A stretch of 64,000 nucleotides of DNA from a virus: IMG/VR virus record IMGVR_UViG_3300022743_000002, positions 1 to 64,000 of that record, one strand, 5' to 3'. The notes beneath the pieces are model-generated. The model was not told the DNA's origin and searched no databases. It worked only from the letters and a program-made list of their open reading frames with translations. Below are positions 1 to 64,000 of this stretch, piece by piece; within the stretch, counting starts at the first letter, position 1; every line of letters starts with the position of its first letter. The position numbers and the translations under genes are program-made.

Positions 1-475
1 CCAGTGCACGTAGACCGGCTTGCGCTGCCGGCATGATGATGCCTGGGCCGCCTCCACCGCCTCCTCCACCACCGCCGCCGGGGCGGGCTGGGTGGGGTTG
101 AATTCCGGGTCCCGTCGGTACAGGTGGCGGTGCGAGCTGGGAGAACACTCCAGCGCCCAGCGTGTACGCCATGATCCGGTGCATCTGCCGATTGCGCGTG
201 CCTGGGTCCGGAAAAATCTGGTCGTAGTCAATGCCCATGAAACCCCTGCCGGACTGTCCGGTTGATTTCAGGCGGCGGTTTAGCTCACCGTGGACCTTGA
301 GTAGCTGCTGAAACTGCTTCTCCAGCGCAGCGACCTGGTCGACCGAATTAACGGATACCGGGTTGAACTGTAGCTTGTTGGCCCTGGCGATCTTATTGCC
401 AAGCGCATTGATTTTTTGCTCAAGCGCCGCAGTGTCGAGCTGCGCGTCAACGCCAATGGTAATTTTTTGTGCCAT
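1..475 (-). CDS. Tail tape measure protein, N-terminal part (runs off the window)
   Basis: This is the first 158 codons of an open frame that continues past the left edge. The start is the ATG at 475 with an AGG-type ribosome site just upstream. The N-terminal part is helical and coiled-coil-like, followed by a run of about eleven glycines near residues 135-146. It lies directly after the two tail-chaperone frames, the usual place of the tape measure gene, which sets tail length and is ejected during infection. The assignment rests on position and on the heptad-like start; the diagnostic long repeats and membrane segments lie outside the window. Confidence 0.6.
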   Translation of the reverse strand, partial: MAQKITIGVDAQLDTAALEQKINALGNKIARANKLQFNPVSVNSVDQVAALEKQFQQLLKVHGELNRRLKSTGQSGRGFMGIDYDQIFPDPGTRNRQMHRIMAYTLGAGVFSQLAPPPVPTGPGIQPHPARPGGGGGGGGGGGPGIIMPAAQAGLRAL

Positions 476-476
476 A

Positions 477-791
477 TCAGCCTAGTTCTTCCCAATCGTC
501 GGAAGCATCGGGCGGTATTTCAGCGCCAATCTGCCTGGCAACGTCGTTTTCGTCAAAGTCCTCGTCCACAACTTCTTCCGCCCGCTTCGGGTCGTCGAAA
601 TAGGTGTGAGCCCAGTTATCGGTCAGCATTTCCTCAAAGGTCAAATCAAGGAAGCGCGGATCATTGGCTGTTAGTCGGTATCTCCTGCGGTACTCAAATT
701 CTACGGTCCTAGACCACTGAAGACCCGTTTCCTTCGCTTGCCTCTGCTGATTTTCTGCGAAACGAGCGCTCCCGTGCGGAGAGCCCTCCAT
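477..791 (-). CDS. Tail assembly chaperone, downstream frame
   Basis: This 104-residue frame overlaps the end of the preceding chaperone gene by 83 nt in the +1 frame and is followed at once by the tape measure start. In contractile and siphoviral phages this layout encodes the pair of tail chaperones (lambda G/GT type), the second usually made as a fusion by ribosomal frameshifting. The C-terminal half is very acidic. The ATG at 791 has no convincing ribosome site, so the protein may exist mainly as a C-terminal extension of the upstream product. Independent initiation cannot be excluded. Confidence 0.65.
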   Translation of the reverse strand: MEGSPHGSARFAENQQRQAKETGLQWSRTVEFEYRRRYRLTANDPRFLDLTFEEMLTDNWAHTYFDDPKRAEEVVDEDFDENDVARQIGAEIPPDASDDWEELG

Positions 792-1062
792 ACACAGCGT
801 CCATCTTGGCGTAGGTATCGGGATCCAGTGGATCCAGGGTATCGAGGTCCCATCCTTCAGGTGAACGAACCGTCAGCACCTTGAGAGTTGAAATCCATCC
901 GCCAACGGCCTGCAGCCAGCCGGTGGGTTCGGCACCGTCAATGATGCGGGCGTATTCGACCTGAATCGAAATTTCATCGCGCATGGTTCGCCTGGCAAAC
1001 GTAAACTGCCCAACGCCTTCGACCTGGACAACAAAATCTGATTCTTTTGGGTTGCGCGCCAT
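709..1062 (-). CDS. Tail assembly chaperone, upstream frame
   Basis: The chosen start is the ATG at 1062 (MARNPKES), with AAAGGA six bases upstream; an ATG further up at 1104 would run through a terminator. The 117-residue product lies between the tail tube gene and the tape measure, the standard position of the first tail chaperone, which keeps the tape measure soluble while the tube polymerises. Its end overlaps the next frame, suggesting a programmed frameshift. The family is assigned by synteny; I do not recognise a diagnostic motif. Confidence 0.65.
   Translation of the reverse strand: MARNPKESDFVVQVEGVGQFTFARRTMRDEISIQVEYARIIDGAEPTGWLQAVGGWISTLKVLTVRSPEGWDLDTLDPLDPDTYAKMDAVYGGLSARERSFRRKSAEASEGNGSSVV
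757..763 (-). other. Candidate +1 ribosomal frameshift site joining the two tail chaperones
   Basis: In the overlap the upstream frame reads TCG TTT CGC. A Phe-tRNA on TTT (762-760) could slip one base to TTC and continue in the downstream frame as A-E-N-Q-Q. No canonical -1 heptamer suits, because the downstream frame is +1 (or -2) relative to the upstream one. The slip site itself is inferred; other positions in the 83-nt overlap are possible. Confidence 0.3.
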
Positions 1063-1081
1063 GGATTTTCCTTTGGTTATT

Positions 1082-1116
1082 AAAAAAAAGGCCGCCACCC
1101 ACACGGGAAGGCGACC
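1082..1116 (-). terminator. Rho-independent terminator after the tail tube gene
   Basis: On the minus strand GGTCGCC (1116-1110) pairs with GGCGGCC (1096-1090) with one G-T pair, and is followed by eight T residues (1089-1082). It lies between the tube stop codon and the chaperone ribosome site, so it probably sets tube abundance above that of the chaperones. Confidence 0.8.
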
Positions 1117-1135
1117 TGTTGAGTCTATCAGTCGA

Positions 1136-1558
1136 TCAGGCCGACTTGCCGGTCACATCCAGAGCCATGAACTGACCAGACTGCACGACGATCTGGTGAG
1201 CACTGATATCAATGTCGCCCGAACTGTACGAGCAGCCGACATACTTGCGAATCAACTCGCCGCTATCCTTGTCATACTGCTCAAGATCGAACACCAGGCC
1301 CTGCAAGGCGGCGTCGCCATTCTCAGGCACGATGCCGGACGCCATCATGGCGCCCTTGATCAGCACCATTGAGCTCACGCTCAGGCTGTGACGCGCCATG
1401 CTCGGCACGTATTCCTGCGCGTGAATGTCGCCAATGCCGCTGGCCGGCTCCAGCCCGTAGTCGTCGCTGGCGCGAACGGATCGAACCATGCCGATTTGCT
1501 TGCCGTCGAACACAACAACAATCCGGTTACCGCTGCGTACTTTCAGATTTTGCTTCAT
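1136..1558 (-). CDS. Tail tube protein
   Basis: This 140-residue protein directly follows the tail sheath gene by 11 bases and is followed by a strong terminator, the typical place and dosage arrangement of the tail tube protein. The tube is the inner rigid channel around which the sheath contracts. The sequence is beta-rich, starting with a KVRSGNRIVVVFDGKQIG strand-turn pattern, and has no transmembrane segment. Length fits contractile-phage tube proteins (about 140-170 residues). Function is inferred from size and synteny. Confidence 0.75.
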   Translation of the reverse strand: MKQNLKVRSGNRIVVVFDGKQIGMVRSVRASDDYGLEPASGIGDIHAQEYVPSMARHSLSVSSMVLIKGAMMASGIVPENGDAALQGLVFDLEQYDKDSGELIRKYVGCSYSSGDIDISAHQIVVQSGQFMALDVTGKSA

Positions 1559-1569
1559 GATTTTCTACC

Positions 1570-3285
1570 TTATGCCGTTGCCGAACCGGTAAACGGCACA
1601 GCGAAAATGGTGGCGAGAACATAGTTCACGGGGATGACTGGGCTGCACTGGAACTCAACCCTCAGAACATCGCCCTCCAGGCTAGCCGAAATGTTCTTGT
1701 AGGCTGGGCTGGCGGCATCACCAACGATCACACCTGGCCCCTGGGGTTCGGCGCGCGCAAGTTCACGCAATGTCGACTCGGCGATGCTGATTGCGCGGGA
1801 AATAACGAGCGGGTTGCCCTTTTGTCCGCGAAGTACATCAAGGGCTTCGCGGACGTTGCGAGCCACGAAGTCAACCGCCACGCCGCAGGACTGCTCAACC
1901 CGGTTGTAGTTGGTGTTCGTAAGCCACGTGGATATTGACTTCACCACCTTGTAGCCCTTGGGTGTATTTTCCAGGCAGAGCACGCCGCCATTGATCAGCA
2001 AATCAGTGTCTGTCGGGTTGCGCAGGTCACGCTCCAAACCGCGAACCTTGATCGATTTGTTGGTCAGCGGTGTTCCGGGGTTAGATCCGGCAAAGGCGCC
2101 AGCGATCAGTGCCGCGCTAATGTATGGCGGGTACAGCACCAAGTTTCCGGTGGCGTCGTAGTTGTAGTGCCCCAGGTGAACCAGCGAGGTACGGTCACTG
2201 TTGATGGATTTTGCCAAAGCGATCGCTGCGCTATCGCTGGTGCCTGACGGCGTACCACAGATCGCGCGGCGCTCTTTGCGGCCGACGTTTGACATGAACG
2301 CGACGTGCGCGTCAGCCATGGCGTGAATAGCCGGGTCGGAGGATACCGGCGTAATCCACTGAGCGTCGATGGTCTGCAGCGCAGTGAACCCATCGGACCA
2401 GTCACTGTTCGTTGTCGACCCGTCGCTACCGCCAGTCATGAACTGCGCCGCAGCCACCGCAGGTATCGCGCCAACGGACGCCACCCGCGTGGCCGTGACG
2501 AACCCCTCGGACGCGCTATTCAGCCAATCCACGGCCGCCTGGAGGTCGGCGCGAGCCGTGTACGTTGTGGTTTTCACGCTTACCGCGGTCACATAGTCCA
2601 AACCATTCAGGGCAGGCTGGGTATAGTTCCCATCGAGGACGGATGCCGCGAAGCCAGTCACAAGGTTGATGCGATCGACAACATCCTGGATCGTTTTGTA
2701 GACATTCAGGTCGAGCGTCAGGACCGGGGTGCCAGCAGGCGCAGCCAGCACCAGAGACGTTCCGGTAGTCGTCAGCGTCGCCGTAGCCTGGCCGCCCGTG
2801 TAGACGATGGAGAATGCCTGGCGAGCAATGTTGTCCTGCGTGTAGTAGGACTGGCCGCGCTGGATCGTCATGCGAACGCCCGACGTAGACCCTGCCTCCA
2901 CCTTGTAGCTGATGCTGTTTTCTTTCAGGCCGTAGTCCGACGAAGTCAGGTTGATAACGGCCACAGAGCCAGCGGCATTGATAACGCCGGTGGACTGTGT
3001 CGCAGGATTCACGCGAATCGCGATGACCTCGGACGGGCCACTGGTTTCGTTGCTGGGATCAAAGGCCGCCAAAACAGCATCCAGAAGTTCACCGGAAACA
3101 AGCGCAGCCTGCGCCTCAGACGGGCTGCCAAAGCGAAGCGCAGTCTTGGGCTTTCCGCCAGCAGAGCGACCAATCAGAGCGACGGCGTTGCCAACACTCA
3201 AATTCTGATTGCGCATTGCGTTGTCGCTAACGACAGACGCGGTAGTTGGGGAAACCAGTAGCTTCCCGTTAAAAAACACACTCAT
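1570..3285 (-). CDS. Tail sheath protein
   Basis: The 571-residue product has the N-terminal sheath pattern (an S-x-T-x-x-V strand followed by a V-G-N-A-V-A-L-I-G-R-S segment) and the conserved C-terminal sheath region: FVARNVREAL, then a beta strand near the end used in the sheath-sheath mesh. Sheath subunits form the contractile outer tail and drive the tube through the envelope. A GAGG site precedes the ATG. It lies between a 74-residue gene and the tube gene. This protein is the main evidence that the phage is a myovirus. Confidence 0.92.
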   Translation of the reverse strand: MSVFFNGKLLVSPTTASVVSDNAMRNQNLSVGNAVALIGRSAGGKPKTALRFGSPSEAQAALVSGELLDAVLAAFDPSNETSGPSEVIAIRVNPATQSTGVINAAGSVAVINLTSSDYGLKENSISYKVEAGSTSGVRMTIQRGQSYYTQDNIARQAFSIVYTGGQATATLTTTGTSLVLAAPAGTPVLTLDLNVYKTIQDVVDRINLVTGFAASVLDGNYTQPALNGLDYVTAVSVKTTTYTARADLQAAVDWLNSASEGFVTATRVASVGAIPAVAAAQFMTGGSDGSTTNSDWSDGFTALQTIDAQWITPVSSDPAIHAMADAHVAFMSNVGRKERRAICGTPSGTSDSAAIALAKSINSDRTSLVHLGHYNYDATGNLVLYPPYISAALIAGAFAGSNPGTPLTNKSIKVRGLERDLRNPTDTDLLINGGVLCLENTPKGYKVVKSISTWLTNTNYNRVEQSCGVAVDFVARNVREALDVLRGQKGNPLVISRAISIAESTLRELARAEPQGPGVIVGDAASPAYKNISASLEGDVLRVEFQCSPVIPVNYVLATIFAVPFTGSATA

Positions 3286-3296
3286 GATGACCTCGC

Positions 3297-3521
3297 TTAA
3301 ACAGGCTGATTAACGAACAAGTCGAACCGGGAGCGGTAGGCCAACCCGGTATCCTTCACGCGACCAGCGGCGCGCTCGACATACGCAAAAGCGTTGATCA
3401 ATTCAGGCTTGGTCATCGTCTCTGACAGCCGAGCGCAAAATTCATTGATTGAAACCCCGGTATCCGGGGCCGCCGTCACCTCGGTGACCTCCGCCTGCTG
3501 CTTGGTGGTCTCGGTTGCCAT
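3297..3521 (-). CDS. Small hypothetical protein upstream of sheath
   Basis: A 74-residue frame with a good ribosome site (TAAGGAG, seven bases before the ATG) between the tail-terminator-like gene and the sheath. It is hydrophilic, with an acidic N-terminus and a helical C-terminal half. I do not recognise the family. Tight spacing on both sides (9 and 11 nt) makes it part of the tail operon. Confidence 0.7.
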   Translation of the reverse strand: MATETTKQQAEVTEVTAAPDTGVSINEFCARLSETMTKPELINAFAYVERAAGRVKDTGLAYRSRFDLFVNQPV

Positions 3522-3530
3522 GTAGTCTCC

Positions 3531-4370
3531 TTAAATAACCAAATTGGATGTAACTGTTGAAATGGCCGGCACGTCGCCGCCGACCCGCACTGGCGCCTGG
3601 CATGAAAACGTGTTCATGACCTGATAAATTGGAGACGGGTACTCGCCATTGATGGCGTCAACGTCTTGCTGCGATAGGTTTGGCTTGATCCATCCGTAGC
3701 TATCGAACACCGACATATTCGCCACCACCAGCCGACGAATAGCTTTACGCAACTCGATCCGCTCGTCGCTATTCAGGGACCAGCCAATGATCATTAGTCG
3801 AACGCTAGCCAACCACCCCTCAGATTCTTCCCAGGAAAATCCGATGGCATCGAACTCGTCGCCGCTAATACTTTCCCCGAGCGCGCGATCGGCAGAGTCT
3901 TCCATTTCCAGGTGAATCGTCACCAGAGGAAAGCGAAGGCCTTGTTCAATGGAAGGAGGCGCCGTGTAAACCTGGATGTAGCCAAGCTCAGTTTGAAAAT
4001 GACCGCGATCACATTCAACGCGGAGTCCCGCTTCAATGCGCTCCCGCATATTCGACATGACGTCGGTTGTGTGATCCTGATAGGTCGCCGTCGGCGTGCC
4101 GCCAACAACATTCCCGGCCACCCAGGTTACATTGTCTGCGGTGTAATAGACTGCCCAGTAATAGAGCACGTCGTTGGCAAGGCCTGAAATATCGAGAAAG
4201 ACTACGTCGCTTCCCTGGTATGCCAGAAATGCGCCGGCATCATCGTGCCCGGAAAAGCTGCTCGTCGTTTTGCGCAACACCCGCCAGACAAGCGAGCCAG
4301 CAGGCGGGGCTACAAATACCCGGACTGCATTCCCCGCATACAAAGGCTGGACCGTTGTGATCATGGGCAT
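3531..4370 (-). CDS. Neck/tail-terminator-like protein with N-terminal fibronectin-III-like domain
   Basis: The 279-residue protein begins with a beta-sandwich-like segment (about residues 8-95, with the W-R-V-L-R strand and a Y-Y-W-A-V-Y strand typical of FN3 folds). The second half resembles tail-terminator proteins in size and place. It is the first gene of the tail operon (neck, small protein, sheath, tube). The start could be the ATG at 4370 or the one at 4364; the latter sits 15 nt after the GTGAC promoter-like box. No Shine-Dalgarno site is visible. The function is inferred from order. Confidence 0.6.
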   Translation of the reverse strand: MPMITTVQPLYAGNAVRVFVAPPAGSLVWRVLRKTTSSFSGHDDAGAFLAYQGSDVVFLDISGLANDVLYYWAVYYTADNVTWVAGNVVGGTPTATYQDHTTDVMSNMRERIEAGLRVECDRGHFQTELGYIQVYTAPPSIEQGLRFPLVTIHLEMEDSADRALGESISGDEFDAIGFSWEESEGWLASVRLMIIGWSLNSDERIELRKAIRRLVVANMSVFDSYGWIKPNLSQQDVDAINGEYPSPIYQVMNTFSCQAPVRVGGDVPAISTVTSNLVI

Positions 4371-4386
4371 GATTTTGGCGTCACGA
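4371..4386 (-). promoter_or_regulatory. TCGTGAC promoter-like box for the tail operon
   Basis: TCGTGAC (4386-4380) precedes the ATGs at 4370 and 4364 with a CAAAAT hexamer between them. It belongs to the window-wide GTGAY-N14-ATG family, here with 9 or 15 nt to the ATG instead of 14. It forms one arm of a perfect 9-bp inverted repeat (4377-4385 with 4395-4403) shared with the divergent copy. Confidence 0.6.
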
Positions 4387-4393
4387 CATGCGG

Positions 4394-4414
4394 GCGTGAC
4401 GCCATACTCGCGGC
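4394..4414 (+). promoter_or_regulatory. GTGAC-N14-ATG promoter-like element for the inverted gene
   Basis: GCGTGAC (4394-4400) is followed by exactly 14 nt, with CATACT at -12 to -7, and then the ATG at 4415. It is the only plus-strand member of the family and faces the minus-strand copy for the tail operon. Confidence 0.6.
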
Positions 4415-5167
4415 ATGAGCACGATCAATTACCGCATCTCGCTAGACCTTGGCGCTCAAATGGAATTGAGTCGCGGCATCAAGGCAGAACTGTTCCCACT
4501 GGTAAATCAGGCTGTGAACGGGATCGCCCAGGCCACGGCGTCGCGCTGGATTGAGGCCGTGCAGCGCGCCAAGCTGTGGAGCGGAGAGAAGGACGCCTAC
4601 GCCAAGACGATCACGTACCGGATGATCGGTGATTTCAGTGCCGTCGTGGAGTCCGATTACCGCTACGCCCAGGATATAGAAACCGGGAGGCCACCGCGCG
4701 ACCTCAAGGCGATGCTGAACACCAGCATGAAGGTGCGGACGACCAACAAAGGAACGCGATACCTGATTATCCCATTCCGGCATAACGCCGACACCGTACC
4801 GGACCAGGCTCGCTCTATGAGCCTGAGCACAATTACCGGCCACGGTCGGCGCGTATCTGGCACCGGCGCCTTCAGCCTGTTGACGCGGGCGCCGGCAACC
4901 GTGCGGCAGCGCCAATATAACTGGGGCGATCGCCTCACGGGTCCCAACGTATCGAAGAACCAGCAAGGCATGGTGCGCATGAACACGGCGACAGGCTCAG
5001 GCAAAAAATCCAGCGCATACCTCACATTCAGGGTTATGAGCGAAAAGTCGCGGGGCTGGATAGTCCCGGCGCAACCAGGTCAGAACATCGCCCAGGGTGT
5101 GGCTCAGGAAATGCAACCTTTGGCGGACGAGTTTTTGGCCGAAGCCGTGAGGCGGACGCTCGGCTAA
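4415..5167 (+). CDS. Neck/tail-completion-like protein on the opposite strand
   Basis: A 250-residue protein encoded alone on the plus strand inside a block of minus-strand structural genes. It contains an RYAQDIETGRPPRDLK segment of the kind seen in phage head-tail/tail-completion (gp10-like) proteins, and its composition and size fit a neck protein. It has no Shine-Dalgarno site but carries its own GTGAC box 14 nt before the ATG. It ends 4 nt into the 3' end of the convergent connector gene. The inversion implies that the gene moved with its promoter. Exact neck role is uncertain. Confidence 0.6.
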   Translation: MSTINYRISLDLGAQMELSRGIKAELFPLVNQAVNGIAQATASRWIEAVQRAKLWSGEKDAYAKTITYRMIGDFSAVVESDYRYAQDIETGRPPRDLKAMLNTSMKVRTTNKGTRYLIIPFRHNADTVPDQARSMSLSTITGHGRRVSGTGAFSLLTRAPATVRQRQYNWGDRLTGPNVSKNQQGMVRMNTATGSGKKSSAYLTFRVMSEKSRGWIVPAQPGQNIAQGVAQEMQPLADEFLAEAVRRTLG

Positions 5168-5805
5168 CGCCCAAACAAATCCCATTTCCTTGCCACGACA
5201 CGCTTGGGTAGCCTGGCCCCCTGGTGCTCACCTCGGTCACTCAGGTAGTCCTGGAAAATGAAATACTCGTCGTATTTGTTGCCATTGAGTGAGTAGACCA
5301 TACCAGCCGGCGGTTCACCAATGCCACCGGCCCACGTCAGGTGACCGGTATCGCTCACCGCTGGTATTCCGCCCTCGACGATCAGTCGCGTCGTAGGGTG
5401 CAGCCAAAATACCCGCGTGATATCTTTGACCGGGAACAGGACTCGCTCAGTTGGCGCTCCGTGAGTCATTGGCAGACTGAACACATCGGTGCTGTTGCGC
5501 ATGACAATGCGGTCAAACTGCCCGGCATTGTAGATCGGGCTGTCCTCTGGGATACTGAGAACCATGTCGCCATTCTCAAACATGCCAGACTGCATCCACT
5601 GAGCCTGCACCTTCTGGCTTGCCACGCCGGCTATAGTGGAGATGCCGGCATCCCATATACGTCCCTTGCCAACGCACAGCGCGTGCTTCGGGTCCGCCTG
5701 GCCTGACTGCGGGTTTATGCAGGCGCAGGCGTAGGACCTGCGCCATTCGAGCTCTTGCCCAATGTTGCGCAGAAAGACGTTAAATGCGGCCGGATTGAGT
5801 CGCAT
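5164..5805 (-). CDS. Head-tail joining protein with a Cys cluster
   Basis: The 213-residue product has an N-terminal Cys cluster (SYACACINPQSG, then ALCVGKGRIW about residues 25-50) that could bind a metal, and a beta-rich remainder. It sits between the connector-like gene upstream and the inverted neck gene, so a head-tail joining role is likely. It starts two bases after the upstream gene ends, implying translational coupling. I do not recognise a named family. Confidence 0.6.
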   Translation of the reverse strand: MRLNPAAFNVFLRNIGQELEWRRSYACACINPQSGQADPKHALCVGKGRIWDAGISTIAGVASQKVQAQWMQSGMFENGDMVLSIPEDSPIYNAGQFDRIVMRNSTDVFSLPMTHGAPTERVLFPVKDITRVFWLHPTTRLIVEGGIPAVSDTGHLTWAGGIGEPPAGMVYSLNGNKYDEYFIFQDYLSDRGEHQGARLPKRVVARKWDLFGR

Positions 5806-5806
5806 A

Positions 5807-6913
5807 TTACGCCCCCATCACACCAAAACGAACGCCATGAATGGCTGACATGAGGCCACCATTCGACCCCTTTCCGCCATTTAGAATTCGGTCGATCGTG
5901 TCGTGGTGCTTGTCCATATCGACACTCATTGATTGAGATAGGCCGTCGGCGCTGATTGATCCGGATTGCGGCAGGAATGCGTCCTCAATGATCTTCAGTG
6001 ATGCCTTCTTCATAACGACGTCCACCAGCTCAGGGTAGTCTGACGCAGCGTTGGCGAGTCCGGCGACGTAGGTGATCTGGATGGCCAAAGGGATGGACCG
6101 CCCGCCACCAATTGCCTGCATGACGAAGTTATTGAGTGGCGCCACAAACGCTGTGCTTGAGGGAACGAACTGAATGGTTCCGTACTTCTTGTCCATTCGC
6201 AGCCAATCGAGCGGAAGATCGTAATAGGAGCCAGCTCCACCAGGGTAGGCAAAGCGAACTCGACTAACTGACTGCAGCGGCTTGTTTCGCATCTTGATCA
6301 TGCCCCACTTGTCGTTGTACCCGAAAGACTCCGCGCTGTACTCATAACCAGGATCGATCGCCCAGGCCTGGCCGTTCAATGCGGTAATTTCGCCAGCAGT
6401 CGGCGTTTGGGGGAAAAACACAGTCGGAGCCAGCGGAACTCGCAGAGTGTGCGCAATCTCGGACTCGGCGGCGCGCAGCTTTCCCCAGATGTAGTCATCC
6501 GTCAGTGTCACGGATGGCAGCGCGCTACTGTAAGCCAACATCAGACGCTCAGTCCGCATCTTCAGAATTGTGCCAGCCTTGTCGGGAAACAGCGCGGAAT
6601 TATTGTCGCCGAATACCGCAACCTCCATGGGTATCAGCCAGGTCAGCGTGCCCACGGTAACGCGCATAAGTATGTCGCCAATTGGGAGTGCCGCAGTCTG
6701 GGCATTGGACAACGGAACCACAATGCTGCCAGCAGACCAATTGCTGCCAGTGGTTGTCTCCAGCACAGGCATGGAGCCTAGTAGTACGGTTACGCCATCA
6801 ACGGACGTAAATTGCGCAGAAACAACGGTTCCAGAAGCTATGACGTAAGGAATGCCGGCCTGCTTCAAATTGGCGGTGACATTGACAACGGCACCTTGGG
6901 TGATTGGATTCAC
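5807..6913 (-). CDS. Head-tail connector with N-terminal Ig/FN3-like domain
   Basis: A 368-residue protein. Residues 1-115 look like a beta-sandwich domain. The rest (from KMRTERLMLAYSS onward) has the helical character of head-completion connectors of the gp6/gp15 kind, ending in a region with VVMKKASLKIIEDAF. Connectors bind beneath the portal after packaging. The start is a GTG at 6913 with AGGAG six bases upstream. It lies between base structural genes and the joining protein. Confidence 0.55.
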   Translation of the reverse strand: MNPITQGAVVNVTANLKQAGIPYVIASGTVVSAQFTSVDGVTVLLGSMPVLETTTGSNWSAGSIVVPLSNAQTAALPIGDILMRVTVGTLTWLIPMEVAVFGDNNSALFPDKAGTILKMRTERLMLAYSSALPSVTLTDDYIWGKLRAAESEIAHTLRVPLAPTVFFPQTPTAGEITALNGQAWAIDPGYEYSAESFGYNDKWGMIKMRNKPLQSVSRVRFAYPGGAGSYYDLPLDWLRMDKKYGTIQFVPSSTAFVAPLNNFVMQAIGGGRSIPLAIQITYVAGLANAASDYPELVDVVMKKASLKIIEDAFLPQSGSISADGLSQSMSVDMDKHHDTIDRILNGGKGSNGGLMSAIHGVRFGVMGA

Positions 6914-6921
6914 GATTTCTC

Positions 6922-7458
6922 CTAGGCGCCCGAAAGGGGCATATTTGTTGTCACATCAGCCGTCAAAACTTCAACGACCACCGTACTTCCGGTGCTAGCG
7001 GCTGATTTGACATCGGTGAGAGTGAGCGAAGACCGCGAGTTAATAGCCAACATCAACGCATTGTATTGCTCAGTGGTGATGCCCCCGGATGAGCCGCCGC
7101 CTGCGGTACTGATGCCCTGAGCCTGCACTGGCACCACCGACTTCACTAACACCTGAAACACGCCAAGCGTTGGAACGATGGGGTCGCCACCGCCATCCAC
7201 GAACAGGTTGCCGTCAATCACCAGCGTTTGATTCATCTCCATAGGGCGCACACGCCAGCCGTTTTGCAGGAAATAGTAGGGCGGAATGGATAACCCGCCG
7301 CCTAGATCATCCCCGCCAACCTGGCGAAACACGGCGCCGTATTTGGCATTGTCGGATGTGGCAAGCCAGTCCGCAGACCGGCTATAAAGCTCGGTCGCGG
7401 TAACGCTCGCACTGTCAAGTACGATGCGCTTTGTAGCCGCATCAAAAACGATGGCCAT
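6922..7458 (-). CDS. Virion structural protein with phage surface domain
   Basis: This 178-residue protein carries a domain common in phage structural proteins: T-A-x-E-L-Y-S-R-x-x-D-W-L-A-T-S-D near residues 20-37, then a GGDDLGGG turn, FLQNGWRVRP and a DGNLFVDGGGDP turn. Part of this domain (LYS-x-x-x-D-x-W-A-T-S) recurs in the next gene upstream (7462-9096). A GGGSSGG linker separates it from a helical C-terminal tail. Likely a head or spike attachment protein; the exact role is unknown. Confidence 0.6.
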   Translation of the reverse strand: MAIVFDAATKRIVLDSASVTATELYSRSADWLATSDNAKYGAVFRQVGGDDLGGGLSIPPYYFLQNGWRVRPMEMNQTLVIDGNLFVDGGGDPIVPTLGVFQVLVKSVVPVQAQGISTAGGGSSGGITTEQYNALMLAINSRSSLTLTDVKSAASTGSTVVVEVLTADVTTNMPLSGA

Positions 7459-7461
7459 GCT

Positions 7462-9096
7462 TTAAGCGTAGACTCTATCCTGCTCCGCCACCAAAGACAA
7501 ACTAATAGCCTTTGATCGAGTCAGCGTTCCAGTTGCAACCACAAACTTGCCAGAACCGGGGCGAATACCGATGAGTGTAACAGCCCTGTCGGTCGCTGCG
7601 GTAGCCCCGCCCTGCACGTTTCCGTCGTAATCGTAGGTAAATCCGATACTTGCTGCACTGATAGTGCCTGTGATCGGTGAACCAGAGGCGTCGTTCACAG
7701 TGATGGCACCAGATTCGCCGTAGTCGTTGCCTGCTCCGGGAGGTGCAGTGAACATCAGGCGGTAGCTCGAACCTGCACCAACCAAGGGCGCATTGAACGA
7801 GATGGTTCCTGCGGAAGCATAGGGGTAGTCACGGGTGGCAGCCGTGTTGTCGTAGCTGGTGAAGCTGTTGGTATCAGAGGCTGAGTAACCCATGATGGTC
7901 ACGCCCGAGCCGCCGCCGTTGGGGTTGGTCGGTGCGTAGAAGCCGGCCTTCAGTGCAGAACCGACGAAGTTCAGCAGCAGGGATGCAGTCTTACCGGTCA
8001 CCGAGCCGGCAGAGGCCAGGCCGTTGATGTTGCTGTTCTGACGCAGTTGGTACTGAATCTTGGTGTAAATCTGCTGCAAGCTGGCCGTAACAGGCGTTGC
8101 GCGTTGCAGCGTGAAAGACAGACCCGATGCCGAGCCGGTAACGGCCACAGTCGTCGTGATGCTGGTGGCAGTGGGCGTACCAGAGATGGTGTAGGTGCCC
8201 TTGCCTGCGCCCTCGTGAACAATCAGTGTACCGCCAGTGTAATTGGCACCTGTGATGCCGCCAGCAGCCGTGGTGAAGGTCGTTGTGCCGTTCGACACGC
8301 CATCCACGCCAGAGTGCGTGCCAACGTCAACCACGATACCGAAGTCACGCGGGGAACCTGAAGTGTCAATGTCCTTGCTGAAGGCCGTGGCGAAATACTT
8401 GACGTTGATTTCACTGTAAGGTGAGGCAGTAATGGAGGCATCTGCCACCGTCACGTCCAAGTCGGTTTCGTTGTTCAGCAGCAAGTTGACCAAGTACGCA
8501 CCGGTGGCCGTCTTACCTGTGTCTGACAGCACGGAGTCCTTGTACTTCTTCTGGTACTCACGAACGAAGCCCTTGAAGTAGGTGCGCTTGTCGAATGTGG
8601 TCGTGGTGGCGTCAGCAGAGATGTTGCCATACACCTGAATACCTTGGTTCACCTGATCGGTAAAGGTGAAGTTGGTGGGTGCGTCGGTGCTTGCGGCTTG
8701 GTAGTAAAGCTGCGAACCAGAAGACACCACGCCCAGGCCCACAATACCCACGTACTGACGAGCAAGTACGCCGGCCGAGTTATATTCAGACCAACCGCCA
8801 TCTCGTAGCATCTGACGTGTAGCGTCATTAGCAGGTTTCCATCCAGAGTAAGTTGCACCGTCCGTACCGAATTGATACTGACCAGATAACGCATCAAGGG
8901 CGTACATTGGAAATGGACTATCCTGATACGTTGAAGTGGCCCACAAGTCAACCAACTTCGAGTACAGCGCCTGAATGGTCACGCCATCCTTCGCAATCAG
9001 GTTGCCGGCAACGTTTAGAGTAAACGTCTTGGTGGTTTCATCTACCGTAAGCTCGGTGCCCACGTTGAGTTGTGATTTTGATGTGATTTTTGCCAT
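7462..9096 (-). CDS. Large beta-rich virion structural protein
   Basis: The 544-residue product is Ser/Thr/Gly-rich and beta-structured. Its first 130 residues share the LYS-x-x-x-D-x-W-A-T-S domain of the neighbouring 178-residue protein; the middle (residues about 270-350) is an Ig-like insert and the C-terminus a lectin-like sandwich. A GGAG ribosome site precedes the ATG. It is probably a fibre, whisker or capsid decoration protein. No enzymatic motif is visible. Confidence 0.6.
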   Translation of the reverse strand: MAKITSKSQLNVGTELTVDETTKTFTLNVAGNLIAKDGVTIQALYSKLVDLWATSTYQDSPFPMYALDALSGQYQFGTDGATYSGWKPANDATRQMLRDGGWSEYNSAGVLARQYVGIVGLGVVSSGSQLYYQAASTDAPTNFTFTDQVNQGIQVYGNISADATTTTFDKRTYFKGFVREYQKKYKDSVLSDTGKTATGAYLVNLLLNNETDLDVTVADASITASPYSEINVKYFATAFSKDIDTSGSPRDFGIVVDVGTHSGVDGVSNGTTTFTTAAGGITGANYTGGTLIVHEGAGKGTYTISGTPTATSITTTVAVTGSASGLSFTLQRATPVTASLQQIYTKIQYQLRQNSNINGLASAGSVTGKTASLLLNFVGSALKAGFYAPTNPNGGGSGVTIMGYSASDTNSFTSYDNTAATRDYPYASAGTISFNAPLVGAGSSYRLMFTAPPGAGNDYGESGAITVNDASGSPITGTISAASIGFTYDYDGNVQGGATAATDRAVTLIGIRPGSGKFVVATGTLTRSKAISLSLVAEQDRVYA

Positions 9097-9104
9097 GTCG
9101 GCTC

Positions 9105-12100
9105 CTATATATAGTTTCTATCGACAAAAAGACTGACCGGTATCGTAGAGTCAGTTGTAGTGAGGGAAAGGTTGCGGATATAAAACGGCACATACCCAGG
9201 CTTAATGAAGCCAACGTCAACCGTCTGTGCTCCAGAATAGGTGTAGCCGTATGTCGTTCCGGCCATTGAATCCTTCAGGTCAAGTGTCGTTGTGGTACCT
9301 GCCACAAGCACCACAGCATCGCACCCTGTCGGCAAGCCTGTGAACGTCACTGTGTTCACGTCAAGGGCGTAAGTTGCAGCCCGGTCGGTATTGTTGGCGT
9401 TCGTGTAGAAGAACAGGCTGGTGATGGCCGTCGTGTTGGCTGTGCTGGTCTGAATCTTGATCTTCAGCGGGAAGCCAATCGTCGGGTCAATCGCTGCCTC
9501 AGACGGTAGGCGTGCAAAGTTCAGCACACCAGACACAGCCCCGGTGTTGGCAATGCTCACCACAATTGTTGTGGCATTGGTGATGCTGACCACCTTGGCC
9601 ATAGGCGCAATACCAGTGCCGAAAACGTAATCATCGACGGCCACGCCGGTCGTTGAGGTCATCGTCACGTTGGTGGTCGAGATAGTTCCACCGCCACCCG
9701 CACGAGGATAGATCAAGTTCTTGAAGGTCGTTCCACCGTCAAGGCTGTAAGTAATGTCGTAATTGCCGACCGTACCGCCTGCCATCACTGGCAGAATGTT
9801 AGGGAACGTGCTGTGCCCACGAATGTTCTTGTCTGCCGTGAAGATGGCGTATTGGCCAACCGTAGGCATATAGAGTGAACCGGCAGACGTAAAGGCTGCA
9901 CCGCCAGACAAGACAACCTGATTGGAAGTATCAGAAGTCGCCTCGTTCATCTGAATGGCCACCCGGCCATTGATCGGCGTGAAGGTCAGTGTTCCGGTTG
10001 CACCGCCTGCGTTCAAGCAGGTGAACTGGAAGGTGTTTCCGGTGTTGACGGGCGTTGCCGAAGCCGTGATCTGGGTCAAGGTCTTGACGCCAAGCACTAC
10101 AGCCGCTGCATCACTGGTCACGGTCACAAGCACTTGGTCGCCCACTCGCAAGCCGTGGTTGTTGCTGGTCACGGTACAGATCGTTGTGGCCCGGCTCCAT
10201 GCGGCCGCTGCAATGGTTGCAGGCTGCGCCGTGGTGTAGTAATCCATGAAGTGCGTGCCGTACACAGAAGTCTGTGCAGTCAACGCAGGCGTGGCTTGCA
10301 TTTGCCGAACAAAGCAGTTCAGCATTGGGTTCAGTTGAAGGCCCCAATCAGTGCCCCAAACGTCTTCGATGTAGACGTTCTTGGACGAGTTGTCAGCCGC
10401 AACCAGCAAGCCGCCGCGCAGGTGCGGTGTGTAGCACCTCTGAATGTAAACGCCGTTGGCCGCCGCAGAAGCCCCGAAGTTCACCAAGGCGTTCGCCATC
10501 GTCGGGTAATACTGCAAGTTCTGGCCGGCCGTCTGCCCGGCGTTGGTCACGGTCACTGTGAAGGTGTCAGCCGTTGGCACTGTGGCCACCGTCCAGAGAG
10601 TTGCCGTCGTTGTGGTAAGGGCCTTGGGGGCCACGTCAGAGCACATGTTGACGGCAATCAGGTCGCCCACCTTCAGGTTGTGCGCCACCTTGGTCACAGT
10701 GGTTACGGTGGTAGCCCTGGTCCAAGTCGAATCAACAAGCGGGCCGCCCATGTCAAGTGGGGCTGCTGCCGTACCAAGGTTTCGCAACTTGATGTTCTGG
10801 CAGCCGGCAACGCCAACGTTCAGGATGCCGGAGTAGGGTTGCACCAAAGACAGGCCGCCCCATGACAGGCCATCGAACTTCATGTTGTAACTGGCCGCCG
10901 TTCCCATGTCCCACACGAACATCGGGATTGCTGTAGCCGTCGTCGAGGCGATGTTGTCGTAGTAGACCGTGTTGGTCCATGTCACGCCATTGCAGCCTGT
11001 GATGAAAATACGGCCGCCGCCAAGAACTGTATCCTCGAAGGTGCAGCCGATCAGCCGGGTCATAGTGGCTGTGCCCGCCGTGGCGTTGGCCGCCTTGGTA
11101 AGCGAGTGCGACTTCAGGTTCGTGACTGTGAAGCCTGTGCAGTCTGCCCAACTCTCAACGTAAGTTCCTGCTGCTGCCTGAGCAATCCGGCTCATGGTGC
11201 AGTTGCGTATGGTGCCGCCCGCGAACATCAAATTCATGTTCAAGGCGATCTGAGTATTGGCCGTTCCGGTTTGCCCAACACCAACGTCCCACAAGGTCAT
11301 TGGGGATGCAACTTCAGAGATGGTCAGCGACTCGAACGTGGACACATACTTGCAGCTGACCGAATAGGCCTGTGCAAAACTCATGTACCAGGCGCAAGAC
11401 ACCTTGTTCATCACTACTGCGCCGCCGCCGGTCGTGGTGAAGTCGTAGCGGGTGGCCAAGGTGGCATTGGGCAGTGCGTTGGCCGTGCGGGCCGCCGTTG
11501 TGCAGCTTTGCAAGAAGACGTTGGGCACACGCAACTTTCGCCCGGCCGGCACAACGTAGCCGCCAGTGGAGTTGGTGCCGTCTGAGCCAAACGTGACAAG
11601 CCCCGCCGTTGAAATCCAGCACCACTTTCCGCGTATCGCGTCAGTCGCTATGTTGGCCAATAGTGCCGGGCGTGAACCTGCATTGGGGTAGAACTCATAT
11701 ACCGTTGCCGAGCCGCCTGAAGTCCAAGCACCTGGGTCAGCCGCCACAACCGTGAAGGTATCTGCTGTCTTGGCCGTGATGGTCAAGTCCGTGATGTTGT
11801 AACCCGAGGGCGCAGCACCTGTAATCGTTACGTCTTGGCCTATGCTAAAGCCATGCCCGGCGGCCGTGAATGTGATGTTGCCACCTGACGCCACAGCACC
11901 TGTAATGGTTGCCGCAGCAGACTGCACCCACACACCCGCCACGTAGGTCAGCGAGCCGTTTGTGGGAAGCTGGTAAGTCGAGGTGCGAGTACCGGTCGTC
12001 GTGACTCCAAGGAAGTCGTACCAAGTCCCGAGTGCAGAGAACGTACCAAGTCGGTTGCCGTTGATGGTGGAGGCTTCGTCGCCAACAATTTCAAGCCATC

Positions 12101-12572
12101 CGGGTGAATCAGCACCGGAAATGGTGAATGTGTAGCCAGCCTGTGTGAAGCTGCCGGACGTTGGGAAAGCTACGCCGTTCCAGGCTGCCACCTTGATGTA
12201 GCCCGTGGCTACGCCGGTCAAAACTGGGGCAGCCGTCACAGCAGAATACAAGCCCACCACGTAGCCTGTGGCCGAGCCGCAAGTAATCAAGGTGCCGGCC
12301 GTGATCGTTCCCGAGCCGGTGTTGAAGGGAATCAGCCGTGAATACCGCCCGTCAATCGTGACGTTGCCGCCCTTGGAGGCGTTGATGGTGATGTTGCCGA
12401 GCGACGTGGAAGTCGTGCCAGACAAGCCATAGCGGGTGTCTTGGTCAAGTGTTAAATTGAAGCCATTGGTGTCAATGGTGTCGCCGCCTGCACGCGCAGT
12501 CGCAACGCCCCAGATAGCGGCGTTACCAACATCGCGGAGCGTGGCATTTCCAGTGAGGACGTAGGCAACCAT
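9105..12572 (-). CDS. Large beta-helix-like spike or fibre protein
   Basis: This 1155-residue protein has long stretches of alternating short hydrophobic strands with G, N and T turns, the look of a right-handed parallel beta-helix. It also contains at least three copies of a beta domain built on H-[GN]-[FL]-x-[IV]-G-[QD]-x-[VI] followed by T-A-D-T-F-T-V-like strands (about residues 245-290, 640-695 and 800-860). Such proteins are surface spikes that bind host polysaccharide. It starts directly after the stop of a 57-residue gene. Location beside capsid decoration genes leaves open a capsid-borne fibre rather than a tail spike. Confidence 0.6.
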   Translation of the reverse strand: MVAYVLTGNATLRDVGNAAIWGVATARAGGDTIDTNGFNLTLDQDTRYGLSGTTSTSLGNITINASKGGNVTIDGRYSRLIPFNTGSGTITAGTLITCGSATGYVVGLYSAVTAAPVLTGVATGYIKVAAWNGVAFPTSGSFTQAGYTFTISGADSPGWLEIVGDEASTINGNRLGTFSALGTWYDFLGVTTTGTRTSTYQLPTNGSLTYVAGVWVQSAAATITGAVASGGNITFTAAGHGFSIGQDVTITGAAPSGYNITDLTITAKTADTFTVVAADPGAWTSGGSATVYEFYPNAGSRPALLANIATDAIRGKWCWISTAGLVTFGSDGTNSTGGYVVPAGRKLRVPNVFLQSCTTAARTANALPNATLATRYDFTTTGGGAVVMNKVSCAWYMSFAQAYSVSCKYVSTFESLTISEVASPMTLWDVGVGQTGTANTQIALNMNLMFAGGTIRNCTMSRIAQAAAGTYVESWADCTGFTVTNLKSHSLTKAANATAGTATMTRLIGCTFEDTVLGGGRIFITGCNGVTWTNTVYYDNIASTTATAIPMFVWDMGTAASYNMKFDGLSWGGLSLVQPYSGILNVGVAGCQNIKLRNLGTAAAPLDMGGPLVDSTWTRATTVTTVTKVAHNLKVGDLIAVNMCSDVAPKALTTTTATLWTVATVPTADTFTVTVTNAGQTAGQNLQYYPTMANALVNFGASAAANGVYIQRCYTPHLRGGLLVAADNSSKNVYIEDVWGTDWGLQLNPMLNCFVRQMQATPALTAQTSVYGTHFMDYYTTAQPATIAAAAWSRATTICTVTSNNHGLRVGDQVLVTVTSDAAAVVLGVKTLTQITASATPVNTGNTFQFTCLNAGGATGTLTFTPINGRVAIQMNEATSDTSNQVVLSGGAAFTSAGSLYMPTVGQYAIFTADKNIRGHSTFPNILPVMAGGTVGNYDITYSLDGGTTFKNLIYPRAGGGGTISTTNVTMTSTTGVAVDDYVFGTGIAPMAKVVSITNATTIVVSIANTGAVSGVLNFARLPSEAAIDPTIGFPLKIKIQTSTANTTAITSLFFYTNANNTDRAATYALDVNTVTFTGLPTGCDAVVLVAGTTTTLDLKDSMAGTTYGYTYSGAQTVDVGFIKPGYVPFYIRNLSLTTTDSTIPVSLFVDRNYI

Positions 12573-12746
12573 TTATAAATACGAAAGTTTCGGGAAGTTG
12601 GCGTCACTGAACACCATGGCTTCTAGGGTGATGGCGTCGGGCGAAATCAACCCTGCGTCAGAAAGCGACTGCGCCATGGTGCTCCAGCTCATGTCGAAAA
12701 TCCATGCCTTGATGTTGCCGAGCTGCAGGCCAGGAATTACAACCAT
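12573..12746 (-). CDS. Small hypothetical protein (57 residues)
   Basis: A 57-codon frame (MVVIPGLQLGNIKAW...) fills the gap between the spike gene and a 76-residue gene. Its TAA stop is immediately followed by the spike ATG, and GAGG precedes its own ATG. The contiguity and lack of other coding potential support it. Family unknown. Confidence 0.6.
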   Translation of the reverse strand: MVVIPGLQLGNIKAWIFDMSWSTMAQSLSDAGLISPDAITLEAMVFSDANFPKLSYL

Positions 12747-12785
12747 GACCTCATGGGCCGGCTTTTATTTGCAAGAAGGTACAGG

Positions 12786-13016
12786 TCAGAGCTTACTTGG
12801 CGCCACCAGCGTGTAGGTCGCCACGTTGGTCGTTCCGGCGGCGGCGGCGATGGCCGCGGAGGATACGCCAGCCGCCCCAATGGCGTCCAGCTTAGCCAGG
12901 ATGGCGTTCTGGTTGGTGATGATCGACTCCAGCATGTCGCCCAGTTTGGCGTTTGACGCAGCTGGCGTCGTGCGGTTCAGGTCATTCTTCAGATTTCCGG
13001 TGCCTTTGATGGACAT
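12786..13016 (-). CDS. Small head-module protein
   Basis: A 76-residue frame with an Ala-rich C-terminal half (AAIAAAAGTTNV) and a helical segment containing LGDMLESIITNQNAILAKLDAI, which could be a short coiled coil. It lies between the capsid-decoration gene and the small gene preceding the spike. A coiled-coil trimerising or assembly role is possible but not demonstrated. Confidence 0.6.
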   Translation of the reverse strand: MSIKGTGNLKNDLNRTTPAASNAKLGDMLESIITNQNAILAKLDAIGAAGVSSAAIAAAAGTTNVATYTLVAPSKL

Positions 13017-13052
13017 AATTCAATCTTTCAAAATTGGGCAGTGCCCGGTTTA

Positions 13053-13388
13053 TTACTCGGCAGCTTTGGCTGCGGCGTCAGCCGCGACCTTTTCGGCGCC
13101 ATCAACCTCGGCCTTCAGGCGATCCAGGCTCCAATTCGCCTTCACCTTGAAGTCAATTTTGGCTGCGCGCTCCAGCAGAGCAGACTTCTCAGCATCGGCT
13201 GCGGCGGCCTTGGCGGCAGCCTCCTCGGGACTCACGGCGCCAACCAATTCGTATCCTGGAATAGACGCGAAGTCATTAGCAACGGCGTCGGTGATTTCTT
13301 CGGAAACCATACCCTTGGCGTGACTGACAAACGAAACGCCATTGATTTCTTCGCTGGCGTTGGGGAGGGTGCAAATAACCTTTGCCAT
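13053..13388 (-). CDS. Head protein with C-terminal HeH/SAP-like helix pair
   Basis: The 111-residue protein has an N-terminal beta region (VICTLPNASEEINGVSFV), an Ala/Glu-rich helical linker and a C-terminal segment with the FKVKANWSLDRLKAEVDGA pattern typical of small HeH/LEM-like folds often found at the ends of phage head proteins (gpFI-like position). It follows the capsid gene after a terminator. Probable head stabilisation or completion protein. An AAGGA ribosome site precedes the ATG. Confidence 0.55.
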   Translation of the reverse strand: MAKVICTLPNASEEINGVSFVSHAKGMVSEEITDAVANDFASIPGYELVGAVSPEEAAAKAAAADAEKSALLERAAKIDFKVKANWSLDRLKAEVDGAEKVAADAAAKAAE

Positions 13389-13406
13389 GATTTTTCCTTG
13401 ATTGTT

Positions 13407-13433
13407 AAAAAGGGCACCCCGGAAGATGCCCCT
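13407..13433 (-). terminator. Terminator after the major capsid gene
   Basis: Minus-strand AGGGGCA (13433-13427) pairs with TGCCCT (13416-13411), followed by five T residues. It lies 15 nt past the capsid stop codon, limiting read-through into the next genes and fitting high capsid expression. Confidence 0.75.
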
Positions 13434-13447
13434 TGCAGGTCAATTGA

Positions 13448-14899
13448 TTACTTCGGGAGCCACTTTGCGCCGTTGGGCAAAATGTTCTTGATCACGGCAT
13501 GATGGCGACGCTTGGTGATACGCAGGTAGCCGAACATCAGCTGAGCCCAGGGAATGACGGCCGCGTTGGTTGGGTACAACGGGAACTTCATCATGGGCAG
13601 CAGCTGGCGCCAGTTAATGGCATGGTCACCTGCGCTCATGTTGAGAACGTAGGCCTTGGTGGTGCCAGGAATGTCTCGGTTGTAGTCAGTGTAGGTCGTC
13701 GTTGCGCCCGCACACGCCACACGAGCCACCAGGCGGAAGTCGTTAGCGGCGTTGGTGCCGTTCATGCGGCTGCGATAAATGGCGTAGCCGGTCTCAGAGG
13801 CACCACCGGAGCGGGTGATGGTCAGCGTAACCTTCTTTCCGGCGGCCACGGCAGTCTGCGCGGTGATACGGCCGTCAGACTGGCCGTTGGCGTTCAAGCC
13901 GGTCACCAGGTAGTAGTAGTTACCGGCCCATGCCGCGCTGAAAGAAGAACTGGCGTCACTGACAGACGCATCGATGGCCAGGGTAGGCTTCATCGCGGTG
14001 TTGGCGGTAGCCAAAGCGGAATAGGTCACCTCAAACGGCACAGTCTGGTCGCCGTCGTTGATGAACACGTCATTGACGGTCTTCACGTCACCCCAAGAGG
14101 TGCGGATACCGACCACCGGCGAGCCCAGAGAAATGCCGCCGTTGGGGACGTTGTTCAGGCTCACGCGGAACGCTGGATCCAGACCCGTATCAAAGTCAGC
14201 CTGTGTGAGCTGGCTCATGAAAATGTGAGTAGGAGTCCCGAAGTTGTCGCGACGACTCACCTGGGCGGCGGCGGCGTTCACCATGTTGATAGATGCCAGA
14301 GACTGACCAGCGGCGTCCAGAATGTTGCCGGTGTCGACCTGGCCGGCAAGGATGCCTGCAGCGATCTGGGCATAGATGCCGTCGAACTCGGTAGGCACTA
14401 CAGCGCTGTCACCTTCAAAGGAAAGGTACTCAGCATCGGTCAGCAGCTGCTTGGCGCCAGCCTGCTGCTCAATCGCTTCCGAGCTGGCGAGGTTTTGCCC
14501 AAGAGTGGACACCAGAGAAACCTGACGCTTGGTCATCAGGTACTTCACCAGGCCGACGCGGCGAGCGTAGGAGCCGGTGGACTCATTGATGATACCAGTC
14601 TCGGTGTTAGTCGAGCCACCCAGGAATCCGCCGACGCCGGACTGTTCGGTCCATTCGTCAACTGTTGCTCCGGCGCCAGTCTTGGCCAGTTCGTTGAACA
14701 GGCGGAAATGCTTGTTTTCCTGGATGGTGGCCTGCATGGTCTTATCCAGGGACTGGATGCGCAACGCAGAACCGCCAGCGAAGCCAGACACGTCAGTGCC
14801 ATAACCGGCAGTCAAAGCCTTCTGCAAATCAGCCAGGACGTTTTCACCAACTTCGCCAGTCGTCGAACGGCCAGCTGCGATATCGGGAAGATTGATCAT
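13448..14899 (-). CDS. Major capsid protein (SPO1/A511-like)
   Basis: The 483-residue protein matches the layout I know from SPO1/A511-type capsid proteins: an N-terminal delta region, then AGYGTD, an F-E-G-D-S segment near residue 160, FGTPTHIFM near 225, an Ig-like insert at about 320-430 (YYYLVTGLNANG ... YAIYRSRM ... YTDYNRDIPG), and the terminal LLPMMKFPL...WAQLMFGYLRI region. It forms the HK97-fold shell. The N-terminal 27 residues probably form a propeptide: a QKALTAGYGTD segment there recurs in the protease C-terminus. GAGG precedes the ATG. Confidence 0.88.
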   Translation of the reverse strand: MINLPDIAAGRSTTGEVGENVLADLQKALTAGYGTDVSGFAGGSALRIQSLDKTMQATIQENKHFRLFNELAKTGAGATVDEWTEQSGVGGFLGGSTNTETGIINESTGSYARRVGLVKYLMTKRQVSLVSTLGQNLASSEAIEQQAGAKQLLTDAEYLSFEGDSAVVPTEFDGIYAQIAAGILAGQVDTGNILDAAGQSLASINMVNAAAAQVSRRDNFGTPTHIFMSQLTQADFDTGLDPAFRVSLNNVPNGGISLGSPVVGIRTSWGDVKTVNDVFINDGDQTVPFEVTYSALATANTAMKPTLAIDASVSDASSSFSAAWAGNYYYLVTGLNANGQSDGRITAQTAVAAGKKVTLTITRSGGASETGYAIYRSRMNGTNAANDFRLVARVACAGATTTYTDYNRDIPGTTKAYVLNMSAGDHAINWRQLLPMMKFPLYPTNAAVIPWAQLMFGYLRITKRRHHAVIKNILPNGAKWLPK

Positions 14900-14928
14900 T
14901 TTGAAATTACCTCGTTGAAAATTTTGGA

Positions 14929-15549
14929 TTACTGCATGACGCGGGCGACGATGCTCTGGGGAATGGCTTCACCGCGGTTCAAGCAGCTTTCAGCCACGGC
15001 AATGTCTGTACCGGACAGGCGTCCTTCTTTCTGCGCGGCCAAAGCCTTCGCAAAAAACACATCGTGGCTCACGCCTGCCGGATCCGACTTCGCCATGGTG
15101 CCGGCACCAGGCTCCGGTTTCTCGACCACGGACACGACGGCTTTGCGGCCGCGGCCTTCTCCGGACAGCTTCTTGACGCTGTCGCTGAGCGACTTGATCA
15201 TCTCAGCCTGGCCTTTGATCAAGTCAATCGCGGATGCCATAGCCTTAGCCATGGTAGCCTCGCCCTTCTCGACCCGATCCTGCAGCGACTTCACCAAATC
15301 GGTGCCGTCCTGAGCTTCAACTTCCGTGCCGTCGTCAAGCGTAAACTTGAACGACTTTGCCATGGGCTTGTCGTCGCCGTCGTCGTCGCCGACAACATCA
15401 TCTGCATCACCATCCGAGCCGCCTTCCGCAGCGGCAGCTTGGATTTTTGATTCATCCTTACCGTCATCCGCCGGGAGCGCCTTGGTCATTGTTTCCTGAT
15501 CCGCACTGAGCTGACCCAGCTCAGCCATCAGCTTTTCAAATTGACTCAT
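14929..15549 (-). CDS. Capsid scaffold protein
   Basis: A 206-residue, strongly acidic, helical protein between the protease and the capsid gene, the canonical position of the scaffold. It has an Asp/Gly-rich stretch at about 45-60 and coiled-coil-like helices at 85-130. It contains five K[SA] sites preceded by hydrophobic-[AT] (TMTKAL, PMAKSF, TMAKAM, TMAKSD, FFAKAL), which I suggest are protease cuts. Its start overlaps the protease stop by 4 nt, with GGAG upstream. Confidence 0.75.
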   Translation of the reverse strand: MSQFEKLMAELGQLSADQETMTKALPADDGKDESKIQAAAAEGGSDGDADDVVGDDDGDDKPMAKSFKFTLDDGTEVEAQDGTDLVKSLQDRVEKGEATMAKAMASAIDLIKGQAEMIKSLSDSVKKLSGEGRGRKAVVSVVEKPEPGAGTMAKSDPAGVSHDVFFAKALAAQKEGRLSGTDIAVAESCLNRGEAIPQSIVARVMQ

Positions 15550-16457
15550 GACTTACTCCGTTTGTTGAGACCATTTTTCAAATCGCGCATGAAGCGCTCC
15601 ACCCACTCAGCAGCCCTATCTGGCGCCATACTGAATTGCTTGGCGGCTTGCTCGACGAGCTCGCGGGCGCCAGGGTTCTTGCCAATGCCGCCGGTGCGCA
15701 TGCGCTCCGCCAGCTTGTTCCTAAAATCAAAATAGCTATGAATTGCGCCATCCAATGACTGCACGCGCATAGCCGAGCCGCCGGCAAGGGCGGCTGAATC
15801 TGTTCCGTATCCAGCTTCGAGTGCCTTTGCGAAGTCGAGGCCATCCGCCGACCAGGACTTCGCGAACGCGCCAAGGGGGATAGTTGCGCAGGTTCCAACG
15901 TGCTGATTTACCGGCGTTTTGGAAACGCCTATATTGTTCCAGCGGACCTTGCTCACGATCGCCTTGCGCATGCCGGTCTTAGCGTCGGCGACGACGGACT
16001 TTGCCAGGACGCTGCCGCCCACCGATGGATACCAGCGCTGGGGCGGGCTCACGTCAGTGATGGAAGACCAGAAGTCATTGGCGCGCTCAGCAGCCGGGCC
16101 GACGCCAGAATAAATCTCGGCCTTGACGAACGTCGTGCCACCTTTCTGGCGCACATCCAGCGGCCGACCGATTTCATACAGTTCGCAACCAGGTATGCCG
16201 GGCCTGCCTTGGGCTGCGTTTGGCTTACCAATCAGCGTGTAGTGATCAATGTCGATATTGCCGTAGCGTTTGAAATACTCCGCACTCTCAGCCAAGGCCT
16301 TCGCAGCGATCACCTCGTCCTGCTGATCAACCCCCTCGTTGCTGGCCTCAAAATAGACGATGCGTTGCCCGCCATCCATTTGGGGCGTTGCTTTGAGCAT
16401 CGAGCCGATACTCAGGAATTCAGGGATGCCAGCAAGGAGCTGATCGTCAGTTCTCAT
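15546..16457 (-). CDS. Prohead protease
   Basis: The 303-residue product has the prohead-protease pattern: a V-Y-F-E-A-S strand (34-39), a D-x-x-D-E-V-I segment (44-50), His72 in NIDIDHY and a Ser at 137 in SITDVSPP, plausible catalytic residues of the herpesvirus-like fold. It matures scaffold and capsid. Residues about 212-250 (AKALEAGYGTD ... RVQSLDG) resemble the capsid N-terminus, so it carries a copy of a capsid-like segment. The gene lacks a Shine-Dalgarno site and is led by a GTGAC-N14-ATG element. Confidence 0.65.
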   Translation of the reverse strand: MRTDDQLLAGIPEFLSIGSMLKATPQMDGGQRIVYFEASNEGVDQQDEVIAAKALAESAEYFKRYGNIDIDHYTLIGKPNAAQGRPGIPGCELYEIGRPLDVRQKGGTTFVKAEIYSGVGPAAERANDFWSSITDVSPPQRWYPSVGGSVLAKSVVADAKTGMRKAIVSKVRWNNIGVSKTPVNQHVGTCATIPLGAFAKSWSADGLDFAKALEAGYGTDSAALAGGSAMRVQSLDGAIHSYFDFRNKLAERMRTGGIGKNPGARELVEQAAKQFSMAPDRAAEWVERFMRDLKNGLNKRSKS

Positions 16458-16478
16458 GCCGCAATGATTGCGTCACGA
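16458..16478 (-). promoter_or_regulatory. GTGAC-N14-ATG promoter-like element, capsid operon
   Basis: TCGTGAC (16478-16472), then 14 nt with AATCAT at -12 to -7, then the protease ATG. It lies just downstream of a terminator, so it is well placed to start the protease-scaffold-capsid transcript. Confidence 0.65.
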
Positions 16479-16504
16479 CTTTATTGGCGCGGCAAAGCAA
16501 CAAC

Positions 16505-16527
16505 AAAAAAGGCCGCATAAAGCGACC
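16505..16527 (-). terminator. Terminator between the cargo genes and the capsid operon
   Basis: Minus-strand GGTCGC (16527-16522) pairs with GCGGCC (16516-16511) including one T-G pair, followed by six T residues. It is 22 nt past the stop of the 85-residue gene and 27 nt before the next promoter-like box. Confidence 0.75.
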
Positions 16528-16549
16528 CTAACGCAATGAATTTACCTGC

Positions 16550-16807
16550 CTACGAGGCCAGCACAGCGTGGGCCTGCGCAATCACTTGCTCCAGCCGGCC
16601 ACGCTCCTCCACCAGGTGGGTGTACCGATCCTTGGCCGCATCATCGCCGTGCATGGCATCGGCGCGCGCCTTCTCTAGCTTTCCCTCGACGTCGGAAAGC
16701 ATATCAATTGAGCGATGCAAAATCTTTCGCTCCATCGCGTCAGTCTGAGCCGACATAGCGCCGAGCTCACCGAGTTGTCGGCGAGTGTTTCCAAGAATGG
16801 TGTTCAC
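16550..16807 (-). CDS. Small helical protein
   Basis: An 85-residue frame starting at a GTG (16807) that overlaps the TGA of the preceding secreted protein; GGAGG lies seven bases upstream. It is almost entirely helical and charged, with heptad-like spacing (LSDVEGKLEKARADA ... LVEERGRLEQVI). No family recognised. It is the last gene before a terminator. Confidence 0.65.
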   Translation of the reverse strand: MNTILGNTRRQLGELGAMSAQTDAMERKILHRSIDMLSDVEGKLEKARADAMHGDDAAKDRYTHLVEERGRLEQVIAQAHAVLAS

Positions 16808-17019
16808 TTCCTGACCTCCGCAAGGCACTGCGAACGCAGATACGCACGCTTGATTGAGTAGCACTGGCCGGTATCGCTCCTGGCTCTGGCTAGGCAGTGC
16901 GTCCGGGCATCGCCGTCGTTGACGCTGTAGCAGGCAACGGCATCCACCTCAGCGATTGCCGCGGCTGGCGTGACTAGAAGTGCGGTGGCGTAGGCCAGAG
17001 AAAGAGCTGCGTATTTCAT
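16804..17019 (-). CDS. Small secreted Cys-containing protein
   Basis: A 71-residue protein with a clear signal peptide (positive start, hydrophobic run to about residue 20, AAAIAE cleavage region). The mature part has four Cys in a repeated pattern (ACYS, HCLA, QCYS, QCLA), suggesting two disulfides in the periplasm. The upstream region has TATTAT at -12 to -7 and no Shine-Dalgarno site, so the mRNA may be leaderless. A role in envelope modification or superinfection exclusion is possible; nothing proves it. Confidence 0.65.
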   Translation of the reverse strand: MKYAALSLAYATALLVTPAAAIAEVDAVACYSVNDGDARTHCLARARSDTGQCYSIKRAYLRSQCLAEVRK

Positions 17020-17032
17020 GGCTCAATAATAC

Positions 17033-20000
17033 TCAAAAAAGAGAACCCGGTGCATCTTTTTCAGCGACCTGGCGCTGCTTGATGTAGTGAGCGACCCCCG
17101 TGTCATCCAGGCCCTCCATGGGCGACGTCATGAGCTCGCGCAATCCGTATTTGCGTTGCAACCGCTCACGGGCCTTGTGAACCTCGGGGTGATCGGCAAT
17201 GCCGTCGATCAATTCCACGTTGTTTTTTTGCCCAGTTCGGAAAATTCGCCCGTTGCGCTGCGCATGAGTCATGGCGGTCTGCGGAGTGTCGTGCTGATAC
17301 AACCACTCGCCGCGCTGAATGTTCATACCGGTGGCGCCGGCATCGCTGGCGACAAGAATGTCAGCCTGGGCTTCACCTTGCTCCGGGTTGAACATGAGCC
17401 GCTTGCGCTCTTTTTCCTTGCCGCTATCAGATCCCGTGATGGTGACGACACGGTGCCCCTCTTTTTGCAGTCGCTCAGTGATCATTCGGACTGCTTCGCG
17501 ATTGTGGGCGAACACCACGCCGGGCTTGCCCTTACGATCGGCGGCCTTCTTCACGAGGTCGTCAATCAGCGGATTGTCGGGGTGCGTGTTGATAACGCGC
17601 TGCACGGCTGACGATCGCATGATGCCTAGCGACTGCTGAAGCCCCTTCGCCACCTCATCGTGATCAGCCTCGGCGACGCCATCGAACGATGCCGGGCTGA
17701 TGGCCTTCATGGCGGCAACATCGACCTTACCTTCCATGCGGGCAATGCGAGCGCTGGTGAAATGCTTGTCCAGTTCGGCCAGCGCTTGCTGCTGCCCGCC
17801 GGATAGAGCTACCTTGGATTCTTTGCGGTCAGCCGTGACGTCGGGGTCGATCTTGCTGGGGTAGACGTAACGCGCCATCTCGCGCTTGAGGGCATCCTTG
17901 GACGCCAATGTATCGGCGCCATAGCGACGCATAAAGGCGCCGCGGTCGTTGTAACGAGCCGGATCCATCTTGCGCATGAGGTCATACACTTCGCTGGCAT
18001 CATTCTTGACCGGATCACCTGACGCCGTGACGTAGTAGGGCGTATGGGCTGACAGAGCGTCGACGACGTTGGCCAGGCCGGAATTCTCCTTGCCTTGCCG
18101 GTTCAGTGTGTACTGGCTTTCGTCGGTAGTCAGATAGTCGAAGTTGATGCCTTCGCGCTCCATGATGCCACCCATCCAGTCCTTGCGCTCGGCGTCGGTC
18201 ATAGAGTTAAGGCGGTCCGCCATCTCGGACTCGCTGATACCGGAGTGCGTGGCGCCCAGGTGCATCATGTCGTCTCGGAACGACTGGTGTGTCATCACGC
18301 AGAAATGGTGGTCCGGGTTCTTGTAGGCCTTGATGCGCTCATCACGGCTGGCGCCAGGCTCAATGTGCCAATTGAATTTCCCGGGCTCCAGGTAGCGCAG
18401 AGCCTCGCCTGAGAACTGGCCCTGCACGATCGAAGGCACAAGAAACATTCCGCGCTTTGCCTTTCCTTGCTGGTGCAGGTGCGTAAAGGAAGCCAGCTGC
18501 AATAGTGACTTGCCGGATCCAGTGCCGAAGGCCGCGACGACGCGCTTATTTGCGTCGACCATCTTCACCAGGCGCTGACGGGCCGCATTCTTGCCGCCGC
18601 TCATCGTCGGAGCCCATAGTTTGGTGGGTTGCCCTGGCTTAAAGTTTTTCCCAACGACACCCATCATGCCGGCAATCTGCCTCTCAGCAACATGGCCAAG
18701 GCTGTGTCGCTCGTCGCCCTTTAGGTCTGCTTGCGTAGCCTCTTTTTCGACCGGGGCGTCATCGCTGCCAAAGAATCCCATCTGCGCCTGATTGAATGCC
18801 TCGTCCTGATCGCGCGCGGCATCCAGCTTGTCCGACACGCTTCCGGCTGCGTAGCGCCCCTGGGACCGCTCGCGCAGGCTGTCAACAAGCTCCCGCTCGC
18901 GTGCCTGCCGCTCCTCGCGCGCCGCGGGGTCGGTGGCGTCGAGGTGGTTCAGGTTGTTGCGGATGACGGACCGCCCCAGCTTGAGGGGCTTACCCGGGTT
19001 CAGCTTGTTGTGGTTGTCCGCGAATGCCTTGCCGACGTTGGAGCGGATCAGATCCTGAATGGCCTCGTAAGCCTTCTCGTGCCCGTGCATGGCCTCAACG
19101 TATTTCGGCCAGTCAAGACCGGCAGCGTTGGCTTTTGCCGCGGCTTCATTGCGCTGGGTGCTCCAGTCGCTCCACTCTGGATTGACGGTGGTGTCACCGA
19201 ACATGTCGGTGGTTTCTTTTTCGGGCTCGTTGGCTTCCAGCCGCTCAACTTCAGCGCGCAGTGCGCCCTGCTCGGGGCTTTCCTTCGCCACGTTGCGGTA
19301 AAAGTGCTCGCGCAGTGTACGCTGGTCCTGGCTGGTCAGTTCGCCAATCTGCTTGAATGCGGCTACGCCATCGGGGTGCTCGGACAGCGCCCGGTGCAGG
19401 GCATCAACCGACGTCTGGTCGACGCTGAAGGACTGCCGGTTCAAGGTGCTGCGCTCGCCACCATAACGGTTTTGCACGAACACGTCCGCATAGCCGTCAA
19501 ATGCGCCGGCCAGCGCCTCGGAGCGGCGCTGCTTGCCTTTGGCGTCCTTGAGCGGCGCCACGGCATCGAGCGCGGCGCGGTACTGCTCGGCCTTGTCGAA
19601 CCCGACTTTTTCAAAGAATGCCGCGCTCTGGATATCCGCCACGATATCGCCGGGCGCGTCACCGTCAGCTGCACGACCGCCGATGTAGTCGCGCAGGGAC
19701 TGCTCCAGGTCATCGCCTGGCGTGAACGGCTCCGCCAGTCGCGGTGCCACCCCGGGCTTGACGTCCATCGCCAGATCCGGGCGGTTAGCTACGCCAAGCG
19801 GAAGCCAGCCGTCCTCGTCCTCGTCGCCGCGGATGATGGACAGGTTGCGTTGCACCTGGGCGACGTCGTCGCGGGCGATCGGCTTTGCAAGGCGGTCCAT
19901 GCCGGCGGCGTTGATGGTCAGGAACGTGTCTCCGGCGACGGTGTCAAGCGTGTAGTCGCCGCGCTGCAGGCCGATAGCGCGCACCCGCTGGATTGCAGAC

Positions 20001-21589
20001 TCCATGCCGATCTTGCCGAGCGAGCCCTGCCACTTGTCTTTGGCGCCCTGCTTCATGGCAGTCACCAGAGCCGCATTGGCTTCCATCTCTCCCAGTGCCT
20101 GCCCCAGTATCTTTTGCGCGTCACCAACGGCGCGTCGCCGGCGGCCATTCATCTCCTGGGCGACCTGCAGGTCGGAGCCGTTTGCGGCCTCGCCCAGTTC
20201 AACCTCTTTTGCGGCGTCCATGAGCTCGCGGGCCTCGCCAAGCGCCTCGGCGCTGGTCTCCATGTAGTGGTGGAGGTGGAAATCCTGCACGCCTTCAGTG
20301 ATGCGCTCGACGTCTGCGGGCATGTCGGCGTGGATCCGGCGTGCCAGCACCTGAGCTGCACCGGCAATGCCAAGCACGTCCACCACGGAGCGGTCCACCA
20401 GGGCCTCGCCACCGACGGCAAGCGCCAGGCTGTTAATGCTGTTGTACGCGCCTATGCCGATATGCTTGCCCAGTGTTTCCTCGGGCTTTTCGCCGGCTAG
20501 GCGTTTGAACTCTGACAGGAACGCCAGTGTCTGTGCGGTGCGCAGGTCGTTGTTAAGGTCCTCGGTGATCTTGGCGTCATCGTCGGGGCTGGCGGTGTAC
20601 TCCAGCACGAACGCCTTGGGCTCGGATGGCGACTTGTCTATTTCGGCAGCTGCGGCGCGGGCTTTTTGTTGCACCTGCTTGAGCTTTTTAGCCGCCTTCA
20701 GGAGCTCGACGGCTTCCTTTGCCGACGCCAGCGTCTTTTCAGCCTTTGGCGCAGCGGGCTCGCGGATGCCTTCCAGTTCGGCCTTGACCAATTTGGCGGT
20801 CTCGCCACGTTGGACGGCAGCTTGCCGTTGCGCGTCGGTCAGGTTTGCGCGCTTCGCTTCCTTCGCTTTGTCGGCCTCCGCCTTCAATTCGTCTGCAGTC
20901 AAGCCGGATGCCTCAGCTCGGCCCTTGAAGTCCTGGCTGAAACCAAGTCCGCCCGGGTTGCTGTCGATTGGCGCCAAGTCCTGAACGCTCAGGGTCTCGG
21001 GGTCCTTGGCGTCTAGCGGCACCTCTCCTATTCCGCCTTCCATGCGCGCAGCGTGGTCAGCGACCAGCATTTGGCGCTGCAGGTCAACGGCCTGCACGGC
21101 CTGCTGCATGATGGCGCGGTGGTGTTTGTCGCGCATCTTTGCCTGGGCGGCTTCGCTCAGGTTCGCGTAGTCGGCCTCCGGAAACTCCAGCTTGCCCTTA
21201 TCCCAGCCCATGGTGGTCGCCACGGTCTGCACAAACTCGCGCTCGTGCTGACGCTGCTGGTCGCGAAGCGCCTGTTTAGCCTTATTCTTGGACTCCAGGA
21301 TGCCGGCTTCTTTGTCGGCGGCGCGCTGAGCCTTCTTTTCCTCGGCCTTGGATTTGCGACGGTCCTCGGCTTCCTTCTTGTACTCGGACTCCTTGCGGAC
21401 GCCGCGCAGCTTCAGGTAGTTCAGCTTGCCACCGGCGCCGCCTATCACATGGGCGCTGCCGTCCGCCTGTGGTTGGATTAAGACGGCTTGGCCATCAGAG
21501 CCAGGGCCGTTGGGGTGAACGGTGATCCAGCGGGCGCCATCCGGGATTGAGGCTTTCAGAAACAAAATTGGGCGGTCTTTTGGCAGCAT
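17033..21589 (-). CDS. Giant polyvalent protein with C-terminal SNF2-type helicase
   Basis: The 1518-residue protein starts with the cargo-like tag (ILFLKAS, residues 8-14) and a beta segment. A long charged helical region with several coiled coils occupies roughly 75-1000. The SF2 helicase follows: Walker A GTGSGKS near 1025, DEAx box TDESQ near 1156, motif III-like TASGDP, and motif VI QRNGRIFRTGQ near 1446. It resembles the helicase parts of phage and conjugative-element polyvalent proteins (DarB group), thought to be injected with DNA and act against host defence or in DNA entry. It starts without a Shine-Dalgarno site, after a GTGAC box. Confidence 0.8.
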   Translation of the reverse strand: MLPKDRPILFLKASIPDGARWITVHPNGPGSDGQAVLIQPQADGSAHVIGGAGGKLNYLKLRGVRKESEYKKEAEDRRKSKAEEKKAQRAADKEAGILESKNKAKQALRDQQRQHEREFVQTVATTMGWDKGKLEFPEADYANLSEAAQAKMRDKHHRAIMQQAVQAVDLQRQMLVADHAARMEGGIGEVPLDAKDPETLSVQDLAPIDSNPGGLGFSQDFKGRAEASGLTADELKAEADKAKEAKRANLTDAQRQAAVQRGETAKLVKAELEGIREPAAPKAEKTLASAKEAVELLKAAKKLKQVQQKARAAAAEIDKSPSEPKAFVLEYTASPDDDAKITEDLNNDLRTAQTLAFLSEFKRLAGEKPEETLGKHIGIGAYNSINSLALAVGGEALVDRSVVDVLGIAGAAQVLARRIHADMPADVERITEGVQDFHLHHYMETSAEALGEARELMDAAKEVELGEAANGSDLQVAQEMNGRRRRAVGDAQKILGQALGEMEANAALVTAMKQGAKDKWQGSLGKIGMESAIQRVRAIGLQRGDYTLDTVAGDTFLTINAAGMDRLAKPIARDDVAQVQRNLSIIRGDEDEDGWLPLGVANRPDLAMDVKPGVAPRLAEPFTPGDDLEQSLRDYIGGRAADGDAPGDIVADIQSAAFFEKVGFDKAEQYRAALDAVAPLKDAKGKQRRSEALAGAFDGYADVFVQNRYGGERSTLNRQSFSVDQTSVDALHRALSEHPDGVAAFKQIGELTSQDQRTLREHFYRNVAKESPEQGALRAEVERLEANEPEKETTDMFGDTTVNPEWSDWSTQRNEAAAKANAAGLDWPKYVEAMHGHEKAYEAIQDLIRSNVGKAFADNHNKLNPGKPLKLGRSVIRNNLNHLDATDPAAREERQARERELVDSLRERSQGRYAAGSVSDKLDAARDQDEAFNQAQMGFFGSDDAPVEKEATQADLKGDERHSLGHVAERQIAGMMGVVGKNFKPGQPTKLWAPTMSGGKNAARQRLVKMVDANKRVVAAFGTGSGKSLLQLASFTHLHQQGKAKRGMFLVPSIVQGQFSGEALRYLEPGKFNWHIEPGASRDERIKAYKNPDHHFCVMTHQSFRDDMMHLGATHSGISESEMADRLNSMTDAERKDWMGGIMEREGINFDYLTTDESQYTLNRQGKENSGLANVVDALSAHTPYYVTASGDPVKNDASEVYDLMRKMDPARYNDRGAFMRRYGADTLASKDALKREMARYVYPSKIDPDVTADRKESKVALSGGQQQALAELDKHFTSARIARMEGKVDVAAMKAISPASFDGVAEADHDEVAKGLQQSLGIMRSSAVQRVINTHPDNPLIDDLVKKAADRKGKPGVVFAHNREAVRMITERLQKEGHRVVTITGSDSGKEKERKRLMFNPEQGEAQADILVASDAGATGMNIQRGEWLYQHDTPQTAMTHAQRNGRIFRTGQKNNVELIDGIADHPEVHKARERLQRKYGLRELMTSPMEGLDDTGVAHYIKQRQVAEKDAPGSLF

Positions 21590-21610
21590 CCGCCCATAGT
21601 AGGGTCACGA
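21590..21610 (-). promoter_or_regulatory. GTGAC-N14-ATG promoter-like element, helicase gene
   Basis: TCGTGAC (21610-21604), 14 nt including TACTAT at -12 to -7, then the ATG at 21589. It sits in the 24-nt gap after the 109-residue gene. Confidence 0.65.
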
Positions 21611-21613
21611 CCC

Positions 21614-21943
21614 CTACAGCCCGCCGGCGTCAGGATCCACCAACCGGAACGTGCCGCCGCCAGTCGGGTCCGCGACTTCGGACCCACCAAGGTTAAACGA
21701 CGCATTGGTGCGGTATTCCTCGATAGCGGCCGCAAGCGCAGCCTGCAGGTCCGCATGGGCCGGCATGCGCTCGAATACGGACTGATCCATGTGGTCACCA
21801 AGCAGGAACAGGTTGTCGCGGGTGTAGAACTTCTTCAGAACCTGCTTTACCAGGTACCAGTGCGAGCCAAAATTGACATACCGGCTAGGGTCGTCCTGGA
21901 GCAGCTGCAGCGTGCTGGCGGCGAAGGTTTTGGGGTCGATCAT
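21614..21943 (-). CDS. Hypothetical protein between the two giant helicases
   Basis: A 109-residue frame whose ATG overlaps the stop of the DarB-like gene by 4 nt. It has a helical N-terminus and aromatic-rich centre (FGSHWYLVKQVLKKFY), and a Gly-rich C-terminus. No family is recognised. Coupling to the methyltransferase-helicase suggests a partner protein, possibly a chaperone or small subunit. Confidence 0.65.
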   Translation of the reverse strand: MIDPKTFAASTLQLLQDDPSRYVNFGSHWYLVKQVLKKFYTRDNLFLLGDHMDQSVFERMPAHADLQAALAAAIEEYRTNASFNLGGSEVADPTGGGTFRLVDPDAGGL

Positions 21944-24900
21944 GCAGCCTCCTTAGCTTGCTGGTTTTCCAGCCGTTCTTGGTGTTCTTTGTGGCGCTGG
22001 GCGTCCAGCTGGGCGTCCAGCACCTCGCGAACCGTTTTCCGGTTTTTGTCTTCGCGCCCGTAATTGTAGTACGAACTCGATGGGGTGAACGCGCCGCCAA
22101 GCCTGATGTTTTTGTTTGCAAGCTGCCCTATCGTGTCATCCATGACGCCAGCGCGCTCGGCCAGTTTTCCAATCTGCTCCAGGGCTCGCGAGCTGGGCTT
22201 ATGGTACTCAGGACCATGCGTCATCGCCTCAAGCGTGTCCGTGTGGACTTTGCTCAGGCCATGTCGCTCGCCGGTGGCTGCGAAGGCGTCCGCCAGGTCA
22301 TCGTGGCCGCTATTGCGCGCCATGCGGATCAAGGCGGAGTGAATCGTTTTGCCGTGAGCATGCGACCATGCGTAATCATTGTGGCCGCCGTGGCGCATAG
22401 GAATGGTTGCATCCAGCTGACCCAGGTGCCGCGCACGGGCCCAGGCCATGGCTAACGCCTGCTTTGGGTACTTGGCGTAGAAGCTGGAATCTGCGCCATA
22501 TCCTTCCCTGCTTCCATGCAGAGAACCAAGTGGCAGCAGCTCATTGATGGCGTCTAGCGCCGACGGCGCCCGGCGGATGCGCTGCACCTGCTCTGTAGCC
22601 AATCTGGACTTGGCTTCGCGCTCCAAAGGGGAATCGATGCCATGCGTGGACACTCCACTCAGCTCACGCAGAAGTCCACGCATGGGGTTGATGTGCTTTT
22701 CTGTGTAGCTGGCGCCCTTGTACTCGCGGGCTGCAGAGCTTACGGATGCGCCACTGCGCGAGCCTCTGCCTCTGCCGCTGCCCTTACTCACATTCTGGAT
22801 GCCGATCTTTGCGCCTCGGCGCTCGTCCATCCACGCCTGAATTGCCTTTTCCTTTGCTGCGTCAGTCGGCAAAAGGTAGTCGTGGGTGTCGTGCAGCTTG
22901 GCGTGCTCGTAGCTCTCCGCCATTTTTATCTCGCCAGTTGCCTTGTCGACCATGGGAATGGCCCCGTATGGCATGCTGAACTTGTGCGACTTGGCGCCAT
23001 CCTTGATCTGCCGCTGAATCAGATCGTGGTTTTTCTCCAGCACTGCTGACGGCATCACCTTGACCTCGTTCCATGACGTCAGGCTGTTGAGCTTTGCCTC
23101 CGCCTGGGCAGTCATGGCCGCCCCGACTTCGGACGCCTCGGTTTCGGCATCGAACTTGAACGGCTTCGCGTCGCTGAGTTTGTCCACGGGAACGGTGACG
23201 TCACGGCCACCGCCGATGTTGGCATGGCGCCGCATTGTGACGGTGCCGGCGCGCATGTTGACGCCAGTCACCACCATCTTGCCTTCATCGGGGAACTCCA
23301 TTCCCTGATTGGCCGCCAGCACGGTGCCGCTCTGCGGATGAATCAGCACGTCGGTTACGCTGTCCAATGCTGATTTGGCGGGCCAGTATGCGTTATTGAA
23401 CAAAGCAGTCTTCGCAGCTTCGATCTTCTGGCGCAGGCGCTGACCGCTCACCGAATCACGGTTTTTCATGGACTTGTAGGTGCGGCTAATTTCGGTGAAT
23501 CGCACGTACTGGGCCTGCGCGTCTTCGCGCTTGCCGGCGTCGAACCGCTTGGTAGCCTCGTCCTTGTCTTTCTCAAATTCTGCGCGCGCAGCCTCGGGGT
23601 CGGCCGCCAGCATGATACGCATTTCGTCCCTGGATACCTTACCCTGACGGGCTAGGTTTTCGACCTTGTCGCCACCGTTCCAGAGTATGTCCTGCCAATC
23701 CTTTTTGGCCGACACCGCCTGGTAGCGATAGCCGTCAAAGCTGCCTTTCGACAGGTAGGTGTGGATGCGGACGGCTTCCTTGTTGTTGCCCTGGCGCAGG
23801 CCGCGGCCGTTGCGCTGCTGCAGCGTCGCCGGATCCCATGGCACGTCCATGTGGTGAATGTCCGTCGTGGTCTTTTGCATATTCAGGCCTTCGGCCATGG
23901 TGCAGTTGCCAATCACCACCTTAAATATGCCCGCATTCAGCTTGTCTGCAATGTTTTGCCGCTTGACTGACGACTTGGCCACATCGGCGTTGATGATGCC
24001 AATTTCCGACTTCTTGAAGCCAGCATCCACCAGTGCCGCGACGATCTTGTCATGGCTCTCAATCAGTTCACTGAAAACGATCTGACCGCCTTCTTTTGCG
24101 CCTTCCAGGCACTGCTTTGCCAGTTCTTTGTACTTGGGGCTTTCCGCACCAGCGTACCGCACCGGGTCCAAAATCGACAGGTCAAGCGCAGCCTTGTGCA
24201 TCTTGTCCATGATCGAAAAAATATGGGAGTCGCCGGTGGCGTCCTTCTTGCCAGATGACTCCTCGGCGAGCTCGCGCAGTTCAGCGTATGCGTCTTGCTG
24301 GGCGCGGGTCATATCGACCAGGTGCATGCGATCGTCGCGACTCGGGAGTTTCAGCCCAACCTCGGCTGCAGTGCGCCGATCGATGTAGCGCGACATGATT
24401 TCGCGCAGCTCGTCCATGTTCTTGAACCCAGCCACCACAGTGGCGTCCTCAATGTCACCCTTCGTTGATAGCACCTTGTCGGGCACAAATTCACAGAATC
24501 GGTCAAGGAATTCCTCGCTATTGCGGATGCCAATGCGCTCGAACGCCTCGGGTGCGATGTGCGACAACATCGAATAGACCTCAAGCGGACTATTCTTTGT
24601 CGGCGTTGCCGTCAGTCCGTGGACGTTCTTTCCGCCATTGGTCTCGCGGATCCAACGTGCTTTCATGTTGAAGTCCAAGGCTCGGTTACTCAGACCCTGG
24701 CCACCCAAGAACTTCGGCTGGTCGCCAAATCGTGCGCGCGCCGAATACAGGTTCTTTTGGTGGTGCATCTCGTCGGCAATGAGCATGTCAATACCAAGGT
24801 CTTCAAAATACACGGCGTTGGTGCGCTCACTGAATTCCCGCTGCGCTACGGACTGCTCAAAATTTTCTTTGATGGCCTTGCGCCGTTTGTCTCCGACGTT

Positions 24901-27900
24901 GTCCAGTTTGTCGCCGCGCTGTACCCAGAAGTCCTCGGAGTAGTATTGTTCCTTGCGCTCGGGCGTGATATCGATTTCCTCGAATGACGGCTCGCTGATG
25001 ATGACGAAGTCGTAATCGTTCTGCGTCATGTCGTGGTACTTGCGCTTGCGCTCGTCGGCGGTGTCATCGACGCCAACCAGCATGCCGTCCTTGTCCTTCG
25101 CGAAGTTTGCGCCGATCGTAAGGACCTTGGATCCTGGGAACCAATCCTGAGTTTCGCTATACCAGTTGGCCAGCACAGACTTTGGCGCGACGATGACCGG
25201 TCGCTTTGTAGTGCCCTGCACCTTGGCCATGCGAGCCAACAACAACCCGCCAAGGGTTTTACCCAGTCCAACGTCGTCAGCGATGATACCTTTGCCGGTC
25301 GCCAGGGAGCGGCGCAGGCTCGACCAGCGCCAGTCGCGCACGGACTTGTTGGGGTTCAGTCCTGGCACCTCGATGGGCTCATTTGAATACTCGGGCGCCA
25401 CAAAGCCGCGGAATGACCGATTGTATTTTTCCTCAATCGCGTCCCGGTGGGCGCTGGCGCACAGCCAGTCCTTGAATTCTACGTTCAGCGCATCGATGAC
25501 AGGACGGTACTCCTTCATCATCTTCGCGTCTTTGGTACCTCGATTCAGGTAGGCGTTGAGCGCCTTGTACTCCGTGCTGTACGAGTTTCCGCCAGTAATG
25601 AAGTACACACCGGAGTCAAATTTGACATCAATCGCTCGCTCCTTCTTGGTCCAGTCGTTTGCGTCTGGTCCATCGTGCAGCTTCCAGGTCATGAACTCCG
25701 ACAGGATGTGAGTCGGTATGAATGCAGAATTCACCTGAATGTCGACGTCATCGAGCGACTTCGGGTCAATCGTCTTTTCCAGCCGCTCAATCTGCAGGCG
25801 CAGTTTGTCGGCGAGCTCAGGGTGAGCGTTTGTTTCCAGTTCCTTCTTTGCTGCATCCAAGCGTAGCCACAGGTCGCCGGTGAGGTAAGCGTCCATGGTG
25901 GTCCATCCGCCAACGGCAAAGGCGTAACGTTGGTCGGCTGCCAGCTGGTCCTCGACCTCGTCCACGGTCTTACCAAGGCGATCGGCTAGCTCAGCGGCAT
26001 CGAATGTGTCGCCGTTGTGCTGGAGCGCCAGGGCCTGAGCGGTGGCATCGAATCCGCTTTCTGTCTTGCGCACGGTGCCGGTCACCAGGTCCGACAATTC
26101 ACCCTTGCGGTTCACCGCGCCCAGCAGGTTGAATATGATCTTGTTGACGTTGGCAGCCGTTTTCACGTCCACACTGTCATTTGGGTTGCCGTGCTTTTCC
26201 ACGTATGCGCGCACACGGTCCGCCAGGCCGTCACGCACGACGCCGCGCTTTGCCATCTCTATTTCAACGCCCAAAGCCTCGGCGTCGCTAATAGCTGCGG
26301 TTTGCATATACTCATCGACGCTATGCCAGCGCGGCGGGTCGCCCTGCAGCACGTAGGTGACGCCGTCCACGACCTTGGTGTCGCCCACCTTGGCGATGTT
26401 GGCGTATGGGCGCCGGAATGCCGCGGACAACGCGCGATCCTTGGCTTTCTGGTCGTCACCCAGGGCTCCGAGAATATGGTGCATGGTCACGCTGATGGCC
26501 GGTGCGCTCTCGCTTTCTGGCGTGAAATCGGCAATGGCGTCGGCGACCCCATCCATGGAGCCCTCGACAGTAATGTCGTTGCCCATACCAGCCTTCGCGC
26601 GCCAGCCTTCGGTCATGGTGCCGAGAACGTTGCTGGCGCCGCGCCCGGTGAAATACTCACCGGAAATGAACTCAGCATCCCAGACGCCCAGCTTTTGCAG
26701 TGTGGCTTGGTCGACCGTGCCAAGAGCTCCAGCGACGTCGTCGGGGCGCTTGCGCAGGTAAATGACGTCGGTAGTCACCTCGGTATGGCTGTGCTCGAAT
26801 GCCGTGTTTGGCATGCGTTGCGCGCCAAGGAATTCCCCCTTGGTTAGCAGACGCTCACGCAGGCTACGATTGGTCTTGCTGTCCATGATGCCGGTTGGCA
26901 CCACCAGGGCGACAATGCCGCCGGGCTTGCACTTATCCAGCGCGGTATCGGTGAAGTAGGCCTCAGCCGTGCTGATATCTTTCTTGTCGTCCTTAGCCAG
27001 GAAGCCGCGCGGACCATAGGGCGGGTTTCCAATGACAACGTCGAACTGGCGATCGTCGGACGTTGCGAAGCGCTCCAGGCTGGCTGTATGGATTTCGTGG
27101 CGGTCGCCGTGCAGGGCCGTGGCTGCGGCCGCGCTGGTGGGATCGAGCTCCACGCCGGTGACCTTGAAGCCAGCCGGCGCAGTGTGCAGGAAAACGCCGG
27201 TAGCGCAGCTCGGCTCCAGGGCGGTACCGCCGGTGACGCCCAGAGCGGCGATTGCCGTCCACATGCCGCGCGCCACTTCGGGATCCGTGTAGAACTCATT
27301 CAAGCTGTCGCCGCAGCCACCATTGCCGCTGTACTGGCGGAACAGAGCGCGGTCGGCGTCGCTGTACGGGCCACCGTCGGCCAAGCGCTTCACCACATCG
27401 GAATTGATGGCGAGGCGCTTTTTCTTGCTGGTGCCGGCCGGTACGCCGAATGGCGCTGTGGGGTCGTGGGGCACTACGAGGACGGGCGCGGGCTTATTTT
27501 CGACTTCGGCAGGTTTTGCCGGCTGTGTTTGCACTTTTTCTGCAGAAACAGTCTTTATTTTCCCCGCCTTCGCATCACGCTTATCTCGCCGGCGCTTGAG
27601 CTCAGCGTCGATTGCGTCGACGTCAACTTGCATTGAGTTGATCAGCGCAGTATTGACGGATCCGCCATCCCAGCCCTTGCGTTTTTCGGCTGCGATCTTT
27701 TGCGCGCCATAGTTGGATGCGCGCTCCAGGTCTTTGGTGCCTTCGCGCACCAGATCGGCAGCCGACAGATTGACAATGCGGTCGTAGTGTTCCCGCCACT
27801 CGCGGTGCGACCTATCCTGATCGGACTCATCAACCTCGCGGGCTGGCTTGACCTCAGCCTTTGGCGGCTTGACCGGCTCGGGCTTTGCCGGCGCGCGATG

Positions 27901-28548
27901 CTTCAGCGTCATATCAGACGCCATGCGCCTCACCGTTGCGCCAACCTTGAAAGCCGTGCGAGGTGGAACCTCAAGCACTGAAGTGGTCACAAGGTCGTCG
28001 TATCTGTGCTCGCTCACGAGCGCCGTGATTTCTTTCCCGACCCTGTCCTTGAAGGTAACCACATCGCCAGGCTGGAACTTCGCCCTGGACGGTTTCGACT
28101 CCTGCACTGGCGCCTTGTCCGCAAACAGATCCGGCGTCTCGCCCTTCTCCGGCTCCTTTTCCGCCACGGCATCGAACATGGCCGACACTTCAGCGGGAGT
28201 TTTTCCGGCCAGCTTCGCCATTTCAGCGAATAGAGCCTGCTGCTGTCCTTCGGAAAGACCGGCGATTGTGGAACCAAGCAAGCGCAGGCCGCCATGGCGG
28301 GCGATGAATGCGTCCAGCTTGGAGCGCTTTACTGCCGGCGCTGGAGCATTGTGCTCGGCAAACATATCCAGCGTAGCGTGGTGCGCCGGCGCCGGTGCGC
28401 GCTTTACCGACACTTTCTGGATGCGCACATGGGCATCGACTAACGCGCCATCTTTGCGGACATGGGCCGCAACGTGGACGGGCGCGTCAAACAGATTGAA
28501 TTGGGATTTGGTAAAAAAGATGAGCATGTGACAGCCTTCTGGGAGCAT
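21940..28548 (-). CDS. DarB-like giant N6-adenine methyltransferase / SNF2 helicase
   Basis: A 2202-residue protein. After a tag (FFTKS, then V-R-K-D-G-A-L-V-D-A-H-V-R near 33-45) comes a methyltransferase with motif I ALEPSCATG near 446 and catalytic GNPPYG near 508. A SNF2 helicase follows: Walker A DDVGLGKT near 1091, DEMHH near 1258, GLTATPTK, and motif VI QQRNGRGLRQG near 1581. A long C-terminal region is unassigned. This layout is that of P1 DarB and related polyvalent proteins, packaged in heads and protecting incoming DNA from restriction. The ATG at 28548 fits the 14-nt promoter rule; an internal ATG at 28527 has AGAAGG. Confidence 0.85.
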   Translation of the reverse strand: MLPEGCHMLIFFTKSQFNLFDAPVHVAAHVRKDGALVDAHVRIQKVSVKRAPAPAHHATLDMFAEHNAPAPAVKRSKLDAFIARHGGLRLLGSTIAGLSEGQQQALFAEMAKLAGKTPAEVSAMFDAVAEKEPEKGETPDLFADKAPVQESKPSRAKFQPGDVVTFKDRVGKEITALVSEHRYDDLVTTSVLEVPPRTAFKVGATVRRMASDMTLKHRAPAKPEPVKPPKAEVKPAREVDESDQDRSHREWREHYDRIVNLSAADLVREGTKDLERASNYGAQKIAAEKRKGWDGGSVNTALINSMQVDVDAIDAELKRRRDKRDAKAGKIKTVSAEKVQTQPAKPAEVENKPAPVLVVPHDPTAPFGVPAGTSKKKRLAINSDVVKRLADGGPYSDADRALFRQYSGNGGCGDSLNEFYTDPEVARGMWTAIAALGVTGGTALEPSCATGVFLHTAPAGFKVTGVELDPTSAAAATALHGDRHEIHTASLERFATSDDRQFDVVIGNPPYGPRGFLAKDDKKDISTAEAYFTDTALDKCKPGGIVALVVPTGIMDSKTNRSLRERLLTKGEFLGAQRMPNTAFEHSHTEVTTDVIYLRKRPDDVAGALGTVDQATLQKLGVWDAEFISGEYFTGRGASNVLGTMTEGWRAKAGMGNDITVEGSMDGVADAIADFTPESESAPAISVTMHHILGALGDDQKAKDRALSAAFRRPYANIAKVGDTKVVDGVTYVLQGDPPRWHSVDEYMQTAAISDAEALGVEIEMAKRGVVRDGLADRVRAYVEKHGNPNDSVDVKTAANVNKIIFNLLGAVNRKGELSDLVTGTVRKTESGFDATAQALALQHNGDTFDAAELADRLGKTVDEVEDQLAADQRYAFAVGGWTTMDAYLTGDLWLRLDAAKKELETNAHPELADKLRLQIERLEKTIDPKSLDDVDIQVNSAFIPTHILSEFMTWKLHDGPDANDWTKKERAIDVKFDSGVYFITGGNSYSTEYKALNAYLNRGTKDAKMMKEYRPVIDALNVEFKDWLCASAHRDAIEEKYNRSFRGFVAPEYSNEPIEVPGLNPNKSVRDWRWSSLRRSLATGKGIIADDVGLGKTLGGLLLARMAKVQGTTKRPVIVAPKSVLANWYSETQDWFPGSKVLTIGANFAKDKDGMLVGVDDTADERKRKYHDMTQNDYDFVIISEPSFEEIDITPERKEQYYSEDFWVQRGDKLDNVGDKRRKAIKENFEQSVAQREFSERTNAVYFEDLGIDMLIADEMHHQKNLYSARARFGDQPKFLGGQGLSNRALDFNMKARWIRETNGGKNVHGLTATPTKNSPLEVYSMLSHIAPEAFERIGIRNSEEFLDRFCEFVPDKVLSTKGDIEDATVVAGFKNMDELREIMSRYIDRRTAAEVGLKLPSRDDRMHLVDMTRAQQDAYAELRELAEESSGKKDATGDSHIFSIMDKMHKAALDLSILDPVRYAGAESPKYKELAKQCLEGAKEGGQIVFSELIESHDKIVAALVDAGFKKSEIGIINADVAKSSVKRQNIADKLNAGIFKVVIGNCTMAEGLNMQKTTTDIHHMDVPWDPATLQQRNGRGLRQGNNKEAVRIHTYLSKGSFDGYRYQAVSAKKDWQDILWNGGDKVENLARQGKVSRDEMRIMLAADPEAARAEFEKDKDEATKRFDAGKREDAQAQYVRFTEISRTYKSMKNRDSVSGQRLRQKIEAAKTALFNNAYWPAKSALDSVTDVLIHPQSGTVLAANQGMEFPDEGKMVVTGVNMRAGTVTMRRHANIGGGRDVTVPVDKLSDAKPFKFDAETEASEVGAAMTAQAEAKLNSLTSWNEVKVMPSAVLEKNHDLIQRQIKDGAKSHKFSMPYGAIPMVDKATGEIKMAESYEHAKLHDTHDYLLPTDAAKEKAIQAWMDERRGAKIGIQNVSKGSGRGRGSRSGASVSSAAREYKGASYTEKHINPMRGLLRELSGVSTHGIDSPLEREAKSRLATEQVQRIRRAPSALDAINELLPLGSLHGSREGYGADSSFYAKYPKQALAMAWARARHLGQLDATIPMRHGGHNDYAWSHAHGKTIHSALIRMARNSGHDDLADAFAATGERHGLSKVHTDTLEAMTHGPEYHKPSSRALEQIGKLAERAGVMDDTIGQLANKNIRLGGAFTPSSSYYNYGREDKNRKTVREVLDAQLDAQRHKEHQERLENQQAKEAA

Positions 28549-28569
28549 CCCCAGAGGGTAGCGTCACGA
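28549..28569 (-). promoter_or_regulatory. GTGAC-N14-ATG promoter-like element, DarB-like gene
   Basis: TCGTGAC (28569-28563), 14 nt with TACCCT at -12 to -7, then the ATG at 28548. The box lies between the stop codon of the upstream cargo gene and this start. Confidence 0.65.
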
Positions 28570-28572
28570 TGC

Positions 28573-30903
28573 TCAGCGCGGCGCCAGGAATACTACAGGC
28601 ATAGACTTTGTAATGTCTGGATTAGAGCCATCGAACTCGCCATTGTTGCCGATAGCCGATTTGATCTGCGTCGGATCAAAAACGACGTACTCAGCGGGGT
28701 AGTCACCGTTCTGGATGTGCCCGTAGCTCAAAATTACACCGTCGTGGCCCTTGGCGGCCAGTTCCTGCGTCCACTTCGCGGCAGCTTCATTGTCACCGCG
28801 GCGCTCGGCGAGCATCAGCCGCTGCTTGTCTTCCAGTGTGGCCTGATACGGGTTCTTTAGGCTCAGGTAGACAGGCATCACGTTGGGTGACGCGCCAGCC
28901 TTGAGGTTGGTGTAGCTGTTGGAGATTTCGGTGTCGTTGGTGAAGTAGAAGCCCTGACCGAGCCAGCCGTTGTCTTTTTTGTTGGCGTGGCCGTGCTTGA
29001 ACTCAGCGAAGTCATCAGCGGTTCCGTGATAAACGATCAACGGCTTACCATTCCCGTCAACCACTTTACTGCCTCGAAACCAGGTCTTGAACTTCGCGGT
29101 TTCGGTTGGATGCTGGAGCGCGGCCGGCTTCGGGGCCAGTCCAGCAGCCACAGCCTGCAACGCCTTCCTGGGGTCTACAAACTCCAATTTGGTGCCCATG
29201 TCGGTGTGACCGACGCGGATCAGGCTCTTGATGTGCGGGCGCACGGCGTGTGACGTGATGCCGAACACCTCGGCGGCCGCTGGAATGAACCACTTGAGCC
29301 CAGATGAGCCAGCTTTCAGGCCTAGCCGATTTAGGTCCATATCCGTGACTTCGCCGCCGGCCATCAACCGATCGCGCATGGCGGCCAGCGCGGTGGCGCG
29401 ATCGGCCTTGTTTTTGGCGGAACTCTCGCGGTTCGATAGCCACTGCTTGCCCTGCGCCGCAGCATCCTCCGGCTTCGCGTGGTACGCGCTCAAAATATCT
29501 TTGCCCGGGAGCTCGACCGCGTAGTGGCCAGCGATTAGCCCTTTGCCGCGCGACCAGGTTGTGCCCTCGGGGAAATCGGACAGCAGGTGGTCGTGCTCGT
29601 GCTCGCCCGCGGGCTCGGTGTGCTGGAGCTCGTCGGCGAACATATCTGGCGTGTGAGTTACCGCGTCCTTGCCGTTCAGCGGGCTCGGCCCCATCGGTTT
29701 GCCGCTCATGGGGCCGCCAAATAGGCTCATTTGCCCGGGCGTAGCATGCGGGCGCGCAGATCGACCCTGATACCCAGCGACGTTCACCAGACGACCGCCA
29801 CGCAGGTACGGGCCAACATGGGATTTGAAGAACAAGACCATGCTCTTGGCGATGGTGGCGCCGCCGGCCGTACCTCGGCTTTCCACGCCGTTGTCGTCGT
29901 TGAACTTCTTGGCGACCTTGATCAACTCCATCGCCGGCATGCCGATCTTGATGATGGGTAGCTGCTTGCCTTCGAGCGCAGCGACGGCCCAGCGGTGGTG
30001 ACCGTCGAGCACGCGATTGTCGGACGACACCAGAATGCGGGTTTTGGCGTCGTACCGGCCCGCCCGCGTCTCGTCCGTCAGGTAGTCCATATTGGCGGCG
30101 TTGTAGGTGCCCTGGGTCGGCTTCAGTTCGGACGGGTTCACCGTGGCCTCGGTCACGGAAACACCTGACTCACGCAGCCCGTTCAAGAACTTTTCTTTCA
30201 CGCCGCTCGGAACCTGGGGCATGTCATCCCGGCGGATGCCAAGCGACGGCTTGAACATTTCCGCGTACTGCTGGTGCCGCTGGCGCTTGTCTTCGTGGGC
30301 CTGCACCACAGTTCCATCGGAGCGGGTGTAGGTATCGACGTGGGCCTTCAGCAGCAGCGCCTTGATCATGGCAGGCTTGTCGATCGTGGCGCGCACCTTG
30401 GAAACGAACTCGGCCACCGGCATGGCGGTGATGGGGCCCAGGAAACGCGGGTCGGTGTAGTTGGCCAGAAATGCCTGCTTGGCGTCTTCCTCGCTATCGA
30501 ACCCGGCCATGGCCTTGTCTTCATCGTAGCGGGTCCAGTCGCCATAGGTGTTCTGGTGCACCACGTAGACCATGGGCGCGTCCGGGTTCGGGCCCATGTA
30601 GATATCGACCGGGTCACCATCCACGCCCATGGATCCGACCACCTCGCCGTAGTCGTAGGACATGCGGATTTCCCAGGCCTCGCCGGACCGGTTCACGCCG
30701 CGGCGCACGGATCCCGCCGGATTCTCAATTGCCAGCGTCAGTCCCTGCCATTCGATGCGTGGCTTCTTGTAGGCGCCCTCGCCGGCCTGGGCGGCACTGG
30801 GCTCGCCGGGGTTTCGGCGAACTTCGCCTTCCCCCAGGTCGGCAGGCTTGGCGGCGCCGCTCATTGCCTGTGTGACGGGGTGGGATTTGAGGAAAACGAT
30901 CAC
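28573..30903 (-). CDS. Polyvalent protein: pyrophosphatase-like, ParB-like and ADP-ribosyltransferase domains
   Basis: A 776-residue multidomain protein. Residues 1-8 are a tag (FLKSH). Residues 80-170 match the phage inorganic-pyrophosphatase-like domain (GVDGDPVDIYMGP at 93-105, then DEDKAMAGF). A second tag with TRSDGTVVQAH lies at 183-203. A ParB/Srx-like domain carries DGHHR at 300-304. A third tag follows IAKSM at 351-362. The C-terminal domain (about 600-765) matches ART-PolyVal ADP-ribosyltransferases (VYHGT, GFYFT, YLSLKNPY, VVFDPTQIKS). The GTG start overlaps the MuF gene stop by 4 nt. Probably ejected with DNA to modify host targets. Confidence 0.82.
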   Translation of the reverse strand: MIVFLKSHPVTQAMSGAAKPADLGEGEVRRNPGEPSAAQAGEGAYKKPRIEWQGLTLAIENPAGSVRRGVNRSGEAWEIRMSYDYGEVVGSMGVDGDPVDIYMGPNPDAPMVYVVHQNTYGDWTRYDEDKAMAGFDSEEDAKQAFLANYTDPRFLGPITAMPVAEFVSKVRATIDKPAMIKALLLKAHVDTYTRSDGTVVQAHEDKRQRHQQYAEMFKPSLGIRRDDMPQVPSGVKEKFLNGLRESGVSVTEATVNPSELKPTQGTYNAANMDYLTDETRAGRYDAKTRILVSSDNRVLDGHHRWAVAALEGKQLPIIKIGMPAMELIKVAKKFNDDNGVESRGTAGGATIAKSMVLFFKSHVGPYLRGGRLVNVAGYQGRSARPHATPGQMSLFGGPMSGKPMGPSPLNGKDAVTHTPDMFADELQHTEPAGEHEHDHLLSDFPEGTTWSRGKGLIAGHYAVELPGKDILSAYHAKPEDAAAQGKQWLSNRESSAKNKADRATALAAMRDRLMAGGEVTDMDLNRLGLKAGSSGLKWFIPAAAEVFGITSHAVRPHIKSLIRVGHTDMGTKLEFVDPRKALQAVAAGLAPKPAALQHPTETAKFKTWFRGSKVVDGNGKPLIVYHGTADDFAEFKHGHANKKDNGWLGQGFYFTNDTEISNSYTNLKAGASPNVMPVYLSLKNPYQATLEDKQRLMLAERRGDNEAAAKWTQELAAKGHDGVILSYGHIQNGDYPAEYVVFDPTQIKSAIGNNGEFDGSNPDITKSMPVVFLAPR

Positions 30904-32060
30904 TTTGGTTCCTTGCGCGGCATGGCCGCCAGCTTGTCACGCATCCATTGCCCGAACTCCACATCGTCACCTGGCCGGTCCTGAATCGTCGGAACCCAGC
31001 GCCCACGGCAATGCGGGTGCACCAGGCCGACTGGCACCTGCCACATCTCCTCGGGCTCGCGCTCCTTGAACACGGACCCCACGCGCTTGCGTGGGCTGGC
31101 GCTTCGCCCAACGTTGGTTTTGCCCGGCCAAATCATGGTCTCCGGGTCCTTGTCCTCGCGGGCGGCGTCCACGACTTCCATGACGCGGCCGTCGATTTTG
31201 CGACAGAACGCACAGGCGTTTTTGTACTGCTCGACACGCTTGACCTTGGTGCCCATGGGTAGAGACGACACGTAGCCGGCGGTCTGTGCTTCGCCGGCCT
31301 CGGTCACGGCGATCCGCCGCCAGTCGCGGTTCAGCGTGCCGAACTGGTCGAGGAGCTTGGTCTCCAGACTCGACGACGGTGCCGGCAGTCCGAGCTCGCG
31401 CTCCGTGACGTGCTCGGCAATGACGCCACGCATGCGGTGCCGGACGTCATTGGCGATGTTGCGGACATTCTCGGCACAGCGGGTTTCAGCGTGAGCCATG
31501 GTAGCGCGCTGTGCGACGGTGCCGCCAAACGCCGCAATGGCCTCAGCGGCCGTGCTCGGCATGGCCGCCAGCAGCACGTCGGCCTGCTTGGCGTCGGCGG
31601 CCTCCATGTTGGCCTGCACGCGCCCCATGAGGCTGGCACGTGTCGACAACCAGTCGGCCTCGGTGCGCATGTCGTCTGCAGGCAGGTAGCGCTGCACCGT
31701 CGCGTCGACGGCAAGCATGTGGTCTTCCAGCGTCCAATCGGACGGCGGGAGGTGTTCGAGGTAGATATGGACCAGAGAGAGCTCGCTTTGCGTCCATCGC
31801 TCCATCATGCCGCCAGGGCGAATGATGCGCTCGCCGGGCTTGTGTCGGACGCCGGCGGTCCAGGCCTGAATCTCGGTGCGCACGGCGTCAAGGCGATCGA
31901 GACCGCGCTGCGTGAAAAGCTCGACCAGGCGACGCAGCAACGGGCTATCCATTGGCGCCCAGATGCCGTCGTCGTGGTCATGCGTGGACTTGCACAGGAA
32001 CTCCAGAGCGTCGTTTGTGACGCGCTCACCAAGTTCAATTAAATCGACGAACAAAGACAT
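30900..32060 (-). CDS. MuF/SPP1-gp7-like minor head protein
   Basis: The 386-residue protein ends with the MuF-type head morphogenesis signature: CAFCRKIDGRVMEV (about 290-303) and HPHCRGRWVP (about 355-364), the Cys/His set of this family. The N-terminal half is helical. MuF proteins sit inside the head at the portal vertex and are often fused to or followed by ejected effectors, as here. It begins with a GTGAT-N14-ATG element and no Shine-Dalgarno site, and its stop overlaps the GTG of the polyvalent gene. Confidence 0.8.
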   Translation of the reverse strand: MSLFVDLIELGERVTNDALEFLCKSTHDHDDGIWAPMDSPLLRRLVELFTQRGLDRLDAVRTEIQAWTAGVRHKPGERIIRPGGMMERWTQSELSLVHIYLEHLPPSDWTLEDHMLAVDATVQRYLPADDMRTEADWLSTRASLMGRVQANMEAADAKQADVLLAAMPSTAAEAIAAFGGTVAQRATMAHAETRCAENVRNIANDVRHRMRGVIAEHVTERELGLPAPSSSLETKLLDQFGTLNRDWRRIAVTEAGEAQTAGYVSSLPMGTKVKRVEQYKNACAFCRKIDGRVMEVVDAAREDKDPETMIWPGKTNVGRSASPRKRVGSVFKEREPEEMWQVPVGLVHPHCRGRWVPTIQDRPGDDVEFGQWMRDKLAAMPRKEPK

Positions 32061-32081
32061 GCTGGCAGTATGCGATCACGA
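32061..32081 (-). promoter_or_regulatory. GTGAT-N14-ATG promoter-like element, MuF gene
   Basis: TCGTGAT (32081-32075), 14 nt with CATACT at -12 to -7, then the ATG at 32060. A second box of the same kind lies 192 nt upstream. Confidence 0.65.
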
Positions 32082-32252
32082 CGAAAAGCCGGAGCGGTTT
32101 CCAGCCCCGGCGATCCGGCGCGACCCTGGCACGGCGCGTAAACGCCGGAAAGGAACCGACCTCCAACCCTCAATGGACGTCGGCGCCATGTCGCGCTGCG
32201 GCCTTTATATCCCGAATGAACCGCAAACGGTCACGCTCAAGCCAACACTAAC

Positions 32253-32273
32253 AATGGCAGTGTGCAGTCACGA
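32253..32273 (-). promoter_or_regulatory. Orphan TCGTGAC box without a start codon
   Basis: TCGTGAC (32273-32267) is followed by TGCACACTGCC, close to the MuF copy, with CACACT in the -10 place, but GTT stands where ATG would be. It directly follows a terminator. It could start a short untranslated RNA over 32082-32252, in which I see only a 35-codon frame of doubtful value. Confidence 0.45.
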
Positions 32274-32274
32274 C

Positions 32275-32299
32275 AAAAAAACCCGGCACAAGGCCGGGT
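32275..32299 (-). terminator. Rho-independent terminator after the RelA/HD cassette
   Basis: ACCCGGC (32299-32293 on the minus strand) pairs perfectly with GCCGGGT (32287-32281) and is followed by seven T residues. It separates the alarmone cassette from the MuF transcription unit. Confidence 0.8.
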
Positions 32300-32592
32300 T
32301 AAAAGCTCCGACCCAGGGAGGAAAGGCCGGCCACTTGCGTGGGGGTTGATGGCGGCCGAAGGTGATCACCCTGCTATCGACCGGGAACCCCCAGCCGTTC
32401 GGCATCTTCGCCATCAAGAATGAGACCTTACCACTGGCTGCATCCGCGTTTAAGTAGATACACCATAATCTCATACTTGATGACCCTGCAAGCAGGCATC
32501 AAGGGCACCTAACGGGTACCAGTCGACGTGATTAAGTGCCGTCGCACGGAGTTGTCTACTCAGGTCCGAAAACTAATTCTAATCACAAATAA
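32300..32592. other. Non-coding stretch with a strong hairpin at 32476-32503
   Basis: About 290 nt downstream of the HD gene without a convincing gene. It contains CTTGATG (32476-32482) pairing with CATCAAG (32497-32503) around an inner CCTGC/GCAGG stem. A 68-codon frame (32268-32474) crosses the terminator and is not supported. Confidence 0.4.
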
Positions 32593-33189
32593 CTATATTT
32601 GTGCAATGCCGCGCAAATATATTTCATCAAAAATAGCATCGAGTACGGGGTGACGCTGGCTCATGGCCGTTACCACCTGGCGCGCATCGCTGTAATACTT
32701 GCGCTTTCTGTCTGCGCCCCAAGCCGGTGGCATAACCAGCAGGTCCCGCAAGTTAGCAGTCTTGTCTGCCACCTTCACGGCGGCCGCCCTGGGGCTCATG
32801 GTTTGCGCGTGGGCTACCTGCATCGCCAGCTTGTCTTCGGGCTTCACGTCTTCGTTCGTGAGCTCCGCCACGGCGTCGGCAACGTCATGACCAAATTCAG
32901 CCACCAGGTTTTCGTGGCTGACGCCGCAGTCCTCAATGGTGTCGTGCAGCAGAGCCGTGATCAGCGTGGCGTCATCGGTGACGCCAGCCTCATCGTGCAG
33001 GATTCGGGCGACTGCGCGCGGGTGTTCGATGTAGGGAACCTTGGGCGCGCCAGGCTGGCCCTTGCGGTACTGGCCGGTGTGGGCCCGCTCCGCGAACTTG
33101 TCGGCGCGCCTGACGTGAGGGGAAACGTAAACGCCATTGCGGCGGGTATGGCCCGCCACATGAACCGTTGATTTGAACAAGAGGATCAC
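32593..33189 (-). CDS. HD-domain small alarmone hydrolase (SpoT/MESH1-like)
   Basis: A 198-residue protein. After the tag (LLFKS, then TRRNGVYVSPHVR at 15-27) it has the RSH hydrolase pattern: AHTGQYRKG (36-44), YIEHP with His56, ALLHDTIED (79-87) giving the metal-binding HD and ED pairs, and KVADKTANL with Asp142. These enzymes remove 3'-pyrophosphate from (p)ppGpp or related products. The GTG start overlaps the stop of the 68-residue gene. It sits two genes after a RelA/SpoT-type synthetase, so it may be its antidote. All key residues seem present. Confidence 0.82.
   Translation of the reverse strand: MILLFKSTVHVAGHTRRNGVYVSPHVRRADKFAERAHTGQYRKGQPGAPKVPYIEHPRAVARILHDEAGVTDDATLITALLHDTIEDCGVSHENLVAEFGHDVADAVAELTNEDVKPEDKLAMQVAHAQTMSPRAAAVKVADKTANLRDLLVMPPAWGADRKRKYYSDARQVVTAMSQRHPVLDAIFDEIYLRGIAQI
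32594..32621 (-). repeat. Hairpin at the 3' end of the HD gene
   Basis: An 11-bp inverted repeat (TATATTTGTGC with GCGCAAATATA, 6-nt loop) overlaps the last codons and stop of the HD hydrolase gene. No long T-tract follows, so it may act in mRNA stability rather than termination. Confidence 0.5.
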
Positions 33190-33392
33190 GCCTGATCCCT
33201 GGTCTCGGCCTTTTGTTCACCCATGTAGGGCTTCACTTCGTCGAGGGTCATGGGGTTGCTCAGCCTACGTACCCTGTCGACGTCGCCTTCGTAGGGCTTC
33301 CATTGGCCGGTCCGCTCTAGGTAGACCTCCATCTTGCCGCCGGCATCCCGGAAAACAGCCCCCTCGACCTCAAAATACTGCTCAGTTCCCAT
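33186..33392 (-). CDS. Small protein between synthetase and hydrolase
   Basis: A 68-residue frame; the ATG at 33392 has AGGGG seven bases upstream and overlaps the end of the synthetase gene (a GTG at 33398 is the alternative). It is acidic and beta-rich at its N-terminus (YFEVEGAVFRDAGGKMEVYLE). No family recognised. Its place in the cassette makes an antitoxin or adaptor role possible. Confidence 0.6.
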   Translation of the reverse strand: MGTEQYFEVEGAVFRDAGGKMEVYLERTGQWKPYEGDVDRVRRLSNPMTLDEVKPYMGEQKAETRDQA

Positions 33393-34980
33393 TTTCACGC
33401 CCCTTCAAATTCCACAAGATCATTCTAGGCGTTGGCATAGATTTAGTCAAATTTGATGATTCATTCTGTTGTTGTTTCTCACCAGCCTTAGCTTTCTCCC
33501 AGGCATCACCGTAGAGAGACTCCTGCTCTTTCATGGCGGCGGCGTGCGTCTCACGGTCCTTGGCGTCCCATTTGCTTGTATCTGAGCCAACGCCATTCTC
33601 GCGATATTTACCTTCTATTGATCGCGTTGTCTCGTATGGCTTGTGGCCTTTTTCCTTGGCCAGCGTCATTGGCTTCACGTGCACCTGCATCTCGGCGAGC
33701 ATGCCGTTGGGTAGCCGCATGATCATGTTGATATCGCGGTAGCCGCCCGGCAATGGCTTGACCAGGTTGTTCTTGGGCTTCTGCGCCAGCTCGATGCCGG
33801 CCGCCTTGAGCTCGGCGAGCACCTTCGGGATTTGGGTGACGCCAGGCACTGCGATTGTGGCGCGCACCATGTCGCGCAGCTGCGACCAGTCGCCGTCGTA
33901 GTCCTGGGCGACCTTCTCCTTGGCGCGCTTCTCGCCCTTGAGCGGGCCCATGAACAGGTAGCCGCGATCGTCGTCCCAGTGCTCGGGCAGCATGTAGTCG
34001 GTGTCGGACAGGTCGGCCGGATTGCGGCCTTCCTTCTCGGCGTTGATCTTCTCCTCGTGCTGGGCGTGGTCCAGCGACTGCGGGCGCTTGCCGGTCACCA
34101 GACCAAGATTCTGCGCGACCTTGCTGAGCATATCGCTGTACTGCTTCAGGCCTTCCTCGCCCTTGGACTTCAGTTCATCCCATGACTGGACAGGCTGATT
34201 GACCTTGGTCGGCAGCTTATCGAGCTCTGAGGTATCGAATAGCGCGCGAGCGATCCCCTCGGCGCCGTCGGGGGCCGGCTTTGGCGTTCCCGGCGCGTCT
34301 ACCTGGTTGGGTTGCGTCTCCTGGTGCGGACTCGCGTCCGGCTTACCTTCGCCGCCCCAGTGGTGGGTAATTTTGTCATGCGTTACAAGGTGTTGGCCAC
34401 CGGCGCTGTCCCGGACACGCACGCCGTCCTTGCCGGATGCCGTTACCTCGCCGTGCCCCTTGTGCTCGCCATTGGCAAAGCCGACGTGCTGGCCGCGCTG
34501 GGCCGGCGGGCTACCCTGGTCAGTGCTGACCCACTTGGTAGTTTGAACGCCATTCTTATCAGTGATTACCTTCTTTTGCAGACCGGGTGCACCAGCGTAG
34601 GTTCCCGGCGCTGACGCCTTCATAAATAGCATGACGGGCCGCGTGTGCCCCATTGATTTAGCGACCATTGGGTCTTCCTTGGATTCGTTTGGTATTGCCA
34701 CAAATCGACGCCGGCCGGACTTGTCCTCGACCAGCATGCCATCCTCTCCTTGATCGACGACGGCGTATTTTTGCAGGGCCCGGGTCTTGTGACCAAGGAC
34801 CTTGTCCCATCGGACCGGGTGATGGCCGCCGTCAATCTCGACGGTTACGCCGTGCTTTCCGTGCGCCTTGACCAAGCCGGTGCGCGGTTGTCCGCGGTGG
34901 TGCACATACAGATGGTCGCCCACCTCGACGTCGTGGCGCGGCTCCGGCTCCGGGCGCGGCTTAGGCTTCTGGTAGGTCAT
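33382..34980 (-). CDS. RelA/SpoT-type nucleotidyltransferase with virion-cargo tag
   Basis: A 532-residue protein. Two SH3/KOW-like beta segments (about 20-60 and 165-205) flank a tag (AKSM then VMLFMKAS near 108-122). The C-terminal half has the RelA/SpoT fold: K-R-A-K-E-K-V near 350, LRDMVRATI near 370, GGYRDIN near 411 and AEMQVHV near 425. Such enzymes transfer pyrophosphate to GTP/GDP, ATP or tRNA; many single-domain ones are toxins. I cannot tell the substrate. The ATG overlaps the portal stop by 4 nt. An HD hydrolase follows, as in toxin-antidote pairs. Confidence 0.78.
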   Translation of the reverse strand: MTYQKPKPRPEPEPRHDVEVGDHLYVHHRGQPRTGLVKAHGKHGVTVEIDGGHHPVRWDKVLGHKTRALQKYAVVDQGEDGMLVEDKSGRRRFVAIPNESKEDPMVAKSMGHTRPVMLFMKASAPGTYAGAPGLQKKVITDKNGVQTTKWVSTDQGSPPAQRGQHVGFANGEHKGHGEVTASGKDGVRVRDSAGGQHLVTHDKITHHWGGEGKPDASPHQETQPNQVDAPGTPKPAPDGAEGIARALFDTSELDKLPTKVNQPVQSWDELKSKGEEGLKQYSDMLSKVAQNLGLVTGKRPQSLDHAQHEEKINAEKEGRNPADLSDTDYMLPEHWDDDRGYLFMGPLKGEKRAKEKVAQDYDGDWSQLRDMVRATIAVPGVTQIPKVLAELKAAGIELAQKPKNNLVKPLPGGYRDINMIMRLPNGMLAEMQVHVKPMTLAKEKGHKPYETTRSIEGKYRENGVGSDTSKWDAKDRETHAAAMKEQESLYGDAWEKAKAGEKQQQNESSNLTKSMPTPRMILWNLKGRENGN

Positions 34981-36722
34981 GATTGAATTCTGAACACCGG
35001 CAGGCCAAACGACTTGGCTATGTCCTGCTGATCATCTCCGGGCCTCTCCGTAGCCCCAGCATCATCGGGCGCCCCGAAGTCTTGCCCGCCCTGATCGTCA
35101 CCAAAATCCTGATCGCCGCCGCCGTCATCGCCGTCATCGGTCGACTGCCCAGGCTCAGCGCCAGGCTGGCCGTAGTCCTCTTGCTGCGGCATTGCCTCTT
35201 GTTGCCAGGCGCCAACCAGCGAGGGATTCAATGGAGCGTCACCCCACTTACCGTCGGCCTTGTCGACGCCGTCCTCGGCTCGGATCTCGTTGACGGTGCG
35301 CGTCATTTTTTTGCGCTCCCAGATCGTCTTTTCGTCTTCCTCGTCCAGGCCGGTGAACTGGAATTCGTACTTGTCACTGAACTCGCCAATGACGTACTCG
35401 CTCAGCGTGGACTCGAAATAGCTCAGCAGGGGGCGCAGGCCCTTGTCTTTGCTGTTGACGATCTTCTCCTCGGTGTCGTCTCCGCTCAGCGATGACGTTC
35501 CGGACGTGAAGCTCTCAAAATTGATTTCCTCGGGCGCAATGCCGTAGATCGCGCAGATGATGGATGACAAGAACGTCATCCACTTGGCGAACATGATTTC
35601 GTTGGCGGCGTTACCGAATTCCGTGAAGTCGGCTTTCGACTCCTGATCCTTGGACACCATGACGGGCAGCGTCCAGGCGTTATTGACGCCCTTGACCATG
35701 CCGTTCCAGTAGCGCTTAAAGGCGGCAACATCCTCGTCGCTGTAGTTTCCGTACAGGTTCAGCATGCCCTTGGGTATGGCGTTGCTGTCGAAAAATTTGG
35801 TGTTGTAGGTGAAGGCGTTCAGAAAGCCCGTCACCACGCGGATAAGCAGTTCCGTCTCGGACAGTCCGTAGCCGCCAGCAAGCACGTCGGTGCGTGGGTT
35901 GCGCGGCACATACACCAGGTCGTCATAGGTGTAGGCGCTGCGGATCTGGCCTTGCACGACCTGGAGGGCGAAAATCTCGTCTTCGCCTTGGTAGCCGTCT
36001 TCGCTGCACAACCGAATGGTGGCTCCGTCGACGGCGTACATGCCGTCCAGGCCGAGCGACTTGTCGCGCTTCCACTCGGTCTCAATCGGTGCGCTGTCCA
36101 TGGTGAGGCTGTCGCGCACCAGCTTCATCATGAAGTTTTGGAAGTTGTCGCGCTTCAGGCGCAGGCGCTGGCGGGGCTTGGTCTCCCAGCCGCTGTTGGT
36201 CACGAATGACTCCAGCAGCTTAATGGTGGCCTTTTCGTTTTCGTCGATGTTCTCCAGCTTTTCCTTGCTGGCGATCCTGAAACCCGACCCCTTGCCACCC
36301 TTCTGCGGCCGGCAAAACCTGGCCACCTGGCGCTGGCGCGTCATTATGACGGCGTTCAAAATCGGCGTTTGGTCCACCATGGCGCGCATGGCATCAAACG
36401 TGAATTGGCCGGGTCGCTCGAACCAGTCGCCGTTGATGTTGATCTGCAGGTCGTCCAGCCAGACCGACTGCATGCCGGGCTTCTTGTCTTTGATGGCATT
36501 CGACGGGAACGGGATGACGTTCTGCTTTTGCAGCGACTTCGCCATGGCCTGATCGTCCAGGTCACGGTTGATGTAGTCAATGATGGGCTGAATGTTCGCC
36601 GCCGGTATCAGGTCCGACAACGCCTTGGGCATGCTGGATTTTTGAAGCTCCGCCATGGCTTCAGTCCGCTCGTCGGCGGGCGCACGTGGATCAGCGAGTA
36701 TGGCGCGGGCAGCATCAGTCAT
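34977..36722 (-). CDS. Portal protein
   Basis: The 581-residue protein has portal features: a helical N-terminus, the central ILNAVIMTRQRQVARF segment (about 120-135), a beta domain, the VTGFLNAFTYN helix, and a GTSSLSGDD loop before the C-terminal acidic, Gly/Gln-rich tail. It forms the dodecameric DNA gate at one head vertex. Three KS/KA sites in the termini (SSMPKAL, AMAKSL, DIAKSF) resemble sites in the scaffold, hinting at maturation cleavage. It lacks a Shine-Dalgarno site and follows a GTGAC-N14-ATG element. Confidence 0.8.
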   Translation of the reverse strand: MTDAARAILADPRAPADERTEAMAELQKSSMPKALSDLIPAANIQPIIDYINRDLDDQAMAKSLQKQNVIPFPSNAIKDKKPGMQSVWLDDLQININGDWFERPGQFTFDAMRAMVDQTPILNAVIMTRQRQVARFCRPQKGGKGSGFRIASKEKLENIDENEKATIKLLESFVTNSGWETKPRQRLRLKRDNFQNFMMKLVRDSLTMDSAPIETEWKRDKSLGLDGMYAVDGATIRLCSEDGYQGEDEIFALQVVQGQIRSAYTYDDLVYVPRNPRTDVLAGGYGLSETELLIRVVTGFLNAFTYNTKFFDSNAIPKGMLNLYGNYSDEDVAAFKRYWNGMVKGVNNAWTLPVMVSKDQESKADFTEFGNAANEIMFAKWMTFLSSIICAIYGIAPEEINFESFTSGTSSLSGDDTEEKIVNSKDKGLRPLLSYFESTLSEYVIGEFSDKYEFQFTGLDEEDEKTIWERKKMTRTVNEIRAEDGVDKADGKWGDAPLNPSLVGAWQQEAMPQQEDYGQPGAEPGQSTDDGDDGGGDQDFGDDQGGQDFGAPDDAGATERPGDDQQDIAKSFGLPVFRIQS

Positions 36723-36743
36723 GCCTGAAGGGTAACGTCACGA
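36723..36743 (-). promoter_or_regulatory. GTGAC-N14-ATG promoter-like element, portal operon
   Basis: TCGTGAC (36743-36737), 14 nt with TACCCT at -12 to -7, then the portal ATG. It probably drives portal, synthetase, small protein and HD genes up to the terminator at 32.28 kb. Confidence 0.65.
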
Positions 36744-36816
36744 CATTTTTTATCCCGGAGTGTTGCTTATTTTTGAGTAATGGCATTAGAATTCGTCAAC
36801 ATTCACAAGGAGTTTT

Positions 36817-37059
36817 ATGCACACACCCGAACAAGCCAAAGGCCTTTGGTGCCCAATGGTGCGTATTGCGCGCCGCGAAGACCCGGACCCGAATGCCCGC
36901 ACCACCGTCGTCGCAGGCTGCAACACCGACGCCCTTGGCAAGGTCCGCGTACCCGCGTCCTGCCGCTGCATCGCCAACGAGTGCGCGATGTGGCGCTGGG
37001 CGGATGGTCCGGACGGCCTGGGGTACTGCGGGCTGGCTCCGCTACCCAAAACTGATTAG
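36817..37059 (+). CDS. Small Cys-rich protein
   Basis: An 80-residue protein with seven Cys, including CRCIANECAMWRW and GYCGL, a pattern seen in small phage proteins of unknown function that probably bind zinc. An AAGGAG site lies five bases before the ATG. It opens the plus-strand block divergent from the portal gene; the 94-nt intergenic space must hold promoters for both. Its 3' end is part of a repeated gene-end element. Confidence 0.7.
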   Translation: MHTPEQAKGLWCPMVRIARREDPDPNARTTVVAGCNTDALGKVRVPASCRCIANECAMWRWADGPDGLGYCGLAPLPKTD

Positions 37060-37131
37060 CAAGCTGTTTTTATTTTGTATTTCCCCAGTGAAACTCTGGA
37101 GACGCCAATATCCCGGGCGCGAGTCGGGCGC
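37050..37131 (+). repeat. Composite intergenic repeat, copy 1
   Basis: AACTGATTAGCAAGCTGTTT begins at 37050 across a stop codon, and a tandem CGGGCGC pair lies at 37114-37120 and 37125-37131 (11-bp period). The same two parts recur at 40327-40431 and, inverted, at 47156-47249. Confidence 0.55.
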
Positions 37132-37146
37132 AAATTACCTACCATC

Positions 37147-38058
37147 ATGTTTAAGAACGCAAGTGTTTTCAAAATCAAACTAACCCAGCACGCGCTGACG
37201 CAGACACTGAACGACGCCGCTGGCCGCGCACTTTTCCTGCCATGCTACCCAACTCAGGAGCGCTCAGTCGGCTGGGTTTCACCACGCGGCCATGAGCACG
37301 GCCCGCTGGTGGAGAACATTGGCGGGCACCTGATCATGCGCTTGATGATCGAAACCAAGACGGTGCCAACCCAGGCCATCGATGACGCCGTGGCTGCCAA
37401 GGTCAAGAAGATCGAGGAGACCACCGGACGCAAGCCCGGCAAGAAGGAAATGAGCGAGCTCAAGTCAGACGCGCGCCTGGCTTTGCTGCCAAACGCATTC
37501 GCGCAGCGCGCTGCCGTCTTTGTTTGGATTGACCGGGAAAACGGTCGGCTGGTGCTGGACGCCGCCGGCCAGAACCGCGTCGACGAGGTCGCCACGCAGC
37601 TAATCAAGCTGGTGGACGGCGTCGTCATCGGGTTCCTGACTACCCAGACGTCGCCGGCTGCCGCCATGACGATGTGGCTCAATGACCACGACGCACTCGC
37701 CAGAGACTTCAGCATTGGCCGGTCCGCCACGCTCAAGGCTACCGACGAGAGCAAGGCGGTCGTGCGTTACACACGCCACGGGCTGGACACCGACGAGGTC
37801 CGCCAGCATATCGCCCAGGGCAAGATAGCGACCAAGCTGGCGCTGACGTATCGCGATCGCGTGGCTTTCACGCTGACTGACGGCGGAGTGCTGACTGGGC
37901 TCGAATTCCTTGACTCCGTATTCGAGGAGCGCGCCGACACGGCCGCCGACAGCTTTGACGCCGACGTCGCCATTCTCACCGGGGAGTTGTCCAGGCTGAT
38001 CCCTGACCTGGTCGAGGAAATGGGCGGGGAGTTCGATGAAGAAGGCGGCGCAGCATGA
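37147..38058 (+). CDS. rdgC: Recombination-associated protein RdgC
   Basis: The 303-residue product is a full-length RdgC: FKNASVFKI at the start, LPCYPTQERSVGWVSPRG, ETKTVPTQAIDDAV, GRKPGKKEMSELK, LLPNAFAQRA, a VDAAGQ-like VLDAAGQN strand, and HIAQGKIATKLALTYRDRVAF, ending with acidic residues. RdgC is a ring-shaped DNA-binding protein that restrains RecA; carriage by a phage could bias recombination. The ATG at 37147 matches the family start; no Shine-Dalgarno site is seen. A tandem CGGGCGC pair lies 15-33 nt upstream. Confidence 0.92.
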   Translation: MFKNASVFKIKLTQHALTQTLNDAAGRALFLPCYPTQERSVGWVSPRGHEHGPLVENIGGHLIMRLMIETKTVPTQAIDDAVAAKVKKIEETTGRKPGKKEMSELKSDARLALLPNAFAQRAAVFVWIDRENGRLVLDAAGQNRVDEVATQLIKLVDGVVIGFLTTQTSPAAAMTMWLNDHDALARDFSIGRSATLKATDESKAVVRYTRHGLDTDEVRQHIAQGKIATKLALTYRDRVAFTLTDGGVLTGLEFLDSVFEERADTAADSFDADVAILTGELSRLIPDLVEEMGGEFDEEGGAA

Positions 38059-38270
38059 GTGAATCGGAGATTGAATCGCTTCGCTCTCGCGTGAGGGAAT
38101 TATGCAACCTCGTCCGAAAGGTGCACAAAGCCAAGGGCCGATACCACACCCAGCTGGCGATGTGCGACCTGTTTGACTCCGTGGGTCTGCCTAGTGAGCG
38201 CCCAGAGAAGGATGGCGCGAGCGCGCGCGAACACAATCGCCCCGACGACACTGAGGGCGGGAAAATATGA
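38055..38270 (+). CDS. Small hypothetical protein downstream of rdgC
   Basis: A 71-residue, highly charged frame starting on an ATG that overlaps the rdgC stop by 4 nt, and ending with a 4-nt overlap to the next gene. The N-terminal half is helical (ESEIESLRSRVRELCNLVRKV) and may be a coiled coil. Function unknown. Confidence 0.65.
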   Translation: MSESEIESLRSRVRELCNLVRKVHKAKGRYHTQLAMCDLFDSVGLPSERPEKDGASAREHNRPDDTEGGKI

Positions 38271-38791
38271 TCACCTACAAGACCCAACCAGGAACCATAC
38301 CCCATCGAGCGGTCGCGTATCTGCGAACTTTGCCACCGGGAACGCAAAAAAGTACCGCAGAGCTGGCGCACGCCATTGACGCGGACCCGGAAACCATTGT
38401 GTTCACCATGCGCCCAGCGCGAGATGCCGGGATGGTCAATGCCGAATACGTGCCTGGCGACAAACGACGACTGTACTGGAGTCTTGGCAATGGATTGCAG
38501 CAGCCAACACCGGCCGAACAACCCGATAAGCAGCCCGCGCCTACACGCGAGGCGGCCAAACCAAAAGCGAAAAAAGAACCAAAAGCCGCGCCACCGGAAA
38601 GCTCCGAATTAGACGCCAACCCGCCGACGGCAGTAAAAACAAAGAGGACGCGAACCCCGAGGCTTCGCCGCAATTTCCGCGTTGGGTGGTTCACCGATGG
38701 CACGGCACATATTGAGATAGGGCAACATAAATTCGTCCTGGACAGCGTCGAGACGGCGGCCATCGCGGACATTTTCAAGAGGTTGAAATGA
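38267..38791 (+). CDS. Winged-helix DNA-binding-like protein
   Basis: The 174-residue protein has an N-terminal winged-helix pattern (residues 8-70: HRAVAYLRTL, STAELAHAIDADPETIVFTMRPARDAGMV, then a beta wing ending in YWSL), a Lys/Pro/Ala-rich linker (80-130) and a C-terminal beta segment. Overlaps on both sides by 4 nt place it in the rdgC operon. Probably a DNA-binding regulator or architectural protein. Confidence 0.65.
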   Translation: MITYKTQPGTIPHRAVAYLRTLPPGTQKSTAELAHAIDADPETIVFTMRPARDAGMVNAEYVPGDKRRLYWSLGNGLQQPTPAEQPDKQPAPTREAAKPKAKKEPKAAPPESSELDANPPTAVKTKRTRTPRLRRNFRVGWFTDGTAHIEIGQHKFVLDSVETAAIADIFKRLK

Positions 38792-39072
38792 TTGAACCAA
38801 TCAAGGCCGGCGACATGGCCGAAGTCGTTGGTGGCCTGGGCAGGGCCAAAAGCCCGAACCTTGGGCTGATCGTTACCGTCGTGTCATTCCAGGGCGAGCA
38901 TAGCCAGCATGGCCGGATATGGCGCTGCAAGTCGCCGCACCTTCAGCAACTTGGCGATGCCGGGCAGTATGTAATCGCCGGATGGGCTGACCTGGCTCAA
39001 TCATGGCTTCGCAAGATTGAGCCGCCAAAGTTCAAAACCGCCACGTCGGCGAAGCTCGAAGCCAGTCATTAA
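38788..39072 (+). CDS. Hypothetical protein with SH3-like start
   Basis: A 94-residue frame overlapping the upstream stop by 4 nt. The sequence IKAGDMAEVVGGLGRAKSPNLGLIVTVV looks like a small KOW/SH3-type beta barrel, as seen in phage accessory proteins. Function unknown. A weak terminator follows. Confidence 0.65.
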   Translation: MIEPIKAGDMAEVVGGLGRAKSPNLGLIVTVVSFQGEHSQHGRIWRCKSPHLQQLGDAGQYVIAGWADLAQSWLRKIEPPKFKTATSAKLEASH

Positions 39073-39081
39073 ATTACGCCG

Positions 39082-39104
39082 CCGGGTGCGTTACCCGGAT
39101 TTTC
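39082..39104 (+). terminator. Weak terminator or attenuator before the HU gene
   Basis: CCGGGT (39082-39087) pairs with ACCCGG (39093-39098), followed by ATTTTC. The T-run is short, so partial read-through into the HU gene is likely. Confidence 0.5.
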
Positions 39105-39116
39105 TAGGAGACTCCA

Positions 39117-39392
39117 ATGAATAAGACACAACTGATTGCAGCCGTCGCATCAGACACAAACCTGAGCACCGAAGATGCTCGCAAAGCCGTCGATGCTGTA
39201 ATTTCCAACCTATCGTCCGGCATGAGGAACGGGGACACCGTTACCATTCATGGCTTTGGCTCGTTCAGCGCAGCAGACAAAGCCGCACGCATGGGTCGCA
39301 ACCCAAACACCGGACAGGCGACAGAGATTGCCGCCCGCAAGGCGCCGCGATTCAAACCAAGCGCAGCGCTCAAGGCTGCTCTAAACGCCTGA
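39117..39392 (+). CDS. HU-family DNA-binding protein
   Basis: The 91-residue product is a standard HU/IHF-type protein: MNKTQLIAAVA, helix with STEDARKAVDAV, the beta arm with VTIHGFGSFS and GRNPNTGQ, and KAPRFKPSAALK at the end. It bends and compacts DNA as a dimer. AGGAG lies six bases before the ATG. Phage HU genes may assist packaging, replication or late transcription. It lies in the plus-strand block between terminase and portal. Confidence 0.93.
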   Translation: MNKTQLIAAVASDTNLSTEDARKAVDAVISNLSSGMRNGDTVTIHGFGSFSAADKAARMGRNPNTGQATEIAARKAPRFKPSAALKAALNA

Positions 39393-39457
39393 TTTCGCAC
39401 CCTCCCACATCAAATTTACATGCCTGGCTTGCAAAAAGCTCAAGACCGGTATATTCG

Positions 39458-39483
39458 CCCTCCCCGAAGCGACGCGGGGAGGG
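39458..39483 (+). promoter_or_regulatory. Hairpin that hides the ribosome site of the AraC gene
   Basis: CCCTCCCC (39458-39465) is perfectly complementary to GGGGAGGG (39476-39483) with a 10-nt loop. The right arm is the Shine-Dalgarno site, three bases from the ATG at 39487. Translation would need the stem opened, by a ligand, protein or heat. Confidence 0.55.
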
Positions 39484-39486
39484 GAA

Positions 39487-40332
39487 ATGGGCTCGTCAAT
39501 TCAATACAAACCAGGCACAAAGAGACGCGACGCCAGGCTTGGTGATGTTCATGTGCACGTATTTGAAGACGCCATCGGAATAGATTCAATCGTCGTACCA
39601 GAGCACTCCATTTTTATTCTGGCTCGCGGCGTTTCGATGGTCGACATTTTAGAATCCGGTGAGCTACCAAGGCACACATACGGAGCTGGGTCCATCAGGT
39701 TTCTCCCGGCTGGCACACACCTATCGTCGGTCGATGTTTCTGCGCCCTACACAGAGACGATGATCCGCGTTCCGGAAAGCGCGTTCCGCCAGGCCGCCCG
39801 CGACAAAATTTGCTACAACTCACTGCAGTGGAGCTTTGTGAGGGCGCCAGCTGAGAAGACGTTCGGCGTCGCCCAAACGCTAGCCAATGTAGCCATGGCT
39901 GAGAATCCATCCCCGCTGTTTGTAGACGCCGTAATCAATGCGCTTTGCATTGGCGTCATGTGCACCAACATGGACCGGACCTATGAGGCCACGCGCCAAG
40001 TTCCGGGCGGGCTGTCGCCAGAGCGGCAGCGTCGCGTCGTCGAATTCATTGAGAAAAACCTATCGGAGACAATCACGCTATCCGACGTGGCTCATGTCGC
40101 CGCGCTGAGCCCGTTCCATTTCAACCGGGCATTCCGCGCATCGATGGGCACAACGCCATCGAGGTATGTCATGTCCATGCGGGCGTTAAGAGCCAAGCGG
40201 ATGCTGTGCGACCGCACAATGCAAATCGCCTGCGTAGCGATGGAGTGCGGATTCAGCAACCAAAGCCATTTCACCACGGCCTTTAAGAAGGCAACCGGGA
40301 TGACGCCGGCAGAGTGGCGCCGCAATAACTGA
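39487..40332 (+). CDS. AraC-family transcriptional regulator
   Basis: A 281-residue protein with a C-terminal double helix-turn-helix typical of AraC/XylS: VVEFIEKNLSETITLSDVAHVAALSPFHFNRAFRASMG, split across residues about 178-215, then CVAMECGFSNQSHFTTAFKKATGMTPAEWR. The N-terminal 150 residues form a cupin-like sensing domain (HSIFILARGVSMVDI). AraC regulators are rare in phages; this one could activate the GTGAC-type promoters or alter host genes, which is speculation. Its ribosome site is buried in a hairpin. Confidence 0.88.
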   Translation: MGSSIQYKPGTKRRDARLGDVHVHVFEDAIGIDSIVVPEHSIFILARGVSMVDILESGELPRHTYGAGSIRFLPAGTHLSSVDVSAPYTETMIRVPESAFRQAARDKICYNSLQWSFVRAPAEKTFGVAQTLANVAMAENPSPLFVDAVINALCIGVMCTNMDRTYEATRQVPGGLSPERQRRVVEFIEKNLSETITLSDVAHVAALSPFHFNRAFRASMGTTPSRYVMSMRALRAKRMLCDRTMQIACVAMECGFSNQSHFTTAFKKATGMTPAEWRRNN

Positions 40333-40431
40333 GTCACAAGCTGTTTTATATGTGACGCCAAGTTCGCGCCACCATTAGCTTTTCGCGTGTTTTCCGTTTT
40401 CTCGTGTGATAGCCGGGCGCTTATCGGGCGC
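40327..40431 (+). repeat. Composite intergenic repeat, copy 2
   Basis: AACTGAGTCACAAGCTGTTT begins at 40327 across the AraC stop codon; the tandem CGGGCGC pair lies at 40414-40420 and 40425-40431, overlapping the 3' end of the convergent tag-protein gene. Confidence 0.55.
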
Positions 40432-40789
40432 CAGTTACGCGCTTTTCACCGTCGTATTTTGCCTTTGCGTCCTTCAGCGGCTGCTGGCGCTTCTTTAGCT
40501 CCATGTGCGCATAGTGCACCTCGTCGATGTACTGTCCGCCCTTTTTGTCGTTGCCCATTGCGTAGGCGTGCTTGGCCGCCTCTTTGGCATCCTTGATCAC
40601 GTAATGGAGCTGGTCTTCGCTGTAGGTCGCAAATTTGCCCTGGGTCCGGCTGTGCCAGTTTTCCTCGTCGCGCCAGTCTTTTTTTGGTTTGGCGGCCTGC
40701 CGCTTGTCGTCATGCGCACCCACAACGGAGCCGTCCTTGCGCGTGAACGTATCAATGTGCGACTTGAAAAATAGGGCGAGTGCTTTCAT
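40421..40789 (-). CDS. Small protein with virion-cargo tag
   Basis: A 122-residue protein whose first 32 residues are the clearest form of the tag: LALFFKSH, then TFTRKDGSVVGAHDDKRQ. The rest is helical and basic (KDAKEAAKHAYAMGNDKKGGQY). The same start, almost residue for residue, occurs inside the pyrophosphatase/ParB/ART protein. Led by GTGAT-N14-ATG. It may be an internal head protein; it has no recognised enzymatic domain. It stands alone between AraC and terminase. Confidence 0.7.
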   Translation of the reverse strand: MKALALFFKSHIDTFTRKDGSVVGAHDDKRQAAKPKKDWRDEENWHSRTQGKFATYSEDQLHYVIKDAKEAAKHAYAMGNDKKGGQYIDEVHYAHMELKKRQQPLKDAKAKYDGEKRVTGAR

Positions 40790-40810
40790 TCCCGCATTTT
40801 GCGATCACGA
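40790..40810 (-). promoter_or_regulatory. GTGAT-N14-ATG promoter-like element, tag-protein gene
   Basis: TCGTGAT (40810-40804), 14 nt with CAAAAT at -12 to -7, then the ATG at 40789. It overlaps the 3' end of the terminase gene. Confidence 0.62.
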
Positions 40811-42925
40811 CCTACGCGCCACAAAAAGCACGCAGCTGACGTCGCGCACGCCCACCTGAAGCTGGCGGTCCTCGCACATGCCGGTATCAGCATTGCGTGC
40901 CGTGCACCGCCCGCATACGCCATCCGGCAGGGTTTCCAGCATGGTTGTGACCGCCGTCGGCAGTCCGTGCATGTTCATGCTGGCCGCTTTGTCTTTGAGC
41001 TCTTGCTGCGCGCTACCCCCGTCCGGAATAATGAAGGTCGCGGTTCCGTGCGACCGGGACCAGGCGACGTCGCAAAGCATGTTGGCATAGCTAAAGTGCG
41101 GGTCGATCCCGACCTTCTTCACGCTGCGCTTGTACTGGTTCGTCTCGTCGTCCTTCTCAGCCACCAACGCCGTTTTGGTGAAGTGGTGAAATGCCCGCGG
41201 CAACACCGCCATGGTCTGGGTCTTGCCCTTCTCGATCACGTCCTGCACCAGGCCTTGCGGATCCGGGAACAGGCACAGCTGGCCAGTCAGGCGCGCCATA
41301 CTGACCTGCATGCACTTGTACTGGTCCATGCGCAGCGTGTAGCGGTCGCGCTCATTTTCATCGGTCCGGCGATCGCTTACGTCTAACCTGGGTGCGTCGC
41401 CCCACAGGACCATACCCTCCTTGACCTGACCGAAGCTGTCGCAAATAAACACCCGACCCTTGTGGCGATTTGCGAAGCGCTTGGCGTCGTTGTAGTTCGG
41501 GTTGATTTCGACAACGCACACCGCGACGCCAAAAGCGTCCATGAGCTCGTCGCAGCGTCCAAACGGGTCAGCGTCGTAGATTTCCTCTACGTGCACCACA
41601 GCCTGGCGCCCGTCCGGCAGTCGCTCCTTGATAACGGCGACGTTGAAGTTGCCCATTTGGTCGATACCCATGAAGCAACTGCGACCGCGGGTCTTCCACT
41701 GCACCCCGGCGGCCTTGCCGGCCTCCACGCACGCCGCCAAGTGCTCCAGGGTGACTGGCACCTGACTGGGGTCGACATAGGGCTTGCCGCGCTTGCGATT
41801 GAAAAAGTTCTTCATATCGCTGGCGGTCTGGTACGCCGTGATGATTTCATCGGCGCTGATCGTTGGGCTCAGGTACTGCGGGAAGTGGATCGACCGGATC
41901 CGCAGCCGGCGCTCCTTGAGTGGCACGCCCACCTCGGGCCCGCGATCACGTTCCGGGTGCTCGGCTCGCCACTCGCCGGCCTGGGTGTCGTCAATCCAGT
42001 GACCGTTGGGGCAGACGTAGCGGTATATTTCCCGCTGCTTGTCCCACTTAATGCAGTCCGGGAAATAGTCGTCCAGGGGCTTGCTGGTGCCGCACGTCGG
42101 GCATGTCGTGTGAAACTGGTGCTTGGTGCCCTTCTTGTACCAAAAGTCGATATCGGCGTCGGGCCAGTTTGCGGTAGACCCCATGAGCATGAAGCGGACC
42201 GTGCTGGCGCTGACGCGCTCGTAGGTCTTCTCGATTTGCTCCAGCGTCATCTCCTGCACCTCGTCGAAGCTCAGGACGTCCATGGGAATGGACTCCGTCG
42301 TCGCGCGGCCGCTGGTCCAGCTGAAGATGAAAAGCGCCTGGTCGATGCGGCGCCGGTTGACGTTGCCCTCGCCCTGCTTGCGGCCGCTGCCGTCTGGTGC
42401 GTCCTGGGTCATGAGCTCGTGCACGCTGGGCACGCTGCGCACGATCGGCATGAAGCGCTCGCTCGATTTCAGGCCGGCCAGATTCATGTCGGGCAGGAAC
42501 ATGCCGACGATGCAGGGACCGAACTTTATGCCGAGGTAGATCGTCGCCAGCATCTCCATGACGGTGAAGCCAACCTGGGCGCACTTCATGAGCACCAGGA
42601 CGTACCGGTAGGCTTCCTCGCGCGTGCTTGGTATCTGGTCGTAGATCCACGCCATAGCCGGGCGGTCGTCGAGGGTGAAGCGCTTGCCGTCCACCTTGAG
42701 GCCGTCGCTGCCGTCGGGCTTTGTGCCGCGGCCCAAGTGCTCGCACCACTCGCGGAATGACTGGCCGTCCGGGATGACTTCCTTTTCGTTGATGCGAAAC
42801 CCGGTCTTGGCTTCCAGCTGGGCAATCGCTTGCGCCAGCCCACCATTGAAGTCGGGCATGCGGCGACGGTTGCCGCTCCCGGCGCCGGTAGGCTTGTAGG
42901 CGCGGCCGTTAGCTGCGAAGGCCAT
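40805..42925 (-). CDS. terL: Terminase large subunit (GpA-like)
   Basis: A 706-residue DNA-packaging motor. The ATPase half has the GpA-type Walker A variant (MKCAQVGFT near 114-122) and Walker B LSFDEVQEM near 225. A zinc-finger-like region CPTCG...YVCPNGHW follows near 285-325. The nuclease half carries FMGIDQMGNF near 418 and VVEINPNYNDAKRF near 475. It cuts concatemers and translocates DNA into the prohead. It starts 3 nt after the small-subunit gene stop. The portal gene is 4 kb away, the plus-strand block having come between. Confidence 0.88.
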   Translation of the reverse strand: MAFAANGRAYKPTGAGSGNRRRMPDFNGGLAQAIAQLEAKTGFRINEKEVIPDGQSFREWCEHLGRGTKPDGSDGLKVDGKRFTLDDRPAMAWIYDQIPSTREEAYRYVLVLMKCAQVGFTVMEMLATIYLGIKFGPCIVGMFLPDMNLAGLKSSERFMPIVRSVPSVHELMTQDAPDGSGRKQGEGNVNRRRIDQALFIFSWTSGRATTESIPMDVLSFDEVQEMTLEQIEKTYERVSASTVRFMLMGSTANWPDADIDFWYKKGTKHQFHTTCPTCGTSKPLDDYFPDCIKWDKQREIYRYVCPNGHWIDDTQAGEWRAEHPERDRGPEVGVPLKERRLRIRSIHFPQYLSPTISADEIITAYQTASDMKNFFNRKRGKPYVDPSQVPVTLEHLAACVEAGKAAGVQWKTRGRSCFMGIDQMGNFNVAVIKERLPDGRQAVVHVEEIYDADPFGRCDELMDAFGVAVCVVEINPNYNDAKRFANRHKGRVFICDSFGQVKEGMVLWGDAPRLDVSDRRTDENERDRYTLRMDQYKCMQVSMARLTGQLCLFPDPQGLVQDVIEKGKTQTMAVLPRAFHHFTKTALVAEKDDETNQYKRSVKKVGIDPHFSYANMLCDVAWSRSHGTATFIIPDGGSAQQELKDKAASMNMHGLPTAVTTMLETLPDGVCGRCTARNADTGMCEDRQLQVGVRDVSCVLFVARRS

Positions 42926-42928
42926 GCG

Positions 42929-43606
42929 TTAGAGCCTCATGGACATGGTCATGCCGGTGCGACTGTTGAGCTCAGCCAGGCGCGTCATGATGCGCCGCTG
43001 GCACTCCGGCGACTCCTGGCCAATCTCCTCGATGATGGTCTCGTAGAAGTTTTGCATGGTGCGCAGGTCCCACACCTCCTGAACAGCCTTGATGGCGGTC
43101 TCCAGCAGGTCGGCGCGCCGCACGATCGACTTGTCGAAGGCGGCCGGGTTTTTGATCCGCTCGCCAGTGATCACGCCGTCGCTGTCCGTCACCTGGGTAA
43201 TAGCGAAGGCTCGCAGCATACTTGCGTCGCGGTACAGGCTGTGAATTTCGGCCACAAAGTCCAGCGTTGCCAAGCCGGTCTCTCCGTTTTTGGCAATGTA
43301 GGCCGGACTGGGTGCCGCCGGCAGGTGTTTGGTAATGCTCTCGGTGCCGTTCTCCTCGGACTCCAGCGCGCGATCGTCCTTGCGGATTTTCTTGACCTTT
43401 TGCACCAGCTTCGCCTTGGCGTTGATCAGCTGTGGCTTGGGTACGTCGGCGGCTTTGGCCTCACGGATTAGGCGCCACTTGGTGGCAATGCCAATCTCCG
43501 GATGCGTTTCCAGGATCGGCGTCCAATTGGTGGATCCGACGGTAGCCAGGTGCCTTGCCACGGCTTCCGTGAACGATGCTTTGATGCGGGGGTCGAGTGC
43601 AGCCAT
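42929..43606 (-). CDS. Terminase small subunit-like protein
   Basis: The 225-residue protein is helical, with an N-terminal helix-turn-helix-like part (residues 15-55, EIGIATKWRLIREAK) and a basic linker (KAKLVQKVKKIRKDD), and lies directly before the large terminase. Small subunits recognise the packaging start. The name is from position. It has no Shine-Dalgarno site and follows a GTGAC-N14-ATG element with operator-like repeats. Confidence 0.6.
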   Translation of the reverse strand: MAALDPRIKASFTEAVARHLATVGSTNWTPILETHPEIGIATKWRLIREAKAADVPKPQLINAKAKLVQKVKKIRKDDRALESEENGTESITKHLPAAPSPAYIAKNGETGLATLDFVAEIHSLYRDASMLRAFAITQVTDSDGVITGERIKNPAAFDKSIVRRADLLETAIKAVQEVWDLRTMQNFYETIIEEIGQESPECQRRIMTRLAELNSRTGMTMSMRL

Positions 43607-43627
43607 GATCGAATGATAGCGTCACGA
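43607..43627 (-). promoter_or_regulatory. GTGAC-N14-ATG promoter-like element, terminase operon
   Basis: TCGTGAC (43627-43621), 14 nt with TATCAT at -12 to -7, then the ATG at 43606. Confidence 0.65.
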
Positions 43628-43642
43628 TGATAGTGTGATAGC
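43628..43642 (-). promoter_or_regulatory. CTATCAC operator-like repeats at the terminase promoter
   Basis: CTATCACACTATCA directly abuts the TCGTGAC box on its upstream side; a very similar block with CTATCACAACTATCA then GTGACGC occurs at 49410-49432. Likely a repressor or activator site. Confidence 0.5.
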
Positions 43643-43675
43643 GCGCCACGCGATCCAGACTAACCGACGCGAGCC

Positions 43676-43694
43676 GCGCCCGAGCCGCGCCCGA
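43676..43694 (-). repeat. Tandem CGGGCGC pair, 11-bp period
   Basis: Two TCGGGCGC units 11 bp apart, upstream of the terminase promoter. Same pair as in the composite repeats, here without the gene-end part. Confidence 0.5.
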
Positions 43695-43700
43695 CAGGGC

Positions 43701-43734
43701 AAAAAAATACCCGCAACCCAATGTGGGCGCGGGT
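43701..43734 (-). terminator. Terminator after the two-helix membrane protein
   Basis: ACCCGC/GCGGGT with an inner CCCA/TGGG pairing, then ATTTTTTT on the minus strand. It insulates the terminase operon from upstream accessory genes. Confidence 0.75.
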
Positions 43735-43762
43735 CTCAGGCCGGGAGGAAACAGCTTACAGA

Positions 43763-43972
43763 TCAGTTTTCACGCGCCAGGCGCCACCTACGCCAGACCC
43801 AGCTCACGCCGTTGATGGCGAAGTCCAAAGCAATGATGGTGGCGATGGCCGCGGAAATGATGACAGGACTCAGCACCAGGAACCTGAAGACAGATCCGCC
43901 GACGATCAACACATAAGCAAACGCCGACAGCCAGATAGTTGCAGCATACAGCCCGGCAATCAATACGTGCAT
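43763..43972 (-). CDS. Small membrane protein with two transmembrane helices
   Basis: A 69-residue protein; the ATG at 43972 has GGGAG six bases upstream and is preferred over one 39 bases earlier. Two hydrophobic helices (about 3-22 and 28-50) precede a basic tail (WRRWRLAREN). Size and shape would suit a holin, but no endolysin or spanin is recognised nearby, so this is only a possibility. Confidence 0.65.
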   Translation of the reverse strand: MHVLIAGLYAATIWLSAFAYVLIVGGSVFRFLVLSPVIISAAIATIIALDFAINGVSWVWRRWRLAREN

Positions 43973-44057
43973 GAAGTTCTCCCGGTCAAATCCAACCGGG
44001 TCAAAGTACACGCGGCGCCAGGGATGCGCGCCATGGCAAGGCGTGAATTGCGGTGAA

Positions 44058-44309
44058 CTACTCAGAACAACCCTGATCCGAGTAGCAGGACGACCGTAGC
44101 ATCATGGGGCGATTCAGAGCCGGAACGTCTTGGTATCGGGGTTTCGTCAAAACATTGGAAAGCTCACGCTGCGCCGGATCGGTCACCGGCGGCGTTTGGT
44201 TGTACTCAGGGTACATGGTGACGGTCTCCCGAACATCCCCCTTTGTGGCAACGTATGGGATAGCGAACGCCAGGGCAGCGGCGGCTACAAGAATTTCGGT
44301 TTTGGTCAT
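44058..44309 (-). CDS. Small membrane-anchored or secreted protein
   Basis: An 83-residue frame with an N-terminal hydrophobic helix (ILVAAAALAFAIPYV) and a polar Pro-rich C-terminal part ending with two Cys (SSCYSDQGCSE). The ATG overlaps the upstream stop by 4 nt. It could sit in the inner membrane facing the periplasm. Function unknown. Confidence 0.65.
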   Translation of the reverse strand: MTKTEILVAAAALAFAIPYVATKGDVRETVTMYPEYNQTPPVTDPAQRELSNVLTKPRYQDVPALNRPMMLRSSCYSDQGCSE

Positions 44310-44746
44310 GGAACCCCCACCATTTTGTTGATTGTCACGGCGGCGTGAACGATGGCGTTGACGCTAGCGGACTCAATAATCGAGGTCGCACGCTGGGACG
44401 CTGCGCCGAACGCCCGGGCGTCGGCAATACTAACCCGGGATCCGGCCGCCTTGCATTGCTCGGCCGCGCTTATGGCACCGCGAATGATGCGCAGGTCAGG
44501 CGAGTCGGACCGCATCGTGTCGTACACGTGAGCGAATCCGGCGATTGCCAGCATGGTGACAATGCCGTCAATCACACCGGTGTCCGCCTCGCCTATCTCC
44601 ATCCACGCGCGCGTCTGGTCGACCATTAGGGCATTGAGCCACTTCTTGCGGGTTACCTCAGCGGCTTCATTGATGCGGGCCTGGGCGCGATCGTTGTCGC
44701 TTGGCGCATGCGTTGAACCACGACGAAGGAACGCGAGCAGATTCAT
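44306..44746 (-). CDS. Hypothetical protein
   Basis: A 146-residue protein from the ATG at 44746, which has GGAGGGAG seven bases upstream; the longer frame upstream is unsupported. It is helical, with a MVDQTRAWMEIGEADTG segment and an Ala-rich C-terminal half. No family recognised. Overlaps on both sides put it in the accessory operon. Confidence 0.65.
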   Translation of the reverse strand: MNLLAFLRRGSTHAPSDNDRAQARINEAAEVTRKKWLNALMVDQTRAWMEIGEADTGVIDGIVTMLAIAGFAHVYDTMRSDSPDLRIIRGAISAAEQCKAAGSRVSIADARAFGAASQRATSIIESASVNAIVHAAVTINKMVGVP

Positions 44747-44925
44747 TGCGCTCCCTCCGCTGGGCAGCCAGGGCGATCGTCCATGCAGGTGCGCGGCGGT
44801 ACGCCTCGAACCGTGATGCCGCATGTCGGGCAGGTCCAGCACGTGACGATCAGCGGCTCACCAGCTGGCAGGACCTTGGCCAAGAGCTCGGGCTCCTGGG
44901 CTTGGGGGCGGTCGGGGTCGATCAT
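44743..44925 (-). CDS. Small zinc-ribbon-like protein
   Basis: A 60-residue frame from the ATG at 44925, overlapping the upstream stop. It has CWTCPTCG near the centre and two further Cys near the end, a likely zinc site. Function unknown. Confidence 0.6.
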   Translation of the reverse strand: MIDPDRPQAQEPELLAKVLPAGEPLIVTCWTCPTCGITVRGVPPRTCMDDRPGCPAEGAQ

Positions 44926-45233
44926 GGGGTGATGGGGGTCATGGCTGCGAGAGCGGGGTGAACGTCTGCAGTCTTGGCGGCCTGGCCAATCTGGTATGGC
45001 GTCCACTCAGCGTATGGTGCGAACGGCTTATAGCCCTCGTCACCCTGCAGCAGCGTGATATTGCTCAGGCTGATCTGCTTGCCGATGTGGTCGACGATAG
45101 ATAGGTTGACGCAGTGGTCATTGTGGACATAGGCGATGGTCGCCGCCATGGGCTGGGTGTCGTCGTCGCTATAAACACCTTTGTAGCCGTTGGACCAGAA
45201 CCACACCACGCGCCCGACTGTTGGTTTGATCAT
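44922..45233 (-). CDS. Hypothetical protein
   Basis: A 103-residue protein from the ATG at 45233, which overlaps the stop of the Gp49-like gene. The N-terminal half is beta-rich (VGRVVWFWSNGYKGVY ... ATIAYVHNDHCVNLSIVDHIG), resembling small phage proteins of unknown function. No further assignment. Confidence 0.65.
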   Translation of the reverse strand: MIKPTVGRVVWFWSNGYKGVYSDDDTQPMAATIAYVHNDHCVNLSIVDHIGKQISLSNITLLQGDEGYKPFAPYAEWTPYQIGQAAKTADVHPALAAMTPITP

Positions 45234-45871
45234 GCTGCACCGCCTTCCTTCGCCAGGCGCTCGCGCAGCGCGTAGCCCATCAGCGGCCAGACCTTTTGCA
45301 CGGCATTGGCGCGCGCGATTTTGCGGCCCAGCTCGGCATCGAAGTTCTCGGGGCTGGCGCAGGCCGACTCGCCGGTGACGGTGAAGCCGTTGCGCAGTAC
45401 CAGGACGCAAAAAGTCAACAGAGAGAGCGGGTGATCGACTTCGCGGATTGGGTTGTAACTGATGCAGTCAACACCGTTTTGGGCGGTGAAGTAGTATTCA
45501 CTGGCGATGTTCGCCTCAATATCCGCAGGCGTCACACGCGGCGCCGTCAGGCCCTTGGCTTTGATTTCGGCTTCGATGGGGTCTGCACTCAGATGCTCAG
45601 TCTGTGCGTCTGGCTTTGTTTCCACTGGGGCGGACGTGTCAGCGACGGTCGTCGGGCGCGTATCGGGCGCGGTGCCACCCAGCACGTGCTCCAGCATGGC
45701 GCGAGCTTGGACGGCATTTAGCAGATTGGTGCCGATTGGCACGGCGTTGTTTTTCGCAGCGCTGATACGGTCGAACGTGATGTAGCAGTCAGGCGCGAAG
45801 TCCGCCGGCAGATTCCAACTCAAAAAGCGGGACACCATGTCGTCGGTGACGACGGTGGCGGGGTTGGTCAT
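45230..45871 (-). CDS. Gp49-family phage protein
   Basis: A 213-residue protein whose C-terminal half fits the phage Gp49-like family: VTPADIEANIASEYYFTA, LLTFCVLVLRNGFTVTGES, and GRKIARANAVQKVWPLMGY. The role of this widespread family is unknown. GGAG precedes the ATG. A tandem CGGGCGC pair (45653-45670 on the plus strand) lies inside the gene. Confidence 0.75.
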   Translation of the reverse strand: MTNPATVVTDDMVSRFLSWNLPADFAPDCYITFDRISAAKNNAVPIGTNLLNAVQARAMLEHVLGGTAPDTRPTTVADTSAPVETKPDAQTEHLSADPIEAEIKAKGLTAPRVTPADIEANIASEYYFTAQNGVDCISYNPIREVDHPLSLLTFCVLVLRNGFTVTGESACASPENFDAELGRKIARANAVQKVWPLMGYALRERLAKEGGAA

Positions 45872-45936
45872 AGGGTCTCCAGTAGTCGCCGGGATCCGCC
45901 CGGCTCGGTTTCTGAATTGTACTCTTTTTTGATCAT
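45868..45936 (-). CDS. Micro-ORF (22 residues) in an overlap chain
   Basis: ATG at 45936 overlaps the upstream micro-ORF stop, and the TGA overlaps the Gp49-like start. The product MIKKEYNSETEPGGSRRLLE... is charged. It may serve only to couple translation. Confidence 0.3.
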   Translation of the reverse strand: MIKKEYNSETEPGGSRRLLETL

Positions 45937-46016
45937 TCCGAATCGTCGGGCAGTTCGGGCCAGCTGGCGCGCCACATCACGGCACAAAACATCCACAGGG
46001 CGAGCGGTGGCCACAT
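45933..46016 (-). CDS. Micro-ORF (27 residues), hydrophobic start
   Basis: ATG at 46016 overlaps the TAA of the metallopeptidase gene (TAATG), with GGGAGG upstream. The product starts MWPPLALWMFCAVMWRA, like a short membrane peptide. Confidence 0.35.
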   Translation of the reverse strand: MWPPLALWMFCAVMWRASWPELPDDSE

Positions 46017-46540
46017 TAGGCGGCCCTCCCGGCAGCAAGGAATGAGGCGATGGTGTTGTCCCATGCGCCGTAGCGCTGCACCTCGGCATTGAACGCGGCG
46101 ACGTCGTGCTCCACCAGGCGCCATACCGGGTAGCCGTCCTTGTCGAACTTCATCGCCCCGTACTCGTCGGTGGCTTGCCGGACGTGACAGAGCTCGTGAT
46201 AGACCAGCGCCTCGCGCTCGATCGCCGACGCTTCCGCCCACCATGTCGCATCGATTACGATGACGTAGTCAGGCAGCCCGCGGAGTAGCCGCGTCAGCAT
46301 CATCGCGAACAGGTCTTTGAACGCTCCCTGGCACATGGTCTTGACGGCGTGCACGGATCCAAGCTCGACCTTGCCACCCTTCTCTTTGGGTGTCGCCCGC
46401 ATGAGGTAGCCAAAGCGCACCTCATGCTCTGCAAGCGGGAAATGCTCGGGCAGCCGCATCAGGCGCTCGGCAATGGTCGCCGGGTGCGTAGCCTCGTCTG
46501 GCAGCATGAATGGGTCGAATTCGTCGTTGGTGTCGTTCAT
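46016..46540 (-). CDS. Phage metallopeptidase-like protein
   Basis: The 174-residue product has a zinc-protease HELCH (115-119), with ALVYHELCHVRQ and a downstream VEHDVAAFNAEVQRYG segment that could give the third ligand. It fits the phage putative-metallopeptidase family (PhageMetallopep). The substrate is unknown. No Shine-Dalgarno site; GTGAC-N14-ATG upstream, so it starts its own transcript covering the accessory operon. Confidence 0.8.
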   Translation of the reverse strand: MNDTNDEFDPFMLPDEATHPATIAERLMRLPEHFPLAEHEVRFGYLMRATPKEKGGKVELGSVHAVKTMCQGAFKDLFAMMLTRLLRGLPDYVIVIDATWWAEASAIEREALVYHELCHVRQATDEYGAMKFDKDGYPVWRLVEHDVAAFNAEVQRYGAWDNTIASFLAAGRAA

Positions 46541-46561
46541 GGCTGTAGTGTGGTGTCACGC
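46541..46561 (-). promoter_or_regulatory. GTGAC-N14-ATG promoter-like element, accessory operon
   Basis: GCGTGAC (46561-46555), 14 nt with CACACT at -12 to -7, then the ATG at 46540. The TGA inside the box is also the stop of the upstream gene. Confidence 0.6.
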
Positions 46562-46948
46562 CGCCCCAAACAGAGCAGCCGTCAGCGGGTCTCGCCTGGG
46601 CGCCTTATCTCGCCAGTAGGCCGCGCGCCGCCTCGCCAGGACGTCGTCCCAGTCGCCATTTTTTCGGCGCGTCTCGCGGCTTCGTCGGTCTCGATCCTTT
46701 TGTGTGGACCGCTTGAGCCGGCACCGGACGTCGGCACCGGGCCCCGGGTGATAGATGGCTACGGAAATGCCGGGGCACTTCTCCGAGCGCTTCCAGTCTC
46801 CGATGTGGGCTTGCCGGTTGTCGCGCAGATACGCCAGCCAGCGGGTGACGGCCGCAAGGCTAACACCAGTGGCTGCGTGGATTTCGGCATGCGTGCCTGG
46901 CAGCGCCGCCAGCACAGCCTCACGGGCGGGGCTTTTGCGTTGCTTCAT
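46556..46948 (-). CDS. Winged-helix-like DNA-binding protein
   Basis: A 130-residue basic protein. Residues 5-75 resemble a winged helix (AREAVLAALPGTHAEIHAA, SLAAVTRWLAYLRDN, then a beta wing), followed by an Arg-rich tail (RDRRSRETRRK). The ATG overlaps the upstream stop by 4 nt. A regulator role is likely; target unknown. Confidence 0.65.
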   Translation of the reverse strand: MKQRKSPAREAVLAALPGTHAEIHAATGVSLAAVTRWLAYLRDNRQAHIGDWKRSEKCPGISVAIYHPGPGADVRCRLKRSTQKDRDRRSRETRRKNGDWDDVLARRRAAYWRDKAPRRDPLTAALFGAA

Positions 46949-47139
46949 GTGAACAGATCAATGGTCAAATGGTCCCGCGTCACAGCTTCAGCCGCCAGGC
47001 TCCTTGGCGCCAGCAGGCCGGCCTTGAGAGCGCACACCGGCCCGACCGGGTAGCCACCCTGCAGCGCAGCAGCTTTCAGCATAGGGCGATGGCACAAGGC
47101 GCAAACCATACGGACGCGCGGATAAGGTTTTTTGGTCAT
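46945..47139 (-). CDS. Small CxxC protein
   Basis: A 64-residue basic protein with CALCHRPM and a later GPVCALKAG, a zinc-binding pattern. The start follows a tandem CGGGCGC pair. Function unknown. Confidence 0.6.
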   Translation of the reverse strand: MTKKPYPRVRMVCALCHRPMLKAAALQGGYPVGPVCALKAGLLAPRSLAAEAVTRDHLTIDLFT

Positions 47140-47155
47140 TTTCGATTACTTTGCA

Positions 47156-47249
47156 GCGCCCGACCTGCGCCCGAAAAGCGGAGCCAAACGGCTGAAAGCT
47201 AGTATCCATGCGGGTTTTCTGGGTTTCATAAACAGCTTGCGAGTCAGTT
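47156..47249 (-). repeat. Composite intergenic repeat, copy 3
   Basis: On the minus strand AACTGACTCGCAAGCTGTTT begins at 47249 across the stop of the upstream gene, and a tandem TCGGGCGC pair lies at 47174-47167 and 47163-47156, 17 nt before the ATG at 47139. Confidence 0.55.
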
Positions 47250-47534
47250 ATGCGTCGGCGCGCTTACCTGGACAGCGGTAACCCGTGCCGGGAATTCAGG
47301 CGTCGGACTGTCCTCGCGCTGGCAGCGTATGCCGGCGTCGACGCCAGTCTTGAGTTTGATGCCGCAGCAGCACACCGCGGCCTCGCTGGATCCTTGCGCC
47401 TCGGCTTCACACCCAGAGCAGCGGTACGTCCGCCGCCGATCGAAGGCCTCGTGCATCAGCACGCGCGAAAAGCACACTCTGCAAATGTGGTCAGTGATGA
47501 CCCAGCCCTGCACCGGCTCGCGCATTGACTTCAC
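47244..47534 (-). CDS. Small zinc-ribbon protein
   Basis: A 96-residue frame starting at a GTG that overlaps the upstream TGA. It has CRVC, CSGC and CCCG groups (seven Cys in all), so one or two zinc sites are likely. Function unknown. Confidence 0.6.
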   Translation of the reverse strand: MKSMREPVQGWVITDHICRVCFSRVLMHEAFDRRRTYRCSGCEAEAQGSSEAAVCCCGIKLKTGVDAGIRCQREDSPTPEFPARVTAVQVSAPTHN

Positions 47535-48067
47535 CACAGCCGCGCCTGCCTGATTGCCGCCGGCGGCGTTGAGTTGAACGCGAACACCACGGACTGTTTG
47601 GAGTCGCGCAGCACGGCCACCACCAACTCATCGGTGTCCACGCTGTGCCGCAGCTTGAGCGTGCACAGCTCGGAGCCATGCCGGTACCGGATCCGCCTGG
47701 CATCTAGCGCGCACAGCTTGACGGGCGCCGTGCCCTTGGCATTGCGGCCCTTGACCAGCTCATATTCGCGATTTTTGCACGACACACACACCATGCCGCC
47801 AATCAGCCGGCCAGCAGAGCGGTGGCACCTGGCGCACGTCAGCGTGCCCTTGAGCGGCGACATTGAGGCCGCAACCTCACCAGCATGGACGGCGCCAATC
47901 GGGCACAGCCTGCAGTTGGAGTGACTCCCGTCGTTGAGCTCATCGGCGCGCCGCCACGAATCCCGGCATGCCGCAGTGGACAGCGTCGCCCGCATGCGTT
48001 CACAGCGGAAATACAGCTTCCCAGGTACGTTTTCGTAGGTGAAATAATCAACCATGCGCGGCCCCAT
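47531..48067 (-). CDS. Cys-rich protein with zinc clusters
   Basis: A 178-residue protein with nine or more Cys in paired groups (CRLC about 53-56, CARC and CVSC about 77-96). The first ATG at 48067 has no ribosome site; a second at 48055 is preceded by GGGG. It is first in a minus-strand operon of small zinc-binding proteins, divergent from 48212. DNA or RNA binding is plausible. Confidence 0.65.
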   Translation of the reverse strand: MGPRMVDYFTYENVPGKLYFRCERMRATLSTAACRDSWRRADELNDGSHSNCRLCPIGAVHAGEVAASMSPLKGTLTCARCHRSAGRLIGGMVCVSCKNREYELVKGRNAKGTAPVKLCALDARRIRYRHGSELCTLKLRHSVDTDELVVAVLRDSKQSVVFAFNSTPPAAIRQARLW

Positions 48068-48211
48068 TTAATCGTATTTGTGCAATTCTACACCTTGAAT
48101 TCCAAATTTGAGCAAGTGTTTTACAGTGATTTTGCGTGAAGCCCAAGCATTTATGTATTGCTTTATCAATTTATTATTATAATTTCCCCGCCCACAACCA
48201 AGGAGTGAACG
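48068..48211. promoter_or_regulatory. Divergent promoter region with CAAATTTG palindrome
   Basis: AT-rich intergenic space. It holds CAAATTTG at 48103-48110 and, for the plus-strand gene, a TATAAT at about 48176 below a TTGCTT. An AAGGAG site precedes the ATG at 48212. Confidence 0.55.
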
Positions 48212-48472
48212 ATGACTGATTCCACACAGGCAAAGCGCCCATTGATCGACATGAGCGCATTCAAGGCAAAGCTGATCCAGAAGAACGGCAGAGGCCGACG
48301 CGGTAAGTACCCCTGGGATTCGATGAAGATCGACGACTGCTTTTTTGTCGACAACGATCAATCCCGAATTTCCAGCGTGCGCAGCATGGCCAGCGCAAAG
48401 GGGCGCGATCTGGGTAAGAAGTTCTCAGTGACCATCGGGGCCGGTGGAAGCTGGGTTACAAGGGAGAAGTAA
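48212..48472 (+). CDS. Small basic hypothetical protein
   Basis: An 86-residue protein, basic and rich in Gly/Ser, with KYPWDSMKIDDCFFVDN in the middle and a beta C-terminus. AAGGAG lies six bases before the ATG. It may bind DNA; the DDCFFV pattern recalls small phage proteins of unknown role. Confidence 0.65.
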   Translation: MTDSTQAKRPLIDMSAFKAKLIQKNGRGRRGKYPWDSMKIDDCFFVDNDQSRISSVRSMASAKGRDLGKKFSVTIGAGGSWVTREK

Positions 48473-48486
48473 CTAGGTATCAGGTC

Positions 48487-48730
48487 GGTATCGGCCGAAG
48501 GGCTTTGACTTTCAAGGCTTTTTCGGCGAAATACCGCCTATAAATAAATAAAATTCTTTTTAGAGATAGTAGAGTAGAGAGAGGTATGGGAATGAATGAA
48601 ATTTTTTGTTTCTCTTTATATTTCTTCTTCTGTCTTTGTGTCTGGGTGATCCGGCGGTAGGTGCGGTAGCAAATCTCCGAAAAACCGATAATTTTCTTAT
48701 AAATCAACCACTTGCGCGTAACCGCGCGAT
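48487..48730. other. AT-rich region with hairpin and purine/pyrimidine tracts, possible origin
   Basis: About 240 nt, far richer in A+T than its surroundings. It starts with a long imperfect hairpin (GGTAT...CCGAA at 48487-48499 with TTCGG...ATACC at 48521-48535). An ATAAATAAATAAAA stretch, a purine-rich tract (about 48562-48602) and a pyrimidine-rich tract (about 48602-48642) follow. Frames here are low-complexity and not credible genes. A replication origin or a regulatory RNA is possible. Confidence 0.35.
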
Positions 48731-48742
48731 ACCGAGGAAGCC

Positions 48743-49381
48743 ATGAAAATCGATAATGTGCTCAAAATCCGCCGATCCATCTTGGCATTGGAGCCCGGTG
48801 CGTCGGCGACGATCAATCTACAAGGCGAGGACTTGAACGACGTTCTTGCCGAAGCAAAGAACTTTGTTAAAAGCCGAAAACTGCTGTGCGCCTTTGAAAT
48901 GGACGGTCGCGGATTGCGCGTCACCCGCGTCGCCGGCGGGTCAGGCTCAAACCTTTACCCTGAAATAGATGCCCTAGAAGTTGGGGGGTCGAAGCTCTTT
49001 GAGCTGCCGCCAGCCCTTCACCAGCGGATACGGCTGGCCGCCAGCAACAGATCAAGGTCGACGGGGGTACGATTGTCCTGCACCCGCGACGGCGACTTCA
49101 TTCGTGTCACCCGACTGCCTGTAACGGACGACGACGAGGCGGCATGTGGGGCAATCCAGCTCCCTGCCAGGGCTACGAAATACGACATGGAGCGCCTTGC
49201 AAATGGCGAGCGCCTGACGTTCAGCTTGGAGCGACGTGACCACCACAAGCTGCGCCTGGCCGCCCACCGCCACGCCGTCAAAACCGGCTGGACTATCAGG
49301 TGCAGGATCCAGGACGACGGAACTATGCTGGTTTATCGCGCTGATCTGCCGACGACCGTGATAGCGACCCCAAACCCCTAG
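48743..49381 (+). CDS. Protein of three tandem alpha/beta repeats
   Basis: The 212-residue product consists of three related units of about 55-65 residues (roughly 14-63, 76-125 and 150-200). Each runs L-x-x-G-x with a strand, a helix ending in (L)AA-like residues, then D-G-x-x-[IL]-x-V-x-R. A GAGGAA site precedes the ATG. No family recognised; internal repeats and position near a possible origin suggest DNA or protein binding. Confidence 0.65.
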   Translation: MKIDNVLKIRRSILALEPGASATINLQGEDLNDVLAEAKNFVKSRKLLCAFEMDGRGLRVTRVAGGSGSNLYPEIDALEVGGSKLFELPPALHQRIRLAASNRSRSTGVRLSCTRDGDFIRVTRLPVTDDDEAACGAIQLPARATKYDMERLANGERLTFSLERRDHHKLRLAAHRHAVKTGWTIRCRIQDDGTMLVYRADLPTTVIATPNP

Positions 49382-49395
49382 TCAAATCAATGGTA

Positions 49396-49443
49396 TTTCA
49401 CGATAGTGCTATCACAACTATCAGAGTGACGCCGTGATAGCGC
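49396..49443. promoter_or_regulatory. Cluster of CTATCAC/GTGATAG operator-like sites
   Basis: Within 48 nt are CACGATAGTG, CTATCAC, CTATCA, GTGACGCC and GTGATAGCGC. The part CTATCACAACTATCA followed by GTGACGC matches the terminase promoter region. Likely a repressor/activator binding cluster for the genes at 49.5-50.6 kb. Confidence 0.5.
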
Positions 49444-49539
49444 TACGTAATAACTAATCAAATTTGCGTAAATACAACACACGACTTACTCAAAATTGAT
49501 TACACTGATGGCATGGAATTAAACAAAAAGGAGTTTGAG

Positions 49540-49761
49540 ATGACAGCTATCAGCATCGCAGGAGCCGCAGTAATCGTGCCCGCCGCCAGCCTGGTGGCCT
49601 ACAAGCAGCTCGATGACGAGACCATCGCAACTGTGTCCGGCAACCGCGTGGCGATCTGGAACATTGAAGGCGATGACGCAATCCAGCTCGGCAACCTGGC
49701 CGCTGGCACCTCTGGGCTGTCGATCGACCAGATGATCAGCAAACTCTGGGCCAAGGCCTGA
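49540..49761 (+). CDS. Small hypothetical protein
   Basis: A 73-residue frame; the ATG at 49540 has AAAAAGGAG seven bases upstream and is preferred to one at 49513. It begins with a hydrophobic stretch (AISIAGAAVIVPAASLVAY) that is strand-like and possibly membrane-associated. A CAAATTTG palindrome lies 73 nt upstream. Confidence 0.65.
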   Translation: MTAISIAGAAVIVPAASLVAYKQLDDETIATVSGNRVAIWNIEGDDAIQLGNLAAGTSGLSIDQMISKLWAKA

Positions 49762-49799
49762 TTCCACCGCCCCCTGATTTTCTTTACTGCCTAACTACC

Positions 49800-50000
49800 A
49801 TGTTCAAATCCCTCAAAAACCTTTTCTTCCCGCCATTGCCAACCGCCATGGAGCTGGCCGTCCGTGAACTCGCTGCCGCAGAGCGCGAAAAGCTGATCGC
49901 CGAGACTGATCGCGAACGCGCCACCGCATGCGTGACCTTCCGCGACGCCCAGATCAAGCGCCTGCGCGCCTACCTGGCGGCCAATGGGGCGCAGTCGTGA
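49800..50000 (+). CDS. Small helical protein
   Basis: A 66-residue frame with a short hydrophobic start (LKNLFFPPLP) and a long charged helix (VRELAAAEREKLIAETDRER). Its stop overlaps the GTG of the next gene. Function unknown. Confidence 0.55.
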   Translation: MFKSLKNLFFPPLPTAMELAVRELAAAEREKLIAETDRERATACVTFRDAQIKRLRAYLAANGAQS

Positions 50001-50272
50001 AGTCGCAGGAAAAGCGCGCCGACTGCTGCGACGACTCGGGTCAATGCACTCATGGTTACGGGTGCCCGCTGCGCGTGACCATGCAGCCGGATCACTGCGA
50101 AACGACCATCAATGCGGCGTGGTTTCTCATTGACCTGGCCTGGGGCTTTTTGGCCGCCCTGGGCCTCGTATCCGTCGCCGCGCTCGTCGGGCTTTACCTG
50201 GCTGGGTTCTTTCACTGGCTGTCCACCAAATACCCCGGCAACGCGGTCCTGCAATTATTGTTCGGGACCTGA
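49997..50272 (+). CDS. Small membrane protein with Cys-rich start
   Basis: A 91-residue frame beginning at a GTG overlapping the upstream stop. Five Cys in the first 35 residues precede a long hydrophobic helix (about 42-72, INAAWFLIDLAWGFLAALG). Likely an inner-membrane protein; no assignment. Confidence 0.6.
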   Translation: MKSQEKRADCCDDSGQCTHGYGCPLRVTMQPDHCETTINAAWFLIDLAWGFLAALGLVSVAALVGLYLAGFFHWLSTKYPGNAVLQLLFGT

Positions 50273-50273
50273 T

Positions 50274-50561
50274 ATGACAACCAACTACGCCAACATCATT
50301 AAAAACCTTGAGGCAACGTGCAGCTGCACGATGGCAGGCCGCGAGGGTGCGGCCGCAATGCGCCAGCTGTTGGAGCGCGTGGCCGAGTTGGAGTCGCGGC
50401 AAATTGTTGGCAACCCGGACGCCTACACCGTTGGCCTGCAGCATCCGCACTGGCATGAGGTGCAACTGACAATGGGCGATCTGAGCAAGCACTGGGGGCG
50501 TCATATCGACGGCGGCGACGTCAGGGTGTACGCCATCTACGCGATCGTGGTGAAGCCATGA
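50274..50561 (+). CDS. Small hypothetical protein
   Basis: A 95-residue frame starting at 50274, one base after the upstream stop. It has a helical N-terminal half and a HPHWHEVQLTMGD segment. Three hairpins follow downstream, consistent with the end of this transcript. Function unknown. Confidence 0.6.
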   Translation: MTTNYANIIKNLEATCSCTMAGREGAAAMRQLLERVAELESRQIVGNPDAYTVGLQHPHWHEVQLTMGDLSKHWGRHIDGGDVRVYAIYAIVVKP

Positions 50562-50582
50562 CAGGCGCCGCCAAGACAAACC

Positions 50583-50606
50583 AGCCCGCCTAGTGCGGGC
50601 TTTTTG
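50583..50606 (+). terminator. Rho-independent terminator
   Basis: AGCCCGC (50583-50589) pairs perfectly with GCGGGCT (50595-50601), loop of 5, then TTTTT. Confidence 0.85.
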
Positions 50607-50608
50607 CT

Positions 50609-50641
50609 ATGCTCGGGGCTTCGACACGGACGAGCATTTTG
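50609..50641 (+). terminator. Second hairpin with T-run
   Basis: ATGCTC (50609-50614) pairs with GAGCAT (50632-50637), followed by TTTTG. Backs up the first terminator. Confidence 0.55.
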
Positions 50642-50655
50642 TGCAAGTTCACTCA

Positions 50656-50690
50656 GGGGGTCGCCTTCACAGGTTGACCCCTTGTTTTAT
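50656..50690 (+). terminator. Third hairpin at the convergent junction
   Basis: GGGGTC (50657-50662) pairs with GACCCC (50676-50681), then TTGTTTTATTT. It abuts the stop of the convergent primase-helicase gene. Confidence 0.6.
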
Positions 50691-53468
50691 TTAGAACGCT
50701 GGCTCTGTACGGTCGGCTGACACGATGGGCCCCAGCGGGATCCGGATGCACTTGTTCTGCATGCCGTTGAACCGCTCTGGCTTGTTGTCGTTCTTGTCGG
50801 CACCCTCAACCCGAAGCAGGACGCCGCGCAGGTCCGCCTCGAACGTGGTGCCCTGCATGAGCCGCTTGAGCTCATTGGAGTTATTTGACAACACCAACCA
50901 CCCGCCCTTCACCTTCATGCCATGGCGCTGCAGCAGAGCATCGGCTGTGACGTCGTTAATTTCAGTCATGCCGGTGGAGTCGCTGCTTGCGGCCTTCAGC
51001 AGCTCGTAGACCGTTAGTTCCGTCCCGCTCTTTACCCGGATGTGAGCCTCCATCAACGATGACAGGGCGCGGTGAGACTCGTCGCTGTCGGCGTTGTCTC
51101 TCAGCTCTTGCCAATTGTGGCTATCGAATATCACCCTGGCTTGATCTGTTGTGGCGACCGACGACGATATAAGCGACCATGCGCCAGCCAGGAGCGCGCC
51201 ATACTGATCGCCATCGCGCTGACTTCCAAACACGTCGGCACCAACGGAACTAAAGACCTCGATATTCTTCAACGTGACTGGAAGTAGCTCAATGCTACGA
51301 CGCAGTAGGCGACCGCGCATCGGAGAGTCCTCGCGCCCGCAAAACTCGTACATGGCGTCTCGCATGCGCGACCAATCGCGGCCGGAGTTACTGTCGGACT
51401 CTTTGCCTGACTTGAGGGTAAGCACAGTAAGGCGGTCAATGTCGGCTTTGTGCTTGAGCGCGACCTGGATCGACGCCAGGCAGAACATTGAGCGGATGTG
51501 ATAGGTCATGCCGCTACCGTCAGTCGTACCCTTGAGCGTTTCCGCGTCGGACTCGGTGGACGCCTGGCGTATCAGGCCAAGGATGGACTGCACGCGCCTT
51601 GCGTCGCCCTCCTCGTTAGACTCAGACTCGTCCATGATCACCGGCCTGGCGTCGGCGCGCAGCCGCTGGCGGATACCCGCCTCGGAGCTATTGCCCTGCG
51701 CAAACACGTCGGTGCCCTTGAGTAGACTGTGACCGAACTTAGCTAGGCTGGACTTGCCGGATCCGGCGCCACCGGTCATCCAAATGTGCGGGCGCCACGG
51801 AATGGCACCACAGATAGGCGCCAGCGCGATCCAGCCGGCGAAAAGCAGAGCGCTGCCGTCCACCGTCCACCGAAACATTTTGATTATGTCGACCAGCTTC
51901 TGCCCGTCCTCGTCGGTCATCATCTCGTCGGCCGGTAACTGCATGGACTTCGCCATTTCGTACACGAACTTCGATGTGATCTGGGTGACGTCCATAGGCT
52001 CACCGTCGACCGACAGGTGGCTACCGTGGTGATAGACCACGCGGCCATCATCCAGCCAGGCGCCGCGGCCACGGATCTTCTCGGTGTCGAATATCCCGCG
52101 TTGCTCTGCGGTCCGGATGATGAATTGCGCGGCCGCCTTGGTATCGATCGCCGATCGCGCGCCGGGAAAGTGCATCTCCCACCAGTTGATATCGGCGAGC
52201 TCGATCAATCCGACTTCGCTGAAATCGCCCTTGCTTCGCTCGGTGATCTGCCGCTTGCCGTGCTGGAAAATGTAGTACGTCTCGCGGTTGTAGCCCAGGA
52301 TCGTGAAGTGACCATTGCGAGCAGGCACATCGCCACCGACGTCGGCAGTAGGTAGGACGGTCACGGAACCATCGAACGGCGCAGGCTCTGGTGGGCCGTC
52401 CTCCCAGGGCTGAGGGTCATGGACGTCGTCCTCGGGAAGCGACTCTGGCGGGTTGATAGCCTCGGCAATGGCATCGCGCACCGCGTCGGCACCGCATGCC
52501 ACGAACAGGTCATTGAAGTCGGTCGGCTTGCCGTCGGCATCCTCGGGGAAGTGGGGAATGGCAACGACGCCACCAACGGCCGCCGCAGCTTTGCTGGCAT
52601 GGTGCACGCCGGGGTTTTCGATCGGCTGGAGCGTGAACCGGTCATTGTCGGCGAGGAACACCAGCAGGGCCTCGGGGAAGCGCTTGCGCAGCACCTGGCC
52701 CACTGCCAGCAGGTTGCCGGCGTCGAATGCCACAATCGCCGCGTGGCCCGTGACCTCGTGAGCCGTCGCCATGGTGGCATAGCCTTCGCCGATTGCGATC
52801 ACCTGGCGCTGGACGCCTGCGACCTCCATCGTCACCGGCTTGCCGAAGCTGTAGAACAGACCGGACTTGGCGCCCCCAGACAGGAAATCCTTGTCGCGGT
52901 CGCCGACCTTGCCCGTGAATATGGCCTGCAGGCTGTGAATCTTCTTGCCGGCATCGCGAATTGGGATCAGCAGCGCCTGCTTGCTGATGACGCGCACCTC
53001 GCCGGTTTCCGGGTCCTTCTTCTCCCATGCGCCAACCCGTAGGCCGTGGGATTTGACTTGCTTGCGAGTCAGGTACGGGTGATCGGTGCACTCGGCGGCC
53101 GCATCCCAGCAGGACACAGCACGCGCCGCGGCCTCGGCCCTGGTGGCGGCCTCAGCGGCCTCGCGCTCGACCTTCTGGCGCTCGATGCGCTCGCGATAGG
53201 CGCGGCGCTCCTCGGGCGTCAGTGGTTTGGTCTTTTCCTTGCTGGTCCAGGTGAATTTGGCTGTGTTGCCGTAGCGCTTATTACAACCAAAGGCTCCCGA
53301 AGGCTTGCCGTCTAAATGTAGAACGTACCACCCAGTGCGGGTTAGCTTGCGGTCGCCGTCGACGTGGATACGATGAAATTTGCCATCAGCAATGATTTCG
53401 TCGCTGACTGGAATGTCTTGCTCGCGCATTGCGGCGCGGAACTGGTCAATTATTTGAGATTCATTCAT
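50691..53468 (-). CDS. Toprim primase-helicase
   Basis: A 925-residue replication protein. An N-terminal DNA-binding part and an Arg/Glu/Ala-rich linker (about 80-120) lead to a Toprim domain (VIAIGEGYATMATAHE near 226, VFLADNDRF near 273). The C-terminal helicase has Walker A GGAGSGKSS near 569 and VIMDESES near 605. It primes and unwinds phage DNA. The ATG at 53468 has GGAG five bases upstream; the GTG two codons earlier is less likely. First in no obvious operon; genes upstream are 200 nt away. Confidence 0.85.
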   Translation of the reverse strand: MNESQIIDQFRAAMREQDIPVSDEIIADGKFHRIHVDGDRKLTRTGWYVLHLDGKPSGAFGCNKRYGNTAKFTWTSKEKTKPLTPEERRAYRERIERQKVEREAAEAATRAEAAARAVSCWDAAAECTDHPYLTRKQVKSHGLRVGAWEKKDPETGEVRVISKQALLIPIRDAGKKIHSLQAIFTGKVGDRDKDFLSGGAKSGLFYSFGKPVTMEVAGVQRQVIAIGEGYATMATAHEVTGHAAIVAFDAGNLLAVGQVLRKRFPEALLVFLADNDRFTLQPIENPGVHHASKAAAAVGGVVAIPHFPEDADGKPTDFNDLFVACGADAVRDAIAEAINPPESLPEDDVHDPQPWEDGPPEPAPFDGSVTVLPTADVGGDVPARNGHFTILGYNRETYYIFQHGKRQITERSKGDFSEVGLIELADINWWEMHFPGARSAIDTKAAAQFIIRTAEQRGIFDTEKIRGRGAWLDDGRVVYHHGSHLSVDGEPMDVTQITSKFVYEMAKSMQLPADEMMTDEDGQKLVDIIKMFRWTVDGSALLFAGWIALAPICGAIPWRPHIWMTGGAGSGKSSLAKFGHSLLKGTDVFAQGNSSEAGIRQRLRADARPVIMDESESNEEGDARRVQSILGLIRQASTESDAETLKGTTDGSGMTYHIRSMFCLASIQVALKHKADIDRLTVLTLKSGKESDSNSGRDWSRMRDAMYEFCGREDSPMRGRLLRRSIELLPVTLKNIEVFSSVGADVFGSQRDGDQYGALLAGAWSLISSSVATTDQARVIFDSHNWQELRDNADSDESHRALSSLMEAHIRVKSGTELTVYELLKAASSDSTGMTEINDVTADALLQRHGMKVKGGWLVLSNNSNELKRLMQGTTFEADLRGVLLRVEGADKNDNKPERFNGMQNKCIRIPLGPIVSADRTEPAF

Positions 53469-53674
53469 ACGCACTCCATGATGCGCATGTATTATTTTTA
53501 CTCATTCCGGCTGCTATCCAGAGTTGTCGCTGAGGGTAAATGCTCGGGCCAGGCGCCAGCAGTAGCGCTTTTCGGTAGCTAACCTATGCCTTCGCAAAAC
53601 ATGTTGTCTCACGCCGCCATGATTCAGCCCCAAAGGCTTCGCGTGACGACGCATGAAAGCTGGTGATTATGCCT
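53469..53674. other. Gap without a convincing gene
   Basis: About 200 nt between the VRR-NUC gene and the primase-helicase gene. On the minus strand GAGTAAAAATAATACAT could contain a -10 for the primase gene. Short frames here lack ribosome sites. Confidence 0.4.
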
Positions 53675-54124
53675 CTATTTTGATGCGCTCCGAGGAACCG
53701 GTCGCCATTCTTGAATAATCTTTTTTGCGGCATCCGGACTATTGGCGACGCCAGCTATGCCGCCGGCCTTGTGCACCTGGGCGATAAAGTTGAACTGGTC
53801 GTCGCTGGTGCGGCCGCCTTTGGACTTCTTGGTCTCAATAGCCGTGAACACAGCGCAGGTTGCGCCAACCATGTCCTCGGTAATCAACACCGGCGTCCAC
53901 CCAATAAGGTCGCTGGTACCATTCACTGGATCGCCATTCGTGCGGGAGAACCCAAGCGCGATAGGTCTGGCCGCCAGCAGGTGAGCGCTACCGTCAGTGA
54001 GTTTGCGCACGCCAGCCGGGCCCATGCCAGACAACCAGGCGCGCCCGGTGTTCACACGGAACAGGATCGTGGTCGACGCCACGGCCGCCCACACCAATCG
54101 CTGGACGCTGGACTCAGCCGCCAT
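53675..54124 (-). CDS. VRR-NUC nuclease
   Basis: The 149-residue product fits the VRR-NUC fold: ESSVQRLVWAAVAS, FRVNTGRAW, then SDLIGWTPVLIT, AVFTAIETKKSKGG with the E-x-K pair, and DQFNFIAQVHKAGGIAGVA. These are PD-(D/E)XK enzymes that resolve branched DNA. The ATG at 54124 lies within the end of the upstream gene (overlap 11 nt), so translation is coupled. A longer frame upstream has no homologous sequence. Confidence 0.85.
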   Translation of the reverse strand: MAAESSVQRLVWAAVASTTILFRVNTGRAWLSGMGPAGVRKLTDGSAHLLAARPIALGFSRTNGDPVNGTSDLIGWTPVLITEDMVGATCAVFTAIETKKSKGGRTSDDQFNFIAQVHKAGGIAGVANSPDAAKKIIQEWRPVPRSASK

Positions 54125-54611
54125 GCTGAGTCCCATCAAGCGGGCTAAATGTCTCGTCGTTGGAGTCAATGCTGAGCCCGGCTCTCGCCTGCAGCATCGA
54201 CACCTCGGTATAGTGCCGTGGCGCCTTATCAGCGTGACGATCAAGTATCTCGCCAGCCTTCGCATTCAGATGGGCATAAAACTCCCGTGAGCGCGGAGGC
54301 CGGTCGTCGGTGATCATGCCCTGGATCATTGCGTCACGCAGTACCACCAAAGACGCGATGGCCTTGGTGATGTGGTGCAAGCCAGAATCAGGATCAATGT
54401 CGACCCCCTCCCACCAGTCCATGAGGTGGCGCATGGTGGCGTCGTAGTAGACGGACGATTGGACGCCCACAACTCGGTAGTTGTGGCGACCGTATTTTGC
54501 CGCTCCCTCCAACATCGCCACACCGACCTCCGCAAGTACAGCGGCCGACACGGTAGACATAGGGGCTTTGCGGATACCTATGGAATCCTTTGGGTTTGAT
54601 GGCTTAATCAT
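54114..54611 (-). CDS. dATP/dGTP diphosphohydrolase-like protein
   Basis: A 165-residue protein with NPKDSIGIRKAP at the start and GAAKYGRHNYR, MRHLMDWWEG, HHITKAIASLVVLRDA: the pattern of the phage dATP/dGTP diphosphohydrolase N-terminal family (MazG-like). These enzymes would alter nucleotide pools or remove modified bases. The ATG at 54611 is preferred over the TTG at 54620. It lies between SSB and the VRR nuclease in the replication operon. Confidence 0.7.
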   Translation of the reverse strand: MIKPSNPKDSIGIRKAPMSTVSAAVLAEVGVAMLEGAAKYGRHNYRVVGVQSSVYYDATMRHLMDWWEGVDIDPDSGLHHITKAIASLVVLRDAMIQGMITDDRPPRSREFYAHLNAKAGEILDRHADKAPRHYTEVSMLQARAGLSIDSNDETFSPLDGTQHGG

Positions 54612-54620
54612 TTCAATCAA

Positions 54621-55076
54621 TCAGAACGGTATCTCGTCGTCTTCGGGTACATTGCGCTGTGCGGGTGCCTGGCGCTGTGCCGGCGCCTGTTGGCGTTGCT
54701 GTGCCGGTGCCCCCGCCTGCCGCTGGGCTTGCCCATCCCCGGCGCTGCCAAGCAGCTGCATGCGGTCGCCCTTGATTTCTGTGATTTGCTTCTCGTTGCC
54801 GTCCTTGTCGGTGTACTTGCGAACCGAAAATTCGCCGGTAATCTGCAGCTGGCTTCCCTTTCGGCAATACTCGCCGACGATTTCAGCGGTCTTCCCAAAG
54901 AACGACACCGGCACCCAGGTAGTCACTTCTTTTTTCTCGCCGCTGTTCTTGTCCTTCCAGCTTTTTCCGACGGCGATGCTGATGTTCACGGCGGCGTCAC
55001 CGTTGGGCAGGTAACGCAACTCGGGGTCCCGCCCCAGGCGCCCAATGAAGACGCACATATTCAAATCATTTGCCAC
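54621..55076 (-). CDS. ssb: Single-stranded DNA-binding protein
   Basis: The 151-residue product has the OB-fold pattern of SSB (N-M-C-V-F-I-G-R-L-G-R-D-P-E-L-R-Y, then SWKDKNSGEKKEVTTWVPV and FFGKTAEIVGEYCRKG), a Gln/Ala/Pro-rich linker (115-142) and the acidic DDEIPF tip that recruits partners. The start is a GTG with AGAAAGG upstream. It coats ssDNA at the phage fork. Confidence 0.95.
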   Translation of the reverse strand: MANDLNMCVFIGRLGRDPELRYLPNGDAAVNISIAVGKSWKDKNSGEKKEVTTWVPVSFFGKTAEIVGEYCRKGSQLQITGEFSVRKYTDKDGNEKQITEIKGDRMQLLGSAGDGQAQRQAGAPAQQRQQAPAQRQAPAQRNVPEDDEIPF

Positions 55077-55088
55077 GATGGGCCTTTC

Positions 55089-56762
55089 TTAAAACGCGGC
55101 CTCTTGGCCGCCGGTTGGTGGAAATAGATCACCGCGCATAGGTTCGATGCGGCCATCGGTGTATGCCTGGCGGTGCTGGTCGAACCGCTCTCGCAGCTCC
55201 TTCAGCGCCTTTGGCTTGTATTGCTTGAGGTCGCTCAGGTAGACGCCGAACGTCACCACGGGATCCTGGCCGGTCTTCCGTCGCCAGTCCTGCAGGTCGA
55301 ATATCAGGCTGGTGCGAAGCTCTGCCTTTTCCTCGCGCGCCCTTACGATCGCCTCAGCACGGGTGCGGCTGTAGCCAAGCTGGCGCATCATGTCGTCGAC
55401 GGACTTTGCTGCCGACTGGGCGCTGCGCTGCTGCTGACGCAGTTTGGCTTGCATGTCCTCGGTGACCTGGTGGAGCTCGCCGTCGATGTGCTCGATGCTG
55501 CGGGCGCCAGTTATCGGGTACTCAAACCCGCAGGACGGGCACACCGGCGCCGGCATGTGGGCGACGAAGCACTGCGGGCACTGCTTAATTTCAATCGTCT
55601 CCTCGTCGACCTCCTTGGGCCCCTTCTTCTTCTTTTTGCGGCCGTCGAGCGTCCACTCGCGGACCTCGTTGGGTAGCCCATGCTTGCGCTTGAAGCCGCC
55701 GTCTATCAGTGCGCCCACGTTGCCAACATGGTCCAGCAGATAACAGGTGGTCTTGCCCTGACTGGGCCGCATGACGCGCCCGGCCTGCTGCAGGAATAGT
55801 GCCTCGCTGGCCGTTGGCCGCAGCATGATGCAGCACTCCAGATCAGGCAGGTCGTAGCCCTCGCTGACCAGATCGACCGTGCAGGCGCCATGCAGCAGGC
55901 CATTGCGCAGCTTTTTGTTGACCGCCGTGCGCTCGGCATCGCTCATCTCTGGCGCGCCCACCAGCAGATCGAACAGGTACCCGGCAGCATTGAATTCTGC
56001 GCACACGTGGCGAGCGTGTTCGATGCTGGAGCAGAACACGATGGCGCGAACGCCAGGGCATATCTTGGTGTACTGAGCCACCGCGGATCCAGTGATCTTG
56101 GGCTTGTCGACGGCGGCCGCCAACTGCTTTGCGTTGTAGTCGCCGGCGGCGTCGCGCTTGACGCCCTTGAGATCCGGCACCTCCAGGCTGGTGTAGACAA
56201 TCGGGTTGAGTAGCATTCCGCGCTCGATGAGCTCAGCCACGGATGGGCCCAGCACCATCGCCTTGAACACGCCGCCGGCATGCTCACCCAGGCCTTTGCC
56301 GTCGGTGCGCACCGGTGTTGCGGTGACGCCAAGCATGGGCGGCTTGCCGAGTAGATCGTAGGCGCGGCCCCACTTGTTGCCGTCGACCACGTGGTGGGCC
56401 TCGTCAAAGATGAGTAGGTCAAACTCATAGCTTCGGGTCTTCAGACGAGACAGCAGCGTGTCCACGCTTGCGACCTGCACCAGGGCGCGCGGGTTCGGTG
56501 TGAAGTGCGGGCTAATGAGGCCATGTTCGATGCCAAGTGCCTGCAACGAGGCGGATGCCTGCAGTAGCAACTCCTTGCGGTGCACGATGATGCACACCGA
56601 GCGGCCCTTGTCGGCCGCATTGGACGCGATGTAGCTGAAGGTGTAGGTCTTTCCGCCGCCAGTCGGGAGCACAAAAAGCACTGGGCTATTCTTGGCGCGG
56701 AATTCGGCACGGACCTCGGTGACGGCGACCTGCTGGTAGTCGCGAAGACTGATTTTGCTCAC
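55089..56762 (-). CDS. DEAD/DEAH-box SF2 helicase with C-terminal zinc finger
   Basis: A 557-residue SF2 helicase: Walker A LPTGGGKT (32-39), DEAH (120-123), motif III VTATPVRTD, motif V SEGYDLPDLE, motif VI QQAGRVMRPS. A zinc finger (CPQC...CPSCG) follows near 400-425. It resembles phage replication or UvsW-like helicases. The start is a GTG overlapping the methyltransferase stop by 4 nt. Likely acts in replication or fork repair with SSB. Confidence 0.88.
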   Translation of the reverse strand: MSKISLRDYQQVAVTEVRAEFRAKNSPVLFVLPTGGGKTYTFSYIASNAADKGRSVCIIVHRKELLLQASASLQALGIEHGLISPHFTPNPRALVQVASVDTLLSRLKTRSYEFDLLIFDEAHHVVDGNKWGRAYDLLGKPPMLGVTATPVRTDGKGLGEHAGGVFKAMVLGPSVAELIERGMLLNPIVYTSLEVPDLKGVKRDAAGDYNAKQLAAAVDKPKITGSAVAQYTKICPGVRAIVFCSSIEHARHVCAEFNAAGYLFDLLVGAPEMSDAERTAVNKKLRNGLLHGACTVDLVSEGYDLPDLECCIMLRPTASEALFLQQAGRVMRPSQGKTTCYLLDHVGNVGALIDGGFKRKHGLPNEVREWTLDGRKKKKKGPKEVDEETIEIKQCPQCFVAHMPAPVCPSCGFEYPITGARSIEHIDGELHQVTEDMQAKLRQQQRSAQSAAKSVDDMMRQLGYSRTRAEAIVRAREEKAELRTSLIFDLQDWRRKTGQDPVVTFGVYLSDLKQYKPKALKELRERFDQHRQAYTDGRIEPMRGDLFPPTGGQEAAF

Positions 56763-58552
56763 AGTGCCGCCAGTCTACGCAGCTCGGCGTCAATACGGCA
56801 GCCAATCCAGCGCACGTTTGGCACGGCCCAGCTGTTGCCCAAGGCCTTGTAGCGGGGACCGTCCGGGCAATCCTGTGTGGTTGGTTCGCGCAAACCCCGA
56901 CCGGTGGTTTCAATCAACCACTCCTCAAAGCTTTTGCCGCCGCTCATGGCGCCTTTGCGCTTTGCGTAGACTTGGTACGCTTTCCACGGGATAGCTGTGT
57001 AGTTGTCAGGAAACCCCTGCAGTCGCTCGCACTCGACGGGCGTGAGGCGGCGGACTTGCATGCCCACCAGTGCACCGTTGTGCCGTCGCGGCCCGTTGTT
57101 GGCATCGAGCGTCGCGTGGGTGTCACCAACGCGGACGCCCGACTGGCTGGACTGAAACGCAACCGCCGTCGGGTTCTTCGCCCCCATGCTCGGAGCAATA
57201 TCCTCCGCGCTGGCGCATTGAGTGCCGGAGAGGTTTGCCGGGAATGCAATCGCAGGCGAATGCGCCCCAGCCGCAAGCGGGTGGCATGGGTCACCGGGTT
57301 GTGGGTTGCTGCGATTTTGTGGGCTTGTCACCTGCGTAGTGTCGAAGACGATAGCTGGTGGCGGGCTGTTTGCATCCAGACTGGCGGTGTAGTTTTCGTA
57401 GAACTTCCCGGCTTGGTTGCTCTGGGTGTTGTGCAGTTTAGTGGAATAGGCCACCGGCACCGCAATCGCATGAACGTCATGGCCGTGCATCGCGTTCAAA
57501 GTGAAGGACGGGCCATCAGCCTGGGCGACGGCGTTGCCTTTGCTGCCCTGCATGTTGACCATGGCCACCGGCACCAGCGGCGTCCCCCGCCCCGTGCCGT
57601 CCTCGCTGACGTCAAAGCCTTCGCCGCGCAAGGAGTGACTCACCGGCTGCACCAGGAAGGTCTCACTCTCAAAGTCCATCCTGCCGCTGGCGCTGGCGCA
57701 TGCGTTTCTGGCAGTCGCTACGTCGATGGGGCCGGCTGTGTTGTTGCCGCCGTAGGCCATCACCGCTACCGCAAGTTGGTTTCTGATCGGCCCATCCTTG
57801 GCTCGCGTGTCCAGTGTCGGGCTTAGATCTGTGAAGCGACCGCCTCCAGGGCCAATTTCAACGCCTCCGGCAACGCCTTGCCGCGCTTGTCGGCTCGGCG
57901 CAGTATCCCGGCGCACGCCGTCGAACTCAAAAAGAACCTTGACGGGATCGAACCCGTCTCTAGCACTTGCGACAACGAACACACGGCGGCGTCGTTGGGC
58001 CACTCCGAAGTATTGGGCGTCGAGTACCCGCCACGCGACTGTTCGCGCGGGTCCATGCACAGTACCCGCGTTTGTCCACCTGCCCCCTGGCGGGACCAGC
58101 GGATCATCTTCGCCGGCAAGTCCTGCCAGAAAGCATCCAAAGGCGTTGTCTTTAGTGCTGAGGACTCCGGGTACGTTTTCCCAGAAGATGGTGGCGGGCT
58201 GCTCTCCGCGAACAAGTCGTGCTGCATCAATTTCATTGGCAATCTCGCAAAAAATGAGTGAAAGATTTCCGCGCGCGTCATCCAGGGACTTGCGCAGACC
58301 CGCTACCGAAAACGCTTGGCACGGCGTGCCACCGCAAAACACATCAGGCGCCACGACTTCGCCGGAGCGAATACGCTCTGGCAGCTTGGTCATATCGCCC
58401 AGGTTAGGAACGTCAGGGTAGTGGTGCGCCAGGACGGCGCAGGGAAACGGCTCAATCTCAGAAAGCCAAGCTGCGCGCCATCCCAAAGGATGCCAAGCAA
58501 CCGATGCGGCCTCAATGCCACTACATACAGACCCGAAGGTAATTTGGTTCAT
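56759..58552 (-). CDS. DNA (cytosine-5) methyltransferase
   Basis: A 597-residue enzyme with C5-methyltransferase motifs: I (FGSVCSGIEAASVAW, 6-20), IV with catalytic Cys78 in GGTPCQAFS, VI (ENVPG near 128), VIII (QRRRRVF), IX (RLTPVECERLQGFPDNY) and X (KALGNSWAVPNVRW). The long middle part is the target-recognition region. It methylates cytosine in a sequence I cannot name, probably protecting phage DNA from restriction; no cognate nuclease is nearby. The ATG at 58552 is preferred to a GTG at 58561. Confidence 0.92.
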   Translation of the reverse strand: MNQITFGSVCSGIEAASVAWHPLGWRAAWLSEIEPFPCAVLAHHYPDVPNLGDMTKLPERIRSGEVVAPDVFCGGTPCQAFSVAGLRKSLDDARGNLSLIFCEIANEIDAARLVRGEQPATIFWENVPGVLSTKDNAFGCFLAGLAGEDDPLVPPGGRWTNAGTVHGPARTVAWRVLDAQYFGVAQRRRRVFVVASARDGFDPVKVLFEFDGVRRDTAPSRQARQGVAGGVEIGPGGGRFTDLSPTLDTRAKDGPIRNQLAVAVMAYGGNNTAGPIDVATARNACASASGRMDFESETFLVQPVSHSLRGEGFDVSEDGTGRGTPLVPVAMVNMQGSKGNAVAQADGPSFTLNAMHGHDVHAIAVPVAYSTKLHNTQSNQAGKFYENYTASLDANSPPPAIVFDTTQVTSPQNRSNPQPGDPCHPLAAGAHSPAIAFPANLSGTQCASAEDIAPSMGAKNPTAVAFQSSQSGVRVGDTHATLDANNGPRRHNGALVGMQVRRLTPVECERLQGFPDNYTAIPWKAYQVYAKRKGAMSGGKSFEEWLIETTGRGLREPTTQDCPDGPRYKALGNSWAVPNVRWIGCRIDAELRRLAAL

Positions 58553-58597
58553 AAAAAACACGCCTCAAGTAATCACGGCGCGCCTCAAAAATTAGAT

Positions 58598-58819
58598 TCA
58601 ACGTGTGACGGGCGGCTGCGCTTCACGCTGCGCAACGATTTCCTCCATCCTGGTGACGATGGCGATCGTCTTGGGTGTGCTCTTTTTCCAGCGGTCTGGA
58701 GTTGCGCGCGAAATGCCAGCTTCCTTGCAGATGCTGGTGAAATTCAACCCGGCGGCCTTAGCGCGCGCCTCAATGTCGGCGATCCGGCGCTTAAAGGTGT
58801 CGGTGAAAGTTGTGATCAT
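58598..58819 (-). CDS. Small Cro-like helix-turn-helix protein
   Basis: A 73-residue frame; the ATG at 58819 has AGGG five bases upstream and is preferred over one 60 nt earlier. Residues 25-70 (FTSICKEAGISRATPDRWKKSTPKTIAIVTRM) fit a XRE/Cro fold. Its position, divergent from the recombination operon with a perfect 12-bp palindrome in between, suits an early regulator such as Cro or a repressor. Confidence 0.7.
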   Translation of the reverse strand: MITTFTDTFKRRIADIEARAKAAGLNFTSICKEAGISRATPDRWKKSTPKTIAIVTRMEEIVAQREAQPPVTR

Positions 58820-58981
58820 GATGGCCCTAATCAAAAAAGTAATTTCGCGAAGTGTACCGTATTTAATCAATGTCGCCAACGTTTTGTGATGACTTGCGGA
58901 GACGATCCGTGACTTCTTGCGCCAAAACCATGAACAACGCAGTATTGCAGGGACTTTTTGTGCTCATGTTGTTGTCGATTG

Positions 58982-58993
58982 ATCAAATTTGAT
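58982..58993. promoter_or_regulatory. Operator-like palindrome ATCAAATTTGAT
   Basis: A perfect 12-bp palindrome, 44-55 nt upstream of the RecE-like gene and in the space shared with the divergent Cro-like gene. Its CAAATTTG core recurs at 48103, 49459 and 61845, all in intergenic spaces. Confidence 0.55.
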
Positions 58994-59036
58994 TCATAAT
59001 TCGACTGCGTAATCATTTTTAACCACGAAAGACCCT

Positions 59037-59912
59037 ATGAACTCAGCTGCTCACTTATTGACGCCCGACGCAGACGGCGTACTGGCGCCGCCACACCCCC
59101 TGGGGCTGGTGGAATGCACCAATGCCCAGTACCACAGCGGCCCAGGCGTATCTAAATCGCACCTTGATGCCATCGCGAACGTCAGTCCGCTGCACTACTA
59201 CGCCAAGTATCTGGATCCAAACCGCGTGCGTGCCGAGCCCACGGCCGCCATGATCATGGGTAGCGCCGTGCATAGCGCCGTGCTGGAGCCCGACTTGTTT
59301 CCATCCGAATACGTCATGGCGCCCCAAGGCATCAATCGCCGAACTAACGCCGGCAAGGAGGAGTACGCGGCTTTCGAGAAGGCCAACGCCAACAAGACCG
59401 TGCTGGACCCGGAAGACTTCGCAACTTGCTTGGCCATCCGCGACGCCGTGTATCGCCACCCCGTTGCAGGCGGCCTGCTAACTGGCGGCCGGGCCGAGCA
59501 GTCGTTCTATGCGATCGACAAGGAAACAGGCGAGCTCATGAAGTGCCGAACCGACTACATGCACGACAGTGGCGCAATGATTGTGGACTTGAAGACAACG
59601 GACGACGCCAGCCCGGACGGATTCGGCAAGTCGGCCGCCAATTTCCGCTACCCAGTTCAAACTGCCTGGTACAACGGCGTGCTGGACGCAGCTTTCGGCG
59701 AGCATCCTGCTGACTGGGTTTTCCTGGCTGTTGAGAAGAAGCCGCCCTACGCCGTCGGGATTTACTTCATGGAGCCTGACGTCGTGGCTCGCGCAAATAT
59801 CGCGGCGCGCCGCGACTTCATGCGGATCGTTGAGGCCAAGCGCAGCGGGCATTGGCCGGACTACGGCGTTACCCCCCTGCCGCTGGCCTTGCCGGCCTGG
59901 AGCAAGCTGTGA
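59037..59912 (+). CDS. RecE-like PD-(D/E)XK exonuclease (DUF3799)
   Basis: The 291-residue product matches the phage DUF3799/RecE-type nuclease: VSKSHLDAI near 39, AMIMGSAVHSAVLEP near 71, then C-R-T-D-Y and MIVDLKTTDDA near 180 (the D...E/D-x-K core), and FRYPVQTAWYNGVLD. It would make 3' overhangs for annealing. The operon continues with a 212-residue protein, an SMC-like ATPase and others, a recombination module. Confidence 0.88.
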   Translation: MNSAAHLLTPDADGVLAPPHPLGLVECTNAQYHSGPGVSKSHLDAIANVSPLHYYAKYLDPNRVRAEPTAAMIMGSAVHSAVLEPDLFPSEYVMAPQGINRRTNAGKEEYAAFEKANANKTVLDPEDFATCLAIRDAVYRHPVAGGLLTGGRAEQSFYAIDKETGELMKCRTDYMHDSGAMIVDLKTTDDASPDGFGKSAANFRYPVQTAWYNGVLDAAFGEHPADWVFLAVEKKPPYAVGIYFMEPDVVARANIAARRDFMRIVEAKRSGHWPDYGVTPLPLALPAWSKL

Positions 59913-60547
59913 GCGCCGTCGTGTCCATGATGGTGGGCGGCCACGAGCGCGTCGCCTACACCGTCGAGCATCGTGGTAACTGCGTGCTGATCCACGGCGA
60001 CGTGCCGGCAAGCGCGTTTGCTGTCCTGTCGCAACTTGCCTCACCGGAGGCAGTGATGGACCCTGACGTCGCCCGTATGTACGGCGTTACATTTGCAATG
60101 GGGATGCCGGACGACCTCGAAGCACTGCGATCTGCCGGCGTGCCTGCTGCAGAGCAACACATACGCGCCAGCGCTCCAGGCCTGAGCGAGGATGCCGTGC
60201 ACTGGCTTGCCGGTGGCGAGCGCGGCATGAGCAGCGAGGCCATATTCACCTTCCTGACGGGCATCGACTGCACCGGCAGGATCCGCCTTCACGATCTTCC
60301 GCGCAGCTACGACCACCCTTACGACCCCGGGGATTTCAGGCGCTGCCGACTGCTGCTTGAGCAGGTTCCTGAACTGGTACCGCTATTCCCAAGGATGGCC
60401 GGTGCGTCACCCCAGTGGTCTGCGCTGGTGCACGCATGGCCCGCGATTTGCGCCACCATGGATGCCGAGTGTCCAAGCTGGCGCGGCGCCAGCGAACAGT
60501 ACGCACACCAAACATACGAACTCATCAAGAAGGCCATTGGCCGCTAA
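59909..60547 (+). CDS. Hypothetical protein in recombination operon
   Basis: A 212-residue frame starting at a GTG that overlaps the exonuclease TGA. No family recognised. It is mainly helical, with an AYTVEHRGNCVLIHGDV beta start. Position between the nuclease and the SMC-like ATPase suggests a role in recombination. Confidence 0.6.
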   Translation: MSAVVSMMVGGHERVAYTVEHRGNCVLIHGDVPASAFAVLSQLASPEAVMDPDVARMYGVTFAMGMPDDLEALRSAGVPAAEQHIRASAPGLSEDAVHWLAGGERGMSSEAIFTFLTGIDCTGRIRLHDLPRSYDHPYDPGDFRRCRLLLEQVPELVPLFPRMAGASPQWSALVHAWPAICATMDAECPSWRGASEQYAHQTYELIKKAIGR

Positions 60548-60550
60548 GTC

Positions 60551-61843
60551 ATGAAAATCAACCATATTTCCATTTCCAACATCCTCGGCATCACTGAGCT
60601 GGAATTCAGCCCCGAAGGTTTCACCCAGATCAGCGGCCCCAACGGCACCGGCAAGACGTCCGTTCTGGAGGCTATCAAGTCCGTCCTGCAGTCCGGCCAC
60701 GACGCCACCTTGCTGCGCAAAGGCGCCGAAAAGGGCGAAGTTGTGCTGGTCCTGGACGACGGCATGGAGCTCTCAAAGTCCGTGACGGGCTCCGGCAGCA
60801 CCACCAGTGTGCGCCGCGACGGCAAGAAGCTGACGCGCCCCGCTGAAGCCATCAAGGCGCTGACAGATAGCCTCAGCGTCAACCCGGTGGACTTCCTGCT
60901 GGCGCCCAAAAAAGACCGCGTGAAGGCCTTGCTGGAAGCAATGCCGCTGGAAGCCGACACCGCGCACCTGGCCGAGATTGCCGGGTTCCCGGTGAAGGCT
61001 CAGCCCGGCCTGCACGCCCTGCACGTAATCAGCATGGTGCACCAGCAGGTGTACGACGAGCGCACCGGAACCAACCGTGCCGTGAAGGAGAAGACCGCCA
61101 CCATCAACCAGCTGGAGGCAGCGGTACCGCCGGCGCCCCAGGGCGTGGAGGGAAGCGAGTCCGATCTGATGGCAGCAGTCACCGCCGCCGAGACAGCGCG
61201 CACCACCACACTAACCAAGATCCAGACCAAGTTGGACGGCCTGCGCACCGACGCACAGGCCAAGATCGATGCCATCAAGGCCCAAGCCCAAGCGGATATT
61301 GATGCCGTGCGCGCCGAGTTGTCGGAGAGCGAGGGCAAAGCCCAGGCCGCACGCGACAAAGCTGTCACCGCATGCACCAGCGCCACTCAGCCACTGCACT
61401 CCCAGCTCCAGGTCATCCGCAACGACCGCGAGGCCAGCGGCCGGCGCCAGCAGACGTTGGACACCATCGCCACGCTGCGCACCGAGCTGGAGACACTGAC
61501 GGCGGACGCGGCCGCGCAGACCCAGGCACTCGACGCCATCGATGCCTACAAGTCCGAACTACTGTCGAGCCTGCCAATTCCTGGCCTGGAGGTGCGCGAC
61601 GGCGAGATATTCCGCAACGACGTGCCGTTCGATCGCCTAAATACAAGCCAGCAGGTCGAGGTAGCCGTGGAGATAGCTAAACTTCGCGCCGCGGATCTGG
61701 GAGTGATTTGCGTCGATCGGATCGAGTGTCTCGACAGCGCAAGCCTTGAAGCCTTCAAAGCCGCTGCGATCGCAAGCGACCTGCAGTTGTTTGTAACCCG
61801 CGTCGCCGACGACGGATTCTCAATCGAAACAACAAATAAATAG
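60551..61843 (+). CDS. SMC/RecF-like ABC ATPase
   Basis: A 430-residue ATPase: Walker A GPNGTGKT (29-36), then a helical coiled-coil stretch (about 170-320, Ala/Lys/Asp repeats), and a C-terminal part with LGVICVDRIECLDSASLEAF that supplies a Walker B-like D and D-loop. It is shorter than SbcC or RecN, like phage ATPases that pair with RecE-like nucleases. Probably handles DNA ends. Confidence 0.85.
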   Translation: MKINHISISNILGITELEFSPEGFTQISGPNGTGKTSVLEAIKSVLQSGHDATLLRKGAEKGEVVLVLDDGMELSKSVTGSGSTTSVRRDGKKLTRPAEAIKALTDSLSVNPVDFLLAPKKDRVKALLEAMPLEADTAHLAEIAGFPVKAQPGLHALHVISMVHQQVYDERTGTNRAVKEKTATINQLEAAVPPAPQGVEGSESDLMAAVTAAETARTTTLTKIQTKLDGLRTDAQAKIDAIKAQAQADIDAVRAELSESEGKAQAARDKAVTACTSATQPLHSQLQVIRNDREASGRRQQTLDTIATLRTELETLTADAAAQTQALDAIDAYKSELLSSLPIPGLEVRDGEIFRNDVPFDRLNTSQQVEVAVEIAKLRAADLGVICVDRIECLDSASLEAFKAAAIASDLQLFVTRVADDGFSIETTNK

Positions 61844-61844
61844 C

Positions 61845-61903
61845 CAAATTTGAGCACGGTCAACAAATACTCAAATATAATCAAGTCTCATTTTGGAGAA
61901 CCC
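61845..61903 (+). promoter_or_regulatory. Promoter region with CAAATTTG and TATAAT
   Basis: CAAATTTG at 61845-61852 lies just after the ATPase stop; TATAAT follows at about 61875 and GGAG nine bases before the ATG at 61904. It likely gives an extra start for the last genes. Confidence 0.5.
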
Positions 61904-62446
61904 ATGAAAACCTTCATTCAAATCGCGATACCGTCCGGGCACGTCTACGAAATCCCGGTGGCGGCGGTCGCAAACAACCGTGCCGCGTACTACCACGCAT
62001 CTCACTCCGACGAGTTCCCGACGCTGGAGTCTGCAATGGAGGACACCATCGAGGTATTCAAAGATGACCTCTACAACATCAAAGACTGGGCATCAGGCAA
62101 TATGAATTGGGAGGACCTGGAGCCCCACGCCCGCCTGATCCGCTTCACGCCAGCCGATACGCCATGGCACGAAGGCGAGTGGACCTATCACGACCACCGG
62201 GCGATGGTCGGAGAGCTGGATGGCGCGATGATCATGCAGTCGCCCGTGGAATTCGTCGCGCAAACGATGATGGAGTCGCACCAGCTCTGCAACGTTACCG
62301 TACTGAATACCCAAGACGGTAGTCCGTTTGGCGCGGTGGTTGTGATCATGGGGACCTCACAGGTTGTCGACGCCTTCATTGCCACAATCAAATACACCGC
62401 CGAGCAGATCACCGGAGGATATTTGCCTCCAGAAGCAACTCACTAA
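61904..62446 (+). CDS. Hypothetical protein
   Basis: A 180-residue frame with GGAG upstream of the ATG. It is acidic, with MKTFIQIAIPSGHVYEIPVAA at the start and a TAEQITGGYL tail. No family recognised. In the recombination operon but behind its own promoter-like sequence. Confidence 0.65.
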   Translation: MKTFIQIAIPSGHVYEIPVAAVANNRAAYYHASHSDEFPTLESAMEDTIEVFKDDLYNIKDWASGNMNWEDLEPHARLIRFTPADTPWHEGEWTYHDHRAMVGELDGAMIMQSPVEFVAQTMMESHQLCNVTVLNTQDGSPFGAVVVIMGTSQVVDAFIATIKYTAEQITGGYLPPEATH

Positions 62447-62462
62447 CCCTCAACTCTGAAAG
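62444..62462 (+). repeat. 19-bp direct repeat, left copy
   Basis: TAACCCTCAACTCTGAAAG, beginning at the stop codon of the gene before it and ending five bases ahead of the ATG at 62468. The exact copy is at 62704-62722. Confidence 0.85.
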
Positions 62463-62467
62463 TAACT

Positions 62468-62719
62468 ATGCAACGATCACAACCATTCGCCCGTGCTAGC
62501 GCAATGATGACACTTGTCGCAGCATCTATGTCGCTGAGCAGCGAGGGCCTGCGACAGGCCGCGCTGGCTGAAATCCCGCCCTACGAGTCCCGCGGCAAGG
62601 GCAAGGCGGAAACCGTAGTGCAGCCGGTGCGCAGATGGCTGGAATCCGTGCGGCTCGCAAGTCCCGCAACGTGCGTCGCCACCGCGCGGCATGCCGCGGC
62701 TAATAACCCTCAACTCTGA
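62468..62719 (+). CDS. Small basic protein between direct repeats
   Basis: An 83-residue frame with an Ala/Ser-rich start and a basic C-terminal half (VRRWLESVRLASPATC). It is flanked by exact 19-bp repeats that span the translation starts of this and the next gene, as if the gene arrived as a cassette. Function unknown. Confidence 0.55.
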   Translation: MQRSQPFARASAMMTLVAASMSLSSEGLRQAALAEIPPYESRGKGKAETVVQPVRRWLESVRLASPATCVATARHAAANNPQL

Positions 62720-62722
62720 AAG
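62704..62722 (+). repeat. 19-bp direct repeat, right copy
   Basis: Exact copy of the 62444-62462 sequence, overlapping the 3' end of the 83-residue gene and ending six bases before the next ATG at 62729. Confidence 0.85.
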
Positions 62723-62728
62723 ACTGAC

Positions 62729-63790
62729 ATGAGTGAAAACCTACCCGCAACCCAAGAGCAGCAACACCAACCCGCGCCGTTCCAACGACATAGCCTGCCA
62801 GGTCACGGCATGAACGCCGGCGCCGTTGCGATTGAGTCCGAACGCGCCATTGCTGAAGCCCAAGGCCAGCTCACGCTCGCCAAGCGCTTCCCGCGCAGCG
62901 TGACGGCATCAATCAGCGACTTCCTGGAGGCCTGCAACAGCCCGGCATTTGCGCAGACCGCCTTCTATAGCGTGCCCAACCGCGGCAGCGGACCCAGCAT
63001 CCGCCTAGCTGAGGAGGCGGCGCGTTGCTACGGCAATTTTGTGTACGGCCACCGAGAGCTGTCGCGAAGCGAAGGCAAGTCCGAGATTGAGGTCTATGCC
63101 TGGGATATGGAGAAAAACAACCGCTCCAGCCGCCAAATCACGGTTATGCACGTCGTGGACACGAAGAACGGCCCCAAGAAGCTGGTCGACCAATCCGACA
63201 TTGACAACAAGATCGCAAACGTCGCCAGCAAGCAGATGCGCGGCCGCATCCTGGCTCTTATGCCAAAACACATGATTGCCGCCGGCATTGAGGCTTGCAA
63301 ACTGACGATTGCCGGAGGTGGCGAAAAGCCGATCAGCGAGCGCATCCTGGCAATGTCAAAGGCGTTCAGCAAGTTTGGCGTCAACTCGGCGCACCTCACT
63401 GCGCATCTCGGTCACGATCTTGACGACACTACCGTCGATGAGCTGGCCGACCTGATGGGTATTTACAACGCCATCAAGGAAGGCGCCAAGGCGAGCGAGT
63501 ATTTCAAACCGAATACCGACGGCGATGACGCCACAGCCAACACAGCGGCGTCCATATTGCAGCGCTCAAAGGTTTCAGCCGCGGCACGCATAAAGTCGCC
63601 GGATCAAACCACGACCACGACGCCTAAAAAAGAGACGGCGGCCGCCTTACAAAAAAGCAATCCACCGGAACCCGATCGCAAGGCGGAGAAAGAGGAGGTT
63701 ACCGAATCTCAACATAAGCAGCCCCCGAAAGATGCGACTCCACAGCGCGAGCAGGCATCAAGCGCAGCCGATGAAGACGACGTATTTTGA
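62729..63790 (+). CDS. Candidate ssDNA-handling recombination protein
   Basis: A 353-residue protein. Residues 60-170 carry YSVPNRGSGPSIRLAEEAAR and VYAWDMEKNNRSSRQI, as in phage proteins found beside RecE-like nucleases. The tail (about 280-353) is polar, low-complexity and ends in DEDDVF, resembling the acidic tip of SSB. This would suit an annealing or recombination mediator recruited like SSB, but no annealing-protein family is certain. Confidence 0.6.
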   Translation: MSENLPATQEQQHQPAPFQRHSLPGHGMNAGAVAIESERAIAEAQGQLTLAKRFPRSVTASISDFLEACNSPAFAQTAFYSVPNRGSGPSIRLAEEAARCYGNFVYGHRELSRSEGKSEIEVYAWDMEKNNRSSRQITVMHVVDTKNGPKKLVDQSDIDNKIANVASKQMRGRILALMPKHMIAAGIEACKLTIAGGGEKPISERILAMSKAFSKFGVNSAHLTAHLGHDLDDTTVDELADLMGIYNAIKEGAKASEYFKPNTDGDDATANTAASILQRSKVSAAARIKSPDQTTTTTPKKETAAALQKSNPPEPDRKAEKEEVTESQHKQPPKDATPQREQASSAADEDDVF

Positions 63791-63811
63791 TGACAGATAT
63801 AGGAGAGGGCG

Positions 63812-64000
63812 CTGACTAGGAAATATCTGACGCCAGCCGAGGTATCGGACAGGTATAGCGGATCGGTATCCGTGCGCACTTTAGCCAATTGGCGTTGGGC
63901 TGGGAACGGACCGAAATTTACAAGAGTCGGCGGACGAATACTCTACGACTTGAATGAGTTGGTTAAGTGGGAAGACAAGCGCACTGTCGAGCACACCAGT
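63812..64000 (+). CDS. Excisionase-like helix-turn-helix protein (incomplete)
   Basis: An open frame from about 63812 to the window end has YLTPAEVSDRYSG, then SVRTLANWRWAGNGP, and RVGGRILYDLNELVKW, the pattern of small MerR/excisionase HTH proteins of phages. AGGAGAGGG precedes a CTG at 63812; no ATG or GTG is in frame. Either the CTG is used or the true start is unclear. It could be an excisionase or a DNA-binding regulator. Confidence 0.6.
   Translation, partial: MTRKYLTPAEVSDRYSGSVSVRTLANWRWAGNGPKFTRVGGRILYDLNELVKWEDKRTVEHTS

Follow-up and report, generated by a model that had tools for sequence, protein, structure and literature searches.

In a clade of P1-like myoviruses that comprises Phabquatrovirus PHB04 and its relatives, the sequence boxes described here very probably act as late promoters, usually giving leaderless mRNAs and served by a putative activator. 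We lean towards the fuller reading that they form an undescribed late-promoter class, with an activator that is neither Lpa nor a sigma factor, a mainly leaderless regulon, and leadered members placed in split terminators or hairpins. The analysis centred on a stretch of 64,000 nucleotides (hereafter the window), contained in the 87.75-kb genome of a relative of Bordetella phage PHB04. No description of the element was found in a search of the literature available without subscription.

The promoters carry an 8-bp element, GTCGTGAY, at -22 to -15, located in the spacer 2 bp upstream of a sigma70-like -10 hexamer, YANNMT, in which A-11 and T-7 are fixed. A -35 hexamer at the proper distance was not found, and no column from -35 to -30 is conserved except for a weak C. 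It should be added that the 165 non-redundant sites compiled were required to contain CGTGAY and were selected by matrix, so that the invariance of those positions is partly by construction; unfiltered evidence for it was provided by the alignment of portal and protease orthologues, where the sigma70-type -10 with A-11 and T-7 is likewise present.

All nine boxes listed in the preliminary description of the window were found at their positions. In each case TCGTGAY or GCGTGAC is followed, after 14 nt, by the ATG of an ORF of 122-2202 aa, and A(-11) and T(-7), which had been described as invariant, hold in 9 of 9. Two near-copies had also been mentioned. The one at 4370 proved to be a true member of the family (box 4387-4380 on the minus strand, N7, start ATG 4364); at 32267 a promoter does exist (32274-32259, minus strand), which no obvious ORF immediately follows. 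Extension of the motif search to the whole genome yielded three further sites beyond those in the window. The promoters are listed below, N6 and N7 being the spacing between the -10 and the ATG.

4393..4408, plus strand: late promoter box and -10 GGCGTGACGCCATACT; N6, ATG 4415, 250-aa protein
4372..4387, minus strand: late promoter GTCGTGACGCCAAAAT; N7, ATG 4364, 277 aa
16464..16479, minus strand: late promoter GTCGTGACGCAATCAT; N6, ATG 16457, head maturation protease (15546-16457)
21596..21611, minus strand: late promoter GTCGTGACCCTACTAT; N6, ATG 21589, 1518-aa DNA helicase (17033-21589)
28555..28570, minus strand: late promoter ATCGTGACGCTACCCT; N6, ATG 28548, 2202-aa DarB-like antirestriction protein (21940-28548)
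32067..32082, minus strand: late promoter GTCGTGATCGCATACT; N6, ATG 32060, 386-aa protein (30900-32060)
32259..32274, minus strand: tandem upstream promoter GTCGTGACTGCACACT; after a terminator, no clear ORF directly behind
36729..36744, minus strand: late promoter GTCGTGACGTTACCCT; N6, ATG 36722, portal protein (34977-36722)
40796..40811, minus strand: late promoter GTCGTGATCGCAAAAT; N6, ATG 40789, 122-aa protein
43613..43628, minus strand: late promoter ATCGTGACGCTATCAT; N6, ATG 43606, 225-aa protein
46547..46562, minus strand: late promoter GGCGTGACACCACACT; N6, ATG 46540, phage metallopeptidase (PF18894)
71540, minus strand: late promoter box, leadered; outside the window
78901, minus strand: late promoter box, leadered; outside the window
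83000, minus strand: late promoter box, leaderless; outside the window

Simulated counts together with a scan of spacings ruled out a chance origin of the boxes. The loose pattern GTGAY-N14-ATG occurs 11 times in the window against 4.3 expected, and the pattern that includes A(-11) and T(-7) nine times against a mean of 0.02 (maximum 1) in 300 simulations of dinucleotide-matched sequences. When the distance from T(-7) to ATG was varied from 0 to 19 nt, N6 gave nine matches and N7 two, every other spacing giving 0 or 1. Two matches to the loose pattern, 24965+ and 46748+, have no C at -20 and were discarded as chance occurrences.

Late-type genes stand behind the boxes: those for portal, protease, baseplate, pre-terminase and DarB-like proteins, and the lysis operon of a Yersinia phage. 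The promoters at 4393..4408 (plus strand) and 4372..4387 (minus strand) are arranged back-to-back, and orthologous divergent pairs are present in PHB04, Dolphis, Touem01, phiT5282EW and Jeremy. The 250-aa protein on one side is conserved in all relatives; on the other, the start ATG 4364 agrees with the N-termini of homologues, and the length of 277 aa is the same in Dolphis and ST4. The 386-aa protein exhibits weak similarity to minor head proteins, and the tandem promoter upstream of its gene lies about 210 nt ahead of start codon 32060. The gene for the 225-aa protein immediately precedes that of the large terminase (40805-42925). Placement of boxes directly after terminators, noted before, is visible for some of them, e.g. 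16479, where a terminator-like hairpin and a T-run precede the promoter, and 32274.

Loss of the motif and its spacing in relatives had been put forward as counter-evidence; of 47 upstream regions of orthologues, 43 keep both. Among viral contigs, the box, A(-11), T(-7) and the N6/N7 distance to ATG persist in 29 of 31 portal and 14 of 16 protease orthologues, and in these alignments positions -6 to -2 drift. When 2.9 million viral contigs were scanned blindly for box, -10, spacer and ATG, N6 between -10 and ATG was found in 93 stretches, N7 in 32 and N10 in 4, and homologues of this phage were found in 73 of the 78 N6 stretches checked. With a matrix trained on outside contigs, GTCGTGAY-N2-YANNMT was detected in 8-19 copies per genome in eight related phages, whose hosts belong to Bordetella, Pseudomonas, Aeromonas, Yersinia and Enterobacter; Mecenats66, D6, JK004 and P1 have 0-1 matrix sites each, and shuffled sequence 0-4. 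A protease search of bacterial genomes found no relative.

The distances to the start codon fall into two groups. Among the 165 sites, the start codon comes 6-7 nt after the -10 in 88 and 21-42 nt after it in 41, only 6 sites lying between 7 and 21 nt; a clear start codon within 47 nt is missing from 24. Shine-Dalgarno cores accompany 1 of 88 leaderless versus 25 of 44 leadered sites. In this genome they are present in 0 of 10 boxed versus 26 of 52 unboxed genes (Fisher p = 0.003), which bears out the earlier remark that most boxed genes lack them. The ATG is immediately preceded by C in 70 of 88 leaderless sites versus 24 of 52 unboxed genes (p = 8e-5); CA is the usual transcription initiation preference. 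Transcription is predicted to start 7-8 nt downstream of T-7, at a base that in roughly two thirds of the copies would be the A of ATG, resulting in leaderless mRNA. Three features point to this base: the start offsets are bimodal, C precedes the ATG in most leaderless sites, and in leadered copies an inverted repeat, described below, has its 5' arm just upstream of the same predicted +1. The remaining copies have predicted leaders of 9-36 nt, usually with a Shine-Dalgarno site. Their predicted +1 base is A in 17, T in 13, C in 9 and G in 6 of 45 cases; given that this is only mildly A-rich, the start points may be off by a base or two. The initial view of a leaderless-promoter family is supported by the start-offset geometry, but does not extend to the third or so of box promoters that are leadered; since these are not leaderless, the box is, judged from sequence, a general late-promoter element.

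An inverted repeat beginning at -6 is frequent in the leadered copies. Helices of at least 7 bp starting at -10 to -1 were found in 13 of 77 cases against a control mean of 1.5 (maximum 5), eight of the leadered class starting exactly at -6, and the folding gain amounts to -4.5 versus -2.4 +/- 0.25 kcal/mol when the -6 to -1 hexamers are swapped between sites. Taken as a group, the leadered copies have the 5' arm upstream of the predicted +1, and the leader contains the 3' arm; several of the hairpins resemble complete intrinsic terminators that end at the ATG. Since the 5' arm is situated just upstream of +1, read-through RNA would be blocked, folding via the repeat and either terminating or hiding the ribosome site, and RNA initiated at the promoter would have no 5' arm and so escape the hairpin. 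If true, this represents a compact promoter-terminator design, which may insulate the gene against read-through. Putative split terminators include the promoter of the lysis operon in Yersinia phage fHe-Yen8-01 (position 30137) and the site at 28081 in Dolphis. In T4 gene e (also soc, 49 and I-TevI) the late promoter is located within an inhibitory hairpin; late transcripts of gene e without the 5' arm are translated, whereas longer transcripts are blocked (PMC3014915). Gene e and the leadered copies have in common a promoter that coincides with the DNA encoding the 5' arm of an RNA hairpin. They differ in that gene e depends on gp55 and TATAAATA, whereas many members of the present family have an arm starting exactly at -6 and several hairpins have the terminator-like form ending at ATG.

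As to what reads these promoters, the P1 late promoters activated by Lpa (gp10), extracted for comparison from the annotated P1 record, offer parallels. Both sets serve late genes of P1-like myoviruses, have no -35 and possess a conserved spacer box with a GTGAC core and a degenerate, sigma70-like TANNNT -10; DarB-like proteins and the general plan are also common to both phage groups. That the P1 system itself operates here, with an Lpa-type activator on the -22 box together with host SspA and sigma70, is nevertheless rather improbable. The P1 box is the 9-bp AAGTGACTT, not GTCGTGAY, and P1 requires it 4 nt ahead of the -10 (TANAAT), so that GTGAC is 6 nt from the -10 in P1 and 2 nt from it here. 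Among the eight phages, a P1-type site occurs only in ST4, once; the other seven have none. Furthermore, P1 start codons come 20-89 nt after the -10 and its mRNAs are leadered, whereas those here are predicted to be mostly leaderless. The Lpa family (PF25716 / phrog_1704) scored over the cut-off in P1, D6 and JK004, and in 0 of the 8 motif-bearing phages.

Unmodified host sigma70 RNA polymerase, acting at a promoter of the extended -10 type without a phage factor, would be compatible with the TANNNT-like -10, with the spacer contacts possible for this enzyme, and with the activator being still putative. We consider this unlikely: the -10 is poor (position -8 is C or T in half of all sites), the -35 is absent, as is the standard extended -10 TG (-15,-14), eight spacer bases hardly vary among phages whose hosts belong to several genera, and in these phages the early genes seem, from orthologue upstream sequences, to have ordinary -35/-10 promoters. 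That the box is conserved in phages of different host genera speaks for a phage factor; with the missing -35 and the 8-bp spacer box, this conservation suggests the modified or activated polymerase that the preliminary description had proposed.

A phage sigma factor or RNA polymerase that reads the entire -22 to -7 element in place of host sigma70 would suit its length and near invariance and is a strategy common among phages, yet it is distinctly unlikely here. The A-11/T-7 pattern fits sigma70, and neither region 2 nor region 4 families of sigma70 gave a match over the cut-off in the eight genomes, in searches whose controls worked; a search for single-subunit RNA polymerases gave no match, its controls failing too. 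Hairpin promoters of the N4 virion-polymerase kind were also considered and rejected, perfect small hairpins being present at 16457 and 40789 and absent from the other sites.

A role of the box in translation at the RNA level, as an unusual site for binding of ribosomes or a factor and not as a promoter, might be suggested by its constant distance from the ATG in most copies and by the match of GTGAT to part of the extended anti-Shine-Dalgarno complement, but can be practically dismissed. In about a third of copies the start codon is another 15-36 nt away from box and -10, the spacing between these two stays constant, and the genes concerned usually have a Shine-Dalgarno core of their own; A-11 and T-7 are the signature of a -10 hexamer, and 14 nt exceeds the Shine-Dalgarno contact distance. 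Distance and the leadered class also rule out a Shine-Dalgarno variant.

For the preferred reading, late promoters with a phage-encoded activator, conservation filtering left a cysteine-rich pair and a small helix-turn-helix protein as candidates for that role:

47531..48067, minus strand: candidate activator 1, 178-aa cysteine-rich (zinc-finger-like) protein
47244..47537, minus strand: candidate activator partner, 97-aa cysteine-rich protein
58598..58819, minus strand: candidate activator 2, small helix-turn-helix protein

All 8 motif-bearing phages have the 178-aa gene, which like lpa in P1 lies upstream of the region that contains the terminase; the 97-aa gene overlaps it and has the same phage distribution. 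The AlphaFold model of the 178-aa protein is poor (pLDDT 42). The small helix-turn-helix gene is also found in 8 of 8 motif-bearing phages, and its product was not detected in Mecenats66, P1, D6 and JK004, all motif-less; its model (pLDDT 80) matches only lambda-repressor-like folds, none at E <= 0.001. In the mechanism we propose, the activator would be made early, bind the box and recruit host sigma70 RNA polymerase in place of the -35 contact; promoters thus activated would, late in infection, switch on the genes for head, tail, packaging, antirestriction and lysis, and leaderless mRNA starting at the A of ATG would be translated without a Shine-Dalgarno site. If true, the element points to an undiscovered transcription activator.

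Leaderless mRNAs are usually regarded as rare in proteobacteria, and the transcripts of Thermus phage P23-45 are leaderless. The middle/late promoters of that phage are of the extended -10 type (PMC7403470) and, like those described here, -35-independent; they differ in that leaderless genes are widespread in the host, sigma region 4 is displaced by the phage's gp39, and there is no GTCGTGAC box. In Deinococcus-Thermus, -10 regions adjoining ORFs yield leaderless mRNA (PMC12340547). The same placement of the -10, such that transcription would start at the start codon, is predicted here, whereas those are host genes of another phylum without a spacer box and the present ones a phage late regulon in proteobacteria.

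If our reading is true, leaderless mRNAs are the source of many virion proteins in a large group of myoviruses that infect common Gram-negative bacteria, and phage infection would represent a natural high-output system for studies of leaderless translation. The element may also flag late genes of uncultured relatives by their sequence alone. Moreover, it predicts exact start codons, some of which appear misplaced in public records: the annotated start of the portal gene lies 90 nt inside the predicted one in Aeromonas phage ST4, and 66 nt inside it in Yersinia phage fHe-Yen8-01.

All nine boxes placed by the preliminary description on both strands of the window were recovered at their positions, and behind each of them an ATG begins an ORF, 122-2202 aa long. 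In the window, the full form, (T/G)CGTGAY-N3-A-N3-T-N6-ATG, was matched 9 times; 300 runs of a first-order Markov simulation averaged 0.02 matches and never exceeded 1. Once the distance from T-7 to ATG was changed, 2 matches were found with N7 and 0 or 1 with the remaining spacings. Two additional matches of a looser pattern, at 24965+ and 46748+, lacked the C ahead of GTGAY. The window is part of a virus record of 87,750 bases, whose proteins and gene order agree with Bordetella phage vB_BbrM_PHB04 and Pseudomonas phages Dolphis and Jeremy, and whose genome plan is P1-like (DarB-like protein, tail sheath, head protease, portal and terminase). The functions of the boxed genes would be late ones, by analogy:

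Portal, head maturation protease, minor-head-like protein
Very large helicase, DarB-like antirestriction protein, metallopeptidase
Gene immediately ahead of the large terminase
Baseplate gene beyond the window, box at 83000

Portal and protease orthologues were taken from viral contigs and their upstream regions compared. Loss of the motif or its spacing in relatives, which would have spoken against the promoter family, was not the pattern observed: the box stands upstream of 29 of the 31 portal genes and 14 of the 16 protease genes, with 6 or 7 nt from T-7 to ATG and an intervening stretch that drifts in sequence. A scoring matrix from 32 upstream regions, hand-picked among these orthologues, was run on complete phages outside the training set and matched 14 times in the window's genome, 19 in PHB04, 16 each in Dolphis and Jeremy, 8 in ST4, 9 in fHe-Yen8-01 and 12 each in Touem01 and phiT5282EW, versus 0 or 1 in each of Mecenats66, D6, JK004 and P1 and 0-4 in shuffled sequences. 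Regular expressions used for the matrix and for the 165-site set below fix some columns, invariance of which is to be judged from the orthologue alignment. Across all IMG/VR contigs, the exact 25-base pattern matched 93 stretches when the spacing was N6, 32 when it was N7 and 4 when it was N10; homologues of the window phage's proteins were encoded at 73 of 78 newly fetched N6 loci (ATG starting a sizeable frame in 75) and at 21 of 32 N7 loci.

Every phage has some boxes away from ATG. Of 165 non-redundant sites, 88 have the start codon 6-7 nt after T-7 and 41 have it 21-42 nt after; 6 fall between, at 8-20 nt. Since the box-to--10 spacing is unchanged in leaderless and leadered groups, box and -10 form a single DNA element. 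Judged from sequence, the box is a promoter, not a translation signal, and the start codon lies either at its predicted +1 or far enough off for a leader. The Shine-Dalgarno core occurred in 25 of 44 leadered copies versus 1 of 88 leaderless ones, and the earlier remark that most boxed genes lack this site while their unboxed neighbours have one agrees with the window's genome (core in 0/10 boxed versus 26/52 unboxed genes). The base directly before ATG is C at 70 of the 88 leaderless sites and in 24 of the 52 unboxed genes, a difference consistent with initiation at the A of ATG; transcription would start at the predicted +1. It should be added that the protease gene of fHe-Yen8-01 (3726, +) and phiT5282EW (31031, -) has a two-codon ORF, ATG-TTT-TGA, at the leaderless position; AAAGGG and the true start codon come after it, which makes a leaderless mini-ORF ahead of a leadered gene. 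Furthermore, the annotated portal starts of ST4 (OR261032, 70060; predicted 70150) and fHe-Yen8-01 (OR620963, 653; predicted 587) fall within the conserved coding region, promoter element and homology pointing to an upstream ATG.

An inverted repeat is present in many leadered copies. Its 5' arm begins at -6, just past the -10, and its 3' arm falls within the leader; a T-run often comes next, and behind it the ATG:

fHe-Yen8-01 30137, inverted repeat, T-run and ATG, ahead of holin-endolysin genes
phiT5282EW 4151, ST4 3897, Dolphis 28081 and PHB04 90389, inverted repeat, T-run and ATG
PHB04 702 and window's genome 78901, Shine-Dalgarno-like stretch within the 3' arm

With -6 to -1 hexamers exchanged between sites as control, the mean folding gain of leadered copies was -4.52 versus -2.40 (sd 0.25) after the swap, the effect being lost in controls; the leaderless shift was weaker (-3.48 versus -2.94, sd 0.14). 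Helices of at least 7 bp beginning at -10 to -1 were found in 13 of 77 cases (control mean 1.5, maximum 5), eight starting exactly at -6. These split hairpins are independent support, at sequence level, for the predicted +1. Read-through transcripts coming from upstream would be terminated or would mask their own ribosome site, RNA begun at +1 would lack the 5' arm and escape the hairpin, and read-through may thereby be blocked. Such logic of promoter-born RNA without the 5' arm was already described for T4 gene e (PMC3014915); here it recurs over a promoter family and apparently reaches whole terminators. The terminase of Morganella phage Mecenats66 (OL614104, start about 29033) has no GTCGTGAC box, TATAAT being directly followed by CCCCGC..GCGGGGGTTTT-ATG, the same split-terminator design with a consensus -10.

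The element has no -35, its -10 is weak (A or C at -8), and the 8-bp box within the spacer is kept in phages of several host genera; a phage factor working with host sigma70 polymerase is therefore the most likely reader, and we infer a phage activator and late transcription. The back-to-back pair 4372-4408 leaves little room for a more distal activator site, because the upstream region of each box is the opposite promoter; this arrangement also occurs in PHB04, Dolphis, Jeremy, Touem01 and phiT5282EW. The nearest known analogue is the P1 late promoters, whose annotated -22 boxes (AAGTGACTT-N4-TANAAT) share GTGAC, although there the core is set back from the -10 by another 4 nt and the promoters are not leaderless. 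In the motif-bearing clade, a search for the P1 late-promoter activator Lpa (PF25716) found none, and no sigma factor domain exceeded the cut-off. Candidate activators could be a cysteine-rich pair (178 and 97 aa), located upstream of the terminase region like lpa in P1, or a small HTH protein; both are present in all eight motif phages, and structure prediction gave no decision on the reader. The HTH protein was not detected in any of the four motif-less phages, whereas the pair is present in Mecenats66 too, which has 0 matrix matches, yet TCGTGAT ahead of two orthologous late genes.

Tandem box promoters about 260 nt apart precede the large helicase gene of PHB04 (25935 and 25677, -). Between two tandem promoters at window 32100-32274 (-) and in relatives' sequences L120-L124, a short stretch conserved among several relatives (TGACCGTCTGCGGTTCATTCGGGATATAAAGGCCGCAG) might represent a small RNA or a short ORF, whose frame reads ..VHSGYKGRSA... 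Upstream of the portal (window 36745-36790; relatives' sequences L010-L046), an ordinary -35/-10 promoter apparently faces the opposite direction (for instance TTGACC-N17-GATAAT in L012) and probably serves the divergent early operon, so that early and late promoter types adjoin there.
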